The notes beneath the pieces were generated by a model that saw only the letters and a program-made list of their open reading frames with translations, made no database searches and had not been told where the DNA came from. A stretch of 64,000 nucleotides of DNA from Echinarachnius parma (lineage: Eukaryota; Echinodermata; Echinoidea; Clypeasteroida; Echinarachniidae), in NCBI GenBank assembly GCA_037951105.1, contig JBAMJV010007717.1, forward strand, positions 54,603 through 118,602, written 5' to 3'. The position numbers and the translations under genes are program-made. Shown here in pieces: positions 1 to 64,000 of the stretch; position 1 is the stretch's first letter, and each line of letters starts with the position of its first letter.

Positions 1-765
1 GCCACATTATTTATGATACAACAACATGAATAAAGTATTCCAGATGTAGAAAAGACGGCCAATTCCCGATGTAGCGAAGCGACCGAGAGGGGGAAGGGTG
101 ATGGGAGGGTGTGATGGTAGGTGGGTGCTTGCCCCTGCAATGCTGAAATTATGCAATCTGGTGCATACTTAGGAAGGAAATTTGTCTTGACATAAAGTAA
201 AATCTTTTTTCAATCACTGGTATCGAATAAGATATAAGCCATGATTTAAATGTTATTGTGGGGGGGGGGGGGGGGGGGGGCTTAAGCCCCCACCCGTTCG
301 CCAGTGATATAGAGGGATCAATTAATAATATATATGTTTTCAGTGTTCACAGTTTAACAACCGAATTGCACATAAATACAGACATTTTATAAATTCATTT
401 AGTAAAGAACAATACAATTATATCATGCAACTATTGCATAATTATACCGAAAATAAAAAACAGTATAAATGTTTCTTTCTGACAAAAAATTAGTTACAAT
501 GACACGAGAAAAGCGGTGTTTCCAGCATTTGGTTGGTTGCACAGTTGGTTATAAATTAACTAGAATAGATCCCTTTAATCAACTGGACAAAATGGAAGTA
601 AGAAGATGATAAGTACTAAACTAATTAAGAATTACGAATAGGCCTAAAAAAATACCCCTCAAAAAAAGTTCGGAAACTCAAGCTTGATCGATTTTTACCT
701 CTTTTCTTATAAAATAATTTAGGTTATATTTGGTATCACTTGAAAGGGCATATATTCATCTTTAA
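1..765. other. Non-coding, nothing recognised
   Basis: AT-rich sequence with one long G homopolymer around 259-280. No exon, element or RNA gene could be supported. Confidence 0.5.
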
Positions 766-1158
766 AGGGATAGTTGAGGTTCGGTATAGAGGGCGCTACA
801 CATAATAATTTTGTGTGTGAGATAATACAAAACTGAGTGTCAAATTTGAAAGAGCATACAATTTAAATGACAGAATAAACTTTATTTGATCAAAATCGGT
901 TCAGAAACGGCTGAAATATCCATAAACGTAACCATTTGTAATAAATGCGGGGCCCCACAACTATTCGATAATTTTGAACCAACCGTTAATTTTTTTTTTA
1001 AATGCTTCCTCTTTTCAAAATTTGTTGAAAAAAGTTTTGTAATAGTTGTTGATCATTTTCGAGCATGGTGGAGTTTGTACTGTAATGGTGCAGATTTTGG
1101 TTACTAAAATTTAGTTTGACCAAAACTGTACTCTCTTCACCATAACTCAACTATCACT
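766..1158. mobile_element. TTAA-flanked MITE, family 1 (shortened copy)
   Basis: Bounded by TTAA on both sides, with ends AGGGATAGTTGAG and CAACTATCACT. Its interior matches the elements at 11797-12347, 29669-30206 and 56189-56728: a segment about a TTTATTTGATCAAAATCGG motif, and a GGGGCCCCAC palindrome. It is non-coding; the short open frame across it is not a gene. Confidence 0.7.
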
Positions 1159-2400
1159 TTAAAATGATACCAATTTCGTAAGCATCATAAGTATAGGGTA
1201 TGCGCAGTATATTTAAGAATGGGGGAAGTTAAGAAGTGAAATGTCGCAAAATGCGCCAACAAGCTTCAGTCGGAAGGTCAAGGTCTATCTCAAGTTCAAA
1301 TTCTTTCGATGACGAGTTTCTTGACAATAAAGAGATACTGTTGAATACGGTATCAGAAGAAAGCCTGTTCAATTATCTTTCCCATGACACCTCACTTGTA
1401 ATGATTATGAAAGCCGGGTATGTACAGTAACGGTGAATATTGGGCAGGATCGAGAGCGAAATGTAACAAAAATGCATTTGATTGTGTGAAATTAAAGGCG
1501 TTGCATCCAAAAATGTTTTTTTGTGGAGATATCTGAGAACTTTACTTTACATAATCATTATGAAATTCAACATCATGTGGAAGCGTGTTAATTTTTCAAT
1601 AAAATGATGCCCCATTCGTAATGGTTATGCGATTGAGGTGTGTGCAGTATCTCTGAATGTATGTGGCTCAAAATTACATGTTGCAAAGTGCCAAGTTTTG
1701 CCGTTTGATATGTGCTAAACAGGGCATACCCACACGATCAAAGAGGGCGCTAATATGCCAGTTCTGGCCAGTTTTCGTAGGTTTAGGGAAATTTGATGCA
1801 TTTTCAATACATCAAGTTGGAGAGTTTTCTTGTACTGCACACACACATGCAGCATAATCATTACAAATGAGATCATATTAAAGATAAATTAACGAGCTTT
1901 CCGATAGTGCAAAATGTAAAAATTAGTTATGATTAATTCTTGAAACAAGAAGCCACGGTATTAAATTCATAGCAATATTGCGCCCCCATATACGGCTTTA
2001 CTGCACACACCCCAATAGCATAATTATTACAGGTGAGGCATAATTTTAAGGGAAAAAAAACATGCTTTTACATGATGACAATTTGACAATAAGAGTGATA
2101 TAATCGATCAAAGTTGAGTTTCCGAACCTTTTATTAATTGTTTTTACCTTCCATGGGATAGTGGCCGATCCATTTATATGAATTCTAAAAATTGTTTGTT
2201 GTTTCAGATGGTTGTCCTCCATCCAACTTGCCTGAAAAAAAAAGAACAAGGAAAGATTAATAGATGCACATCGGTAAGCGGATAGGAGGGGGAAGACCGT
2301 TACACTTTAACAAATAAAGGTTCACAAGATATGCACCCTACCGTTGTAGTAATAGCAGCACCCTTTAGACTGCAATTCCACCCATCGACATTAGGTCATA
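1159..2400. repeat. Intergenic region with inverted repeats, no gene seen
   Basis: A segment with GTGTGTGCAGTA and AATGATTATGC-like words occurs forward near 1600-1660 and inverted near 1826-1890 and 2001-2075, suggesting decayed foldback or MITE copies. No coding signal, RNA gene or splice-bounded exon was recognised. Confidence 0.45.
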
Positions 2401-2419
2401 TCCTAACCATATATGAGTT

Positions 2420-3290
2420 TGAGTTTGAGTTTGATGTTTTATTATCCAAATAAAAAGTACATCAATATAACAATCAAATGTCAATGTGTAACATAAATAT
2501 TAAAAGGATAATTGGGACCAGAAAATAGCATTAAATGCTAATCGTGTCTGGTACCATTAACACACATAAGTAGCGTAGCAATGAGAATATCATAAATAAT
2601 GAATAACTGTTGAATACATACTTAAACTACAAGCTATTCTACATCTAAGCTAATATAAGTTCTGTGATTAAATACAAATCTTTGGTATTTAACACTAAAT
2701 AAAAAGATAAAGGATTATATAACGTAATATTTACAAAAAGGCAAGAACCTCGGTAAAAAGTTCAAAACAATTATTCTATTAACATTTGTGATATTAGAGT
2801 TCTACGAAAGCAAGACACTGATGCTTTCTCCCGTACAGATAGTGGTAAATCATTCCAAAAGCATGTGCCTCTGAATGACACTGAAAATTTACCCTGCGTA
2901 GTCCTTACTTTAGGCACACTCAACTTCTTACTTTCCCTTTGTCTTGTCTCATATTGGTGCTCTATAAAACAGCAATACTGAATTAGAGACTGAGGCAATT
3001 TATCATTTAATAATTGATACATAAAAACACAAATAGATAGTTTATGGAGTTGATACACATTCAATAATTTTAACTCCTGAAATATCGGTTTTGAATGAGT
3101 CCTAATTGGACTAAATGTTATGACTCTTAGTGCCATCTTTTGGCTTAATAATAAACACTTCATGTGTATTTCATAGTTACTTCCCCAAACCTCAATTCCA
3201 TATGTTGCTACAACGGTCTGCACCCTCAAGTATGATGTTCTGTATTGGTTCGAACCATACACCACCCTGTGGTATAGTCCTTTTTAGGAC
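2420..3290 (-). mobile_element. LINE fragment, 3' end of the reverse transcriptase ORF
   Basis: A 164-codon minus-strand frame (2771-3265) reads YGIEVWGSNYE, LLSQKMALRVITFS, FQELKLLNVYQLHKL and CFWNDLPLSVREK. This layout is typical of the region after the palm domain in CR1/L2-type non-LTR reverse transcriptases. The 5' part is absent. The 3' flank to about 2430 is AT-rich. Confidence 0.75.
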
Positions 3291-3400
3291 TATTCTACTG
3301 TAGAAAGAATACCAACAGTCCTTCACATAACTCTCCAATTCTCCTCTCTTACATGGTGCAACCGCAAATCACACGTATTATCTACACCAACACGGAAGCC
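3270..3400. repeat. Flanking repeat copy 1 with a GTCCT/AGGAC hairpin
   Basis: Holds TAGTCCTTTTTAGGACTA, then AAGAATACCAACAGTCCTT and a CACACGTATTA end. The same words, in the same order, recur at 5325-5500 on the other side of the LINE. Confidence 0.55.
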
Positions 3401-3539
3401 GATACTTACTTCTTCTTCTTCTTCGGGTTAATCTGCCTCCTTAAATCCTGAAGATTCTTGCAGATACTGTGTGTGTGTGTGTGCATACACAGTGTGCGCA
3501 TGTGCTTATTTACAAAGTGCAAGTAAAAGTCTAGTCCAG

Positions 3540-5290
3540 TGTTTACTTCGTTCCTTCCGTCAGGTGGCGACGGAAGGCCTCCACAGATGGCGCCAGGACA
3601 ACCTCTAAGGGAAGGGCATTCCACTGACGAGCTGTTCGAGGGAAGTATGACTGCTGATGTTGATCAGTTCTGGAATGTGGGATCATGTAGCAGAACAGTC
3701 GTGTGGCTCTTGTCATCCGGTTGATGTCTGCTGTTTGGATGTACTGATTTGTGTTGATGTCTACCAGCGAGTGATGCATATTGTACAGCATTGTGAGACG
3801 GTGGATTTCTATTCTCTTTTGAAGGGAGGCCCATCCAAGCTGGCTCAACATATCTCAGACACTACTGGTGTTGTGGTAGTGATTCAGCACATACCTAGCC
3901 GCTTGTCTCTGGACCATCTCCAACTGTTGTATGCATCCCACGGTGTACGGGTCCCAGTCGGTGCATCCATACTCAAGGAGAGGGCGTACAAGAGCCTGGT
4001 AAGCTGTTGTCTTGAGTTGGGTTGAATGAACTCACAGGTTCCTTCTGAGCAATTCTAGGGCGTTGTTAGCCTTCTGACAGATGTTCGAGATGTTTTGTTT
4101 CCAGTTGAGGTCAGAGGTGATGGTTACTCCAAGGTATTTGGCCGATGACACAGAATCCAGAATTTCACCGTTCAGAGAGTACTGATGTACGAATCTGGTA
4201 TTCCTCCTGGTGACTGTTATTGCATGGCATTTCCTTGAATTTAGTTCCATCATCCATTTCCTTGACCAGCTACTAAAGGTGTCCAGGTCTTGTTGGAGCA
4301 GCCTAGCATCTTCTGGAGCCTGGGTGATCATGTACTTAATGGCATCATCTGCAAACAGTCTAACTTTGGAGGAGAGTTGGTCAGGTAGGTCGTTTATGTA
4401 GAAGAGAAAGAGGCATGGTCCCAGCACAGATCCTTAGGGTACACCGGACACGACTTCTGCATCAGATGAGGTACATCCATCCAAGACAACTTGTTGTTTC
4501 CTGTTGTGGAGAAAGCTGGAAATCCATTTTATGTTTTTGCCTCTAACTCCATAGAAATCCATCTTCTGGAGAAGCCTCTTGTCTGGAAGTAGGTCAGCAG
4601 GTGGTCTGTCTCATTGGTGAAGACTGACTTGAACTGGTTGTTCAGTGCTTCTGCTTTGTCCTTCGGGCTTGTCACATTTTGGTTGTCTGTCTTCAGCATA
4701 GGAATTCGGCTACGGTCTGTTATGCTGTTCTTCACAAATCTCCATAACTTTCGCATTCCCTCGTACTGGTTTGAGTCATCATCAGATGTGAAGATAGATT
4801 CGAGGTGGTTACAGTATGCTTGTCGTGCTTCTGATTGGATTCTGTGTTTCAGTTCTAGCAGTTCGTCCTCCAAAAGGAGAGGAACAGGGTTGTGTTCCTT
4901 CTTCATCCGACTGGCTTTCTTGTGTAGTCTATCCCTGCGCTTGATGAGTCGTCTGATGTCTGGAGTGATCCATGGTATGTCATGTTTACCGCGAGGCATC
5001 TTCTTGGGAACGAATTTCTCAGACCCCTGACTTGAATAGCACCCACAGTTCATTGACTGATGCAGTACTCGACTTCTATGATATGTTGTCTGCTACATGC
5101 TGCATATGTTCTGCATAACCAACCCAGTCAGCTTTCTTGTACAGGGGTACCTTCCGTTTTGCTTCGTGTCTTCGTGGGGGCCGCAAGTCAAATTCAGCCA
5201 AAGGACAGTCATGGTCTGAAATTCCTGCCACAACCTGACGACGGACAGTCAACCTGTTCGAAACGTCGAGCCCCTCCTACCACAAACCTC
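3540..5290 (-). pseudogene. Degraded Jockey/CR1-like LINE ORF2
   Basis: Minus-strand fragments in order: endonuclease C-terminus (GISDHDCPLAEFDLRP, about 5170-5240), the linker before the reverse transcriptase (4529-5053; PWITPDIRRLIKRRDRLHKK), the palm region with FADD (4032-4427; GPCLFLFYINDLP then RLFADDA), and the C-terminus (3543-3851; PRTARQWNALPLEVV). The GVPQGS motif has a stop in place of the Gln codon (about 4433), part of the early palm is deleted near 4530-4560, and there are further stops near 4030 and 3850. It is a dead copy. Confidence 0.82.
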
Positions 5291-5324
5291 TCCTTACAAT
5301 AACTATACCGGCGCTGTAGTTCTT

Positions 5325-5500
5325 ATCAGAACTACAAGCTCAAGAAAGAATACCAACAGTCCTTTCCAGGACTACCAAACAGTCCTTTCTAGGACTACCA
5401 CAATCCTTTTTAGGACTATCCTCGATCAACAGTCCTTCTCAGGACTCACTAATCCTCTCCTTATACATGGTGTAACAGCAAACCACACGTATTAAGTAAA
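5325..5500. repeat. Flanking repeat copy 2 with four GTCCT...AGGAC hairpins
   Basis: Four short inverted repeats of the form AGTCCTTTYYAGGACTA in about 110 bp, preceded by GTAGTTCTTATCAGAACTAC and followed by the CACACGTATTA end shared with 3270-3400. Confidence 0.6.
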
Positions 5501-5853
5501 CGTTTGTTGTAGGGTTGTAGATACATTTTCGACGCTAGAACAAACAATGGCAATTGCGAACATAGTAAAGGAATAACTAATAAAACGATACAACACAACC
5601 AAAGAACCAAACTTGGACAGTCAAGTTCTATATAGGGATGCTTGGTGTTGAGCTGCATGCGTACACGATATCAACAGAGTTCAAGTTGTTGAACGTTGAA
5701 ACAAAACCAGGAGAACGTTTGTTCAGACCTAAACTAATCATTACCTAATAATATATAGTGACCTTTGTAAGGTCCGGAAGATTTCATGCGTGTGCTGAAA
5801 TTTCCAGTGCGTTTGTAGCGTGAGGGAGTTATGTACAATGTGTACTCTCTCAC
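5501..5853. other. No feature recognised
   Basis: Between the LINE flank and the last CCP exon. No exon with a domain signature or splice borders was seen here. Confidence 0.4.
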
Positions 5854-6045
5854 CTTTACACGTTGGGGCCGGGCCCGACCACTTGGCACTTGTCCCGTCT
5901 TTATTGAGTCTACAAACCACCTCAAGGTTTTTCTTTGACGGTGCAAAGCCAGCGTCACAAGTATAACTAGCTCTGCTGCCTACAGTCAGGGCAGCTACAG
6001 ATACACCACCATTCTCGGGACGTGCTGGCTTGTCGCATGTAACCT
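5854..6045 (-). CDS. CCP/sushi domain exon (most downstream one seen)
   Basis: A 192-nt, phase 1-1 exon. Reads [40 protein letters not shown] and WSGPAPTCK, then a GTGAGAG donor. The intact donor means at least one more exon should follow at lower coordinates; I could not find it in 1-5853, so it may lie outside the window. Confidence 0.86.
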
Positions 6046-9000
6046 CTGAAAGCGGAAACGGATAAACACAATTAGAGCTAAGGTAGCTAAGTCTAATAAT
6101 CCGGTTAATGTAGACGGAATGAAATGACACGGGCTGCTCTAATTTTACTTTACAAATAATACGGAAGACGGAACATGGAATATTGTCTCTTCAAACATAT
6201 GATATAATATTTGTTTTTACTGTAGTCACATGTTGGTGTCTCATCTAACCAGTGGTCGCTATTGCGCCATGTCGACTATTAAACCACCTAAACGAAATAT
6301 CTTTAGAAAGCATACCTTGTACAATACTCATCAGTAGGCTACTTACTCTCAACAAAGATTGTGTAGCTTCCAGAGCACGTGTTCCCGACACTGTCCGTGG
6401 CCTTACACGTTATCACACAGGGCCCAGGTGCTATGGGGTACCTCCCGGGAGTAGGCTCGCACTCAACGGTGACCGGCCCACTGACGTCTTGAGCGGTCAG
6501 GCCTTCGATGTTCCAGGGGTAAAAACGTGCCCCATCAGTGATGTACAGATAAATGTCGTCTCGCTTTTCGATGGCCGGGCACGTTTTGTCTGACAAAAAC
6601 AATAGTAAATTAAATAATTTCAATTAGTTGAATATAAATAGTATAAATACATACATGATATTATGTAAATATTGGCACGTTCTCGACTTTAGCCTTCATT
6701 GTCCATGTTGTCCAACCCTTGTTGGCGGTTCTTCCGACCACGATGCGAATATGCCGATTTTATTTTCGTTACTGAGTCCCTTTAAAGTGAATATCACTTT
6801 GCATTTTCGCTAATTTCTCGGCCAAATTAACTTGAATTTTTCACACATTACTTTCTGGACATATCAGATAACACCAATACACATTTTTATTAACAACGCG
6901 TCAACGAAGTTACTAGATCCCTTTAACATTATCCGTTGATGGAACAATTATAGTTACATGTGACACAACTGGTACCTCTATGTTATAACATGATGCAATA
7001 CTATGGTTTCCGTTGACAAGGACAGAAATGCACAAACATTTAACAAATACTGGTCTATCAGACAACATACAATCATGTTCATGAATTCCTGTTCTGACCT
7101 TTTGTGAGTTTGTGTATGTACTACGTGTTTAAAGAGAGCAACGCAAATGGGATTCCAACGGGATTCGAACCCGAGACCTCCGGATTGCTAGACCTGTGCT
7201 CTTACCGACTGAGCTTTAGAAAACCCTAGTACGGCGCTCGTCCCTGAAACCCGAAGGATAGAAATCAACTTGGGGATATATGCGAGGGATCACCGAAGTG
7301 ATGCAGCTATAATTAATTCAAACATATAAAGAAACTGACCAGAAATATAATGTGATTAAAAGAGAGCAAAGAAATGGGATTCCAACGGGATTCGAACCCG
7401 AGACCTCCGGATTGCTAGACCGGTGCTCTTACCGACTGAGTTATAGAAAACCCTAGTACGACACTCGTCCCTGAAACCCCTTAATTTCCATTGCTCGAGT
7501 GGTCATAAGCTATTATAAACCTGACATAAACCCGAATGATAGAAATCAACTTGGGAATATATGCGAGGGATCATCGACGTGATGCAGTTTTTACAAAATA
7601 ATTAATTCAAACATATAGAAAAACTGACCAGAAATATAATGTTATTAAAAGAGAGCAATGGAAATGGGATTCCAACGGGATTCGAACCCGAGACCTCCAG
7701 TTTGCTAGACAGGTGCTCTTACCGACTGAACCCTAGTACGGCGCTCGTCCCTGAAACCCCTTAATTTGCATTGCTCGAGTGGTCAGAAGCTATTATAAAC
7801 CCGAAGTATAGAAATCAACTTGGGGATATATGCGAGGGATCACCGAAGTGATGCATTTTTTTTAAAAATAATTAATTTAAACATAATTATAGAGAAACTG
7901 ACCAGAAATATAATGTGATTAAAAGAAAGCAAAGAAAATGGGATTCCTACCCGATTCGAACCCGAGACCTCCAGTTTGCTAGACTGGTGCTCTTACCGAC
8001 TGAGCTATAAAAACCCCTTAATTTTCATTGCTCGAGTGGTCATATGATATGCTATTACAAACCAGAAGGATAGAAATCAACTTGGGGATATATGCGAGGG
8101 ATCACCGAAGTGATGCAGCTTTTTAAAAATAATTAACTCAAACAATTAGAGAAACCGACCAGAAATATCATGTGATTAAAAGACAGCAAATAAAATGGGA
8201 TTCGAACCAGAGACCTCCGGATTGCTAGACCGGTACTCTTACCGACTGAGCTACTAGGTGTTTAAAACACATTTCACAGTTTTCATTCATTCATGTCATG
8301 TCGAAATTAAAACAGATATTGCCGAACGATGTACTTCTTTGTAGGTCTCTCTCAAAACTTTGTGTGTGGCCATTTATTCGCTGATCTTAAAGGGATCTAG
8401 TAACTTTGTTGGCAAGTGCAAAAAGTTATTTCCACATAGTATAATGTGTGAAATTCCACGTAATAATTGTTTTTCTTTTTTTTCTTTTCTGAGAAATGAG
8501 CAAAAACCCTAACTCATTGTTCTCACTTTACAAAGTAAGAAGAATGTCATATCTGAACACGTCAATCGTAAATATCTTTTGAACAAAATGGAAATTTGAA
8601 AAACCGAAACCTGTCCCGTGCTTTTATTGTTAATATGAATATGATGAGGTAGAAGAGAACCACTAGAGTTCCAAGTAAGTTCCAAGTAAGTCCCTTTCAG
8701 GTACCACTTGTGTTTCATTTCTTGGCAAATCCCATGTTGCTTGATCTCTATATGTCTATCTATAGAAACAAAGGACGCGACTTTGAAATAAACTGGTATA
8801 GGGTGAAGTTGTGAGTAGCATGTGCATTTCACACATTTTAGGAAAGGAAATGCGTTGTATTTTCGACAGTACAGCATTTTATGGAATATAAAAACCACAC
8901 CACTGTCAAAAGTGGGGAAAGTCTGTAAATATTCTTTAATGAAAATATGTGCGGTGGGTATGTTTTCCCCTCCTTACTCAAACAATTCCCTCTAAGACTT

Positions 9001-12000
9001 TACGCAAGTTCTCTATCATATTCCCCCAATACTCACCGACACATGTAGGTGGTTCGTCAGACCATGTGGCGCTTTTGCCATCTTCACCGAGTCTACAAAC
9101 CACCTCAAGGTTATCCGTTGATGAAGCGAAGCCAGAATTACAAGTATATCTAGCTGTGCCACCTACAGTCAAGGCATTCCCGGAGACACCACCATGCTTG
9201 GGACCTACCGATTTGTCACAAGTAACCTCTGGAAGGAAAGGAAAACCACAATTAAAATATAAGGTGAGTACGTTTAATTTCTGGTACATGTCAACCAGTT
9301 GTTCGTGACAAGGGCCACGTCAGTCCCGTAGCAAAAATGTTCATGTTCCCCTATGCTTCAAAGAAACTATATTACATTGATTTGGTGGTATGAAGCATAT
9401 ACTTCTTTTTCGATCCAGTCGATAATGAAAACAAATTTGAAGTATACATCATTTACTGGATGTATATTTAAATATACAAGGTGGCCCCCAAAAACGGAAC
9501 GGGCATTTCCCAAAATATAGTAACATAATTATTATGATAAATCAGATAGAGTGTCCTTTCCAATGAATAACGATACCAAGAACAATAATTTTGAACGAGT
9601 AGTTTTTGTTGTATAGGACGTCTTAAGTGAGACCATGTCAGGTTTCCGTTTTTGTCATTTTGTATCAAGTCACTGCTTGATGAACCGCCCTTCCTGCCCG
9701 TCATAGCACTAAACAATTGTGCCCATTCTGAATGCACCCTAACAATGGCGCACGTATTCGCAGTAAGTGCGATTTATCAAGCGCTGGCTTGGTAAAAATT
9801 GACAAAAAAGGGAACCTGACATGGTGTCACTCACAGTGCCCTAAAACAAAAACTACACGACCAAATTGACTGTTCGTGGTATCATCTTTCATTGGAAAAG
9901 ACACCATATCCGATGGACATAATCATGTTGTGACTATATTTTGGGAAGTGCCGCGTTCCGTCTTTTGGGGTTAGTGCTATACCCTCAAAATCTCAGTTCG
10001 AAGACAATACTAGTAATATTTCAATTACCTGTGGTAGGGCCACTCCCGTATAGCTCCATTCTCATGCTGATGTGTCCATTCCATGTAACTGGTAGCAAAC
10101 GCACGTACCGGCACTCAACCTGGGCTGGGAAGTTATTCCGAACCACCGTGTCAAAATCAGTGTTGCCCGAGAAGACCTGTGCAAAAAACCCAAAACGAAG
10201 TTAAATTAAATAAATTAAAGACAACAACAATAGTATAATGATAATGCAGGTAGCGCAGAAATGATATGCCTTTAAAATGAAGGGATCTAAATGCCACTGT
10301 TATAATCCACAACACTTACTTGGAACTGTAGCGGAAACATTGTTGCATTCGAATACAAAAAAGAAGCATGGAACATATGTCGGTTTTCCTAATTTTTGTT
10401 TCGTTAGAAATATACTTACGATTGGAGTGTTCGCATTTAAAAGTCTCTTTGCAAGGAGAAGTAAAATAACGAATCAAAGGTGAATATTATTACGTCAAGA
10501 AAAAAGGTAAAATATAAATGCAGCTATAGCTGATACAAGGAGAGTCATTATATCTACAATATGAATAAAAAATAAAAAAACACTTCAGTCATAAAAGGCA
10601 TAACAATGTCTTTATTTCACAAACGTTCTAATGTTTTTTCATCAAACAGTCTCATCATGTACCTTACAGCCAATAAAGTAGGAAACACAAATTCTTCAAC
10701 CAAATGACTCAACTTATTAGAAGTCATAATTGACAAACTTTAAGTTACTACATCAACAACAAAATTCGTCCCTGAAAAATCCTTATTTTGAACCTCACAG
10801 GTGGGAAGGCATTAGCATTAATAACATGGAACTTACTACATCAGTTCCAGATGTATCTTTCACTGTTTCAAATGTCACGCCATCCAAGCTGTAGGTGACC
10901 TTGTAGCTTTTCACCCACTGGGCAACACCCGGACGTCCTTGTGTTGCCAAGGCAACGACTCGATAGGGATAGTTCAGATCAACCTATAATGTGACAGTCA
11001 AGTACATTGAGTTATTCCATGTCTACATTAATTTTTAACATTACTTCTTTCCCATTGGTAACGATGTAATAGTTTTGAAAGACTGTACATACTAAGTTCC
11101 CAAACTCTCTTTCGTTGATGGTTTTACACAAGCATGCACTTGAAATGTTGTAATTTGTAAGTCGTGTTCATGGTATTACGTTATTTAATCTTAAATCACA
11201 TATTCATATTACGTTCTGTATCATCTCCATATATTTTAAGGTAAGGGAAAGAACAAGTAAATCGGTATGCTATCAAAGAAAATGATGGAATTATAGATGA
11301 AGATATGAACATAACATGTTTCCAATCGTGAACAATAAAATTTGCTAATTCATGAAGGATTTAATGAGCTGCGAAAGACCTAGAATATAATGCAACATTC
11401 CATTTTTATTGACAATCCGTACATGAAGATAAATATGAAGTGCTTCAACACAAGATATCAAACATGGCAACCTACTAGTTTGTACACGAATGAGGTACAA
11501 AACAAGTTACTCTAACCTGAATCCACTGGTTTCTGTCATTTTTCTTCGCAATCCAAGCTCCCTTCGAATTGGCGGTAAGAACTGCATTTAACCGGCCATA
11601 GCTGGGTTTCCAATCTCCGTTGTACTCGCTCGATGCGGTCAAACGCGAATCAGGAATGGATTTAGACTCAAGTCCGAGGGGAATATCTTTTGTAGATGTA
11701 ATAGAACATATTGTAAAAAGAATTATGCTATAATCCGTTCCTTATTAGATCGAAAAATAATGTAATAACTCCTACGAATATTATCAGGAGTATTAAAGGG
11801 ATAGTTGAGTTCTGGTAAAGAGAATTTTTGGTCAAATTGAATTTTAGTAACCAAAATCTGCACCATTATATTACAAACTAATAGTTATAACTCGAAAGGA
11901 ATTCAAAATTACAAATGACTTAGTAAAGAGCCTGTTATCATTCAAAAGAGCCGTTAAAATCAAGAGGGCGCTCTCTAAACACTCATCGGTTTCAACCATT

Positions 12001-15000
12001 TTAAATCAAATATTGTGCATGTGATGTTTTGTTGAAATAGTGATTAGATAGAGAGATAATCAACAACTATTTAAAAACCTCTTTTGTAAAATTTTGAAAA
12101 TGGGAAGCATTACAAATTTTTTTTTTAACGGCTGGTTCAAAATTATCGAATAAGTGTGGGGCCCCACATTTACTACAAATGGTTATGTTTATGGATATTT
12201 CAGCCATTTCTGAACCGATTTTGATCAAATAAAGTTTATTTTGTCATTAATATTGTATGCTCTTTGGAATTTGACACTTAGTTTTTCATTATCTCGCAAA
12301 CAAATTATTTTGTGTAGCGCCCTCTTTACCAAAACTCAACAATCCCTTTAAAGGGATCTAGTAACTTTGTTGACATGTGCAAAACGTGATGAAGGGTTGA
12401 TGCAATGTATATTGTTGTTATCTCATATGTCCATAGGGTAAAACTCCGGGGGAGTTTTTCTTATCTGAATACTTCGATCGTACATAATTTGTATTGAAAG
12501 GGAAATTTGAAAAACCGAAACCGGTCCCATGATTTTATTGTTAATACGAATACAACAAGGTATGAGGGAACCGCTAGAATTTAAATTTTATTTTGAGGAT
12601 TTGGACAATGTTACTAAGTCCCTTTAATGCATGAATGGAAATACAGTCAAACCTGTGTAAGAAAAGTCGCCACTGTAGACAGGTTCATTCCATTGTTTTC
12701 TCTGCAGAGGATAATGTTTAGTGGCTATTATAGGCAGGTTGACTGCTATAGACAGGTGGCTACAAAAACAGGTTTGACAGTATATACAAAGGAGTATCCA
12801 ACAATATAATTCAAATTGCCAGTGAACTACCTTGATTTGTTGATGTTCTCACAAATTATCGATAAACAAATAAATGGAAAATATTAAATACATAACATAT
12901 AGTACAAAGTTTTAAAACATGTTTGAACATTGTTTTGGCATCCCTTTACATTTTTTTTATTTTTATCAATGACAATATTTGAATTACCGCTGATAGGGCC
13001 ACTCCCGTATAGCTCCATTCTCATGCTGATGTGTCCATTCCATGTAACTGGTAGCAAACGCACGTACCGGCACACTACCTGGGCTGGGAAGTTATTCCTA
13101 ACCACCGTGTCAAAATCAGTGTTGCCCGAGAAGACCTGTGCAAAAAATAACAAAACGAAGGTAAATATTATTACTTGAAGACAAAATGATAAGGCAGCTA
13201 GCTAAAAAATGATAAGGCAGCAAGCTAAGAAATGGGTAATCAACACAAGCCCGTAGCCAGGGGGATGTGTCCGATGCGTAGGCACCCCCAAAATTCAGAA
13301 AGGTCAACTTTCTATCGGTCTTGAACGCCTCCCCCCATGCTTACACAACTTAAAGGTTGGCTGACAAGAAAACTACCTACAACTTGTGTTTTACTGTTTC
13401 TAAGGTAGATTGTCATGAAGATTACTAATAAAAACATATTTTCCGCGTCGGAAAAACCCAGTAAAATAAAAAAAATTAACTTTTAAATTCACTTTAGTAA
13501 TCCCGGTAACAAAATTGAGTCCGGGCGAAGAAAAATTACGTCATCTTTGTGACGTCACATGCAGGCAATCGCAGTATAGCTCGGTCATAGACGTACACGC
13601 TGAGCGCAATACCCACGTTGACAGAGAGATATTATTTAGATTTTTGTTCAATATTTGCAAACATTTGTTAAAGTTTATATCATGGACGATCTACACTCAG
13701 ATGTGTTGCTGCAAGCTGCTATAATTCATTTCTTAGGAATTTTCAGTTAAGCCTCAATTTACAAGCAAAAACGAGTTTGTTTTACAAGCAAATCATAGGC
13801 TCTGCATGTAAACCATGCACATTCCTCCGTGTTGCGGTCTGCTTGTGATGTCATCATCCGGGTTGCACGTGCGCACATTCCCGCTCCGCTGTAAATTACT
13901 TTTTTAGCAGTATGGAACGCCGATGCGAAAACAAGCAAAAAAGTTGCATGAAATTTACCTTTCTTGCCCAACTTAAGGGTTTCTTTTATTTGAAAAAAAG
14001 AGTGTGGTATATCAATATAGGCACATATTTAAAGCTATAAACCTGAATCAAAGCCAGGATTTCACCATACCTTTAACCGGTGCATTTGGCCTCGGCCTAG
14101 AAAACTTTTGACAAGGGACACCCGACCCCCAGGCTACACGAATTCACCAGTGGTCTCGGTATCGGCCACGTTCGGTCTCGGTCCCATTTTTGTAAATTAC
14201 GCAACCCACCCTCCCCCCTTGACAAATCGTAACTACGGGCCTGTATTATATTTCTGATATGACTTTGAATTAAAGGGATCCAATGACATTGTCGAATCAA
14301 CTTCTTTCTTGGAACTTTAGTGTAACCTTGTTGTATTCGAATTACTAATAAAAGCATGAAACAGATTTCGGTTTTCTTAATTTCTATTTATTTAGAAATA
14401 TATTTAAGATTGGCGTTATGGAAGATCTACAACTGTGTATAAAGTAAGAGAAATCTGTTATTCAACAACAATTTTCTACCTGTACCACCCATTTCATAAA
14501 AAAATATTTATAACATAAAATAAGTCCCTCAACCGACTTCGCACAGGGATGGGTCGATGCAAAGTCAACATGAAAAAGTGGGGATACACAGATGATGACA
14601 ACATTAACTGCGACTGTGGCACATCACAAACCATGCAACACCTCCTTCAGTGTCCTAACCTTGAGGAACAGTGTAGTCAAGAAGATCTGGTGGTTGCGAA
14701 TGAGACAGCCCTGCGATGTGCAAAGTCATGGCCAAATATTTAATATTTTAGACTAGTAGTGTAGCGTAGTGTAGAGTAGTGTAATTCAACCTAACTTAAA
14801 ATATCAACTTAATGACTTAAAATCAAATGCTGTTCAACTTAACTTATAAAATCAACTATATAACTTTAAATCTAAAGCTATTCAACTAAATATCACCAAG
14901 GGTTTCCTAACTTATACAATTAAACGGGCTTCTATAAAATATCTCGGTTGTCTTGGATTCTTCTCGGGGAGAGCGAGGATATACCGAGTGAGCAGGGAAT

Positions 15001-18000
15001 CTGAAACAAGAACAAGACAAGGAGCTTAGCCGCTGTGGTGATTTCTGGAGGAATTCACAAACACGTCTGGTCTCCTTGCAAGCAATATGCACTCTCCTAA
15101 TTATATTAAACTAATATTTTATAGGACTTACTAAAAGTAACATTTCAAACAATCTTTATAAAACATGTTATTATAAGTAGAATTCTCTACCACTTGTTCC
15201 TAAATCTAAAAGTTAGAAACTGAAGGACACATACCACATTACTCATAGCAATACAAATACCACTATCAACTAATACTGGCCATGCACAGAGTGGAGAAAA
15301 GAAAGGGGAGATGAGAAACTCAGGGGAGAAAGAGAGAAAGATAACTCAACCATGAGTTTGGATAGAGAGAGACATGAAGAGAGAGAAAGATAAAGATAAG
15401 AGCTTAGACAGTCTAGACATAGTTGAGAAAGGGTCAGAAAGGAAGAGAGAAAAAGAGAGATAGGTACATAGTGTAAGGAGTAGCCAAAGTCTTCAAACAC
15501 ACTTCTACTTAAAGGCTCTTCTAATGTTAAAGGGCAACAACTTCCTAAACACAAAGAAATAGTTTGTATACATCATATTTACACATAGGCTATTAGTCAA
15601 ACTCAATTGAGCCAGCCTACTTAATCTTTCAATCAATGAGGCTATAATAATCAGGCACAACTAAAGTGCTGGTATGTACATCGCACTCTTATCAAGTTGC
15701 ATATAATTCAATGACTGTGAATATCCGAAATACAACTTTAAGTATATTATATTTCACATAGGACATTTAGAAATGCCCAATAATAGCTGCAATTATCAAT
15801 TCAAACCATTTTCTCTATAAACGTCATATTAAATGGCATCATGTAAATGTTATGCCATATCAATCTTTGTTATCATAATTATTCTCATCAAAACAATAAT
15901 ATGTTAGTGATACATGCAAGTTATGGTTTTGCGAGTATTGTTCAGCGTCGGTTTATTATTAACCATTGGAGCTCATGAAATATCACTGCCGCAGGTTTAG
16001 AGCTCTTTAAACCTGTTTGACCTGGGTGATACTTCCGCAATTTGGATTTATCATATAACATAATCACAATATAATTTCAATTATTCTTCTAATAATTTCC
16101 ATTAAAAGTTGCACCACGCGCAGCGTAACCATACTGAACAAAGAGCGCATAACCATGTGTACAATAGAATGGGCTAGATAATATATACAATTTAATTTAC
16201 AAGGAGATGGAAAAGGTATTCCTCCTACTAGATCAACTCAGTTAATACTTGTGTATGAATCAACTAAAATGTAAGCTTAATTGATCATATAAATATTCTA
16301 AAGGAAAGTGAAATATGTGCAAGAAAACTATGACTAACATAGACTACTAAATATAAAGATGGATGTTGCTTACCTGAAACAAGAACAAGACAAGGAGAAT
16401 TTCTTAGTCGCTGTGGTGATTTCTGGAGGAATTCACAAACACGTCTGGTCTCCTTGCAAGCAAACTGCACTCTCAACTCCTACTTGTAAGAACCAAGCTA
16501 ACAGGAGGTGAGATGCCTTGTTATCTTATTTCAAGTCAACATCAATGAATCACCATTTAGCACACACAGAGGCTTTGTTTCCCATTAACCTTAAAGCACA
16601 GTGCACATTAAATAAATCACTACCTGGGTACCAGCAACTTTTATCAATGCCAGATAGGTACTATGTATGGTCTACATGCACAATGACATTCTTTTGTACC
16701 AAGGAACTGCGTACTCTATAAAACTTACAATAGAGACATAAAATATATACTTAATCTTACATCACCAAAACTACAGGGTCCGACACTCTCCCCTCCGAAA
16801 ATCATGTTGTCTCGACATGAACATAATATCATCCTAGGGGGATGATCAATTCTGGACTAAACAAGCCTGGAGCAGGGCAAGGGTTTGTTCTTGAAGGGCC
16901 ATCTGCTCTTCAAGGAGCTTAATTTTGGTCTTCCCCAAAGTGCCGTACCACAACCGGTCTGGAGGAACGCCACGTCTTGTAGACCTTCTAGGAGGAACCG
17001 GTGATGGTGGAGCTTCGTCAGCATCAGTGGAGGATGAAGGCGAAATATCATCATCTTCTTCATCAACATGAAAAGGGGGGTCCTGCTGGGGGAGATCGCC
17101 AGTTTCAGCAGCCAAATCTGGTTCGTTTAAGTCCAATAGGGGTACTAAATTCTCTGCTGGCAAAGGAACGAACTCTTCAGCATGTGGGTCCAGTGAAGCT
17201 CTAGGACTGACTCGGGGCCGTCTAGGCGCAGGAACACGATGTTGGGTCACGACTTCATCAATGGGACCTTGGAATGTCAATTCTGAGCCGCTGCTGGAAC
17301 ATGAATCGAACCGGTGCTGGACATGAGGGGCATCATCATTTAGATTAGAGGGCATGGATGGAAGGGGCTTGGGGCCTTGGTACGAGCTGTTGGATCGTCG
17401 TCGCTGTCGCTTGTTACGAGAACGACGTCGACGCCGATCTCGGGCATACCTACTGCCCTGTACGTTTGTGAAATTAGGGCCCGTTATATTTATTCCTCTC
17501 TGGCCCTTCTCATTAACAACTAAATCAAATTCGACAAGCTCTCCATCTTCGCTGCCGTTTATTGGGATTATTTTTAATAATATCAGTCCAATGAACAAAA
17601 ACATCATGACAATCAGGATCAGGCAATGTAATGAAACCATAGCCTTTCTTGACATGAAACCATTTGACCGTTCCCGTGCAACGAAGTGATGGAGGCAGAT
17701 CTTTAGATTTGATCCCCATCATATGACCCTGTCATACTAGTATTCCCACATGCCTAGCAGCATTATGCGAACCAGCATCAAATTTTTCAACGCATACGGT
17801 GCGCAGTCCTCGTTCAAGTTTACCATATTATTTAAAATGTTTAAGCCAATCAAAATGTTAAACCAATCAAAATATGAAACTTAAAACATGTATGTTATAG
17901 GTAGGCCTAGTTATATAAGGACACCTACATGTAATCAAACCAAACAATAAGTCATACGTTTACTTAACACTCATTAATGGCGATATCAATTCGAATCATT

Positions 18001-21000
18001 AATTATAATATTGCTTACGCCAAAAGTATAAGCTACGCCAAAAGTATAACCTACGCCAAAAGTATAACCTTCACCTAAAAAAGGATGTATGCTGTATAAT
18101 GTACTATACTTAAATAAACAAAAAAATAACCAACAAATAAATCTCCTTTTAAGGCACTAAAACAATTAACCAAAAATTATTGAACAACTAATTTTAATAT
18201 CCGGGCAGTGCCTCCATTTGTGTCCCTAATTATGGAACTTACCACATCAGCTCCAGATTTATCTTTCACTGTTTCAAAGGTCACGCCATCCGAGCTGTAG
18301 GTGACCTTGTAGCTTTTAACCCACTGGGCAACACCCGGACGTCCTTGTGTTGCTAAGGCAACGACCCGATTAGGAAAGTTGAGATCAACCTGGATATTTC
18401 AAACGGATGTCATGATTGATTTTATGTCCATATTAACATAGCATATTTCTATCAAAATGGTTATATTATGATGATTTCGAACGCCCGAAAATACTATGCT
18501 ACGCTTTACAATTCATGCAGTTGGATTTGTCTTATTTGTAACATGTCGTTTATATATATATATATATTGGTATCAAAATGAAGTGCGTCTTTAATGCTGT
18601 CGCCGCACATGCGAAAGTACTTAAGGGCCAGATATCAAACATGGCAACCTACATATTTGTTCACGAATGAGTTATACACTGTTGCTCATAAAGTTGGAAT
18701 ATTTTTTTGTTTAGATCCAACTTCATTCTTTGTCTTGTTTTATGCGCCTAATGATTCATTTTAGACTAAAAAATAATGATTATATAATGTTTCCAAACTA
18801 CCAATGTACAATAAATGGTTGCATGAATTTGCATTAATTAATTATTCCTTTTGTTTTGAGCTTTGAAAGGCAGGACCTTCGATGATTGGCCCCTTTCCCT
18901 CTCCAAAACGCATGTCCAACACGTCATTGTTATGGGTCGTTTCTCAGTGTTGGCTGTAAAATGTTCAATCAAAATTGGCACATAGGCTCTCTAGGGCATA
19001 CTTCGTCCAAAGACATTGGCTACACGCCAACGATGCGTGTGCTCCACCAGGAAGAGATGTCAACAAGCAATGTCCACTAGTTCGTTGGAACATCGCAGGT
19101 TACGGTCTATAAAATACTCAGACGTCATCGAGATGAGGGTAAATTAAAGCCACTGACTCTCTAGGACGTCCACGATTGACCACCGGGATAGATTATCGGA
19201 AATTGCTTAACCTGTGCCGTATAAACCGGAAATGCCCAAAAGGAGCCTTCGCCGTCTATGAAGAAAACACTATAGAATCAACGCCTTCCGCCAAACTGCG
19301 CATCAGAGATCGCTCTAACATGGTCACCGAGCAAGACAAACTACCAGATGTCCACCCCATAACATGCAACTGGACGTCCCTGGACTAGGGAGTACAGAAG
19401 ATTCCCGCGTAGACACTGGTGATATGTCATCTTAATGGGTACGAGCCATTCCACCGTATGGCCGTCAGAACCTCAAGTCGTTTGGTGAATGCAGACATCT
19501 TGGAGCTTCTCACCACGTAATCGACGAACCCTTTCTCTTCATCTATTCGGTCAAGGATGTTATGGCTCGTACCCATTAAGATGAGCTATCACAAGTGTCC
19601 AAGCGGCAATCTTATGGGCTCCCTAGTCCAGGGACGTCCAGTTAATCTTGGTTACATGTTATGGGGTGGACATCTGGTAGTTTGTCTTGATCGGTGACCA
19701 TGTTAGAGCGATCTTTGATGTACAGTTTGGCGTAAGGCGTCGATTCCATATAGTGTTTTCATCATAGACGGCGAAGGCTACTTTTTGGCATTTCCGGTTT
19801 CTACGGCACAAGTTAAGCAATTTGCAATCAACTATCCCGGTGGTCAATCGTGGACGTCCTAGAGATTCCCGTCGCTTTAATTGACCCTCCTCTTGATGAC
19901 GTCTGATGATTTTACAGACCGTAACCTGCGATGTTCCAACGAAATAGTGGACATTGCTGGTTGACACCCCTTCCTGGTGGAGCACAAGCATCGTATGGCG
20001 TGTAGGCAACGGCGTTGGACGGAGTATGGCCTAGAAAGCCTCCGTGCCAATTTTGTTTGAAAATTTTACAGCCAACTCTGAGAAATTTCACATAATGTTG
20101 GACATACGCTTTGGAGAGGGAAAGGGGCCAATCATCAAAGGTCCAGCCTTTCAAAGCTCAAAACAAAAGGCTAAATTAATTTATGCAAATTTATGCAACT
20201 ATTTATTAAACATTGGTAGTTTTGAAGCATTATTATAATCATTATTTTTAGTCTAAAATTATTAATTAGGCGCAAAAAAAGAGGAAAAAGAAAGAAATTC
20301 GATCAAAACAAAAAAAAATATTCCAACTTTCTGAGCAACAGTGTAATACATGAGGTACAATTTATAGCAAAGACAAGTTATCGAAATGTCTTTGAATAAG
20401 AACGTACTCTTACCTGAATCCACTGGTTTCTGTCATTTCTCTTTGCAATCCAAGCTCCCTTCGAATTGGCGGTAAGAACTGCATTCAACCGGCCATAGCT
20501 GGGTTTCCAATCTCCGTTGTACTCGCTCGATGCGGTCAAACGCGAATCAGGAATGGATTTAGACTCAAGTCCGAGGGGAATATCTTTTGTAGATGAAAAC
20601 AAAGTAACATAATTATTGTAAACGAATCATGCTATAATCAGTTCCTAACCGGATCGAAAATAATGTAATAACTCCCACAAATATAAACACGATTTATGCC
20701 CGAGTTCTCCTCATGGACAATCTGCTATATTTGTCACGTTCGTGTAAGGCAGACATGGACATGAAATATACCAAGGAGTATCCAACAATAACATTCATAC
20801 TGCCAGTCCACTAGTTATATTTGTTGTTGACGTTATGATGCTCTCACAAATCATCGATGAACAAATGTAATTATGGACATTATTAAATACATGACATATG
20901 GTAAATAGTTTTCAAAACATGTTTGAACATTCATTTGGCATCCCTTCACATTATTTTGTTATAAATGACAACGTTTTAAATACCGTTGATAGGGCCACTC

Positions 21001-24000
21001 CCGTATAGCTCCATTCTCATGCTGATGTGTCCATTCCATGTAACTGGTAGCAAACGCACGTACCGGCACACTACCTGGGCTGGGAAGTTATTCCTAACCA
21101 CCGTGTCAAAATCAGAATTGCCCGAGAAGACCTGTGCAAAAAATAACAAAACGAAGGTAATTAAAGGTTTTTCCGCTCAAATTCGCACTTGTGTCAATGA
21201 AATGGATAATAGGAGCAAATGAATTCGCGCGATTTGCGAACACCGCCGTAACAAATCAGCATTCGAATTCGTTTAAAGTCGTTAGAAATCACTTTCGGAG
21301 CAAATGAATTTGCACGATTGTCTTTTCTTTTTTTTTACACAAAGAGAATAATTTGTTATCAATGTCATTCAAATTGACATTTTCTTACGCTGACACCTCT
21401 TCGGTCATTCGAGTTTGGCTGTACATTCGCGAATTCGACTGTATATAAATGAACTTGCGTGTCCATACACCAAATCTAATGTGGACAAACGAATTCGAAT
21501 GGATTTATTCTAAATTTGAAAGACCGAAGACAGCGTGTGCACGGCAAGGTTAGAATTGTAATGACCTTATATGAATGTGATTGAAAAAGACATCTAATTA
21601 AGCGGGAAAACCTATATAATTACTTAAAAAAAAAAAAGGAAGACGATAAGGCAGCTAGCCAAGAAATTATGTAAATTCAAATTAAAGGGAATCAATGACA
21701 TTGTCAAAATCCACAGCACTTACTTTTAACGTTAGTCCTTGTTGTATTCGAATTACAGATAAAAGCATGAAAAAGATTTTGGATATCCTAATTTTTATAT
21801 AGAAATATACATATTATCGACGTTTTTCGCATTTGAAAGTCTCTTTGTAATATTTACACTTCTGTATAAAAGTAAGAGAAATCGTTTTTTACCAACAATT
21901 GTCTACCTGTACCCATCATTTTATTACAATTATTTATACCCCAAAACACGGTTCCCAATCAAACACATGGTAATCACACCACTTAAAACACAAATTTAGA
22001 AGTATTTTCTTAAAGCTTGGGACGCATTATTTCATTAATTAAATTATAAACCTAATTATGAAACTTACAACATCAGCTCCAGATTTATCTTTCACTGTTT
22101 CAAAGGTCACGCCATCCAAGCTGTAGGTGACCTTGTAGCTTTTTACCCACTGGCCATGACCTGGACGTCCTTGTGTTGCTATGGCAACGACTCGATTGGG
22201 AAAGAAGAGATCAACCTGGAAATTTAACAGTCAGATTTCATGATTTATTTCATGTCCATTATAATAATTCATATTTCTATCAAACAACTAACATTATAAT
22301 GATCTTCAACGACTGAAAATACTATGTCATCATAATGATTGGTGTTGGCGCTTTACAATTCATGCAATTGGATTTGCCTTATTTGTAACATGTCGTTCAT
22401 ATTATGTAAAGATATATTTGTTTTAAAATAAATTGCGTCTTTAATGCTGTCGCAGCACATGCGAAAGCACTAAAGCGTCGGATATTGTTTATGGGATCCT
22501 ACGAATTTGTACACGAATGAGGGGATCATGAGGTACAATTCATAGTATACACAAGTTATCGATATGTCTTTGAATAAGAACGTACTCTTACCTGAATCCA
22601 CTGGTTTCTGTCATTTGTCTTTGCAATCCAAGCTCCCTTCGAATTGGCGGTAAGAACTGCATTCAACCGGCCATAGCTAGGTTTCCAATTTCCGTTGTAC
22701 TCGCTCGATGCAGTCAAACTCCAATCAGGAATGGATTTAGACTCAAGTCCGAGGGGAATATCTTTTGTAGATGGAATAAAATATATTGTGAAAATAATCA
22801 TGCTATAATCCTTTCCTTATCAGATCGGAAAAAATGTAATAACTCCTACAAATATTATCAGGAGTATTAAACTGCAATACTACTCGCTATTTACACGATT
22901 TATGCCCGAGTTCTCGTCAGAGACGATCTGCTATATTTGCAATGTTCGTTTAAGGCATGCATGGACGTGAAATATACCAAGGAGTATCCAACAATAGCAT
23001 TCATACTGCCCGTCCATTACATAATATATTTGTTGTTGACGTTATGCTGTGACTCACAAATCATCGATGAACAAATATAATAATGGACATTATTAAATAC
23101 ATGACATATGGTAAATAGTTTTCAAAACATGTTTGAACATTCTTTTGGCATCCCTTTACATTATTTTGTTATAAATGACAACGTTTTAAATACCGTTGAT
23201 AGGGCCACTCCCGTATAGCTCCATTCTCATGCTGATGTGTCCATTCCATGTAACTGGTAGCAAACGCACGTACCGGCACACTACCTGGGCTGGGAAGTTA
23301 TTCCTAACCACTGTGTCAAAATCAGTATTGCCAGAGAAAACCTGTGCAAATAATTACAAAACGAAGGTAATTAAAGGTTTTCCGCTCAAATTCGCAGTTG
23401 TGTCAATCAAACTAATAATAGGAGCAAATTAATTCGCGTGATTTGCGAACACCGCCGTAATAAATCAGCATTCGAATTCGTTTATATTCGTTAGAAATCA
23501 CTCTCGGAGCAAATGGATTTGCACGATTGTATTTTTTTTTTTACACAAGGAGAATACATTTCATCGATTCCATTCAAATTGGCATTTTCTTACGCTTACA
23601 CCTCTTCGGTCATTCGAGTTTGGCTGTACATTCGCGAATTCGACTGTATATAAATGAACTTGCGTGTCTATATACCAAATCCAATGTGGACAAACGAATT
23701 CGAATGGATTTATTCTAAATGTGAAAGACCGAAGACAGCGTGTGCACGGCAAGGCTAGAATTCTAATGACCTTATATGAATTTGATTGAAAAAACATCTA
23801 ATTAAGCGGGAAAACCTATATAATTACACAAAAAAAAGAAAAAAGAAAGACGATAAGGCAGCTAGCCAAGAAATGATGTAAATTCAAATTAAAGGGAATC
23901 AATGACATTGTCAAAATCTACAGCACTTACTTTTAACGTTAGTCCTTGTTGTATTCGAATTACAGATAACAGCAGGAACAAGATTTTGGATATCCTAATG

Positions 24001-27000
24001 TTTATATAGAAATATACATATTATCGACGTTTTTCGCATTTGAAAGTCTCTTTGTAATATTTACACTTCTGTATAAAAGTAAGAGGAATCGTTTTTTACC
24101 AACAATTGTCTACCTGTAGGCCTACCCATCATTTTATTACAATTATTTATACCCCAAAACACGGTTCCCAATCAAACACATGGTAATCACACCACTTAAA
24201 TCACAAATTTAGAAGTATTTTCTTAAAGCTTGGGACGCATTATTTCATTAATTAAATTATAAACCTAATATGAAACTTACAACATCAGCTCCAGATTTAT
24301 CTTTCACTGTTTCAAAGGTCACGCCATCCAAGCTGTAGGTGACCTTGTAGCTTTTTACCCACTGGCCATGACCTGGACGTCCTTGTGTTGCTATGGCAAC
24401 GACTCGATTGGGAAAGAAGAGATCAACCTGGAAATTTAACAGTCAGATTTCATGATTTATTTCATGTCCATTATAATAATTCATATTTCTATCAAACAAC
24501 TAACATTATAATGATCTTGAACGACTGAAAATACTATGTCATCATAATGATTGGTGTTGGCGCTTTACAATTCATGCAATTGGATTTGCCTTATTTGTAA
24601 CATGTCGTTCATATTATGTAAAGATATATTTGTTTTAAAATAAATTGCGTCTTTAATGCTGTCGCAGCACATGCGAAAGCACTAAAGCGTCGGATATTGT
24701 TTATGGGATCCTACGAATTTGTACACGAATGAGGGGATCATGAGGTACAATTCATAGTATACACAAGTTATCGATATGTCTTTGAATAAGAACGTACTCT
24801 TACCTGAATCCACTGGTTTCTGTCATTTGTCTTTGCAATCCAAGCTCCCTTCGAATTGGCGGTAAGAACTGCATTCAACCGGCCATAGCTGGGTTTCCAA
24901 TTTCCGTTGTACTCGCTCGATGCAGTCAAACTCCAATCAGGAATGGATTTAGACTCAAGTCCGAGGGGAATATCTTTTGTAGATAGAATAAAATATATTG
25001 TGAAAATAATCATGCTATAATCCTTTCCTTATCAGATCGGGAAAAATGTAATAACTCCTACAAATATTATCAGGAGTATTAAACTGCAATACTACTCGCT
25101 ATTTACACGATTTATGCCCGAGTTCTCGTCAGAGACGATCTGCTATATTTGCAATGTTCGTTTAAGGCATGCATGGACGTGAAATATACCAAGGAGTATC
25201 CAACAATAGCATTCATACTGCCCGTCCATTACATAATATATTTGTTGTTGACGTTCTGCTGTGACTCACAAATCATCGATGAACAAATATAATTATGGAC
25301 ATTATTAAATACATGACATATGGTAAATAGTTTTCAAAACATGTTTGAACATTCTTTTGGCATCCCTTCACATTATTCTGTTATAAATGACAATGTTTTA
25401 AATACCGTTGATAGGGCCACTCCCGTATAGCTCCATTCTCATGCTGATGTGTCCATTCCATGTAACTGGTAGCAAACGCACGTACCGGCACACTACCTGG
25501 GCTGGGAAGTTATTCCTAACCACTGTGTCAAAATCAGTATTGCCAGAGAAGACCTGTGCAAATAATTACAAAACGAAGGTAATTAAAGGTTTTCCGCTCA
25601 AATTCGCAGTTGTGTCAATCAAACTAATAATAGCAGCAAATTAATTCGCGTGATTTGCGAACACCGCCGTAATAAATCAGCATTCGAATTCGTTTATATT
25701 CGTTAGAAATCACTCTCGGAGCAAATGGATTTGCACGATTGTATTTTTTTTTTACACAAGGAGAATACATTTCATCGATTCCATTCAAATTGGCATTTTC
25801 TTACGCTTACACCTCTTCGGTCATTCGAGTTTGGCTGTACATTCGCGAATTCGACTGTATATAAATGAACTTGCGTGTCTATACACCAAATCCAATGTGG
25901 ACAAACGAATTCGAATAGATTCATTCTAAATGTGAAAGACCGAAGACAGCGTGTGCACGGCAAGGCTAGAATTCTAATGACCTTATATGAATTTGATTGA
26001 AAAAACATCTAATTAAGCGGAAAAACCTATATAATTACTAAAAAAAGAAAAAAAGAAAGACGATAAGGCAGCTAGCCAAGAAATGATGTAAATTCAAATT
26101 AAAGGGAATCAATGACATTGTCAAAATCTACAGCACTTACTTTTAACGTTAGTCCTTGTTGTATTCGAATTACAGATAACAGCAGGAACAAGATTTTGGA
26201 TATCCTAATGTTTATATAGAAATATACATATTATCGACGTTTTTCGCATTTGAAAGTCTCTTTGTAATATTTACACTTCTGTATAAAAGTAAGAGAAATC
26301 GTTTTTTACCAACAATTGTCTACCTGTAGACCTACCCATCATTTTATTACAATTATTTATACCCCAAAACACGGTTCCCAATCAAACACATGGTAATCAC
26401 ACCACTTAAAACACAAATTTAGAAGTATTTTCTTAAAGCTTGGGACGCATTATTTCATTAATTAAATTATAAACCTAATTATGAAACTTACAACATCAGC
26501 TCCAGATTTATCTTTCACTGTTTCAAAGGTCACGCCATCCAAGCTGTAGGTGACCTTGTAGCTTTTTACCCACTGGCCATGACCTGGACGTCCTTGTGTT
26601 GCTATGGCAACGACTCGATTGGGAAAGAAGAGATCAACCTGGAAATTTAACAGTCAGATTTCATGATTTATTTCATGTCCATTATAATAATTCATATTTC
26701 TATCAAACAACTAACATTATAATGATCTTGAACGACTGAAAATACTATGTCATCATAATGATTGGTGTTGGCGCTTTACAATTCATGCAATTGGATTTGC
26801 CTTATTTGTAACATGTCGTTCATATTATGTAAAGATATATTTGTTTTAAAATAAATTGCGTCTTTAATGCTGTCGCAGCACATGCGAAAGCACTAAAGCG
26901 TCGGATATTGTTTACGGGATCCTACGAATTTGTACACGAATGAGGGGATCATGAGGTACAATTCATAGTATACACAAGTTATCGATATGTCTTTGAATAA

Positions 27001-30000
27001 GAACGTACTCTTACCTGAATCCACTGGTTTCTGTCATTTGTCTTTGCAATCCAAGCTCCCTTCGAATTGGCGGTAAGAACTGCATTCAACCGGCCATAGC
27101 TGGGTTTCCAATTTCCGTTGTACTCGCTCGATGCAGTCAAACTCCAATCAGGAATGGATTTAGACTCAAGTCCGAGGGGAATATCTTTTGTAGATAGAAT
27201 AAAATATATTGTGAAAATAATCATGCTATAATCCTTTCCTTATCAGATCGGGAAAAATGTAATAACTCCTACAAATATTATCAGGAGTATTAAACTGCAA
27301 TACTACTCGCTATTTACACGATTTATGCCCGAGTTCTCGTCAGAGACGATCTGCTATATTTGCAATGTTCGTTTAAGGCATGCATGGACGTGAAATATAC
27401 CAAGGAGTATCCAACAATAGCATTCATACTGCCCGTCCATTACATAATACATTTGTTGTTGACGTTCTGCTGTGACTCACAAATCATCGATGAACAAATA
27501 TAATTATGGACATTATTAAATACATGACATATGGTAAATAGTTTTCAAAACATGTTTGAACATTCTTTTGGCATCCCTTCACATTATTCTGTTATAAATG
27601 ACAATGTTTTAAATACCGTTGATAGGGCCACTCCCGTATAGCTCCATTCTCATGCTGATGTGTCCATTCCATGTAACTGGTAGCAAACGCACGTACCGGC
27701 ACACTACCTGGGCTGGGAAGTTATTCCTAACCACTGTGTCAAAATCAGTATTGCCAGAGAAGACCTGTGCAAATAATTACAAAACGAAGGTAATTAAAGG
27801 TTTTCCGCTCAAATTCGCAGTTGTGTCAATCAAACTAATAATAGCAGCAAATTAATTCGCGTGATTTGCGAACACCGCCGTAATAAATCAGCATTCGAAT
27901 TCGTTTATATTCGTTAGAAATCACTCTCGGAGCAAATGGATTTGCACGATTGTATTTTTTTTTTACACAAGGAGAATACATTTCATCGATTCCATTCAAA
28001 TTGGCATTTTCTTACGCTTACACCTCTTCGGTCATTCGAGTTTGGCTGTACATTCGCGAATTCGACTGTATATAAATGAACTTGCGTGTCTATACACCAA
28101 ATCCAATGTGGACAAACGAATTCGAATAGATTCATTCTAAATATAAAAAGACCGAAGACAGCGTGTGCACGGCAAGGCTAGAATTCTAATGACCTTATAT
28201 GAATTTGATTGAAAAAACATCTAATTAAGCGGAAAAACCTATATAATTACTAAAAAAAGAAAAAAAGAAAGACGATAAGGCAGCTAGCCAAGAAATTATG
28301 TAAATTCAAATTAAAGGGAGTCAATGACATTGTCAAAATCTACAGCACTTACTTTTAACGTTAGTCCTTGTTGTATTCGAATTACAGATAAAAGCATGAA
28401 CAAGATTTTGGATATCCTAATTTTTATATAGAAATATACATATTATCGACGTTTTTCGCATTTGAAAGTCTCTTTGTAATATTTACACTTCTGTATAAAA
28501 GTAAGAGAAATCGTTTTTTACCAACAATTGTCTACCTGTACCCATCATTTTATTACAATTATTTATACCCCAAAACACGGTTCCCAATCAAACACATGGT
28601 AATCACACCACTTAAAACACAAATTTAGAAGTATTTTCTTAAAGCTTGGGACGCATTATTTCATTAATTAAATTATAAACCTAATATGAAACTTACAACA
28701 TCAGCTCCAGATTTATCTTTCACTGTTTCAAAGGTCACGCCATCCAAGCTGTAGGTGACCTTGTAGCTTTTTACCCACTGGCCATGACCTGGACGTCCTT
28801 GTGTTGCTATGGCAACGACTCGATTGGGAAAGAAGAGATCAACCTGGAAATTTAACAGTCAGATTTCATGATTTATTTCATGTCCATTATAATAATTCAT
28901 ATTTCTATCAAACAACTAACATTATAATGATCTTGAACGACTGAAAATACTATGTCATCATAATGATTGGTGTTGGCGCTTTACAATTCATGCAATTGGA
29001 TTTGCCTTATTTGTAACATGTCGTTCATATTATGTAAAGATAATATTTGTTTTAAAATAAATTGCGTCTTTAATGCTGTCGCAGCACATGCGAAAGCAGT
29101 AAAGCGTCGGATATTGTTCATGGGATCCTACGAATTTGTACACGAATGAGGGGATCATGAGGTACAATTCATAGTATACACAAGTTATCGATATGTCTTT
29201 GAATAAGAACGTACTCTTACCTGAATCCACTGGTTTTTGTCATTTGTCTTTGCAATCCAAGCTCCCTTCGAATTGGCGGTAAGAACTGCATTCAACCGGC
29301 CATAGCTGGGTTTCCAATTTCCGTTGTACTCGCTCGATGCAGTCAAACTCCAATCAGGAATGGATTTAGACTCAAGTCCGAGGGGAATATCTTTTGTAGA
29401 TAGAATAAAATATATTGTGAAAATAATCATGCTATAATCCTTTCCTTATCAGATCGGGAAAAATGTAATAACTCCTACAAATATTATCAGGAGTATTAAA
29501 CTGCAATACTACTCGCTATTTACACGATTTATGCCCGAGTTCTCGTCAGAGACGATCTGCTATATTTGCAATGTTCGTTTAAGGCATGCATGGACGTGAA
29601 ATATACCAAGGAGTATCCAACAATAGCATTCATACTGCCCGTCCATTACATAATATATTTGTTGTTAAAGGGGTAGTTTAGTTTTGGTAAGGCTGAACTT
29701 TAGTACCCCAAACCGGGACAGTAACATTATAAACTAATAGTTATTACTCCACCATGCTCGAAAGGTATGAAAAAATTACAAACGACTATGTAAAACGCCC
29801 GTTATCATTCAAAAAGAGCCATTAAAACACAAGAGGGCGCTCTCTAAAAAGGCATTGGTTTAAACCATTTTTCATACAAAATTATGCATGTGATCTATTA
29901 TTGAAATAATGATTAGGTAGATAGATCATCAACAACTATTTGAAAAACGCTTTTGAAATTTTTTGAAAAAGTGTAAGCATTTTTTGGAATTTTTGGAAAA

Positions 30001-33000
30001 AATCATCTAATTATTTGGGGCCCAAATAATTATAAGATCAGATATATTTATTGATATTTCAGCCGTTTCTGGACCGATTTTGACCAAATAAAGTTTATTC
30101 TGCTATTAAAATTACATGTTCTCTCAAATTCGACACTCAGTTTTTCATTACCTCACAAAAAAATTGTGATGTGCAGCGCCCTCTCTACCAAAACTAAACT
30201 ACCCCTTTAACGTTATGCTGTGACTCACAAATCATCGATGAACAAATATAATTATGGACATTATTAAATACATGACATATGGTAAATAGTTTTCAAAACA
30301 TGTTTGAACATTCTTTTGGCATCCCTTCACATTATTTTGTTATAAATGACAACGTTTTAAATACCGTTGATAGGGCCACTCCCGTATAGCTCCATTCTCA
30401 TGCTGATGTGTCCATTCCATGTAACTGGTAGCAAACGCACGTACCGGCACACTACCTGGGCTGGGAAGTTATTCCTAACCACTGTGTCAAAATCAGTATT
30501 GCCAGAGAAGACCTGTGCAAATAATTACAAAACGAAGGTAATTAAAGGTTTTCCGCTCAAATTCGCAGTTGTGTCAATCAAACTAATAATAGCAGCAAAT
30601 TAATTCGCGTGATTTGCGAACACCGCCGTAATAAATCAGCATTCGAATTCGTTTATATTCGTTAGAAATCACTCTCGGAGCAAATGGATTTGCACGATTG
30701 TATTTTTTTTTTACACAAGGAGAATACATTTCATCGATTCCATTCAAATTGGCATTTTCTTTATACGCTTACACCTCTTCGGTCATTCGAGTTTGGCTGT
30801 ACATTCGCGAATTCGACTGTATATAAATGAACTTGCGTGTCTATACACCAAATCCAATGTGGACAAACGAATTCGAATGGATTTATTCTAAATGTGAAAG
30901 ACCGAAGACAGCGTGTGCACGGCAAGGCTAGAATTCTAATGACCTTATATGAATTTGATTGAAAAAACATCTAATTAAGCGGAAAAACCTATATAATTAC
31001 TAAAAAAAGAAAAAAAGAAAGACGATAAGGCAGCTAGCCAAGAAATTATGTAAATTCAAATTAAAGGGAATCAATGACATTGTCAAAATCTACAGCACTT
31101 ACTTTTAACGTTAGTCCTTGTTGTATTCGAATTACAGATAAAAGCATGAACAAGATTTTGGATATCCTAATTTTTATATAGAAATATACATATTATCGAC
31201 GTTTTTCGCATTTGAAAGTCTCTTTGTAATATTTACACTTCTGTATAAAAGTAAGAGAAATCGTTTTTTTACCAACAATTGTCTACCTGTAGGCCTACCC
31301 ATCATTTTATTACAATTATTTATACCCCAAAACACGGTTCCCAATCAAACACATGGTAATCACACCACTTAAAACACAAATTTAGAAGTATTTACTTAAA
31401 GCTTGGGACGCATTATTTCATTAATTAAATTATAAACCTAATATGAAACTTACAACATCAGCTCCAGATTTATCTTTCACTGTTTCAAAGGTCACGCCAT
31501 CCAAGCTGTAGGTGACCTTGTAGCTTTTTACCCACTGGCCATGACCTGGACGTCCTTGTGTTGCTATGGCAACGACTCGATTGGGAAAGAAGAGATCAAC
31601 CTGGAAATTTAACAGTCAGATTTAATGATTTATTTCATGTCCATTATAATAATTCATATTTCTATCAAACAACTAACATTATAATGATCTTGAACGACTG
31701 AAAATACTATGTCATCATAATGATTGGTGTTGGCGCTTTACAATTCATGCAATTGGATTTGCCTTATTTGTAACATGTCGTTCATATTATGTAAAGATAT
31801 ATTTGTTTTAAAATAAATTGCGTCTTTAATGCTGTCGCAGCACATGCGAAAGCACTAAAGCGTCGGATATTGTTTATGGGATCCTAAGAATTTTTACACG
31901 AATGAGGGGATCATGAGGTACAATTCATAGTATACACAAGTTATCGATATGTCTTTGAATAAGAACGTACTCTTACCTGAATCCACTGGTTTTTGTCATT
32001 TGTCTTTGCAATCCAAGCTCCCTTCGAATTGGCGGTAAGAACTGCATTCAACCGGCCATAGCTGGGTTTCCAATTTCCGTTGTACTCGCTCGATGCAGTC
32101 AAACTCCAATCAGGAATGGATTTAGACTCAAGTCCGAGGGGAATATCTTTTGTAGATGGAATAAAATATATTGTGAAAAGAATCATGCTATAATCCTTTC
32201 CTTATCAGATCGGAAAAAATGTAATAACTCCAACAAATATTATCAGGAGTATTAAACTGCAATACTACTCGCTATTTACACGATTTATGCCCGAGTTCTC
32301 GTCAGAGACGATCTGCTATATTTGCAATGTTCGTTTAAAGGGCAATGAAACCCAAGCAAAATGTTGCTTTTATAGTCTTGAAGAGATTAAGAAGAATAAT
32401 CTCTGAAAGTTAGAGCATAATCGGGTAAGAAACAAGAAAACTACGGCTCTTTGAAAATGTCCATTTATTCCGATGGGGAACTCAAATTGGCAACGCACTC
32501 TGATAAGTGTGTGGACAACTCCCCATTATGTTTTGTACACAAATGTTCCCATTTGTACAGTTTTCTTCATAGTCACATGTTTCCATTCCCCCAACTCATG
32601 ATATGTTATGTATAAAAGCATTCTACAAAACATATGTTGAACTGGAACAAAGGGTATACATAAATTTTGAGAAAATTAAACAAAACTGAAATTCTGTGTA
32701 CAAAATGTATGGGGAGTTGTCCACAACTTTGCCAGAGTGCGTTGCCAATTTGAGTCACTCGAAGAAATACATGGCTCTTTTCAAAGAGCCATAGTTTTCT
32801 TATTTCTTGACCGATTGTGCTCAAATTTTCAGAGACTATTCATTATATTCAGTGTTTTATAGTGCATACAACAATTTGTCTGGATTTCATTGTCCTTTAA
32901 GGCATGCATGGACGTGAAATATACCAAGGAGTATCCAACAATAGCATTCATACTGCCCGTTCATTACATAATATATTTGTTGTTGACGTTCTGCTGTGAC

Positions 33001-36000
33001 TCACAAATCATCGATGAACAAATATACTTATGGACATTATTAAATACATGACATATGGTAAATAGTTTTCAAAACATGTTTGAACATTCTTTTGGCATCC
33101 CTTCACATTATTTTGTTATAAATGACAACGTTTTAAATACCGTTGATAGGGCCACTCCCGTATAGCTCCATTCTCATGCTGATGTGTCCATTCCATGTAA
33201 CTGGTAGCAAACGCACGTACCGGCACACTACCTGGGCTGGGAAGTTATTCCTAACCACTGTGTCAAAATCAGTATTGCCAGAGAAGACCTGTGCAAATAA
33301 TTACAAAACGAAGGTAATTAAAGGTTTTCCGCTCAAATTCGCAGTTGTGTCAATCAAACTAATAATAGCAGCAAATTAATTCGCGTGATTTGCGAACACC
33401 GCCGTAATAAATCAGCATTCGAATTCGTTTATATTCGTTAGAAATCACTCTCGGAGCAAATGGATTTGCACGATTGTATTTTTTTTTTACACAAGGAGAA
33501 TACATTTCATCGATTCCATTCAAATTGGCATTTTCTTTATACGCTTACACCTCTTCGGTCATTCGAGTTTGGCTGTACATTCGCGAATTCGACTGTATAT
33601 AAATGAACTTGCGTGTCTATACACCAAATCCAATGTGGACAAACGAATTCGAATGGATTTATTCTAAATGTGAAAGACCGAAGACAGCGTGTGCACGGCA
33701 AGGCTAGAATTCTAATGACCTTATATGAATTTGATTGAAAAAACATCTAATTAAGCGGAAAAACCTATATAATTACTAAAAAAAGAAAAAAAGAAAGACG
33801 ATAAGGCAGCTAGCCAAGAAATTATGTAAATTCAAATTAAAGGGAATCAATGACATTGTCAAAATCTACAGCACTTACTTTTAACGTTAGTCCTTGTTGT
33901 ATTCGAATTACAGATAAAAGCATGAACAAGATTTTGGATATCCTAATTTTTATATAGAAATATACATATTATCGACGTTTTTCGCATTTGAAAGTCTCTT
34001 TGTAATATTTACACTTCTGTATAAAAGTAAGAGAAATCGTTTTTTTACCAACAATTGTCTACCTGTAGGCCTACCCATCATTTTATTACAATTATTTATA
34101 CCCCAAAACACGGTTCCCAATCAAACACATGGTAATCACACCACTTAAAACACAAATTTAGAAGTATTTACTTAAAGCTTGGGACGCATTATTTCATTAA
34201 TTAAATTATAAACCTAATATGAAACTTACAACATCAGCTCCAGATTTATCTTTCACTGTTTCAAAGGTCACGCCATCCAAGCTGTAGGTGACCTTGTAGC
34301 TTTTTACCCACTGGCCATGACCTGGACGTCCTTGTGTTGCTATGGCAACGACTCGATTGGGAAAGAAGAGATCAACCTGGAAATTTAACAGTCAGATTTA
34401 ATGATTTATTTCATGTCCATTATAATAATTCATATTTCTATCAAACAACTAACATTATAATGATCTTGAACGACTGAAAATACTATGTCATCATAATGAT
34501 TGGTGTTGGCGCTTTACAATTCATGCAATTGGATTTGCCTTATTTGTAACATGTCGTTCATATTATGTAAAGATATATTTGTTTTAAAATAAATTGCGTC
34601 TTTAATGCTGTCGCAGCACATGCGAAAGCACTAAAGCGTCGGATATTGTTTATGGGATCCTAAGAATTTTTACACGAATGAGGGGATCATGAGGTACAAT
34701 TCATAGTATACACAAGTTATCGATATGTCTTTGAATAAGAACGTACTCTTACCTGAATCCACTGGTTTTTGTCATTTGTCTTTGCAATCCAAGCTCCCTT
34801 CGAATTGGCGGTAAGAACTGCATTCAACCGGCCATAGCTGGGTTTCCAATTTCCGTTGTACTCGCTCGATGCAGTCAAACTCCAATCAGGAATGGATTTA
34901 GACTCAAGTCCGAGGGGAATATCTTTTGTAGATGGAATAAAATATATTGTGAAAAGAATCATGCTATAATCCTTTCCTTATCAGATCGGAAAAAATGTAA
35001 TAACTCCAACAAATATTATCAGGAGTATTAAACTGCAATACTACTCGCTATTTACACGATTTATGCCCGAGTTCTCGTCAGAGACGATCTGCTATATTTG
35101 CAATGTTCGTTTAAAGGGCAATGAAACCCAAGCAAAATGTTGCTTTTATAGTCTTGAAGAGATTAAGAAGAATAATCTCTGAAAGTTAGAGCATAATCGG
35201 GTAAGAAACAAGAAAACTACGGCTCTTTGAAAATGTCCATTTATTCCGATGGGGAACTCAAATTGGCAACGCACTCTGATAAGTGTGTGGACAACTCCCC
35301 ATTATGTTTTGTACACAAATGTTCCCATTTGTACAGTTTTCTTCATAGTCACATGTTTCCATTCCCCCAACTCATGATATGTTATGTATAAAAGCATTCT
35401 ACAAAACATATGTTGAACTGGAACAAAGGGTATACATAAATTTTGAGAAAATTAAACAAAACTGAAATTCTGTGTACAAAATGTATGGGGAGTTGTCCAC
35501 AACTTTGCCAGAGTGCGTTGCCAATTTGAGTCACTCGAAGAAATACATGGCTCTTTTCAAAGAGCCATAGTTTTCTTATTTCTTGACCGATTGTGCTCAA
35601 ATTTTCAGAGACTATTCATTATATTCAGTGTTTTATAGTGCATACAACAATTTGTCTGGATTTCATTGTCCTTTAAGGCATGCATGGACGTGAAATATAC
35701 CAAGGAGTATCCAACAATAGCATTCATACTGCCCGTTCATTACATAATATATTTGTTGTTGACGTTCTGCTGTGACTCACAAATCATCGATGAACAAATA
35801 TACTTATGGACATTATTAAATACATGACATATGGTAAATAGTTTTCAAAACATGTTTGAACATTCTTTTGGCATCCCTTCACATTATTCTGTTATAAATG
35901 ACAACGTTTTAAATACCGTTGATAGGGCCACTCCCGTATAGCTCCATTCTCATGCTGATGTGTCCATTCCATGTAACTGGTAGCAAACGCACGTACCGGC

Positions 36001-39000
36001 ACACTACCTGGGCTGGGAAGTTATTCCTAACCACTGTGTCAAAATCAGTATTGCCAGAGAAGACCTGTGCAAATAATTACAAAACAAAGGTAATTAAAGG
36101 TTTTCCGCTCAAATTCGCAGTTGTGTCAATCAAACTAATAATAGGAGCAAATTAATTCGCGTGATTTGCGAACACCGCCGTAATAAATCAGCATTCGAAT
36201 TCGTTTATATTCGTTAGAAATCACTCTCGGAGCAAATGGATTTGCACGATTGTATTTTTTTTTTACACAAGGAGAATAAATTTAATCGATTCCATTCAAA
36301 TTGGCATTTTCTTACGCTTACACCTCTTCGGTCATTCGAGTTTGGCTGTACATTCGCGAATTCGACTGTATATAAATGAACGTGCGTGTCTATACACCAA
36401 ATCCAATGTGGACAAACGAATTCGAATGGATTTATTCTAAATGTGAAAGACCGAAGACAGCGTGTGCACGGCAAGGCTAGAATTCTAATGACCTTATATG
36501 AATTTGATTGAAAAAACATCTAATTAAGCGGAAAAACCTATATAATTACTAAAAAAAGAAAAAAAGAAAGACGATAAGGCAGCTAGCCAAGAAATTATGT
36601 AAATTCAAATTAAAGGGAATCAATGACATTGTCAAAATCTACAGCACTTACTTTTAACGTTAGTCCTTGTTGTATTCGAATTACAGATAAAAGCATGAAC
36701 AAGATTTTGGATATCCTAATTTTTATATAGAAATATACATATTATCGACGTTTTTCGCATTTGAAAGTCTCTTTGTAATATTTACACTTCTGTATAAAAG
36801 TAAGAGAAATCGTTTTTTTACCAACAATTGTCTACCTGTAGGCCTACCCATCATTTTATTACAATTATTTATACCCCAAAACACGGTTCCCAATCAAACA
36901 CATGGTAATCACACCACTTAAAACACAAATTTAGAAGTATTTTCTTAAAGCTTGGGACGCATTATTTCATTAATTAAATTATAAACCTAATTATGAAACT
37001 TACAACATCAGCTCCAGATTTATCTTTCACTGTTTCAAAGGTCACGCCATCCAAGCTGTAGGTGACCTTGTAGCTTTTTACCCACTGGCCATGACCTGGA
37101 CGTCCTTGTGTTGCTATGGCAACGACTCGATTGGGAAAGAAGAGATCAACCTGGAAATTTAACAGTCAGATTTAATGATTTATTTCATGTCCATTATAAT
37201 AATTCATATTTCTATCAAACAACTAACATTATAATGATCTTGAACGACTGAAAATACTATGTCATCATAATGATTGGTGTTGGCGCTTTACAATTCATGC
37301 AATTGGATTTGCCTTATTTGTAACATGTCGTTCATATTATGTAAAGATATATTTGTTTTAAAATAAATTGCGTCTTTAATGCTGTCGCAGCACATGCGAA
37401 AGCACTAAAGCGTCGGATATTGTTCATGGGATCCTACGAATTTGTACACGAATGAGGGGATCATGAGGTACAATTCATAGTATACACAAGTTATCGATAT
37501 GTCTTTGAATAAGAACGTACTCTTACCTGAATCCACTGGTTTCTGTCATTTGTCTTTGCAATCCAAGCTCCCTTCGAATTGGCGGTAAGAACTGCATTCA
37601 ACCGGCCATAGCTGGGTTTCCAATTTCCGTTGTACTCGCTCGATGCAGTCAAACTCCAATCAGGAATGGATTTAGACTCAAGTCCGAGGGGAATATCTTT
37701 TGTAGATGGAATAAAATATATTGTGAAAAGAATCATGCTATAATCCTTTCCTTATCAGATCGGAAAAAATGTAATAACTCCAACAAATATTATCAGGAGT
37801 ATTAAACTGCAATACTACTCGCTATTTACACGATTTATGCCCGAGTTCTCGTCAGAGACGATCTGCTATATTTGCAATGTTCGTTTAAGGCATGCATGGA
37901 CGTGAAATATACCAAGGAGTATCCAACAATAGCATTCATACTGCCCGTCCATTACATAATATATTTGTTGCTGACGTTCTGCTGTGACTCACAAATCATC
38001 GATGAACAAATATAATTATGGACATTATTAAATACATGACATATGGTAAATAGTTTTCAAAACATGTTTGAACATTCTTTTGGCATCCCTTCACATTATT
38101 CTGTTATAAATGACAACGTTTTAAATACCGTTGATAGGGCCACTCCCGTATAGCTCCATTCTCATGCTGATGTGTCCATTCCATGTAACTGGTAGCAAAC
38201 GCACGTACCGGCACACTACCTGGGCTGGGAAGTTATTCCTAACCACTGTGTCAAAATCAGTATTGCCAGAGAAGACCTGTGCAAATAATTACAAAACGAA
38301 GGTAATTAAAGGTTTTCCGCTCAAATTCGCAGTTGTGTCAATCAAACTAATAATAGGAGCAAATTAGTTCGCGTGATTTGCGAACACCGCCGTAATAAAT
38401 CAGCATTCGAATTCGTTTATATTCGTTAGAAATCACTCTCGGAGCAAATGGATTTGCACGATTGTATTTTTTTTTTACACAAGGAGAATACATTTAATCG
38501 ATTCCATTCAAATTGGCATTTTCTTACGCTTACACCTCTTCGGTCATTCGAGTTTGGCTGTACATTCGCGAATTCGACTGTATATAAATGAACTTGCGTG
38601 TCTATACACCAAATCCAATGTGGACAAACGAATTCGAATGGATTTATTCTAAATGTGAAAGACCGAAGACAGCGTGTGCACGGCAAGGCTAGAATTCTAA
38701 TGACCTTATATGAATTTGATTGAAAAAACATCTAATTAAGCGGAAAAACCTATATAATTACTAAAAAAAGAAAAAAAGAAAGACGATAAGGCAGCTAGCC
38801 AAGAAATGATGTAAATTCAAATTAAAGGGAATCAATGACATTGTCAAAATCTACAGCACTTACTTTTAACGTTAGTCCTTGTTGTATTCGAATTACAGAT
38901 AAAAGCATGAACAAGATTTTGGATATCCTAATTTTTATATAGAAATATACATATTATCGACGTTTTTCGCATTTGAAAGTCTCTTTGTAATATGTACACT

Positions 39001-42000
39001 TCTGTATAAAAGTAAGAGAAATCGTTTTTTACCAACAATTGTCTACCTGTACCCATCATTTTATTACAATTATTTATACCCCAAAACACGGTTCCCAATC
39101 AAACACATGATAATCACACCACTTAAATCACAAATTTAGAAGTATTTTCTTAAAGCTTGGGACGCATTATTTCATTAATTAAATTATAAACCTAATATGA
39201 AACTTACAACATCAGCTCCAGATTTATCTTTCACTGTTTCAAAGGTCACGCCATCCAAGCTGTAGGTGACCTTGTAGCTTTTTACCCACTGGCCATGACC
39301 TGGACGTCCTTGTGTTGCTATGGCAACGACTCGATTGGGAAAGAAGAGATCAACCTGGAAATTTAACAGTCAGATTTCATGATTTATTTCATGTCCATTA
39401 TAATAATTCATATTTCTATCAAACAACTAACATTATAATGATCTTGAACGACTGAAAATACTATGTCATCATAATGATTGGTGTTGGCGCTTTACAATTC
39501 ATGCAATTGGATTTGCCTTATTTGTAACATGTCGTTCATATTATGTAAAGATATATTTGTTTTAAAATAAATTGCGTCTTTAATGCTGTCGCAGCACATG
39601 CGAAAGCACTAAAGCGTCGGATATTGTTCATGGGATCCTACGAATTTGTACACGAATGAGGGGATCATGAGGTACAATTCATAGTATACACAAGTTATCG
39701 ATATGTCTTTGAATAAGAACGTACTCTTACCTGAATCCACTGGTTTTTGTCATTTGTCTTTGCAATCCAAGCTCCCTTCGAATTGGCGGTAAGAACTGCA
39801 TTCAACCGGCCATAGCTGGGTTTCCAATTTCCGTTGTACTCGCTCGATGCAGTCAAACTCCAATCAGGAATGGATTTAGACTCAAGTCCGAGGGGAATAT
39901 CTTTTGTAGATAGAATAAAATATATTGTGAAAATAATCATGCTATAATCCTTTCCTTATCAGATCGGAAAAAATGTAATAACTCCTACAAATATTATCAG
40001 GAGTATTAAACTGCAATACTACTCGCTATTTACACGATTTATGCCCGAGTTCTCGTCAGAGACGATCTGCTATATTTGTAATGTTCGTTTAAGGCATGCA
40101 TGGACGTGAAATATACCAAGGAGTATCCAACAATAGCATTCATACTGCCCGTCCATTACATAATATATTTGTTGTTAACGTTATGCTGTGACTCACAAAT
40201 CATCGATGAACAAATATAATTATGGACATTATTAGATACATGACATATGGTAAATAGTTTTCAAAACATGTTTGAACATTCTTTTGGCATCCCTTCACAT
40301 TATTTTGTTATAAATGACAACGTTTTAAATACCGTTGATAGGGCCACTCCCGTATAGCTCCATTCTCATGCTGATGTGTCCATTCCATGTAACTGGTAGC
40401 AAACGCACGTACCGGCACACTACCTGGGCTGGGAAGTTATTCCTAACCACTGTGTCAAAATCAGTATTGCCAGAGAAGACCTGTGCAAATAATTACAAAA
40501 CGAAGGTAATTAAAGGTTTTCCGCTCAAATTCGCAGTTGTGTCAATCAAACTAATAATAGCAGCAAATTAATTCGCGTGATTTGCGAACACCGCCGTAAT
40601 AAATCAGCATTCGAATTCGTTTATATTCGTTAGAAATCACTCTCGGAGCAAATGGATTTGCACGATTGTATTTTTTTTTTACACAAGGAGAATACATTTC
40701 ATCGATTCCATTCAAATTGGCATTTTCTTACGCTTACACCTCTTCGGTCATTCGAGTTTGGCTGTACATTCGCGAATTCGACTGTATATAAATGAACTTG
40801 CGTGTCTATACACCAAATCCAATGTGGACAAACGAATTCGAATGGATTTATTCTAAATGTGAAAGACCGAAGACAGCGTGTGCACGGCAAGGCTAGAATT
40901 CTAATGACCTTATATGAATTTGGTGGAAAAACATCTAATTAAGCGGAAAAACCTATATAATTACTAAAAAAAGAAAAAAAGAAAGACGATAAGGCAGCTA
41001 GCCAAGAAATTATGTAAATTCAAATTAAAGGGAATCAATGACATTGTCAAAATCTACAGCACTTACTTTTAACGTTAGTCCTTGTTGTATTCGAATTACA
41101 GATAAAAGCATGAACAAGATTTTGGATATCCTAATTTTTATATAGAAATATACATATTATCGACGTTTTTCGCATTTGAAAGTCTCTTTGTAATATTTAC
41201 ACTTCTGTATAAAAGTAAGAGAAATCGTTTTTTTACCAACAATTGTCTACCTGTAGGCCTACCCATCATTTTATTACAATTATTTATACCCCAAAACACG
41301 GTTCCCAATCAAACACATGGTAATCACACCACTTAAATCACAAATTTAGAAGTATTTTCTTAAAGCTTGGGACGCATTATTTCATTAATTAAATTATAAA
41401 CCTAATATGAAACTTACAACATCAGCTCCAGATTTATCTTTCACTGTTTCAAAGGTCACGCCATCCAAGCTGTAGGTGACCTTGTAGCTTTTTACCCACT
41501 GGCCATGACCTGGACGTCCTTGTGTTGCTATGGCAACGACTCGATTGGGAAAGAAGAGATCAACCTGGAAATTTAACAGTCAGATTTCATGATTTATTTC
41601 ATGTCCATTATAATAATTCATATTTCTATCAAACAACTAACATTATAATGATCTTGAACGACTGAAAATACTATGTCATCATAATGATTGGTGTTGGCGC
41701 TTTACAATTCATGCAATTGGATTTGCCTTATTTGTAACATGTCGTTCATATTATGTAAAGATATATTTGTTTTAAAATAAATTGCGTCTTTAATGCTGTC
41801 GCAGCACATGCGAAAGCACTAAAGCGTCGGATATTGTTCATGGGATCCTAAGAATTTGTACACGAATGAGGGGATCATGAGGTACAATTCATAGTATACA
41901 CAAGTTATCGATATGTCTTTGAATAAGAACGTACTCTTACCTGAATCCACTGGTTTCTGTCATTTGTCTTTGCAATCCAAGCTCCCTTCGAATTGGCGGT

Positions 42001-45000
42001 AAGAACTGCATTCAACCGGCCATAGCTGGGTTTCCAATTTCCGTTGTACTCGCTCGATGCAGTCAAACTCCAATCAGGAATGGATTTAGACTCAAGTCCG
42101 AGGGGAATATCTTTTGTAGATGGAATAAAATATATTGTGAAAAGAATCATGCTATAATCCTTTCCTTATCAGATCGGGAAAAATTTAATAACTCCAACAA
42201 ATATTATCAGGAGTATTAAACTGCAATACTACTCGCTATTTACACGATTTATGCCCGAGTTCTCGTCAGAGACGATCTGCTATATTTGCAATGTTCGTTT
42301 AAGGCATGCATGGACGTGAAATATACCAAGGAGTATCCAACAATAGCATTCATACTGCCCGTCCATTACATAATATATTTGTTGCTGACGTTCTGCTGTG
42401 ACTCACAAATCATCGATGAACAAATATAATTATGGACATTATTAAATACATGACATATGGTAAATAGTTTTCAAAACATGTTTGAACATTCTTTTGGCAT
42501 CCCTTCACATTATTCTGTTATAAATGACAACGTTTTAAATACCGTTGATAGGGCCACTCCCGTATAGCTCCATTCTCATGCTGATGTGTCCATTCCATGT
42601 AACTGGTAGCAAACGCACGTACCGGCACACTACCTGGGCTGGGAAGTTATTCCTAACCACTGTGTCAAAATCAGTATTGCCAGAGAAGACCTGTGCAAAT
42701 AATTACAAAACGAAGGTAATTAAAGGTTTTCCGCTCAAATTCGCAGTTGTGTCAATCAAACTAATAATAGGAGCAAATTAATTCGCGTGATTTGCGAACA
42801 CCGCCGTAATAAATCAGCATTCGAATTCGTTTATATTCGTTAGAAATCACTCTCGGAGCAAATGGATTTGCACGATTGTATATTTTTTTTTACACAAGGA
42901 GAATACATTTCATCGATTCCATTCAAATTGGCATTTTCTTACGCTTACACCTCTTCGGTCATTCGAGTTTGGCTGTACATTCGCGAATTCGACTGTATAT
43001 AAATGAACTTGCGTGTCTATACACCAAATCCAATGTGGACAAACGAATTCGAATGGATTCATTCTAAATGTGAAAGACCGAAGACAGCGTGTGCACGGCA
43101 AGGCTAGAATTCTAATGACCTTATATGAATTTGATTGAAAAAACATCTAATTAAGCGGAAAAACCTATATAATTACTAAAAAAAAAGAAAAAGAAAGACG
43201 ATAAGGCAGCTAGCCAAGAAATGATGTAAATTCAAATTAAAGGGAATCAATGACATTGTCAAAATCTACAGCACTTACTTTTAACGTTAGTCCTTTTTGT
43301 ATTCGAATTACAGATAAAAGCATGAACAAGATTTTGGATATCCTAATTTTTATATAGAAATATACATATTATCGACGTTTTTCGCATTTGAAAGTCTCTT
43401 TGTAATATTTACACTTCTGTATAAAAGTAAGAGGAATCGTTTTTTACCAACAATTGTCTACCTGTAGGCCTACCCATCATTTTATTACAATTATTTATAC
43501 CCCAAAACACGGTTCCCAATCAAACACATGGTAATCACACCACTTAAATCACAAATTTAGAAGTATTTTCTTAAAGCTTGGGACGCATTATTTCATTAAT
43601 TAAATTATAAACCTAATATGAAACTTACAACATCAGCTCCAGATTTATCTTTCACTGTTTCAAAGGTCACGCCATCCAAGCTGTAGGTGACCTTGTAGCT
43701 TTTTACCCACTGGCCATGACCTGGACGTCCTTGTGTTGCTATGGCAACGACTCGATTGGGAAAGAAGAGATCAACCTGGAAATTTAACAGTCAGATTTCA
43801 TGATTTATTTCATGTCCATTATAATAATTCATATTTCTATCAAACAACTAACATTATAATGATCTTGAACGACTGAAAATACTATGTCATCATAATGATT
43901 GGTGTTGGCGCTTTACAATTCATGCAATTGGATTTGCCTTATTTGTAACATGTCGTTCATATTATGTAAAGATATATTTGTTTTAAAATAAATTGCGTCT
44001 TTAATGCTGTCGCAGCACATGCGAAAGCAGTAAAGCGTCGGATATTGTTCATGGGATCCTACGAATTTGTACACGAATGAGGGGATCATGAGGTACAATT
44101 CATAGTATACACAAGTTATCGATATGTCTTTGAATAAGAACGTACTCTTACCTGAATCCACTGGTTTTTGTCATTTGTCTTTGCAATCCAAGCTCCCTTC
44201 GAATTGGCGGTAAGAACTGCATTCAACCGGCCATAGCTGGGTTTCCAATTTCTGTTGTACTCGCTCGATGCAGTCAAACTCCAATCAGGAATGGATTTAG
44301 ACTCAAGTCCGAGGGGAATATCTTTTGTAGATAGAATAAAATATATTGTGAAAATAATCATGCTATAATCCTTTCCTTATCAGATCGGAAAAAATGTAAT
44401 AACTCCTACAAATATTATCAGGAGTATTAAACTGCAATACTACTCGCTATTTACACGATTTATGCCCGAGTTCTCGTCAGAGACGATCTGCTATATTTGT
44501 AATGTTCGTTTAAGGCATGCATGGACGTGAAATATACCAAGGAGTATCCAACAATAGCATTCATACTGCCCGTCCATTACATAATATATTTGTTGTTAAC
44601 GTTATGCTGTGACTCACAAATCATCGATGAACAAATATAATTATGGACATTATTAAATACATGACATATGGTAAATAGTTTTCAAAACATGTTTGAACAT
44701 TCTTTTGGCATCCCTTCACATTATTTTGTTATAAATGACAACGTTTTAAATACCGTTGATAGGGCCACTCCCGTATAGCTCCATTCTCATGCTGATGTGT
44801 CCATTCCATGTAACTGGTAGCAAACGCACGTACCGGCACACTACCTGGGCTGGGAAGTTATTCCTAACCACTGTGTCAAAATCAGTATTGCCAGAGAAGA
44901 CCTGTGCAAATAATTACAAAACGAAGGTAATTAAAGGTTTTCCGCTCAAATTCGCAGTTGTGTCAATCAAACTAATAATAGCAGCAAATTAATTCGCGTG

Positions 45001-48000
45001 ATTTGCGAACACCGCCGTAATAAATCAGCATTCAAATTCGTTTATATTCGTTAGAAATCACTCTCGGAGCAAATGGATTTGCACGATTGTATTTTTTTTT
45101 TACACAAGGAGAATACATTTCATCGATTCCATTCAAATTGGCATTTTCTTTATACGCTTACACCTCTTCGGTCATTCGAGTTTGGCTGTACATTCGCGAA
45201 TTCGACTGTATATAAATGAACTTGCGTGTCTATACACCAAATCCAATGTGGACAAACGAATTCGAATGGATTTATTCTAAATGTGAAAGACCGAAGACAG
45301 CGTGTGCACGGCAAGGCTAGAATTATAATGACCTAATATGAATTTGATTGAAAAAACATCTAATTAAGCGGAAAACCTATATAATTACTAAAAAAAAAAA
45401 AAAAGAAAGACGATAAGGCAGCTAGCCAAGAAATGATGTAAATTCAAATTAAAGGGAATCAATGACATTGTCAAAATCTACAGCACTTACTTTTAACGTT
45501 AGTCCTTGTTGTATTCGAATTACAGATAAAAGCATGAACAAGATTTTGGATATCCTAATTTTTATATAGAAATATACATATTATCGACGTTTTTCGCATT
45601 TGAAAGTCTCTTTGTAATATTTACACTTCTGTATAAAAGTAAGAGGAATCGTTTTTTACCAACAATTGTCTACCTGTAGGCCTACCCATCATTTTATTAC
45701 AATTATTTATACCCCAAAACACGGTTCCCAATCAAACACATGGTAATCACACCACTTAAAACACAAATTTAGAAGCATTTTCTTAAAGCTTGGGACGCAT
45801 TATTTCATTAATTAAATTATAAACCTAATATGAAACTTACAACATCAGCTCCAGATTTATCTTTCACTGTTTCAAAGGTCACGCCATCCAAGCTGTAGGT
45901 GACCTTGTAGCTTTTTACCCACTGGCCATGACCTGGACGTCCTTGTGTTGCTATGGCAACGACTCGATTGGGAAAGAAGAGATCAACCTGGAAATTTAAC
46001 AGTCAGATTTCATGATTTATTTCATGTCCATTATAATAATTCATATTTCTATCAAACAACTAACATTATAAAGATCTTGAACGACTGAAAATACTATGTC
46101 ATCATAATGATTGGTGTTGGCGCTTTACAATTCATGCAATTGGATTTGCCTTATTTGTAACATGTCGTTCATATTATGTAAAGATATATTTGTTTTAAAA
46201 TAAATTGCGTCTTTAATGCTGTCGCAGCACATGCGAAAGCACTAAAGCGTCGGATATTGTTCATGGGATCCTACGAATTTGTACACGAATGAGGGGATCA
46301 TGAGGTACAATTCATAGTATACACAAGTTATCGATATGTCTTTGAATAAGAACGTACTCTTACCTGAATCCACTGGTTGTTGTCATTTGTCTTTGCAATC
46401 CAAGCTCCCTTCGAATTGGCGGTAAGAACTGCATTCAACCGGCCATAGCTGGGTTTCCAATTTCCGTTGTACTCGCTCGATGCAGTCAAACTCCAATCAG
46501 GAATGGATTTAGACTCAAGTCCGAGGGGAATATCTTTTGTAGATAGAATAAAATATATTGTGAAAATAATCATGCTATAATCCTTTCCTTATCAGATCGG
46601 AAAAAATGTAATAACTCCTACAAATATTATCAGGAGTATTAAACTGCAATACTACTCGCTATTTACACGATTTATGCCCGAGTTCTCGTCAGAGACGATC
46701 TGCTATATTTGCAATGTTCGTTTAAGGCATGCATGGACGTGAAATATACCAAGGAGTATCCAACAATAGCATTCATACTGCCCGTCCATTACATAATATA
46801 TTTGTTGTTAACGTTATGCTGTGACTCACAAATCATCGATGAACAAATATAATTATGGACATTATTAAATACATGACATATGGTAAATAGTTTTCAAAAC
46901 ATGTTTGAACATTCTTTTGGCATCCCTTCACATTATTTTGTTATAAATGACAACGTTTTAAATACCGTTGATAGGGCCACTCCCGTATAGCTCCATTCTC
47001 ATGCTGATGTGTCCATTCCATGTAACTGGTAGCAAACGCACGTACCGGCACACTACCTGGGCTGGGAAGTTATTCCTAACCACTGTGTCAAAATCAGTAT
47101 TGCCAGAGAAGACCTGTGCAAATAATTACAAAACGAAGGTAATTAAAGGTTTTCCGCTCAAATTCGCAGTTGTGTCAATCAAACTAATAATAGCAGCAAA
47201 TTAATTCGCGTGATTTGCGAACACCGCCGTAATAAATCAGCATTCGAATTCGTTTATATTCGTTAGAAATCACTCTCGGAGCAAATGGATTTGCACGATT
47301 GTATTTTTTTTTTACACAAGGAGAATACATTTCATCGATTCCATTCAAATTGGCATTTTCTTTATACGCTTACACCTCTTCGGTCATTCGAGTTTGGCTG
47401 TACATTCGCGAATTCGACTGTATATAAATGAACTTGCGTGTCTATACACCAAATCCAATGTGGACAAACGAATTCGAATGGATTTATTCTAAATGTGAAA
47501 GACCGAAGACAGCGTGTGCACGGCAAGGCTAGAATTCTAATGACCTTATATGAATTTGATTGAAAAAACATCTAATTAAGCGGAAAAACCTATATAATTA
47601 CTAAAAAAAGAAAAAAAGAAAGACGATAAGGCAGCTAGCCAAGAAATTATGTAAATTCAAATTAAAGGGAATCAATGACATTGTCAAAATCTACAGCACT
47701 TACTTTTAACGTTAGTCCTTGTTGTATTCGAATTACAGATAAAAGCATGAACAAGATTTTGGATATCCTAATTTTTATATAGAAATATACATATTATCGA
47801 CGTTTTTCGCATTTGAAAGTCTCTTTGTAAAATTTACACTTCTGTATAAAAGTAAGAGAAATCGTTTTTTACCAACAATTGTCTACATGTAGGCCTACCC
47901 ATCATTTTATTACAATTATTTATACCCCAAAACACGGTTCCCAATCAAACACATGGTAATCACACCACTTAAATCACAAATTTAGAAGTATTTTCTTAAA

Positions 48001-51000
48001 GCTTGGGACGCATTATTTCATTAATTAAATTATAAACCTAATATGAAACTTACAACATCAGCTCCAGATTTATCTTTCACTGTTTCAAAGGTCACGCCAT
48101 CCAAGCTGTAGGTGACCTTGTAGCTTTTTACCCACTGGCCATGACCTGGACGTCCTTGTGTTGCTATGGCAACGACTCGATTGGGAAAGAAGAGATCAAC
48201 CTGGAAATTTAACAGTCAGATTTCATGATTTATTTCATGTCCATTATAATAATTCATATTTCTATCAAACAACTAACATTATAATGATCTTGAACGACTG
48301 AAAATACTATGTCATCATAATGATTGGTGTTGGCGCTTTACAATTCATGCAATTGGATTTGCCTTATTTGTAACATGTCGTTCATATTATGTAAAGATAT
48401 ATTTGTTTTAAAATAAATTGCGTCTTTAATGCTGTCGCAGCACATGCGAAAGCACTAAAGCGTCGGATATTGTTCATGGGATCCTAAGAATTTGTACACG
48501 AATGAGGGGATCATGAGGTACAATTCATAGTATACACAAGTTATCGATATGTCTTTGAATAAGAACGTACTCTTACCTGAATCCACTGGTTTCTGTCATT
48601 TGTCTTTGCAATCCAAGCTCCCTTCGAATTGGCGGTAAGAACTGCATTCAACCGGCCATAGCTGGGTTTCCAATTTCCGTTGTACTCGCTCGATGCAGTC
48701 AAACTCCAATCAGGAATGGATTTAGACTCAAGTCCGAGGGGAATATCTTTTGTAGATGGAATAAAATATATTGTGAAAAGAATCATGCTATAATCCTTTC
48801 CTTATCAGATCGGAAAAAATGTAATAACTCCTACAAATATTATCAGGAGTATTAAACTGCAATACTACTCGCTATTTACACGATTTATGCCCGAGTTCTC
48901 GTCAGAGACGATCTGCTATATTTGCAATGTTCGTTTAAGGCATGTATGGACGTGAAATATACCAAGGAGTATCCAACAATAGCATTCATACTGCCCGTCC
49001 ATTACATAATATATTTGTTGCTGACGTTCTGCTGTGACTCACAAATCATCGATGAACAAATATAATTATGGACATTATTAAATACATGACATATGGTAAA
49101 TAGTTTTCAAAACATGTTTGAACATTCTTTTGGCATCCCTTCACATTATTCTGTTATAAATGACAACGTTTTAAATACCGTTGATAGGGCCACTCCCGTA
49201 TAGCTCCATTCTCATGCTGATGTGTCCATTCCATGTAACTGGTAGCAAACGCACGTACCGGCACACTACCTGGGCTGGGAAGTTATTCCTAACCACTGTG
49301 TCAAAATCAGTATTGCCAGAGAAGACCTGTGCAAATAATTACAAAACGAAGGTAATTAAAGGTTTTCCGCTCAAATTCGCAGTTGTGTCAATCAAACTAA
49401 TAATAGGAGCAAATTAGTTCGCGTGATTTGCGAACACCGCCGTAATAAATCAGTATTCGAATTCGTTTATATTCGTTAGAAATCACTCTCGGAGCAAATG
49501 GATTTGCACGATTGTATTTTTTTTTTACACAAGGAGAATACATTTAATCGATTCCATTCAAATTGGCATTTTCTTACGCTTACACCTCTTCGGTCATTCG
49601 AGTTTGGCTGTACATTCGCGAATTCGACTGTATATAAATGAACTTGCGTGTCTATACACCAAATCCAATGTGGACAAACGAATTCGAATGGATTTATTCT
49701 AAATGTGAAAGACCGAAGACAGCGTGTGCACGGCAAGGCTAGAATTCTAATGACCTTATATGAATTTGATTGAAAAAACATCTAATTAAGCGGAAAAACC
49801 TATATAATTACTAAAAAAAGAAAAAAAGAAAGACGATAAGGCAGCTAGCCAAGAAATTATGTAAATTCAAATTAAAGGGAATCAATGACATTGTCAAAAT
49901 CTACAGCACTTACTTTTAACGTTAGTCCTTGTTGTATTCGAATTACAGATAAAAGCATGAACAAGATTTTGGATATCCTAATTTTTATATAGAAATATAC
50001 ATATTATCGACGTTTTTCGCATTTGAAAGTCTCTTTGTAATATTTACACTTCTGTATAAAAGTAAGAGGAATCGTTTTTTACCAACAATTGTCTACCTGT
50101 AGGCCTACCCATCATTTTATTACAATTATTTATACCCCAAAACACGGTTCCCAATCAAACACATGGTAATCACACCACTTAAATCACAAAATTTAGAAGT
50201 ATTTTCTTAAAGCTTGGGACGCATTATTTCATTAATTAAATTATAAACCTAATATGAAACTTACAACATCAGCTCCAGATTTATCTTTCACTGTTTCAAA
50301 GGTCACGCCATCCAAGCTGTAGGTGACCTTGTAGCTTTTTACCCACTGGCCATGACCTGGACGTCCTTGTGTTGCTATGGCAACGACTCGATTGGGAAAG
50401 AAGAGATCAACCTGGAAATTTAACAGTCAGATTTAATGATTTATTTCATGTCCATTATAATAATTCATATTTCTATCAAACAACTAACATTATAATGATC
50501 TTGAACGACTGAAAATACTATGTTGGCGCTTTACAATTCATGCAATTGGATTTGCCTTATTTGTAACATGTCGTTCATATTATGTAAAGATATATTTGTT
50601 TTAAAATAAATTGCGTCTTTAATGCTGTCGCAGCACATGCGAAAGCACTAAAGCGTCGGATATTGTTTATGGGATCCTACGAATTTGTACACGAATGAGG
50701 GGATCATGAGGTACAATTCATAGAATACACAAGTTATCGATATGTCTTTGAATAAGAACGTACTCTTACCTGAATCCACTGGTTTTTGTCATTTGTCTTT
50801 GCAATCCAAGCTCCCTTCGAATTGGCGGTAAGAACTGCATTCAACCGGCCATAGCTGGGTTTCCAATTTCCGTTGTACTCGCTCGATGCAGTCAAACTCC
50901 AATCAGGAATGGATTTAGACTCAAGTCCGAGGGGAATATCTTTTGTAGATAGAATAAAATATATTGTGAAAATAATCATGCTATAATCCTTTCCTTATCA

Positions 51001-54000
51001 GATCGGAAAAAATGTAATAACTCCTACAAATATTATCAGGAGTATTAAACTGCAATACTACTCGCTATTTACACGATTTATGCCCGAGTTCTCGTCAGAG
51101 ACGATCTGCTATATTTGCAATGTTCGTTTAAGGCATGCATGGACGTGAAATATACCAAGGAGTATCCAACAATAGCATTCATACTGCCCGTCCATTACAT
51201 AATATATTTGTTGTTGACGTTCTGCTGTGACTCACAAATCATCGATGAACAAATATAATTATGGACATTATTAAATACATGACATATGGTAAATAGTTTT
51301 CAAAACATGTTTGAACATTCTTTTGGCATCCCTTCACATTATTCTGTTATAAATGACAACGTTTTAAATACCGTTGATAGGGCCACTCCCGTATAGCTCC
51401 ATTCTCATGCTGATGTGTCCATTCCATGTAACTGGTAGCAAACGCACGTACCGGCACACTACCTGGGCTGGGAAGTTATTCCTAACCACTGTGTCAAAAT
51501 CAGTATTGCCAGAGAAGACCTGTGCAAATAATTACAAAACGAAGGTAATTAAAGGTTTTCCGCTCAAATTCGCAGTTGTGTCAATCAAACTAATAATAGG
51601 AGCAAATTAATTCGCGTGATTTGCGAACACCGCCGTAATAAATCAGCATTCGAATTCGTTTATATTCGTTAGAAATCACTCTCGGAGCAAATGGATTTGC
51701 ACGATTGTATATTTTTTTTACACAAGGAGAATACATTTCATCGATTCCATTCAAATTGGCATTTTCTTACGCTTACACCTCTTCGGTCATTCGAGTTTGG
51801 CTGTACATTCGCGAATTCGACTGTATATAAATGAACTTGCGTGTCTATACACCAAATCCAATGTGGACAAACGAATTCGAATGGATTCATTCTAAATGTG
51901 AAAGACCGAAGACAGCGTGTGCACGGCAAGGCTAGAATTCTAATGACCTTATATGAATTTGATTGAAAAAACATCTAATTTAGCGGAAAAACCTATATAA
52001 TTACTAAAAAAAAAGAAAAAAGAAAGACGATAAGGCAGCTAGCCAAGAAATGATGTAAATTCAAATTAAAGGGAATCAATGACATTGTCAAAATCTACAG
52101 CACTTACTTTTAACGTTAGTCCTTGTTGTATTCGAATTACAGATAAAAGCATGAACAAGATTTTGGATATCCTAATTTTTATATAGAAATATACATATTA
52201 TCGACGTTTTTCGCATTTGAAAGTCTCTTTGTAATATTTACACTTCTGTATAAAAGTAAGAGAAATCGTTTTTTACCAACAATTGTCTACCTGTAGGCCT
52301 ACCCATCATTTTATTACAATTATTTATACCCCAAAACACGGTTCCCAATCAAACACATGGTAATCACACCACTTAAAACACAAATTTAGAAGTATTTTCT
52401 TAAAGCTTGGGACGCATTATTTCATTAATTAAATTATAAACCTAATATGAAACTTACAACATCAGCTCCAGATTTATCTTTCACTGTTTCAAAGGTCACG
52501 CCATCCAAGCTGTAGGTGACCTTGTAGCTTTTTACCCACTGGCCATGACCTGGACGTCCTTGTGTTGCTATGGCAACGACTCGATTGGGAAAGAAGAGAT
52601 CAACCTGGAAATTTAACAGTCAGATTTCATGATTTATTTCATGTCCATTATAATAATTCATATTTCTATCAAACAACTAACATTATAATGATCTTGAACG
52701 ACTGAAAATACTATGTCATCATAATGATTGGTGTTGGCGCTTTACAATTCATGCAATTGGATTTGCCTTATTTGTAACATGTCGTTCATATTATGTAAAG
52801 ATATATTTGTTTTAAAATGAATTGCGTCTTTAATGCTGTCGCAGCACATGCGAAAGCACTAAAGCGTCGGATATTGTTCATGGGATCCTACGAATTTGTA
52901 CACGAATGAGGGGATCATGAGGTACAATTCATAGTATACACAAGTTATCGATATGTCTTTGAATAAGAACGTACTCTTACCTGAATCCACTGGTTTCTGT
53001 CATTTGTCTTTGCAATCCAAGCTCCCTTCGAATTGGCGGTAAGAACTGCATTCAACCGGCCATAGCTGGGTTTCCAATTTCCGTTGTACTCGCTCGATGC
53101 AGTCAAACTCCAATCAGGAATGGATTTAGACTCAAGTCCGAGGGGAATATCTTTTGTAGATGGAATAAAATATATTGTGAAAATAATCATGCTATAATCC
53201 TTTCCTTATCAGATCGGAAAAATGTAATAACTCCTACAAATATTATCAGGAGTATTAAACTGCAATACTACTCGCTATTTACACGATTTATGCCCGAGTT
53301 CTCGTCAGAGACGATCTGCTATATTTGCAATGTTCGTTTAAGGCATGCATGGACGTGAAATATAGCAAGGAGTATCCAACAATAGCATTCATACTGCCCG
53401 TCCATTACATAATATATTTGTTGTTGACGTTCTGCTGTGACTCACAAATCATCGATGAACAAATATAATTATGGACATTATTAAATACATGACATATGGT
53501 AAATAGTTTTCAAAACATGTTTGAACATTCTTTTGGCATCCCTTCACATTATTCTGTTATAAATGACAACGTTTTAAATACCGTTGATAGGGCCACTCCC
53601 GTATAGCTCCATTCTCATGCTGATGTGTCCATTCCATGTAACTGGTAGCAAACGCACGTACCGGCACACTACCTGGGCTGGGAAGTTATTCCTAACCACT
53701 GTGTCAAAATCAGTATTGCCAGAGAAGACCTGTGCAAATAATTACAAAACGAAGGTAATTAAAGGTTTTCCGCTCAAATTCGCAGTTGTGTCAATCAAAC
53801 TAATAATAGTAGCAAATTAGTTCGCGTGATTTGCGAACACCGCCGTAATAAATCAGCATTCGAATTCGTTTATATTCGTTAGAAATCACTCTCGGAGCAA
53901 ATGGATTTGCACGATTGTATTTTTTTTTTACACAAGGAGAATACATTTAATCGATTCCATTCAAATTGGCATTTTCTTACGCTTACACCTCTTCGGTCAT

Positions 54001-57000
54001 TCGAGTTTGGCTGTACATTCGCGAATTCGACTGTATATAAATGAACGTGCGTGTCTATACACCAAATCCAATGTGGACAAACGAATTCGAATGGATTTAT
54101 TCTAAATGTGAAAGACCGAAGACAGCGTGTGCACGGCAAGGCTAGAATTCTAATGACCTTATATGAATTTGATTGAAAAATCATCTAATTAAGCGGGAAA
54201 ACCTATATAATTACTTTAAAAAAAAAGTAAGACAATAAGGCAGCTAGCCAAGAAATTATGTAAATTCAAATTAAAGGGAATCAATGACATTGTCAAAATC
54301 TACAGCACTTACTTTTAACGTTAGTCCTTGTTGTATTCGAATTACAGATAAAAGCATGAAAAAGATTTTGGATATCCTAATTTTTAATATAGAAATATAC
54401 ATATTATCGACGTTTTTCGCATTTGAAAGTCTCTTTGTAATATTTACACTTCTGTATAAAAGTAAGAGAAATCGTTTTTTACCAACAATTGTCTACCTGT
54501 ACCCATCATTTTATTACAAGTATTTATACCCCAAAACACGGTTCCCAATCAAACACATGGTAATGACACCACTTAAAACACAAATTTAGAAGTATTTTCT
54601 TAAAGCTTGGGACGCATTATTTTATTAATTAAATTATAAACCTAATATGAAACTTACAACATCAGCTCCAGATTTATCTGTCACTGTTTCAAAGGTCACA
54701 CCATCTAAGCTGTAGGTGACCTTGTAGCTTTTAACCCACTGGGCAACACCCGGACGTCCTTGTGTTGCTATGGCAACGACTCGATTGGGAAAGAAGAGAT
54801 CAACCTGGAAATTTAACAGTCAGATTTCATGATTTATTCATGTCCACGTTAATATATCATATTTCTATCAAACTACTTACATTATAATGATTTTGAACGA
54901 CTGAAAATACTATGTCATCATAATGATCGGTGTTAGCGCTTTACAATTCATGCAATTGGATTTTACTTATTTGTAACATGTCGTTCATATTATGTAAAGA
55001 TATATTTGTTTTAAAATAAAGTGCCTCTTTAATGCTGTCGCATCACATGCGAAAATATTAATGCGCCGGATATTGTTCATAGCATCCTACAAATGTGTAC
55101 ACTAATGAGGTGATCACGAGGTACAATTTACAGTATACACAAGTTATCGATATGTCTTTGAATAAGAACGTACTCTTACCTGAATCCACTGGTTTCTGTC
55201 ATTTCTCTTTGCAATCCAAGCTCCCTTTAAATTGGCGGTAAGAGCGGCATTCAACCGGCCATATCTGGCTTTCCAATTTCCGTTGTACTCGCTCGATGCG
55301 GTCAAACTCCAATCAGGAATGGATTTAGACTCGAGTCCGAGGGGGGAATCTTTGTTAGATATCACACATGCGATTTTGTAAAGAATGTTAGCACTACATT
55401 TTATCATCGATCCTTAATCGATATACCAAGAAAGATAACACATTTATAATATGATTATAATCATGCTATAATCTCTGCATTATAAGTCCAGACAATCAGT
55501 CAAATATTTGGGTTGCTATACAGTCCGAGTAAAATAAAAACCGAAACCGTACTTTAACAGCTTATAAATCCATGATTCTAAACAAATATATGTTAATATT
55601 GGTATCACGTTAAAACTTGGGAAATGCCTTCAAAATGATTTATCATACACTTTGATTGATTTACCCTTTCACCGAACGCGACCTTATTATCCAAAGGCAG
55701 GTAAAACATAATAGGCCTAATTTGCATAGATACAGTGTGTCTCTTAGGATGAATTTTCTTCTTTTGATCTAAGGAATATAAAAACACCATTTTCATAGAA
55801 TATCCCATTTTCATGAATAAACTTGCATCAATTATGTAAATTAGGCCTAATTTGCATAGATACAGAGTGTCTCTTTGGATGATTGTTTTCTTTTTAATCA
55901 AGGAATATGTGTGCCATGTAAAACAATCGTACCCGAAAATGCAGTCATGGACCTCTTAACAAGCATACTATTACCCGTGTCCAAGTTTGAAGTTGTCTTG
56001 TGTCATCATGAATGGATGCGAACATCAGACAACATGATGCAGCCATTCACAAAACAAGAAAACTGCAAAATTGGACACGGGTTGTTTTTGCATGACTTAG
56101 GATAATTAGGTCGCATTCGGTGAAGCGTGAAGTGATCAGAGTGTATGATAAATCATTTCCCCAAACGTTATCATGATACCAATATCAAAGGGGTAGTACA
56201 GTTTTGGTAAGGCTGAGCTTTAGTAACCAAAACCTGCACAATAACACTACAAACTAAGTAATATTTATAACTCCACTCAAAAGGTGTAGAAAATTACAAG
56301 CGACCGATGAAAAAGCCTGTTATCATTAAAAAAGAGCCATTAAACACAAGAGGGCGCTCTATAAAAAAAACATTGGTTTCAACCATTTTTCATACAAAAG
56401 TATGCATGTAATGTTTTGTTGAAATAATTATTAGATAGAGAGATCATCAACAACTAATTAAAATCCTCTTTTATTTTATTATTTTTAAAGCTTAGGCATT
56501 TCACCAATTTTGTTTAAAAATCATCGAATAAATCTGGGCCCCAGATTTATTCCGATCGGATATATTTATTGATATTTCAGCCAGCCGTTTCTGAACCCAT
56601 TTTAATCAAATAAAGTGTATTCTGCCATTGAAATTGTATGTTCTTTCACATTTTACACTCAGTTTTCCATTACCTTACAAACAAATTATTTAGTGCAGCG
56701 CCCTCTATACCAAAACTGAACTACCCCTTTAACATATTTATGTTTAGAATTGCGTATTTATTAGCTATAGTAAAGTCCGGTTTTTTTTTTTTCACTGAGC
56801 TATGACCGAGTTCAGGATATTTAAAAGAATAGCTTTGATTAAAGAAGGCAAATGGATCTTCAAAAGAGTTTCAACCAATAACAAATAAGGACCTAGCACA
56901 CTCACACTGATTTTGTCCTTAAAAGGTTATAAAAGACATTGCATTGTTGAAGCACACATCATGTAACATCTTTCTCGATGCCTTTACATACAAAATTACA

Positions 57001-60000
57001 ATGAACAAAATTGAACAAACATTATAATGAACGCATGAACCAAAAACTTAGCAAAACATATTTACAAATGATCTTTCCAAATATTACGGAATTATTATCA
57101 CGTCAAAGGAGATGTTAAAAATTATCTTGCTAGTTCAGATATTAAGCACCGTTCTGGCAATCTTGAGGTCTCAGGTTCGTTTCCCGAGGAAGCGCAATTT
57201 TGTGTTCTATCATTTCATTTATTAGAAAAAAGGAGAAACAAATCGAAACAAATTTAATTCGTAAATAAATGCGTTTGAAAGGGTCCTGAAGTTTCCCAGG
57301 GTAGGTGTGACACGGACATGGGCTAGGGGACGTTTTTCTCAGGGTGCTAAAGTATTTTGCCTGAATTTTCGAAGTTTTACTCGACAAGCAAAAAAAACAA
57401 AAACAAACAAAAAGAAAGAAAAGGGTACTCGCGTCATTGCTGCCTTAAAATTACATGTTTTCAACGTTTAAAGTCCAAAATAACGCATGTTTTGCCCAAA
57501 TGTAATATGATATGGATTTGCCAGATTATGACATTATTTTGCCCGAATATAACACGGATTTGCCCAAATATAACATGATTTCGCCCGAATTTTAGGTGCG
57601 TTTTACCCGAATAATTATGGCAGTTTCAAAACTCCAAGGGGGGGGGGGGGGGGGGGGGGGGCAGCCCCCAGCCTCCTACGCCTATCATCCTATAGACACG
57701 GATGTTCGATGGGAGCTGATTTCACTGGATGGGTGCTGAGATGTTCTTCTGCTACATTCTAATGGGGTTATCCTAATGGTTACAGTCCGTTATTCCGAAG
57801 GTTCGTTATTCCGAAGGTTCAGTTATTCCGAAGGTTCGTTATTCCGAAGGTTCGTTATTCCGAAGGTTCGTTATTCCGAAGGTTCGTTATTCCGAAGGTT
57901 CGTTATTCCGAAGGTTCGTTATTCCGAAGGTTCGTTGATCCGAAAATAAAATCGGGTTCGTTATTCCGAAGGTTCGTTATTCCGAAGGTTCGTTATTCCG
58001 AAGGTTCGTTGATCCGAAAATAAAATCGGGTTCGTTATTCCGAAAATTAAATCGGGCTTGTTATAATACTATAGTTTGTGTTTTGTTTATTTAATTTACA
58101 GCCTGCATTAAGCATACCCCTCCCCCTTTCCCTCCCTTGGCCAGACCAATCAAACATTTAAGTTTATTTTATCTCTTTATATGAAATTATAGCATTATAA
58201 CAAACCCAAATTCATTTTCGGATTAACGAACCCGATTTCATTTTTAGGAATAGCGAACCTTCGGAATAACGAACCTTCGGAATAACGGACCTTCGGAATA
58301 ACGAACCTTCGGAATAACGAACCCGATTTTATTTTAGGAATAGCGAACCTTCGGAATAACGAACCTTCGGAATAACGAACCTTCGGAATAACGAACCTTC
58401 GGAATAATGCAACAAATGTTCGGATTAACGAACCCTATTTCATTTTCGGATTAACGAACACTCAGGTATAGGAAATTTGCGTGTTCGGAATAACGAACCT
58501 TCGGAATAACGAACCTTCGGAATAACGAACCGCACCCATCCTAATACCCACTTTTCTATTTGGGCCACCCTGTATGTAGGGTCAAATGCACAGGCGTCGA
58601 TTTCTTCTCATCATTGTGGGGGGGGGGGGGGGGGGGTGGTAGTGATACGTCATTTCGACCACCTTTGGCGAAGGAGCGAATCGACCAATTCAGCATTCAG
58701 ATTTTATGACTCGGGGTGGGGGACACAAAGTAGTTTTGAACCGAATGACACCTAGTAAAGCCAACGGACATCATGATCATATAGCGCACTTGGTGAGCAC
58801 TCTGGCAATTTTTTAGAAGGGCGGGGAATAGGGGCTCGTTATTAATCCCTGCTGGGGCCAGGGAGCAGAGCCCCCGTTTGCTTTTGGATTTAGCATTGTA
58901 AACACCCTGATGGAACCCTGAATGGAATTGTTCAAGGGATTACCACAATTTGGAATCTCAATGGTGGTCCAGGGGGCGGAGCCCCCAGAAGCTTGTGGAT
59001 GTTCGATATCCATAGCGAACACTCCTGGATAAGTGTGTACAGGGAATTTGGTCAAATGACCTTAATGGGGGTCCAGGAGGCGCAGCCCCCAGAAGATTTA
59101 GGATTTGGGCAGTTAAGCACTCTCAAGATGTGGTTTAAAGAAGACTATTGTATAAACTTTCGTATAATGAATGAGAGGGGGCAATGTCAATTTATTTTAA
59201 TGTTATGTCATATTTTTGAACCCAAAATATATATATATATATTTTTTTTTTTTGGGGGGGGGGGGGGGATAATAATACAGGTCACCCCCTCACCTAAACT
59301 ATTGAGGGGGGGGGGGGTCGTATCCCACATCCCCTCCGCGATCGACGTCCATGGTCAAATGTAACATCTGCAAGTCATTAAAACATTAAAACATTACAAG
59401 AATTAAGAACTTGAATCATTAGGGGGTTTATATACTCTCTCACCTTTACACGTTGGGGCCGGGCCCGACCACTTGGCACTTGTCCCTGCTTTATTGAGTC
59501 TACAAACCACGTCAAGGTTTTCACTTGACGGTTCAAAGCCAGCGTCACAAGTATAACTAGCTGTGCTGCCTACAGTCAGGGCAGCTACAGATACACCACC
59601 ATTCTCGGGACGTGCTGGCTTGTCGCATGTAACCTCTGAAAGGAATGGATAGGTGACCATGAGTATGGAAGCAGGAGACCGTCAAAAACACGGATATACG
59701 TCGTGTAGTAATTCCAATTACTACACGACGTAAATAATTACGTCGTGTAGTAATTCCATTTACTACACGACCTAAATAATTACGTCGTGTAGTAAATGGA
59801 ATTACTACACGACGTTATTACGAATTACTGCCCAACGATTTAATGTCATGACGTTAAATGAATTAGTGTCGCTACATCAAATAATTTATGGAAGCAGGAG
59901 CCCGTCAAAAACACGGATATACGTCGTGTAGTAATTCCATTTACTACACTACCTAAATAATTACGTCGTGTAGTAATTCGAATTACTACACTACCTAAAT

Positions 60001-63000
60001 AATTACGTCGTGTAGTAATTCGAATTACTACACGACGTAATTCCGAATTACTGCCCAACGATTTAATGTCATGACGTTAAATGAATTAGTGTCACTACAT
60101 CAAATAATTAAGGTCGTGTAGTAATTCCAATTACTACACTACCTAAATAATTACGTCGTGTAGTAATTCCAATTACTACACTACCTAAATAATTACGTCG
60201 TGTAGTAATTATTTACTACACTACGTAATTCCGAATTACTGCTCAACGAATTAACGTCGTGACGTTAAATCAACCAATGAGATCGTTCGTTATGCATTGT
60301 GCATGCGATGCGATGCGGACCTTGTATTATATAGTAGTACCGTACTGCGCGCCAAGCCAGCAGCCGTGCCGTGCATGCCTGGCGCTGGCTGCCCGCGGTA
60401 ATACTAGGTCCGGTCCGCATTGCATCGCATGCACAATGCATAACGAACGATCTCATTGGTTGATTTAACGTCATGACGTTAAATCGTTGAGCAGTAATTC
60501 GGAATTACGTCGTGTAGTAAATAATTACTACACGACGTAATTATTTAGGTAGTGTAGTAATTCGAATTACTACACGACGTAATTATTTACGTCGTGTAGT
60601 TATTTGAATTACTACACGACCTTAATTATTTGATGTAGCGACACTAATTCATTTAACGTCATGACATTAAATCGTTGGGCAGTAATTCGGAATTACGTCG
60701 TGTAGTAATTCCATTTACTACACGACGTAATTATTTACGTCGTGTAGTAATTCCAATTACTACACGACGTAATTATTTAAGTCGTGTAGTAATTAGAATT
60801 ACTACACGACGTATATCCATGTTTATGACGGTCTCCTGCTTCCATAATAATTAAGGTCGTGTAGTAATTCAAATTACTACACGACGTAAATAATTACGTC
60901 GTGTAGTAATTCCAATTACTACACTACCTAAATAATTACGTCGTGTAGTAATTATTTACTACACGACGTAATTCCGAATTACTGCTCAACGAATTAACGT
61001 CATGACGTTAAATCAACCAATGAGATAGATCGTCATTCCTGGCCGCCCGCGGTATACGGTCGGATATCAGGGCGGGCGTGCGCTAGTATAGTAGTGCAGT
61101 ACATGCAGTACGAACGATCTATCTCATTGGTTGATTTAACGTCATGACGTTAATTCGTTGAGCAGTAATTCGGAATTACGTCGTGTAGTAAATAATTACT
61201 ACACGACGTAATTATTTAGGTAGTGTAGTAATTGGAATTACTACACGACGTAATTATTTACGTCGTGTAGTTATTTGAATTACTACACGACCTTAATTAT
61301 TTGATGTAGCGACACTAATTAATTTAACGTCATGACATTAAATCGTTGGGCAGTAATTCGGAATTACGTCGTGTAGTAATTCCAATTACTACACGACGTA
61401 TATCCGTGTTTTTGATGGTCTCCTGCTTCCATACATGAGGGTCAGTAAATGTTAATCGGTGAAACAATTTCAAAGTGCATAGACCTAGTCCGCGATTATG
61501 CCTTCAACCCAGCGGGCGGGAAGAAATATCCCAGGCAAGGCTGTGTTGGACTGCTCAGTGGCGACCAATTCGCATCTTAAAAGTCCACTTGTATTGGTAA
61601 TCTGGTTGATTTGCTATTGTGCTCATGTGTACTGCACTGCACCGTCACGTTTGTGGACGTATCTGGTGGGATTTCGATGGTCTTGATGATCGTTTTAACA
61701 TCACACTGATTTAGCTGTTACGGTATTGTTTTTTTTTTATTGAATTTGAACATTTCAACAGTCATGTACAAGCCACGAAACGAAACAGTTGATTTTTAAT
61801 ACCGTTTTATAATGTCTTAAACGATGTAAATATGGATAATAAATTAATGTTTTGGTTGGCCATTTCAATATTGATTTATTTGATGTTTATAAAGTGCCAA
61901 AAGTTAAATTCAATTTAAGTCAATTGATTTCTTTCTTGCATCAAATACAATGTACAGTGTGTCAATAAAAGAATGGTACAGTCGGACAATATTTTTTAAG
62001 GTATGAAGGTAATTTGAAAAACACCCACCGTTAACAAAGATGGTGTACTTCCCAGAGCACGTGTTTCCAACACTGTCAGTGGCCTTACACGTTATCACAC
62101 ACGGGCCTGGTTCAATTCGGTACTTCCCGGGAGTCGGCTCGCACTCAACGGTGACCGGCCCACTGACGTCTTGAGCGGTCAAGCCTTCAATGTTCCAGAG
62201 GTAATTAGGAGATCCATCACTGATGTAGAGTTGTATGTCATCTCGCTCTTCAATTGTTGGACAAGTTCTATCTGCAGAGTTGATAATATATGTACGATGT
62301 CAATATAAAAACAACAATTCATACGTTAATAATAATAATTATATACTTGATGTATACAGCGCGTAATATAATTGATCATTATTTCTAAGAGCTTTGCAAT
62401 AATATTATTACCCCGGTCATTGGATGCATACTGCAATCAATCCAGCACACAAAGTGCACGTTTTCCACACCCTGAGGAGCGTTCCAGCGAGTCTGCCTGT
62501 TACCACTTTAGGTAATTGATAACGTATAAGGGAATTTCATGGAGAAAGCGTATTATGTTGCAATACTTTTTTTTTATATGAATCGGTTTTAGTTTATGGT
62601 AATTGTACAATAAGTCACGTATTTTATGTTTCATTAATCTAATCAGTTATTCGCTGTACATAGCATATGTGAGTTAAACATTATACATTTCTGTCTTACT
62701 GAATAATAAGTGACTGTTTTTATTCAATCTGCAATCTCGCAGTAGTGATGTCTTCAATCGTAATCAATGCATTTATTAAGAAACATTCATAATTTCCGAT
62801 GTAGGACGAAATGAAACTGTCATCGGAATTGAAACAGATTCACAAACCATACAAATAATCATCATTCAATTTATCTGTGACGGTCAGAATATGCTAATAT
62901 GAACGTTGAGTGATCAGATTAGTGGGACTTTCTTAAGACCAACACTCATTCTAGAAATAACACATCCAACCTGGGGGTGTTTCTCAAAGATCCTAAGTTG

Positions 63001-64000
63001 AACTTAACTCTACGGAAAGCCATTTGTAACCTTGGTATACAATTTCTTCAAAAACACGAATTTTAGACTTTTCATAAATGTTGCATCAAGAACATATTAA
63101 TAAATTGAAGAAACATTGTATGCCTTTTAAAAGAAGTTTTTACAAAAAATTACAAAGAAGCTAATGGCTTTCCATACGTCAGTGGGCCGGTCCAACGTAG
63201 AGTTAAGTTTAACTTAATATCTTTGTGAACCACCCCCTGGGACCCGTTGCAAAAAGAGATACAATCGATTGTAAGTCAGATCACGTGTTTTGAACGCGCA
63301 AATCTGATTGGTTGAAACGCACAAATTTTCTGACTTACAGTCGATTGTATATTTGTCTGCAACGGGGACCTGGTGCACTGTAAACATCTCTCTTCAAGTC
63401 ATCGTTTACAATGGAAAACTAACTTCCTATTCATTTTGTATAATTGATCTACGAACAAATTAATTATATTATATAAATGTACTGCAACTAGAGTCGACAA
63501 TCATGGTACTCAGAGGGATGTGCAAGGTCTCTTGTATAAGTACTTACCGATACAGGCTCCAGGAGTTTCCCATGATGGTGATGTGGTATCCCCCTGCAAG
63601 TCGCACCTGATCTTAGTCTTCTTCCCAGGCTGGAACCCGTCATTGCAGGACACGCTCGCCGTGTTACCGAACAAGGTGTTACCCTTCTTATCTAGTATGG
63701 ATCGACCATTTGATGGATTTGGTGGAGCGCCACAACTTTGACCTGTTTGCATATACACAAACAATCACGTTAAACATGTAAAGATAGTATCCTTCTTTTT
63801 GCAGGAATTACAGGTTCTAGGAGTTTCCCAGGATGGTGATGTGGTATCCCCCTGCAAGGCGCACCTGATCTTAGTCTTCTTCCCAGGCTGGAACCCGTCA
63901 TTGCAGGACACGCTCGCCGTGTTACCAAAGAAAGTTTTACCCTTCTTATCTAGAATGCATCGACCATTTGATGGATTTGGAGGTTCGCCACAGCTTTGAC
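5854..64000 (-). CDS. Giant CCP/HYR/F5/8 type C multidomain protein gene (partial, multi-exon)
   Basis: One minus-strand gene is inferred from a chain of 57 well-bounded exons plus a doubtful edge exon, all facing the same way and all joined in compatible phase. The domain order is CCP(edge)-CCP-HYR-CCP-(F5/8C)x17-CCP-HYR-CCP. Each CCP and HYR is a single phase 1-1 exon. Each F5/8C domain is three exons with phases 1-0, 0-0 and 0-1. Exons excluding the edge CCP total 9162 nt. CCP, HYR and F5/8C domains are extracellular families used in adhesion, complement-like recognition and carbohydrate or lipid binding, so a secreted or cell-surface protein is inferred. No signal peptide, transmembrane segment, start or stop is visible, so both ends lie outside the window or were missed. 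That all exons enter one transcript is inferred; the array could also be alternatively spliced. Confidence 0.82.
6347..6589 (-). CDS. HYR domain exon (downstream copy)
   Basis: A 243-nt, phase 1-1 exon. It begins [11 protein letters not shown], contains [38 protein letters not shown] and YTIFVE, and ends at a GTAAGTA donor. Same length, phase and most residues as the HYR at 62029-62271. Confidence 0.86.
7147..8262 (-). repeat. Tandem run of five tRNA-like (SINE-type) units
   Basis: Five minus-strand tRNA-like segments at about 7147-7220, 7374-7450, 7662-7732, 7937-8018 and 8193-8260, spaced 227-288 bp apart with related spacers (ATAGAAATCAACTTGGG and GACCAGAAATATAATGT recur). Each reads GCTCAGTCGGTAAGAGC, a CTAGCAA anticodon loop (AGC if intact, i.e. 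Ala) and the B box GGGTTCGAATCCC. Acceptor stems pair poorly and copy 3 has lost part of the D arm. A tRNA-derived repeat is more likely than functional tRNA genes. Confidence 0.75.
8389..8700. mobile_element. MITE, family 2 (TTAA-type, one end clear)
   Basis: Starts TTAAAGGGATCTAGTAACTTTG and shares its interior (GGAAATTTGAAAAACCGAAACC, then TTTTATTGTTAATA) with the better-bounded copy at 12352-12623. The right end is eroded. Confidence 0.55.
9037..9228 (-). CDS. CCP/sushi domain exon just downstream of the array
   Basis: A 192-nt, phase 1-1 exon with a CAG acceptor and GTGAGTA donor. Reads [35 protein letters not shown] and [10 protein letters not shown], the complete four-cysteine sushi pattern. 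It is related to, but clearly more diverged than, the pair at 59444-59635 and 5854-6045. Confidence 0.87.
9486..9970. mobile_element. Foldback element next to the last F5/8C exon
   Basis: Inverted arms of roughly 240 bp: the left starts CCCCAAAAACGGAAC, the right ends GTTCCGTCTTTTGGGG. The words CCCAAAATATAGT, ACCATGTCAGGTT and GATACCA recur inverted. It ends about 60 bp from the donor of domain 17 exon C. No transposase frame is present. Confidence 0.65.
10029..11686 (-). CDS. F5/8 type C domain 17 (last, most diverged)
   Basis: Exons A 11517-11686, B 10837-10983, C 10029-10176. It reads [51 protein letters not shown], and VECRYVR where the array has VVCRYVR. The end is YGSGPTT in place of YGSGPIN. 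Donor GTTAGAG follows A and GTAATTG follows C, and the last phase-1 junction leads into the CCP at 9037-9228. Confidence 0.88.
11797..12347. mobile_element. TTAA-flanked MITE, family 1
   Basis: Inserted at the TTAA of the array intron word GAGTATTAAACTGC, which is uninterrupted in other units. Ends are AGGGATAGTTGAG and CTCAACAATCCCT. Homologous to 766-1158, 29669-30206 and 56189-56728. Confidence 0.75.
12352..12623. mobile_element. TTAA-flanked MITE, family 2, abutting the previous one
   Basis: Shares one TTAA with the element at 11797-12347. Ends are AGGGATCTAGTAACTTTG and CAATGTTACTAAGTCCCT, flanked by TTAA. About 272 bp, non-coding. Confidence 0.72.
12644..12780. mobile_element. Short TA-flanked MITE
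   Basis: Starts CAGTCAAACCTGTGTAAG and ends AAAACAGGTTTGACAG with TA on each side, as for Tc1/mariner-type non-autonomous elements. Confidence 0.6.
12988..20583 (-). CDS. F5/8 type C domain 16 (diverged, introns inflated by transposons)
   Basis: Exons A 20414-20583, B 18243-18389, C 12988-13135. Residues differ from the array: [44 protein letters not shown] and YSSDG. Exon lengths and phases are unchanged. The A to B intron holds a palindromic Tc1/mariner derivative. The B to C intron (about 5.1 kb) holds a LINE 3' end and an LTR-retroelement fragment. This intron lacks the MITE found in the same position in domains 1-15, so the copy predates that insertion or sat outside its spread. Confidence 0.88.
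13200..14400. other. Intron sequence with no recognised element ends
   Basis: Part of the B to C intron of domain 16. Words such as AAGGTTGGCTGACAAGAAA (13350) and TTTCTTGCCCAACTTAAGG (13960) are loosely inverted, so a decayed foldback is possible. No exon seen. Confidence 0.35.
14521..14779 (+). pseudogene. LINE 3' end (truncated) with short repeat tail
   Basis: Plus-strand frame ends in [30 protein letters not shown] and stops near 14743. This Cys/His cluster is typical of the C-terminus of Jockey/I-type non-LTR ORF2. A tail of TAGTG-like repeats follows. It interrupts array-type intron sequence at about 14521, so it is a 5'-truncated insertion. Confidence 0.72.
14780..16785 (-). mobile_element. 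Probable 3' LTR of a retroelement (left border uncertain)
   Basis: Read on the minus strand, a purine tract (16786-16797) is followed at 16785 by TGTCGGACCCTGTAG, the usual junction between polypurine tract and LTR. The other border is proposed at 14780, where the plus strand reads TGTAATTC (so the LTR would end in ACA); this is weak because a LINE tail abuts it. Inside are two copies of a ~100-bp segment (15001-15098 and 16376-16475), with GTGGTGATTTCTGGAGG in both, and a purine-rich stretch (15280-15480). Confidence 0.55.
16786..16797 (-). promoter_or_regulatory. Polypurine tract
   Basis: Minus strand CGGAGGGGAGAG directly before the LTR start TGTCGG. In LTR retroelements this primes plus-strand DNA synthesis. 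Confidence 0.6.
16846..17722 (-). pseudogene. Cold-shock (Y-box-like) domain ORF of an LTR retroelement, frameshifted
   Basis: Two overlapping minus-strand frames make one protein. The first (from 17722) reads [17 protein letters not shown], then [16 protein letters not shown], the first half of a cold-shock domain with both RNA-binding motifs. The second continues [35 protein letters not shown] and a run of Arg/Lys, as in Y-box proteins. The join lies in AAACGGCAGCGAAG near 17545, where about 8 nt seem missing relative to Y-box proteins. The acidic and Pro/Ser-rich C-terminus ends [16 protein letters not shown], a motif type often seen at the end of LTR-retroelement polyproteins. The stop is followed at once by a polypurine tract and LTR. 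No gag, protease or reverse transcriptase is visible upstream. A captured host Y-box gene is inferred. Confidence 0.65.
18010..18072. repeat. Short tandem repeat, three units
   Basis: CTACGCCAAAAGTATAA repeated three times with few changes, between the retroelement fragment and exon B of domain 16. Confidence 0.8.
18677..20343. mobile_element. Palindromic Tc1/mariner derivative with two inverted transposase remnants
   Basis: Flanked by TA on both sides. Ends are CACTGTTGCTCATAAAGTTGG and the inverted CCAACTTTCTGAGCAACAGTG. Both arms (about 770 and 780 bp) carry the same transposase N-terminal region in opposite directions: on the minus strand [19 protein letters not shown] and [13 protein letters not shown], a helix-turn-helix pattern of the Tc1/mariner group; on the plus strand a more broken copy. 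Stops and shifts break both. The spacer is about 19448-19565. No catalytic DDE part was recognised. Confidence 0.82.
20984..22761 (-). CDS. F5/8 type C domain 15 (last of the homogeneous block)
   Basis: Exons A 22592-22761, B 22069-22215, C 20984-21131. Exons A and B follow the array consensus (RPGHGQW). Exon C shows early divergence ([10 protein letters not shown]), and the intron sequence around it drifts from the consensus, so this is the 3' edge of the homogenised block. Confidence 0.9.
23194..24973 (-). CDS. F5/8 type C domain 14
   Basis: Exons A 24804-24973, B 24281-24427, C 23194-23341. [11 protein letters not shown] variant; exon C starts [12 protein letters not shown]. Coding sequence is intact. 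Confidence 0.9.
25406..27184 (-). CDS. F5/8 type C domain 13
   Basis: Exons A 27015-27184, B 26492-26638, C 25406-25553. [11 protein letters not shown] variant. Domain spacing to the next copy is 2212 bp. Coding sequence is intact. Confidence 0.9.
27617..29390 (-). CDS. F5/8 type C domain 12
   Basis: Exons A 29221-29390, B 28697-28843, C 27617-27764. [11 protein letters not shown] variant. The intron before exon A carries the TTAA-flanked MITE at 29669-30206. Coding sequence is intact. Confidence 0.9.
29669..30206. mobile_element. TTAA-flanked MITE, family 1, in the domain 11-12 intron
   Basis: Other units read TTGTTGTTAACGTTATGC without a gap; here the TTAA is duplicated around 538 bp with ends AGGGGTAGTTTAGTTTTGG and CCAAAACTAAACTACCCCT. 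The filled and empty sites lie in the same array, which fixes the target duplication as TTAA, as in the piggyBac group. Confidence 0.85.
30365..32146 (-). CDS. F5/8 type C domain 11 (unit with inserted MITE, copy 2)
   Basis: Exons A 31977-32146, B 31454-31600, C 30365-30512. [11 protein letters not shown] variant. It is the twin of domain 10, with the same MITE at 32339-32896. A different MITE (29669-30206) follows exon C. Coding sequence is intact. Confidence 0.9.
32339..32896. mobile_element. TTAA-flanked MITE, family 3, copy in domain 11 unit
   Basis: The empty site TTCGTTTAAGGCATGC in other units is split by 558 bp with ends AGGGCAATGAAA and TTTCATTGTCCT. A palindromic pair GGCTCTTTGAAAATG/TTTTCAAAGAGCC and GGCAACGCACTCTG/CAGAGTGCGTTGCC form inner inverted arms. 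Confidence 0.85.
33141..34922 (-). CDS. F5/8 type C domain 10 (unit with inserted MITE, copy 1)
   Basis: Exons A 34753-34922, B 34230-34376, C 33141-33288. [11 protein letters not shown] variant. The intron before exon A holds the 558-bp MITE at 35115-35672. The unit spans 2776 bp and looks identical, by eye, to that of domain 11, including the odd reading AAGAATTTTTACACG in the A to B intron. Confidence 0.9.
35115..35672. mobile_element. TTAA-flanked MITE, family 3, copy in domain 10 unit
   Basis: The same element at the same site as 32339-32896, exactly 2776 bp further on. Two independent insertions at one site are unlikely, so it was copied along with its unit. Confidence 0.87.
35917..37696 (-). 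CDS. F5/8 type C domain 9
   Basis: Exons A 37527-37696, B 37004-37150, C 35917-36064. [11 protein letters not shown] variant. The intron after exon C leads into the first of two MITE-bearing units. Coding sequence is intact. Confidence 0.9.
38129..39900 (-). CDS. F5/8 type C domain 8
   Basis: Exons A 39731-39900, B 39208-39354, C 38129-38276. [11 protein letters not shown] variant. Its B to C intron subtype matches domains 3 and 9. Coding sequence is intact. Confidence 0.9.
40333..42110 (-). CDS. F5/8 type C domain 7
   Basis: Exons A 41941-42110, B 41418-41564, C 40333-40480. [11 protein letters not shown] variant, with the same intron subtype before exon A as domains 4 and 9. Coding sequence is intact. 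Confidence 0.9.
42543..44321 (-). CDS. F5/8 type C domain 6
   Basis: Exons A 44152-44321, B 43629-43775, C 42543-42690. It carries the private change SSEYNRNW (Arg for Gly) in the first-exon loop, a region that forms one of the membrane- or ligand-binding spikes in known F5/8C folds, and [11 protein letters not shown]. Coding sequence is intact. Confidence 0.9.
44754..46533 (-). CDS. F5/8 type C domain 5
   Basis: Exons A 46364-46533, B 45841-45987, C 44754-44901. It is the only copy with [11 protein letters not shown]. The B to C intron has a 4-bp TTTA insertion (near 45150) that is also present in domains 4, 10 and 11. Coding sequence is intact. Confidence 0.9.
46966..48746 (-). CDS. F5/8 type C domain 4
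   Basis: Exons A 48577-48746, B 48054-48200, C 46966-47113. Exon A carries [11 protein letters not shown]. Its flanking intron has the variant shared with domains 7 and 9 (the open frame reads [10 protein letters not shown] just before the exon). Coding sequence is intact. Confidence 0.9.
49179..50939 (-). CDS. F5/8 type C domain 3
   Basis: Exons A 50770-50939, B 50265-50411, C 49179-49326. Exon A carries [11 protein letters not shown]. The A to B intron lacks about 18 bp around 50520 that other units keep, which explains the short 2193-bp spacing of this unit. Coding sequence is intact. Confidence 0.9.
51372..53150 (-). CDS. F5/8 type C domain 2
   Basis: Exons A 52981-53150, B 52458-52604, C 51372-51519. 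This is a good reference copy of the homogeneous unit: introns of 376 nt (A to B) and 938 nt (B to C), GTAAGAG donor after A, GTAAGTTTC after B, GTATTT after C. Consensus residues are [24 protein letters not shown] and [12 protein letters not shown]. There are no stops or frameshifts. Confidence 0.9.
51548..52000. mobile_element. MITE fixed inside the array unit (reference copy in domain 2)
   Basis: Begins AGGTTTTCCGCTCAAATTCGC and ends AGCGGAAAAACCT, so the ends are inverted repeats of about 13 bp. It lies in the B to C intron. The same insert is present in all units for domains 1-15 but missing in domains 16 and 17, where GAAGGTAAAT or GAAGTTAAAT runs straight on to GATAAGGCAG-like or unrelated intron sequence. 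Open frames across it recur in every unit and are not genes. Confidence 0.68.
53582..55349 (-). CDS. F5/8 type C domain 1 (first of the array, diverged)
   Basis: Three exons: A 55180-55349, B 54658-54804, C 53582-53729. A gives the strand 1 region ([20 protein letters not shown]) and ends [12 protein letters not shown] reads [15 protein letters not shown] then [20 protein letters not shown] reads [12 protein letters not shown] and [13 protein letters not shown]. It differs from the array consensus: DSPLG for [27 protein letters not shown] for HGQW and TDKSG for KDKSG. Its sequence upstream of exon A is also unlike the other units, so it marks the 5' edge of the homogenised array. Confidence 0.88.
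55533..56790. mobile_element. Foldback element interrupted by a family 1 MITE
   Basis: The left arm reads ATTCTAAACAAATATATG, TTAATATTGGTATCACG, then GATTTATCATACACT and CCGAACGCGACC. The right arm has the same words inverted (GGTCGCATTCGG, AGTGTATGATAAATC, GATACCAATAT, then after the MITE AACATATTTATGTTTAGAAT). A segment with TAGGCCTAATTTGCATAGATACAG is duplicated inside (about 55712-55790 and 55845-55915). Confidence 0.72.
56189..56728. mobile_element. TTAA-flanked MITE, family 1, nested
   Basis: Ends AGGGGTAGTACAGTTTTGG and CCAAAACTGAACTACCCCT; right flank TTAA, left flank TCAA (one change). Removing it restores the right arm of the surrounding foldback element. Confidence 0.78.
56791..57620. 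other. Intron sequence, nothing recognised
   Basis: AT-rich, with an A-rich stretch near 57390-57420 and loosely repeated phrases around TTTGCCC(A/G)AATATAACA (57495-57600). No exon or element ends could be supported. Confidence 0.4.
57779..58535. mobile_element. Foldback element with satellite-like arms
   Basis: The left arm (57779-58055) is a run of the 16-bp unit TTCGTTATTCCGAAGG. The right arm (58205-58530) is its inverse, CCTTCGGAATAACGAA. Both arms also contain a CCGAAAATAAAATCGGG variant in matching places. The middle (58060-58200) is unrelated unique sequence. Outer flanks keep an ATCCTAAT word on each side. Confidence 0.8.
58850..59130. repeat. Three GC-rich hairpin repeats
   Basis: The pattern GGGGTCCAGGGGGCGGAGCCCCCAG-like occurs near 58852-58882, 58967-58990 and 59069-59092, each followed by a similar AGAAG or TTTG text. 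Each can fold back through GGGGGC/GCCCCC. Confidence 0.65.
59230..59320. repeat. Low-complexity AT, T and G runs
   Basis: (TA)n, then T and G homopolymers, with another G run at 59306-59318. Two further G runs lie at 57640-57661 and 58617-58636. Lengths may be unreliable in an assembly. Confidence 0.8.
59444..59635 (-). CDS. CCP/sushi domain exon just upstream of the F5/8C array
   Basis: A 192-nt, phase 1-1 exon (64 codons). It starts [16 protein letters not shown], passes through ASYTCDAGF and VVCRL, and ends with WSGPAPTCK. Its acceptor and GTGAGAG donor are intact. It is nearly the same sequence as the CCP at 5854-6045, so an HYR-CCP pair has been duplicated to both sides of the discoidin array. 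A large foldback element (59664-61433) sits only about 30 bp upstream of its acceptor. Confidence 0.87.
59664..61433. mobile_element. Compound foldback element built of short palindromes
   Basis: The ends are TATGGAAGCAGGAGACCGTC and the inverse GGTCTCCTGCTTCCATA, flanked by a 6-bp direct repeat CATGAG (59658-59663 and 61434-61439). The interior is dozens of copies of ACGTCGTGTAGTAATT in alternating orientation. Two different central palindromes (about 60270-60468 and 61015-61135) both begin CAACCAATGAGAT. Extra internal copies of the end sequence at about 59888 and 60834-60847 suggest nested or fused copies. No protein is encoded. Confidence 0.82.
62029..62271 (-). CDS. HYR domain exon (upstream copy)
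   Basis: A 243-nt, phase 1-1 exon between a CTGCAG acceptor and a GTGGGTG donor. The product begins [11 protein letters not shown] and contains [33 protein letters not shown] and YTIFVN. The C...VTC.ATD..GN.C core is the signature of hyalin-repeat (HYR) domains, immunoglobulin-like adhesion modules often found beside CCP domains. The matching exon downstream of the array (6347-6589) has the same length and phase and is clearly a paralogue. Confidence 0.85.
62278..62970. other. Intron sequence, nothing recognised
   Basis: AT-rich intron between the HYR exon and the MITE pair. No exon or element ends recognised. Confidence 0.4.
62971..63238. mobile_element. MITE with inverted ends
   Basis: Starts CTGGGGGTGTTTCTCAAAGAT and ends ATCTTTGTGAACCACCCCCTG. 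TTGAACTTAACTCTACG and CGTAGAGTTAAGTTTAA form inner inverted arms. Confidence 0.7.
63239..63372. mobile_element. Short MITE abutting the previous one
   Basis: Ends GGGACCCGTTGCA and TGCAACGGGGACC, with ACAATCGATTGTAAGTCAGA and its near-inverse TCTGACTTACAGTCGATTGT inside. Confidence 0.68.
63548..63742 (-). CDS. CCP/sushi domain exon (upstream copy 2)
   Basis: A 195-nt, phase 1-1 exon (65 codons). It follows a CAG acceptor and ends at a GTAAGT donor. The protein starts [13 protein letters not shown] and contains [16 protein letters not shown] and PSWETPGAC, the four-cysteine pattern of a complement control (sushi) module with the conserved tryptophan. It looks like a recent tandem duplicate of the exon at the window edge. 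Sushi modules usually mediate protein-protein contacts in secreted proteins; no specific ligand can be assigned. Confidence 0.85.
63806..64000 (-). CDS. CCP/sushi exon at window edge, probably with a defective donor
   Basis: The minus strand reads a CCP module very close to the next one downstream: [13 protein letters not shown], then [16 protein letters not shown], and PSWETP. The four CCP cysteines and the tryptophan before the last cysteine are present. The exon would begin exactly at the window edge, so its acceptor cannot be seen. Where the sister exon ends in G followed by GTAAGT, this copy reads TGTAATTCC, so the normal donor is not recognisable. It is either a dead duplicate exon or one spliced differently. 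Confidence 0.55.

Follow-up and report, generated by a model that had tools for sequence, protein, structure and literature searches.

Examination of the window, by which we mean the entire 64,000-nucleotide stretch analysed here, reveals a minus-strand array of seventeen F5/8 type C (F5/8C or discoidin) domains. A scan for exons of exact size recovered between 55349 and 10029 the 51 intact exons that had been predicted, namely 17 of 170 nt, 17 of 147 nt and 17 of 148 nt, all of them open. Open stretches of these three sizes that are not F5/8C numbered a further 9, 9 and 14, respectively. Every cassette of three exons has phase 1 at its domain borders, again as predicted, and phase 0 at both inner borders. 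When joined, these exons encode 2634 aa (~2635 had been expected) with 0 stops, against 136 and 206 stops in the remaining two frames, and their acceptors (AG, 51/51) and donors (GT, 51/51) are canonical throughout. On both sides of the array, on the same strand and in phase 1, lie exons for sushi (CCP) and HYR-like modules. In the direction of the array, the features are:

63810..63998, minus strand: CCP (sushi) module at the contig end, from tblastn only; its donor is weak or unclear by eye and it is left out of the joined frame
63548..63742, minus strand: CCP module exon, phase 1-1 (tblastn, joined frame, profile)
62029..62271, minus strand: HYR-like module exon, phase 1-1; its Pfam HYR match (E=0.0018) falls short of the curated cut-off (joined frame, profile)
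59444..59635, minus strand: CCP module exon directly upstream of the array, phase 1-1 (tblastn, joined frame, profile)
10029..55349, minus strand: array of 17 F5/8C domains in 17 three-exon cassettes, 51 exons (exon scan, joined frame, PF00754 for unit 2)
53582..55349, minus strand: unit 1, diverged N-terminal copy, coding identity 94.2-95.7% to units 2-16 and 91.4% to unit 17 (coding comparison)
20984..53150, minus strand: homogenised core, units 2-15, unit ~2.2 kb, or ~2.76-2.78 kb with a transposon-like insert in intron 3 (unit alignments)
32147..35916, minus strand: from the third intron of unit 9 to that of unit 10, one transposon-like insertion common to both introns (994 nt, 99.9% identical)
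10029..20583, minus strand: units 16 and 17, diverged C-terminal copies, introns long or poorly alignable (coding and intron comparison)
9037..9228, minus strand: CCP module exon directly after the array, phase 1-1; identity to the CCP directly before the array 61.5% (matches, joined frame)
6347..6589, minus strand: second exon for an HYR-like module, phase 1-1; it shares 84% identity with the first copy, and no match to it is listed in Pfam (joined frame)
5854..6045, minus strand: CCP module exon, phase 1-1; identity to the upstream CCP 91% (matches, joined frame)

The domains are 155 aa long, and that of unit 2, on which the profile match was run, matches Pfam PF00754 with E=9.9e-32 (110.2 bits, cut-off 28.2) over profile positions 2-127 of 127; the 17 units are mutually 87.7-100% identical in protein sequence (mean 97.0%, 136 pairs). 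A chance origin of the array is excluded, since 14 of its 17 units (units 2-15) share 98.7-100% pairwise coding identity. Sequence places the C domains of factor V/VIII and neuropilin in the PDB in the same family (best E=4e-43, for factor V), although the best matches have two matched stretches per chain. Domains of the factor V/VIII type carry an N- and C-terminal pair of cysteines. This pair is absent from the array domains, all 17 of which have one cysteine, located at position 127 in the four units inspected for it. Alignment with factor V indicates that the tryptophan-rich spike of its C2 domain (the WW of spike 1) is also absent, and thus lipid binding of the factor V C2 type is not favoured.

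Extent of the gene

Joining the array to its flanking modules yields a frame of 57 exons and 3053 aa with no stop, in which all modules are in phase 1-1. The CCP modules score 58.5 and 63.1 bits against PF00084 (cut-off 20.7), with two stretches in each flank. The HYR-like assignment rests on a weak match of one window copy to PF02494 (19 bits, cut-off 21.7, positions 2-81 of 81), and a search of the PDB with this module gave no match at E<=1. The array itself has two weak CCP or HYR-like matches, at E=0.82 and 8.2, and none below E=0.8. Given that CCP and HYR-like exons of the same phase lie on either side of the array, the gene probably extends beyond the limits of 10029 and 55349 first assigned to it, which are right for the F5/8C exons but overlook these modules.

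Neither end of the gene was reached: no start or signal peptide was seen up to the contig edge, which falls inside the upstream modules, and no end was found in the exons joined as far as 5854. Contig positions 4603-54602 gave a single weak F5/8C match (E=8.9). Among the best 40 of 3855 candidates for window positions 63000-64000, none extends the 5' end of the contig; these matches comprise the region itself, paralogous CCPs on contig C2048 and dispersed repeats.

In agreement with the original prediction, the sequence reads as a single gene, whose product would be multivalent through its repeated binding modules. That these are instead several separate or dead genes is very improbable: unit 16 does have large introns with one transposase-like fragment inside, but the 3053 aa have zero stops, the splice-site pairs of the array are uniformly canonical, the phase is constant, and diverged units show dN below dS. 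Moreover, the inter-unit introns after units 1-15 (400-994 nt) appear short for separate promoters.

Uniformity and divergence of the units

The 14 domains of units 2-15 differ at 3 positions among 154 compared aa, and their introns are nearly identical as well; introns 1 and 2 of units 10 and 11 are identical. Departures are concentrated at the ends of the array, where units 16 and 17 have coding identities of 91-96% and units 15-17 have odd introns. The insertion common to introns 3 of units 9 and 10 indicates that their duplication is later than the insertion, and unit 11 carries a different transposon-like insertion at another site. The near-identity of both units and introns suggests recent tandem amplification or conversion, the mechanism of exchange being one that we infer.

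In units 2-14 coding divergence is 0.22% versus 0.70-1.33% in introns (intron 3 from the 10 units without a large insert), i.e. the exons are 3-6 times less variable. Purifying selection within this core is, however, a weakened explanation: the three variable codons of units 2-14 comprise two amino-acid changes and one silent change, and the core is without dN below dS. The low exon divergence could alternatively reflect exon-biased conversion or chance. The case for selection instead derives from the ten diverged unit pairs computed, all of which have dN below dS (e.g. 0.052 versus 0.146 for units 2 and 17), together with the intact frame.

A diversified recognition repertoire inside the array was rejected on the basis of the 3 variable positions in units 2-15, and avidity fits such units better. 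The part of the original prediction that invoked avidity-based binding or a structural secretion is the best reading. An extracellular matrix or egg-coat component of the hyaline-layer or cuticle type, in which the array would serve to space and cross-link the structure and not to adhere to surfaces, is unlikely: the HYR-like modules, the uniformity of the units and the one cysteine in each domain would suit it, but the HYR match lies below the Pfam cut-off and the cysteine falls in a conserved RYVRL strand where it is probably buried, with no obvious cross-link. Free cysteines as cross-links were likewise set aside, as alignment with factor V would place the residue in a conserved core strand.

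Related arrays elsewhere in the genome

Domain matches occur on at least 24 other contigs of this genome, some of them in arrays, and the contigs C7370, C10752 and C2048, each read in part, contain the same cassette in tandem. The C2048 block has the order CCP x3 - HYR-like - F5/8C x3 - SUEL lectin x2, where the first CCP is a tblastn match only, the HYR-like copy scores 15 bits against PF02494 (cut-off 21.7) and the SUEL lectin domains have E=9.3e-42. No SUEL lectin match at E<=1 was found on positions 4603-118602 of the window's contig, so the C-terminus of the window gene seems unlike that of the C2048 block. Seventeen is the largest array among the matches listed and the partial reads, yet it is not singular. 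In the same genome, the mitochondrial gene order is 16S-COX1-Arg-ND4L-COX2-Lys, with ND4L and COX2 recognised by eye and COX1 open; this order and the reading of AAA as Asn, AGA as Ser and ATA as Ile, judged by the conserved residues at these codons, mark the host as an echinoderm, and the order fits the layout of echinoids and holothuroids.

In a comparison that drew three units each from C2048 (where four were read) and C7370, and two from C10752, mean identity was 91-99% within the compared arrays versus 61-84% between arrays. Between arrays, the predicted ligand loops are more variable, at 19/26 loop columns versus 48/125 others (Fisher p=0.0012), with loop boundaries set from the factor V alignment and the loops placed by what we take to be the spike positions of factor V.

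These relatives also bear on the copy number. It is rather improbable that the count of 17 is partly an assembly artefact and the real number of near-identical 2.2-kb units another one. The coding identity of units 2-15, the identical introns of units 10 and 11 and the end of the contig inside the flanking modules would allow for it; nonetheless, units are marked by substitutions and indels of their own and by two transposon-like insertions that differ both from each other and in their sites, no other contig among the matches listed reaches the identity seen within the core, and the other arrays share the tandem design.

CCP modules are common in complement-type immune proteins, and an immune role therefore fits nearly as well as an adhesive one. 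A humoral or coelomocyte pattern-recognition protein, whose CCP and F5/8C modules would bind microbial glycans multivalently as an opsonin or agglutinin, is a fairly doubtful but serious alternative; it accords with the CCP modules on both sides of the array, the SUEL lectin domains of the related C2048 block and the loops that differ between arrays, but the near-identity of the modules within the array is the opposite of a diversified repertoire.

Proposed product and its known relatives

In light of these observations we propose, with a probability of about one half, that the locus is one echinoderm gene for a very large secreted modular protein with an adhesive or cohesive matrix role. Its modules would follow the order ...CCP-CCP-HYR-like-CCP-(F5/8C)17-CCP-HYR-like-CCP... 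on a putative single transcript, and the seventeen near-identical jelly-roll modules per chain would most likely attach avidly, at many points, to an extracellular target that is itself repetitive, possibly a glycan or matrix. It would act in the manner of sea urchin Nectin. The array would have grown and stayed uniform via tandem duplication, unequal exchange or conversion of the ~2.2-kb cassette; as this cassette is frame-neutral, repeat number would be free to change with the frame unbroken.

Among the literature matches listed, Nectin of Paracentrotus lividus, a protein of sea urchin glue, appears to be the closest described protein. According to the consulted portion of its description (PMC10057474), it has 984 aa; its signal peptide is followed by nothing but discoidin domains, six in tandem and 47-55% alike, and an LDT integrin motif in domain II. 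The array protein resembles it in its tandem discoidin (FA58C) domains, echinoderm origin, low cysteine content, similar domain size and presumed secretion, but differs from what that portion reports in having 17 domains of 97.0% mean identity, as well as in-phase CCP and HYR-like exons that would share its transcript. In contrast to Nectin, the 3053 aa contain no LDT, nor RGD; LDV (residue 186) and NGR (residue 11) both lie inside CCP modules.

Excerpts on the footprint proteins of sea stars (PMC9382459) likewise place FA58C and hyalin-repeat domains, along with galactose-binding ones, in echinoderm adhesive secretions, although in other module combinations and with no long F5/8C array described there. 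Oyster bindin, as summarised in the consulted part of its report (PMC5712786), also has tandem jelly-roll lectin domains within one gene, but its one to five repeats are of the F-type lectin family and diversified, with positive selection near the binding pocket, whereas 14 units of the array protein are nearly identical.

No long F5/8C array in an echinoderm was found described in the titles and abstract openings of the literature searched, and a term search of the Holothuria glaberrima genome paper (PMC13228809), in the text available, gave no 'type C', discoidin, nectin, hyalin or sushi. Nevertheless, calling the locus an undescribed system was too strong, in view of Nectin as excerpted (PMC10057474) and the matches on other contigs; the premise that F5/8C domains usually occur singly or in small numbers is similarly overstated, given the six domains of Nectin and the tandem cassette on three other contigs.

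More tentatively still, each array might have one specificity: a single three-exon F5/8C cassette would have been amplified at many loci, concerted evolution would keep each array uniform with its loops repeated 3 to 17 times for avidity, and the arrays would diverge mainly in their loops. If so, repeat number and binding strength could shift by unequal exchange at no cost to the frame.

Should it be expressed as a single chain, the product would be unusual for the length of its run of near-identical discoidin modules. It would offer a natural model for how repetition creates avidity, and it would be a candidate for an adhesive that works under water or for a protein of the matrix. Furthermore, the cassette is near-identical in exons and introns within several separate arrays of one genome, and such separate uniform arrays would make array-level specificity and repeat-number variation directly testable in echinoderm populations.

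Structure and probable extent of the gene

A minus-strand scan for exons of exactly the expected sizes recovered, from 55349 to 10029, 17 F5/8C exons of 170 nt, 17 of 147 nt and 17 of 148 nt, all with open frames and canonical splice sites (acceptors AG 51/51, donors GT 51/51). When joined, these encode 17 domains of ~155 aa each, a total of 2634 aa with no stops; the alternative two frames contain 136 and 206 stops. The domain of unit 2 (units, each a three-exon cassette, are numbered 1-17 from 55349) matches the Pfam F5/8 type C profile over positions 2-127 of 127 (E=9.9e-32) and, in PDB, factor V (E=4e-43). These observations bear out the original prediction of seventeen consecutive F5/8C domains on the minus strand. 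The array is flanked by further modules:

63998-63810, minus: CCP (sushi module) at contig edge; donor unclear, excluded from the joined frame
63742-63548, minus: CCP upstream; phase as in the array
62271-62029, minus: HYR-like module upstream; phase as in the array
59635-59444, minus: CCP upstream, nearer the array; phase as in the array
9228-9037, minus: CCP downstream of the array; phase as in the array
6589-6347, minus: HYR-like module downstream; phase as in the array
6045-5854, minus: CCP downstream; phase as in the array

The CCP identity of these modules is well supported. One window copy of the HYR-like module aligns with Pfam HYR over its full length at 19 bits, under the curated cut-off of 21.7, and the second has no match among the Pfam matches listed. 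Excepting the contig-edge CCP, 57 exons join into 3053 aa with no stops, the modules all being phase 1 at either end. Given that the CCP and HYR-like modules share the strand and phase of the array, the gene is probably larger than the predicted 10029..55349, and we infer a single transcript spanning the array and flanking modules. The downstream HYR-like/CCP pair may form either this gene's C-terminus or the start of a neighboring gene; neither a signal peptide nor a gene end was seen in the window, which stops at the right end of its contig (base 64000 is the contig's final base; 1.2-Gb genome).

Several repeats lie between these exons. The interval separating the upstream HYR-like exon from the CCP exon nearer the array holds dense inverted and tandem repeats with periods of 42, 190 and 223 bp (TTACGTCGTGTAGTAATT; 59664-61302), probably palindromic transposon clusters. 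A 16-bp minisatellite, CGTTATTCCGAAGGTT, occurs in both orientations at 57788-58531, in the stretch from that CCP exon to the array. On the downstream side, the interval from the first CCP exon to the HYR-like exon contains a 274-bp unit in ~3.6 tandem copies (7247-8207), in which ARAGORN calls two tRNA-Ala-like sequences (7376-7451 and 7940-8015); this tandem repeat is SINE-like or derived from tRNA. Past the last CCP lies a retroelement reverse-transcriptase fragment (4035-4433; RVT_1, E=4.4e-11), adjoined by open frames that look related by eye.

Homogeneity of the array core

The coding DNA of units 2-15 is 98.7-100% identical, and their residues differ at 3 of 154 compared positions; units 1, 16 and 17 form the diverged array ends. 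Identity is 98.7-100% for intron 1 across units 2-15 and 98-100% for intron 2 across units 2-14 (95-96% for unit 15). For intron 3 it is 96.5-99.9% across units 2-14, excepting unit 11 versus units 9 and 10, where differing inserts disrupt the alignment; unit 15 stands at 89-90%. In units 2-14 divergence is 0.22% in coding sequence versus 0.70% in intron 1, 0.97% in intron 2 and 1.33% in intron 3. As two of the three variable codons change the amino acid (the other is silent), the low coding divergence alone is no proof of protein-level selection; exon-biased conversion or chance may also contribute. For every one of the 10 computed pairs of diverged units, dN is lower than dS, which speaks for constraint. 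The core has thus undergone recent amplification or conversion while keeping its reading frame. A transposon-like insert common to units 9 and 10 (introns 99.9% identical) and a different one in unit 11 show that duplication continued after insertion and that the units can be told apart in the assembly.

A dispersed transposon-like element, with mutually matching copies at ~762-1144 and 56183-56733, recurs by eye at ~7270-7770 of L030 (a segment of contig C2048) and in intron 3 of unit 11, where it inserted independently. Unit 16 carries a 290-aa minus-strand open frame in intron 2 (16846-17718; no hit among the Pfam matches listed up to E=5) and a transposase-like helix-turn-helix fragment in intron 1 (19659-20030; best Pfam E=0.00015, under cut-off).

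Related arrays elsewhere in the genome

A genome search with one domain as query, in which 150 of 1733 candidates were scored, gave 151 matches; those listed are mostly single exons and fall on at least 25 contigs, the window's included. Among them are at least 11 exon-3 matches on contig C7370, and on C2048 exon-3 matches follow 7 of 8 HYR-like positions, in groups that we assigned as at least 5, 4, 11, 3, 8, 4 and 7. The sequence of one C2048 block reads CCP-CCP-CCP-HYR-like-(F5/8C)3-SUEL-SUEL, SUEL being a lectin domain (a sister copy scores E=9.3e-42). The same three-exon cassette, with a middle exon of apparently 144 nt, occurs in stretches of C7370 and C10752, in the former as a two-unit higher-order repeat of 4416 bp (98.7% identity) and in the latter with a 2928-bp period (98.9%).

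Mean amino acid identity inside arrays is 97.0% in the window (range 87.7-100), 98.7% in C7370 (3 units), 99.3% in C10752 (2 units) and 91.5% in C2048 (3 of the 4 units read); between arrays it is 61-84%. Across the four array sequences, with loop limits set by us, 19 of 26 predicted loop columns differ versus 48 of 125 other columns (p=0.0012).

The C2048 region 223001-263000 belongs to a tandem cluster whose paralogous blocks combine CCP, HYR-like and F5/8C exons with a pair of SUEL exons; both SUEL exons read end at a common GTAAGTAA, which is a good donor as well as an in-frame stop, so the gene may end there. In the same assembly, COX1 reads open when AAA is taken as Asn, AGA as Ser and ATA as Ile, the echinoderm mitochondrial code, and the order 16S-COX1-tRNA-Arg-ND4L-COX2-tRNA-Lys (ND4L and COX2 recognized by eye) is that of echinoids and holothuroids.

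Domain chemistry and a possible role in adhesion

Each domain has one cysteine, which in the four units inspected is residue 127, within the conserved RYVRL strand; the terminal cysteine pair is absent. The array (pI = 9.3) contains no N-glycosylation sequons, and the joined 3053-aa peptide, flanking modules included, has neither LDT nor RGD. Alignment to factor V reveals no counterpart of the tryptophan-rich spike 1 of the factor V C2 domain, and factor V-type membrane binding is thus not favored. Nectin of the sea urchin Paracentrotus lividus has six tandem discoidin domains (PMC10057474). We do not class the array as Nectin itself, because it differs from Nectin in three tested features, namely domain content, the LDT motif and the degree of likeness among domains; in working, it looks like an oversized Nectin. 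Hyalin-repeat and FA58C proteins are described among sea star footprint proteins (PMC9382459), and oyster bindins are described as carrying F-lectin repeats that are diversified and number from one to five (PMC5712786).

Immune agglutination and a place in egg or cuticle matrix are alternative candidate roles of the array protein. The presence of near-identical modules in one chain argues for avidity toward a single repeated ligand, and Nectin-like adhesion or matrix cohesion is our best reading of its role.
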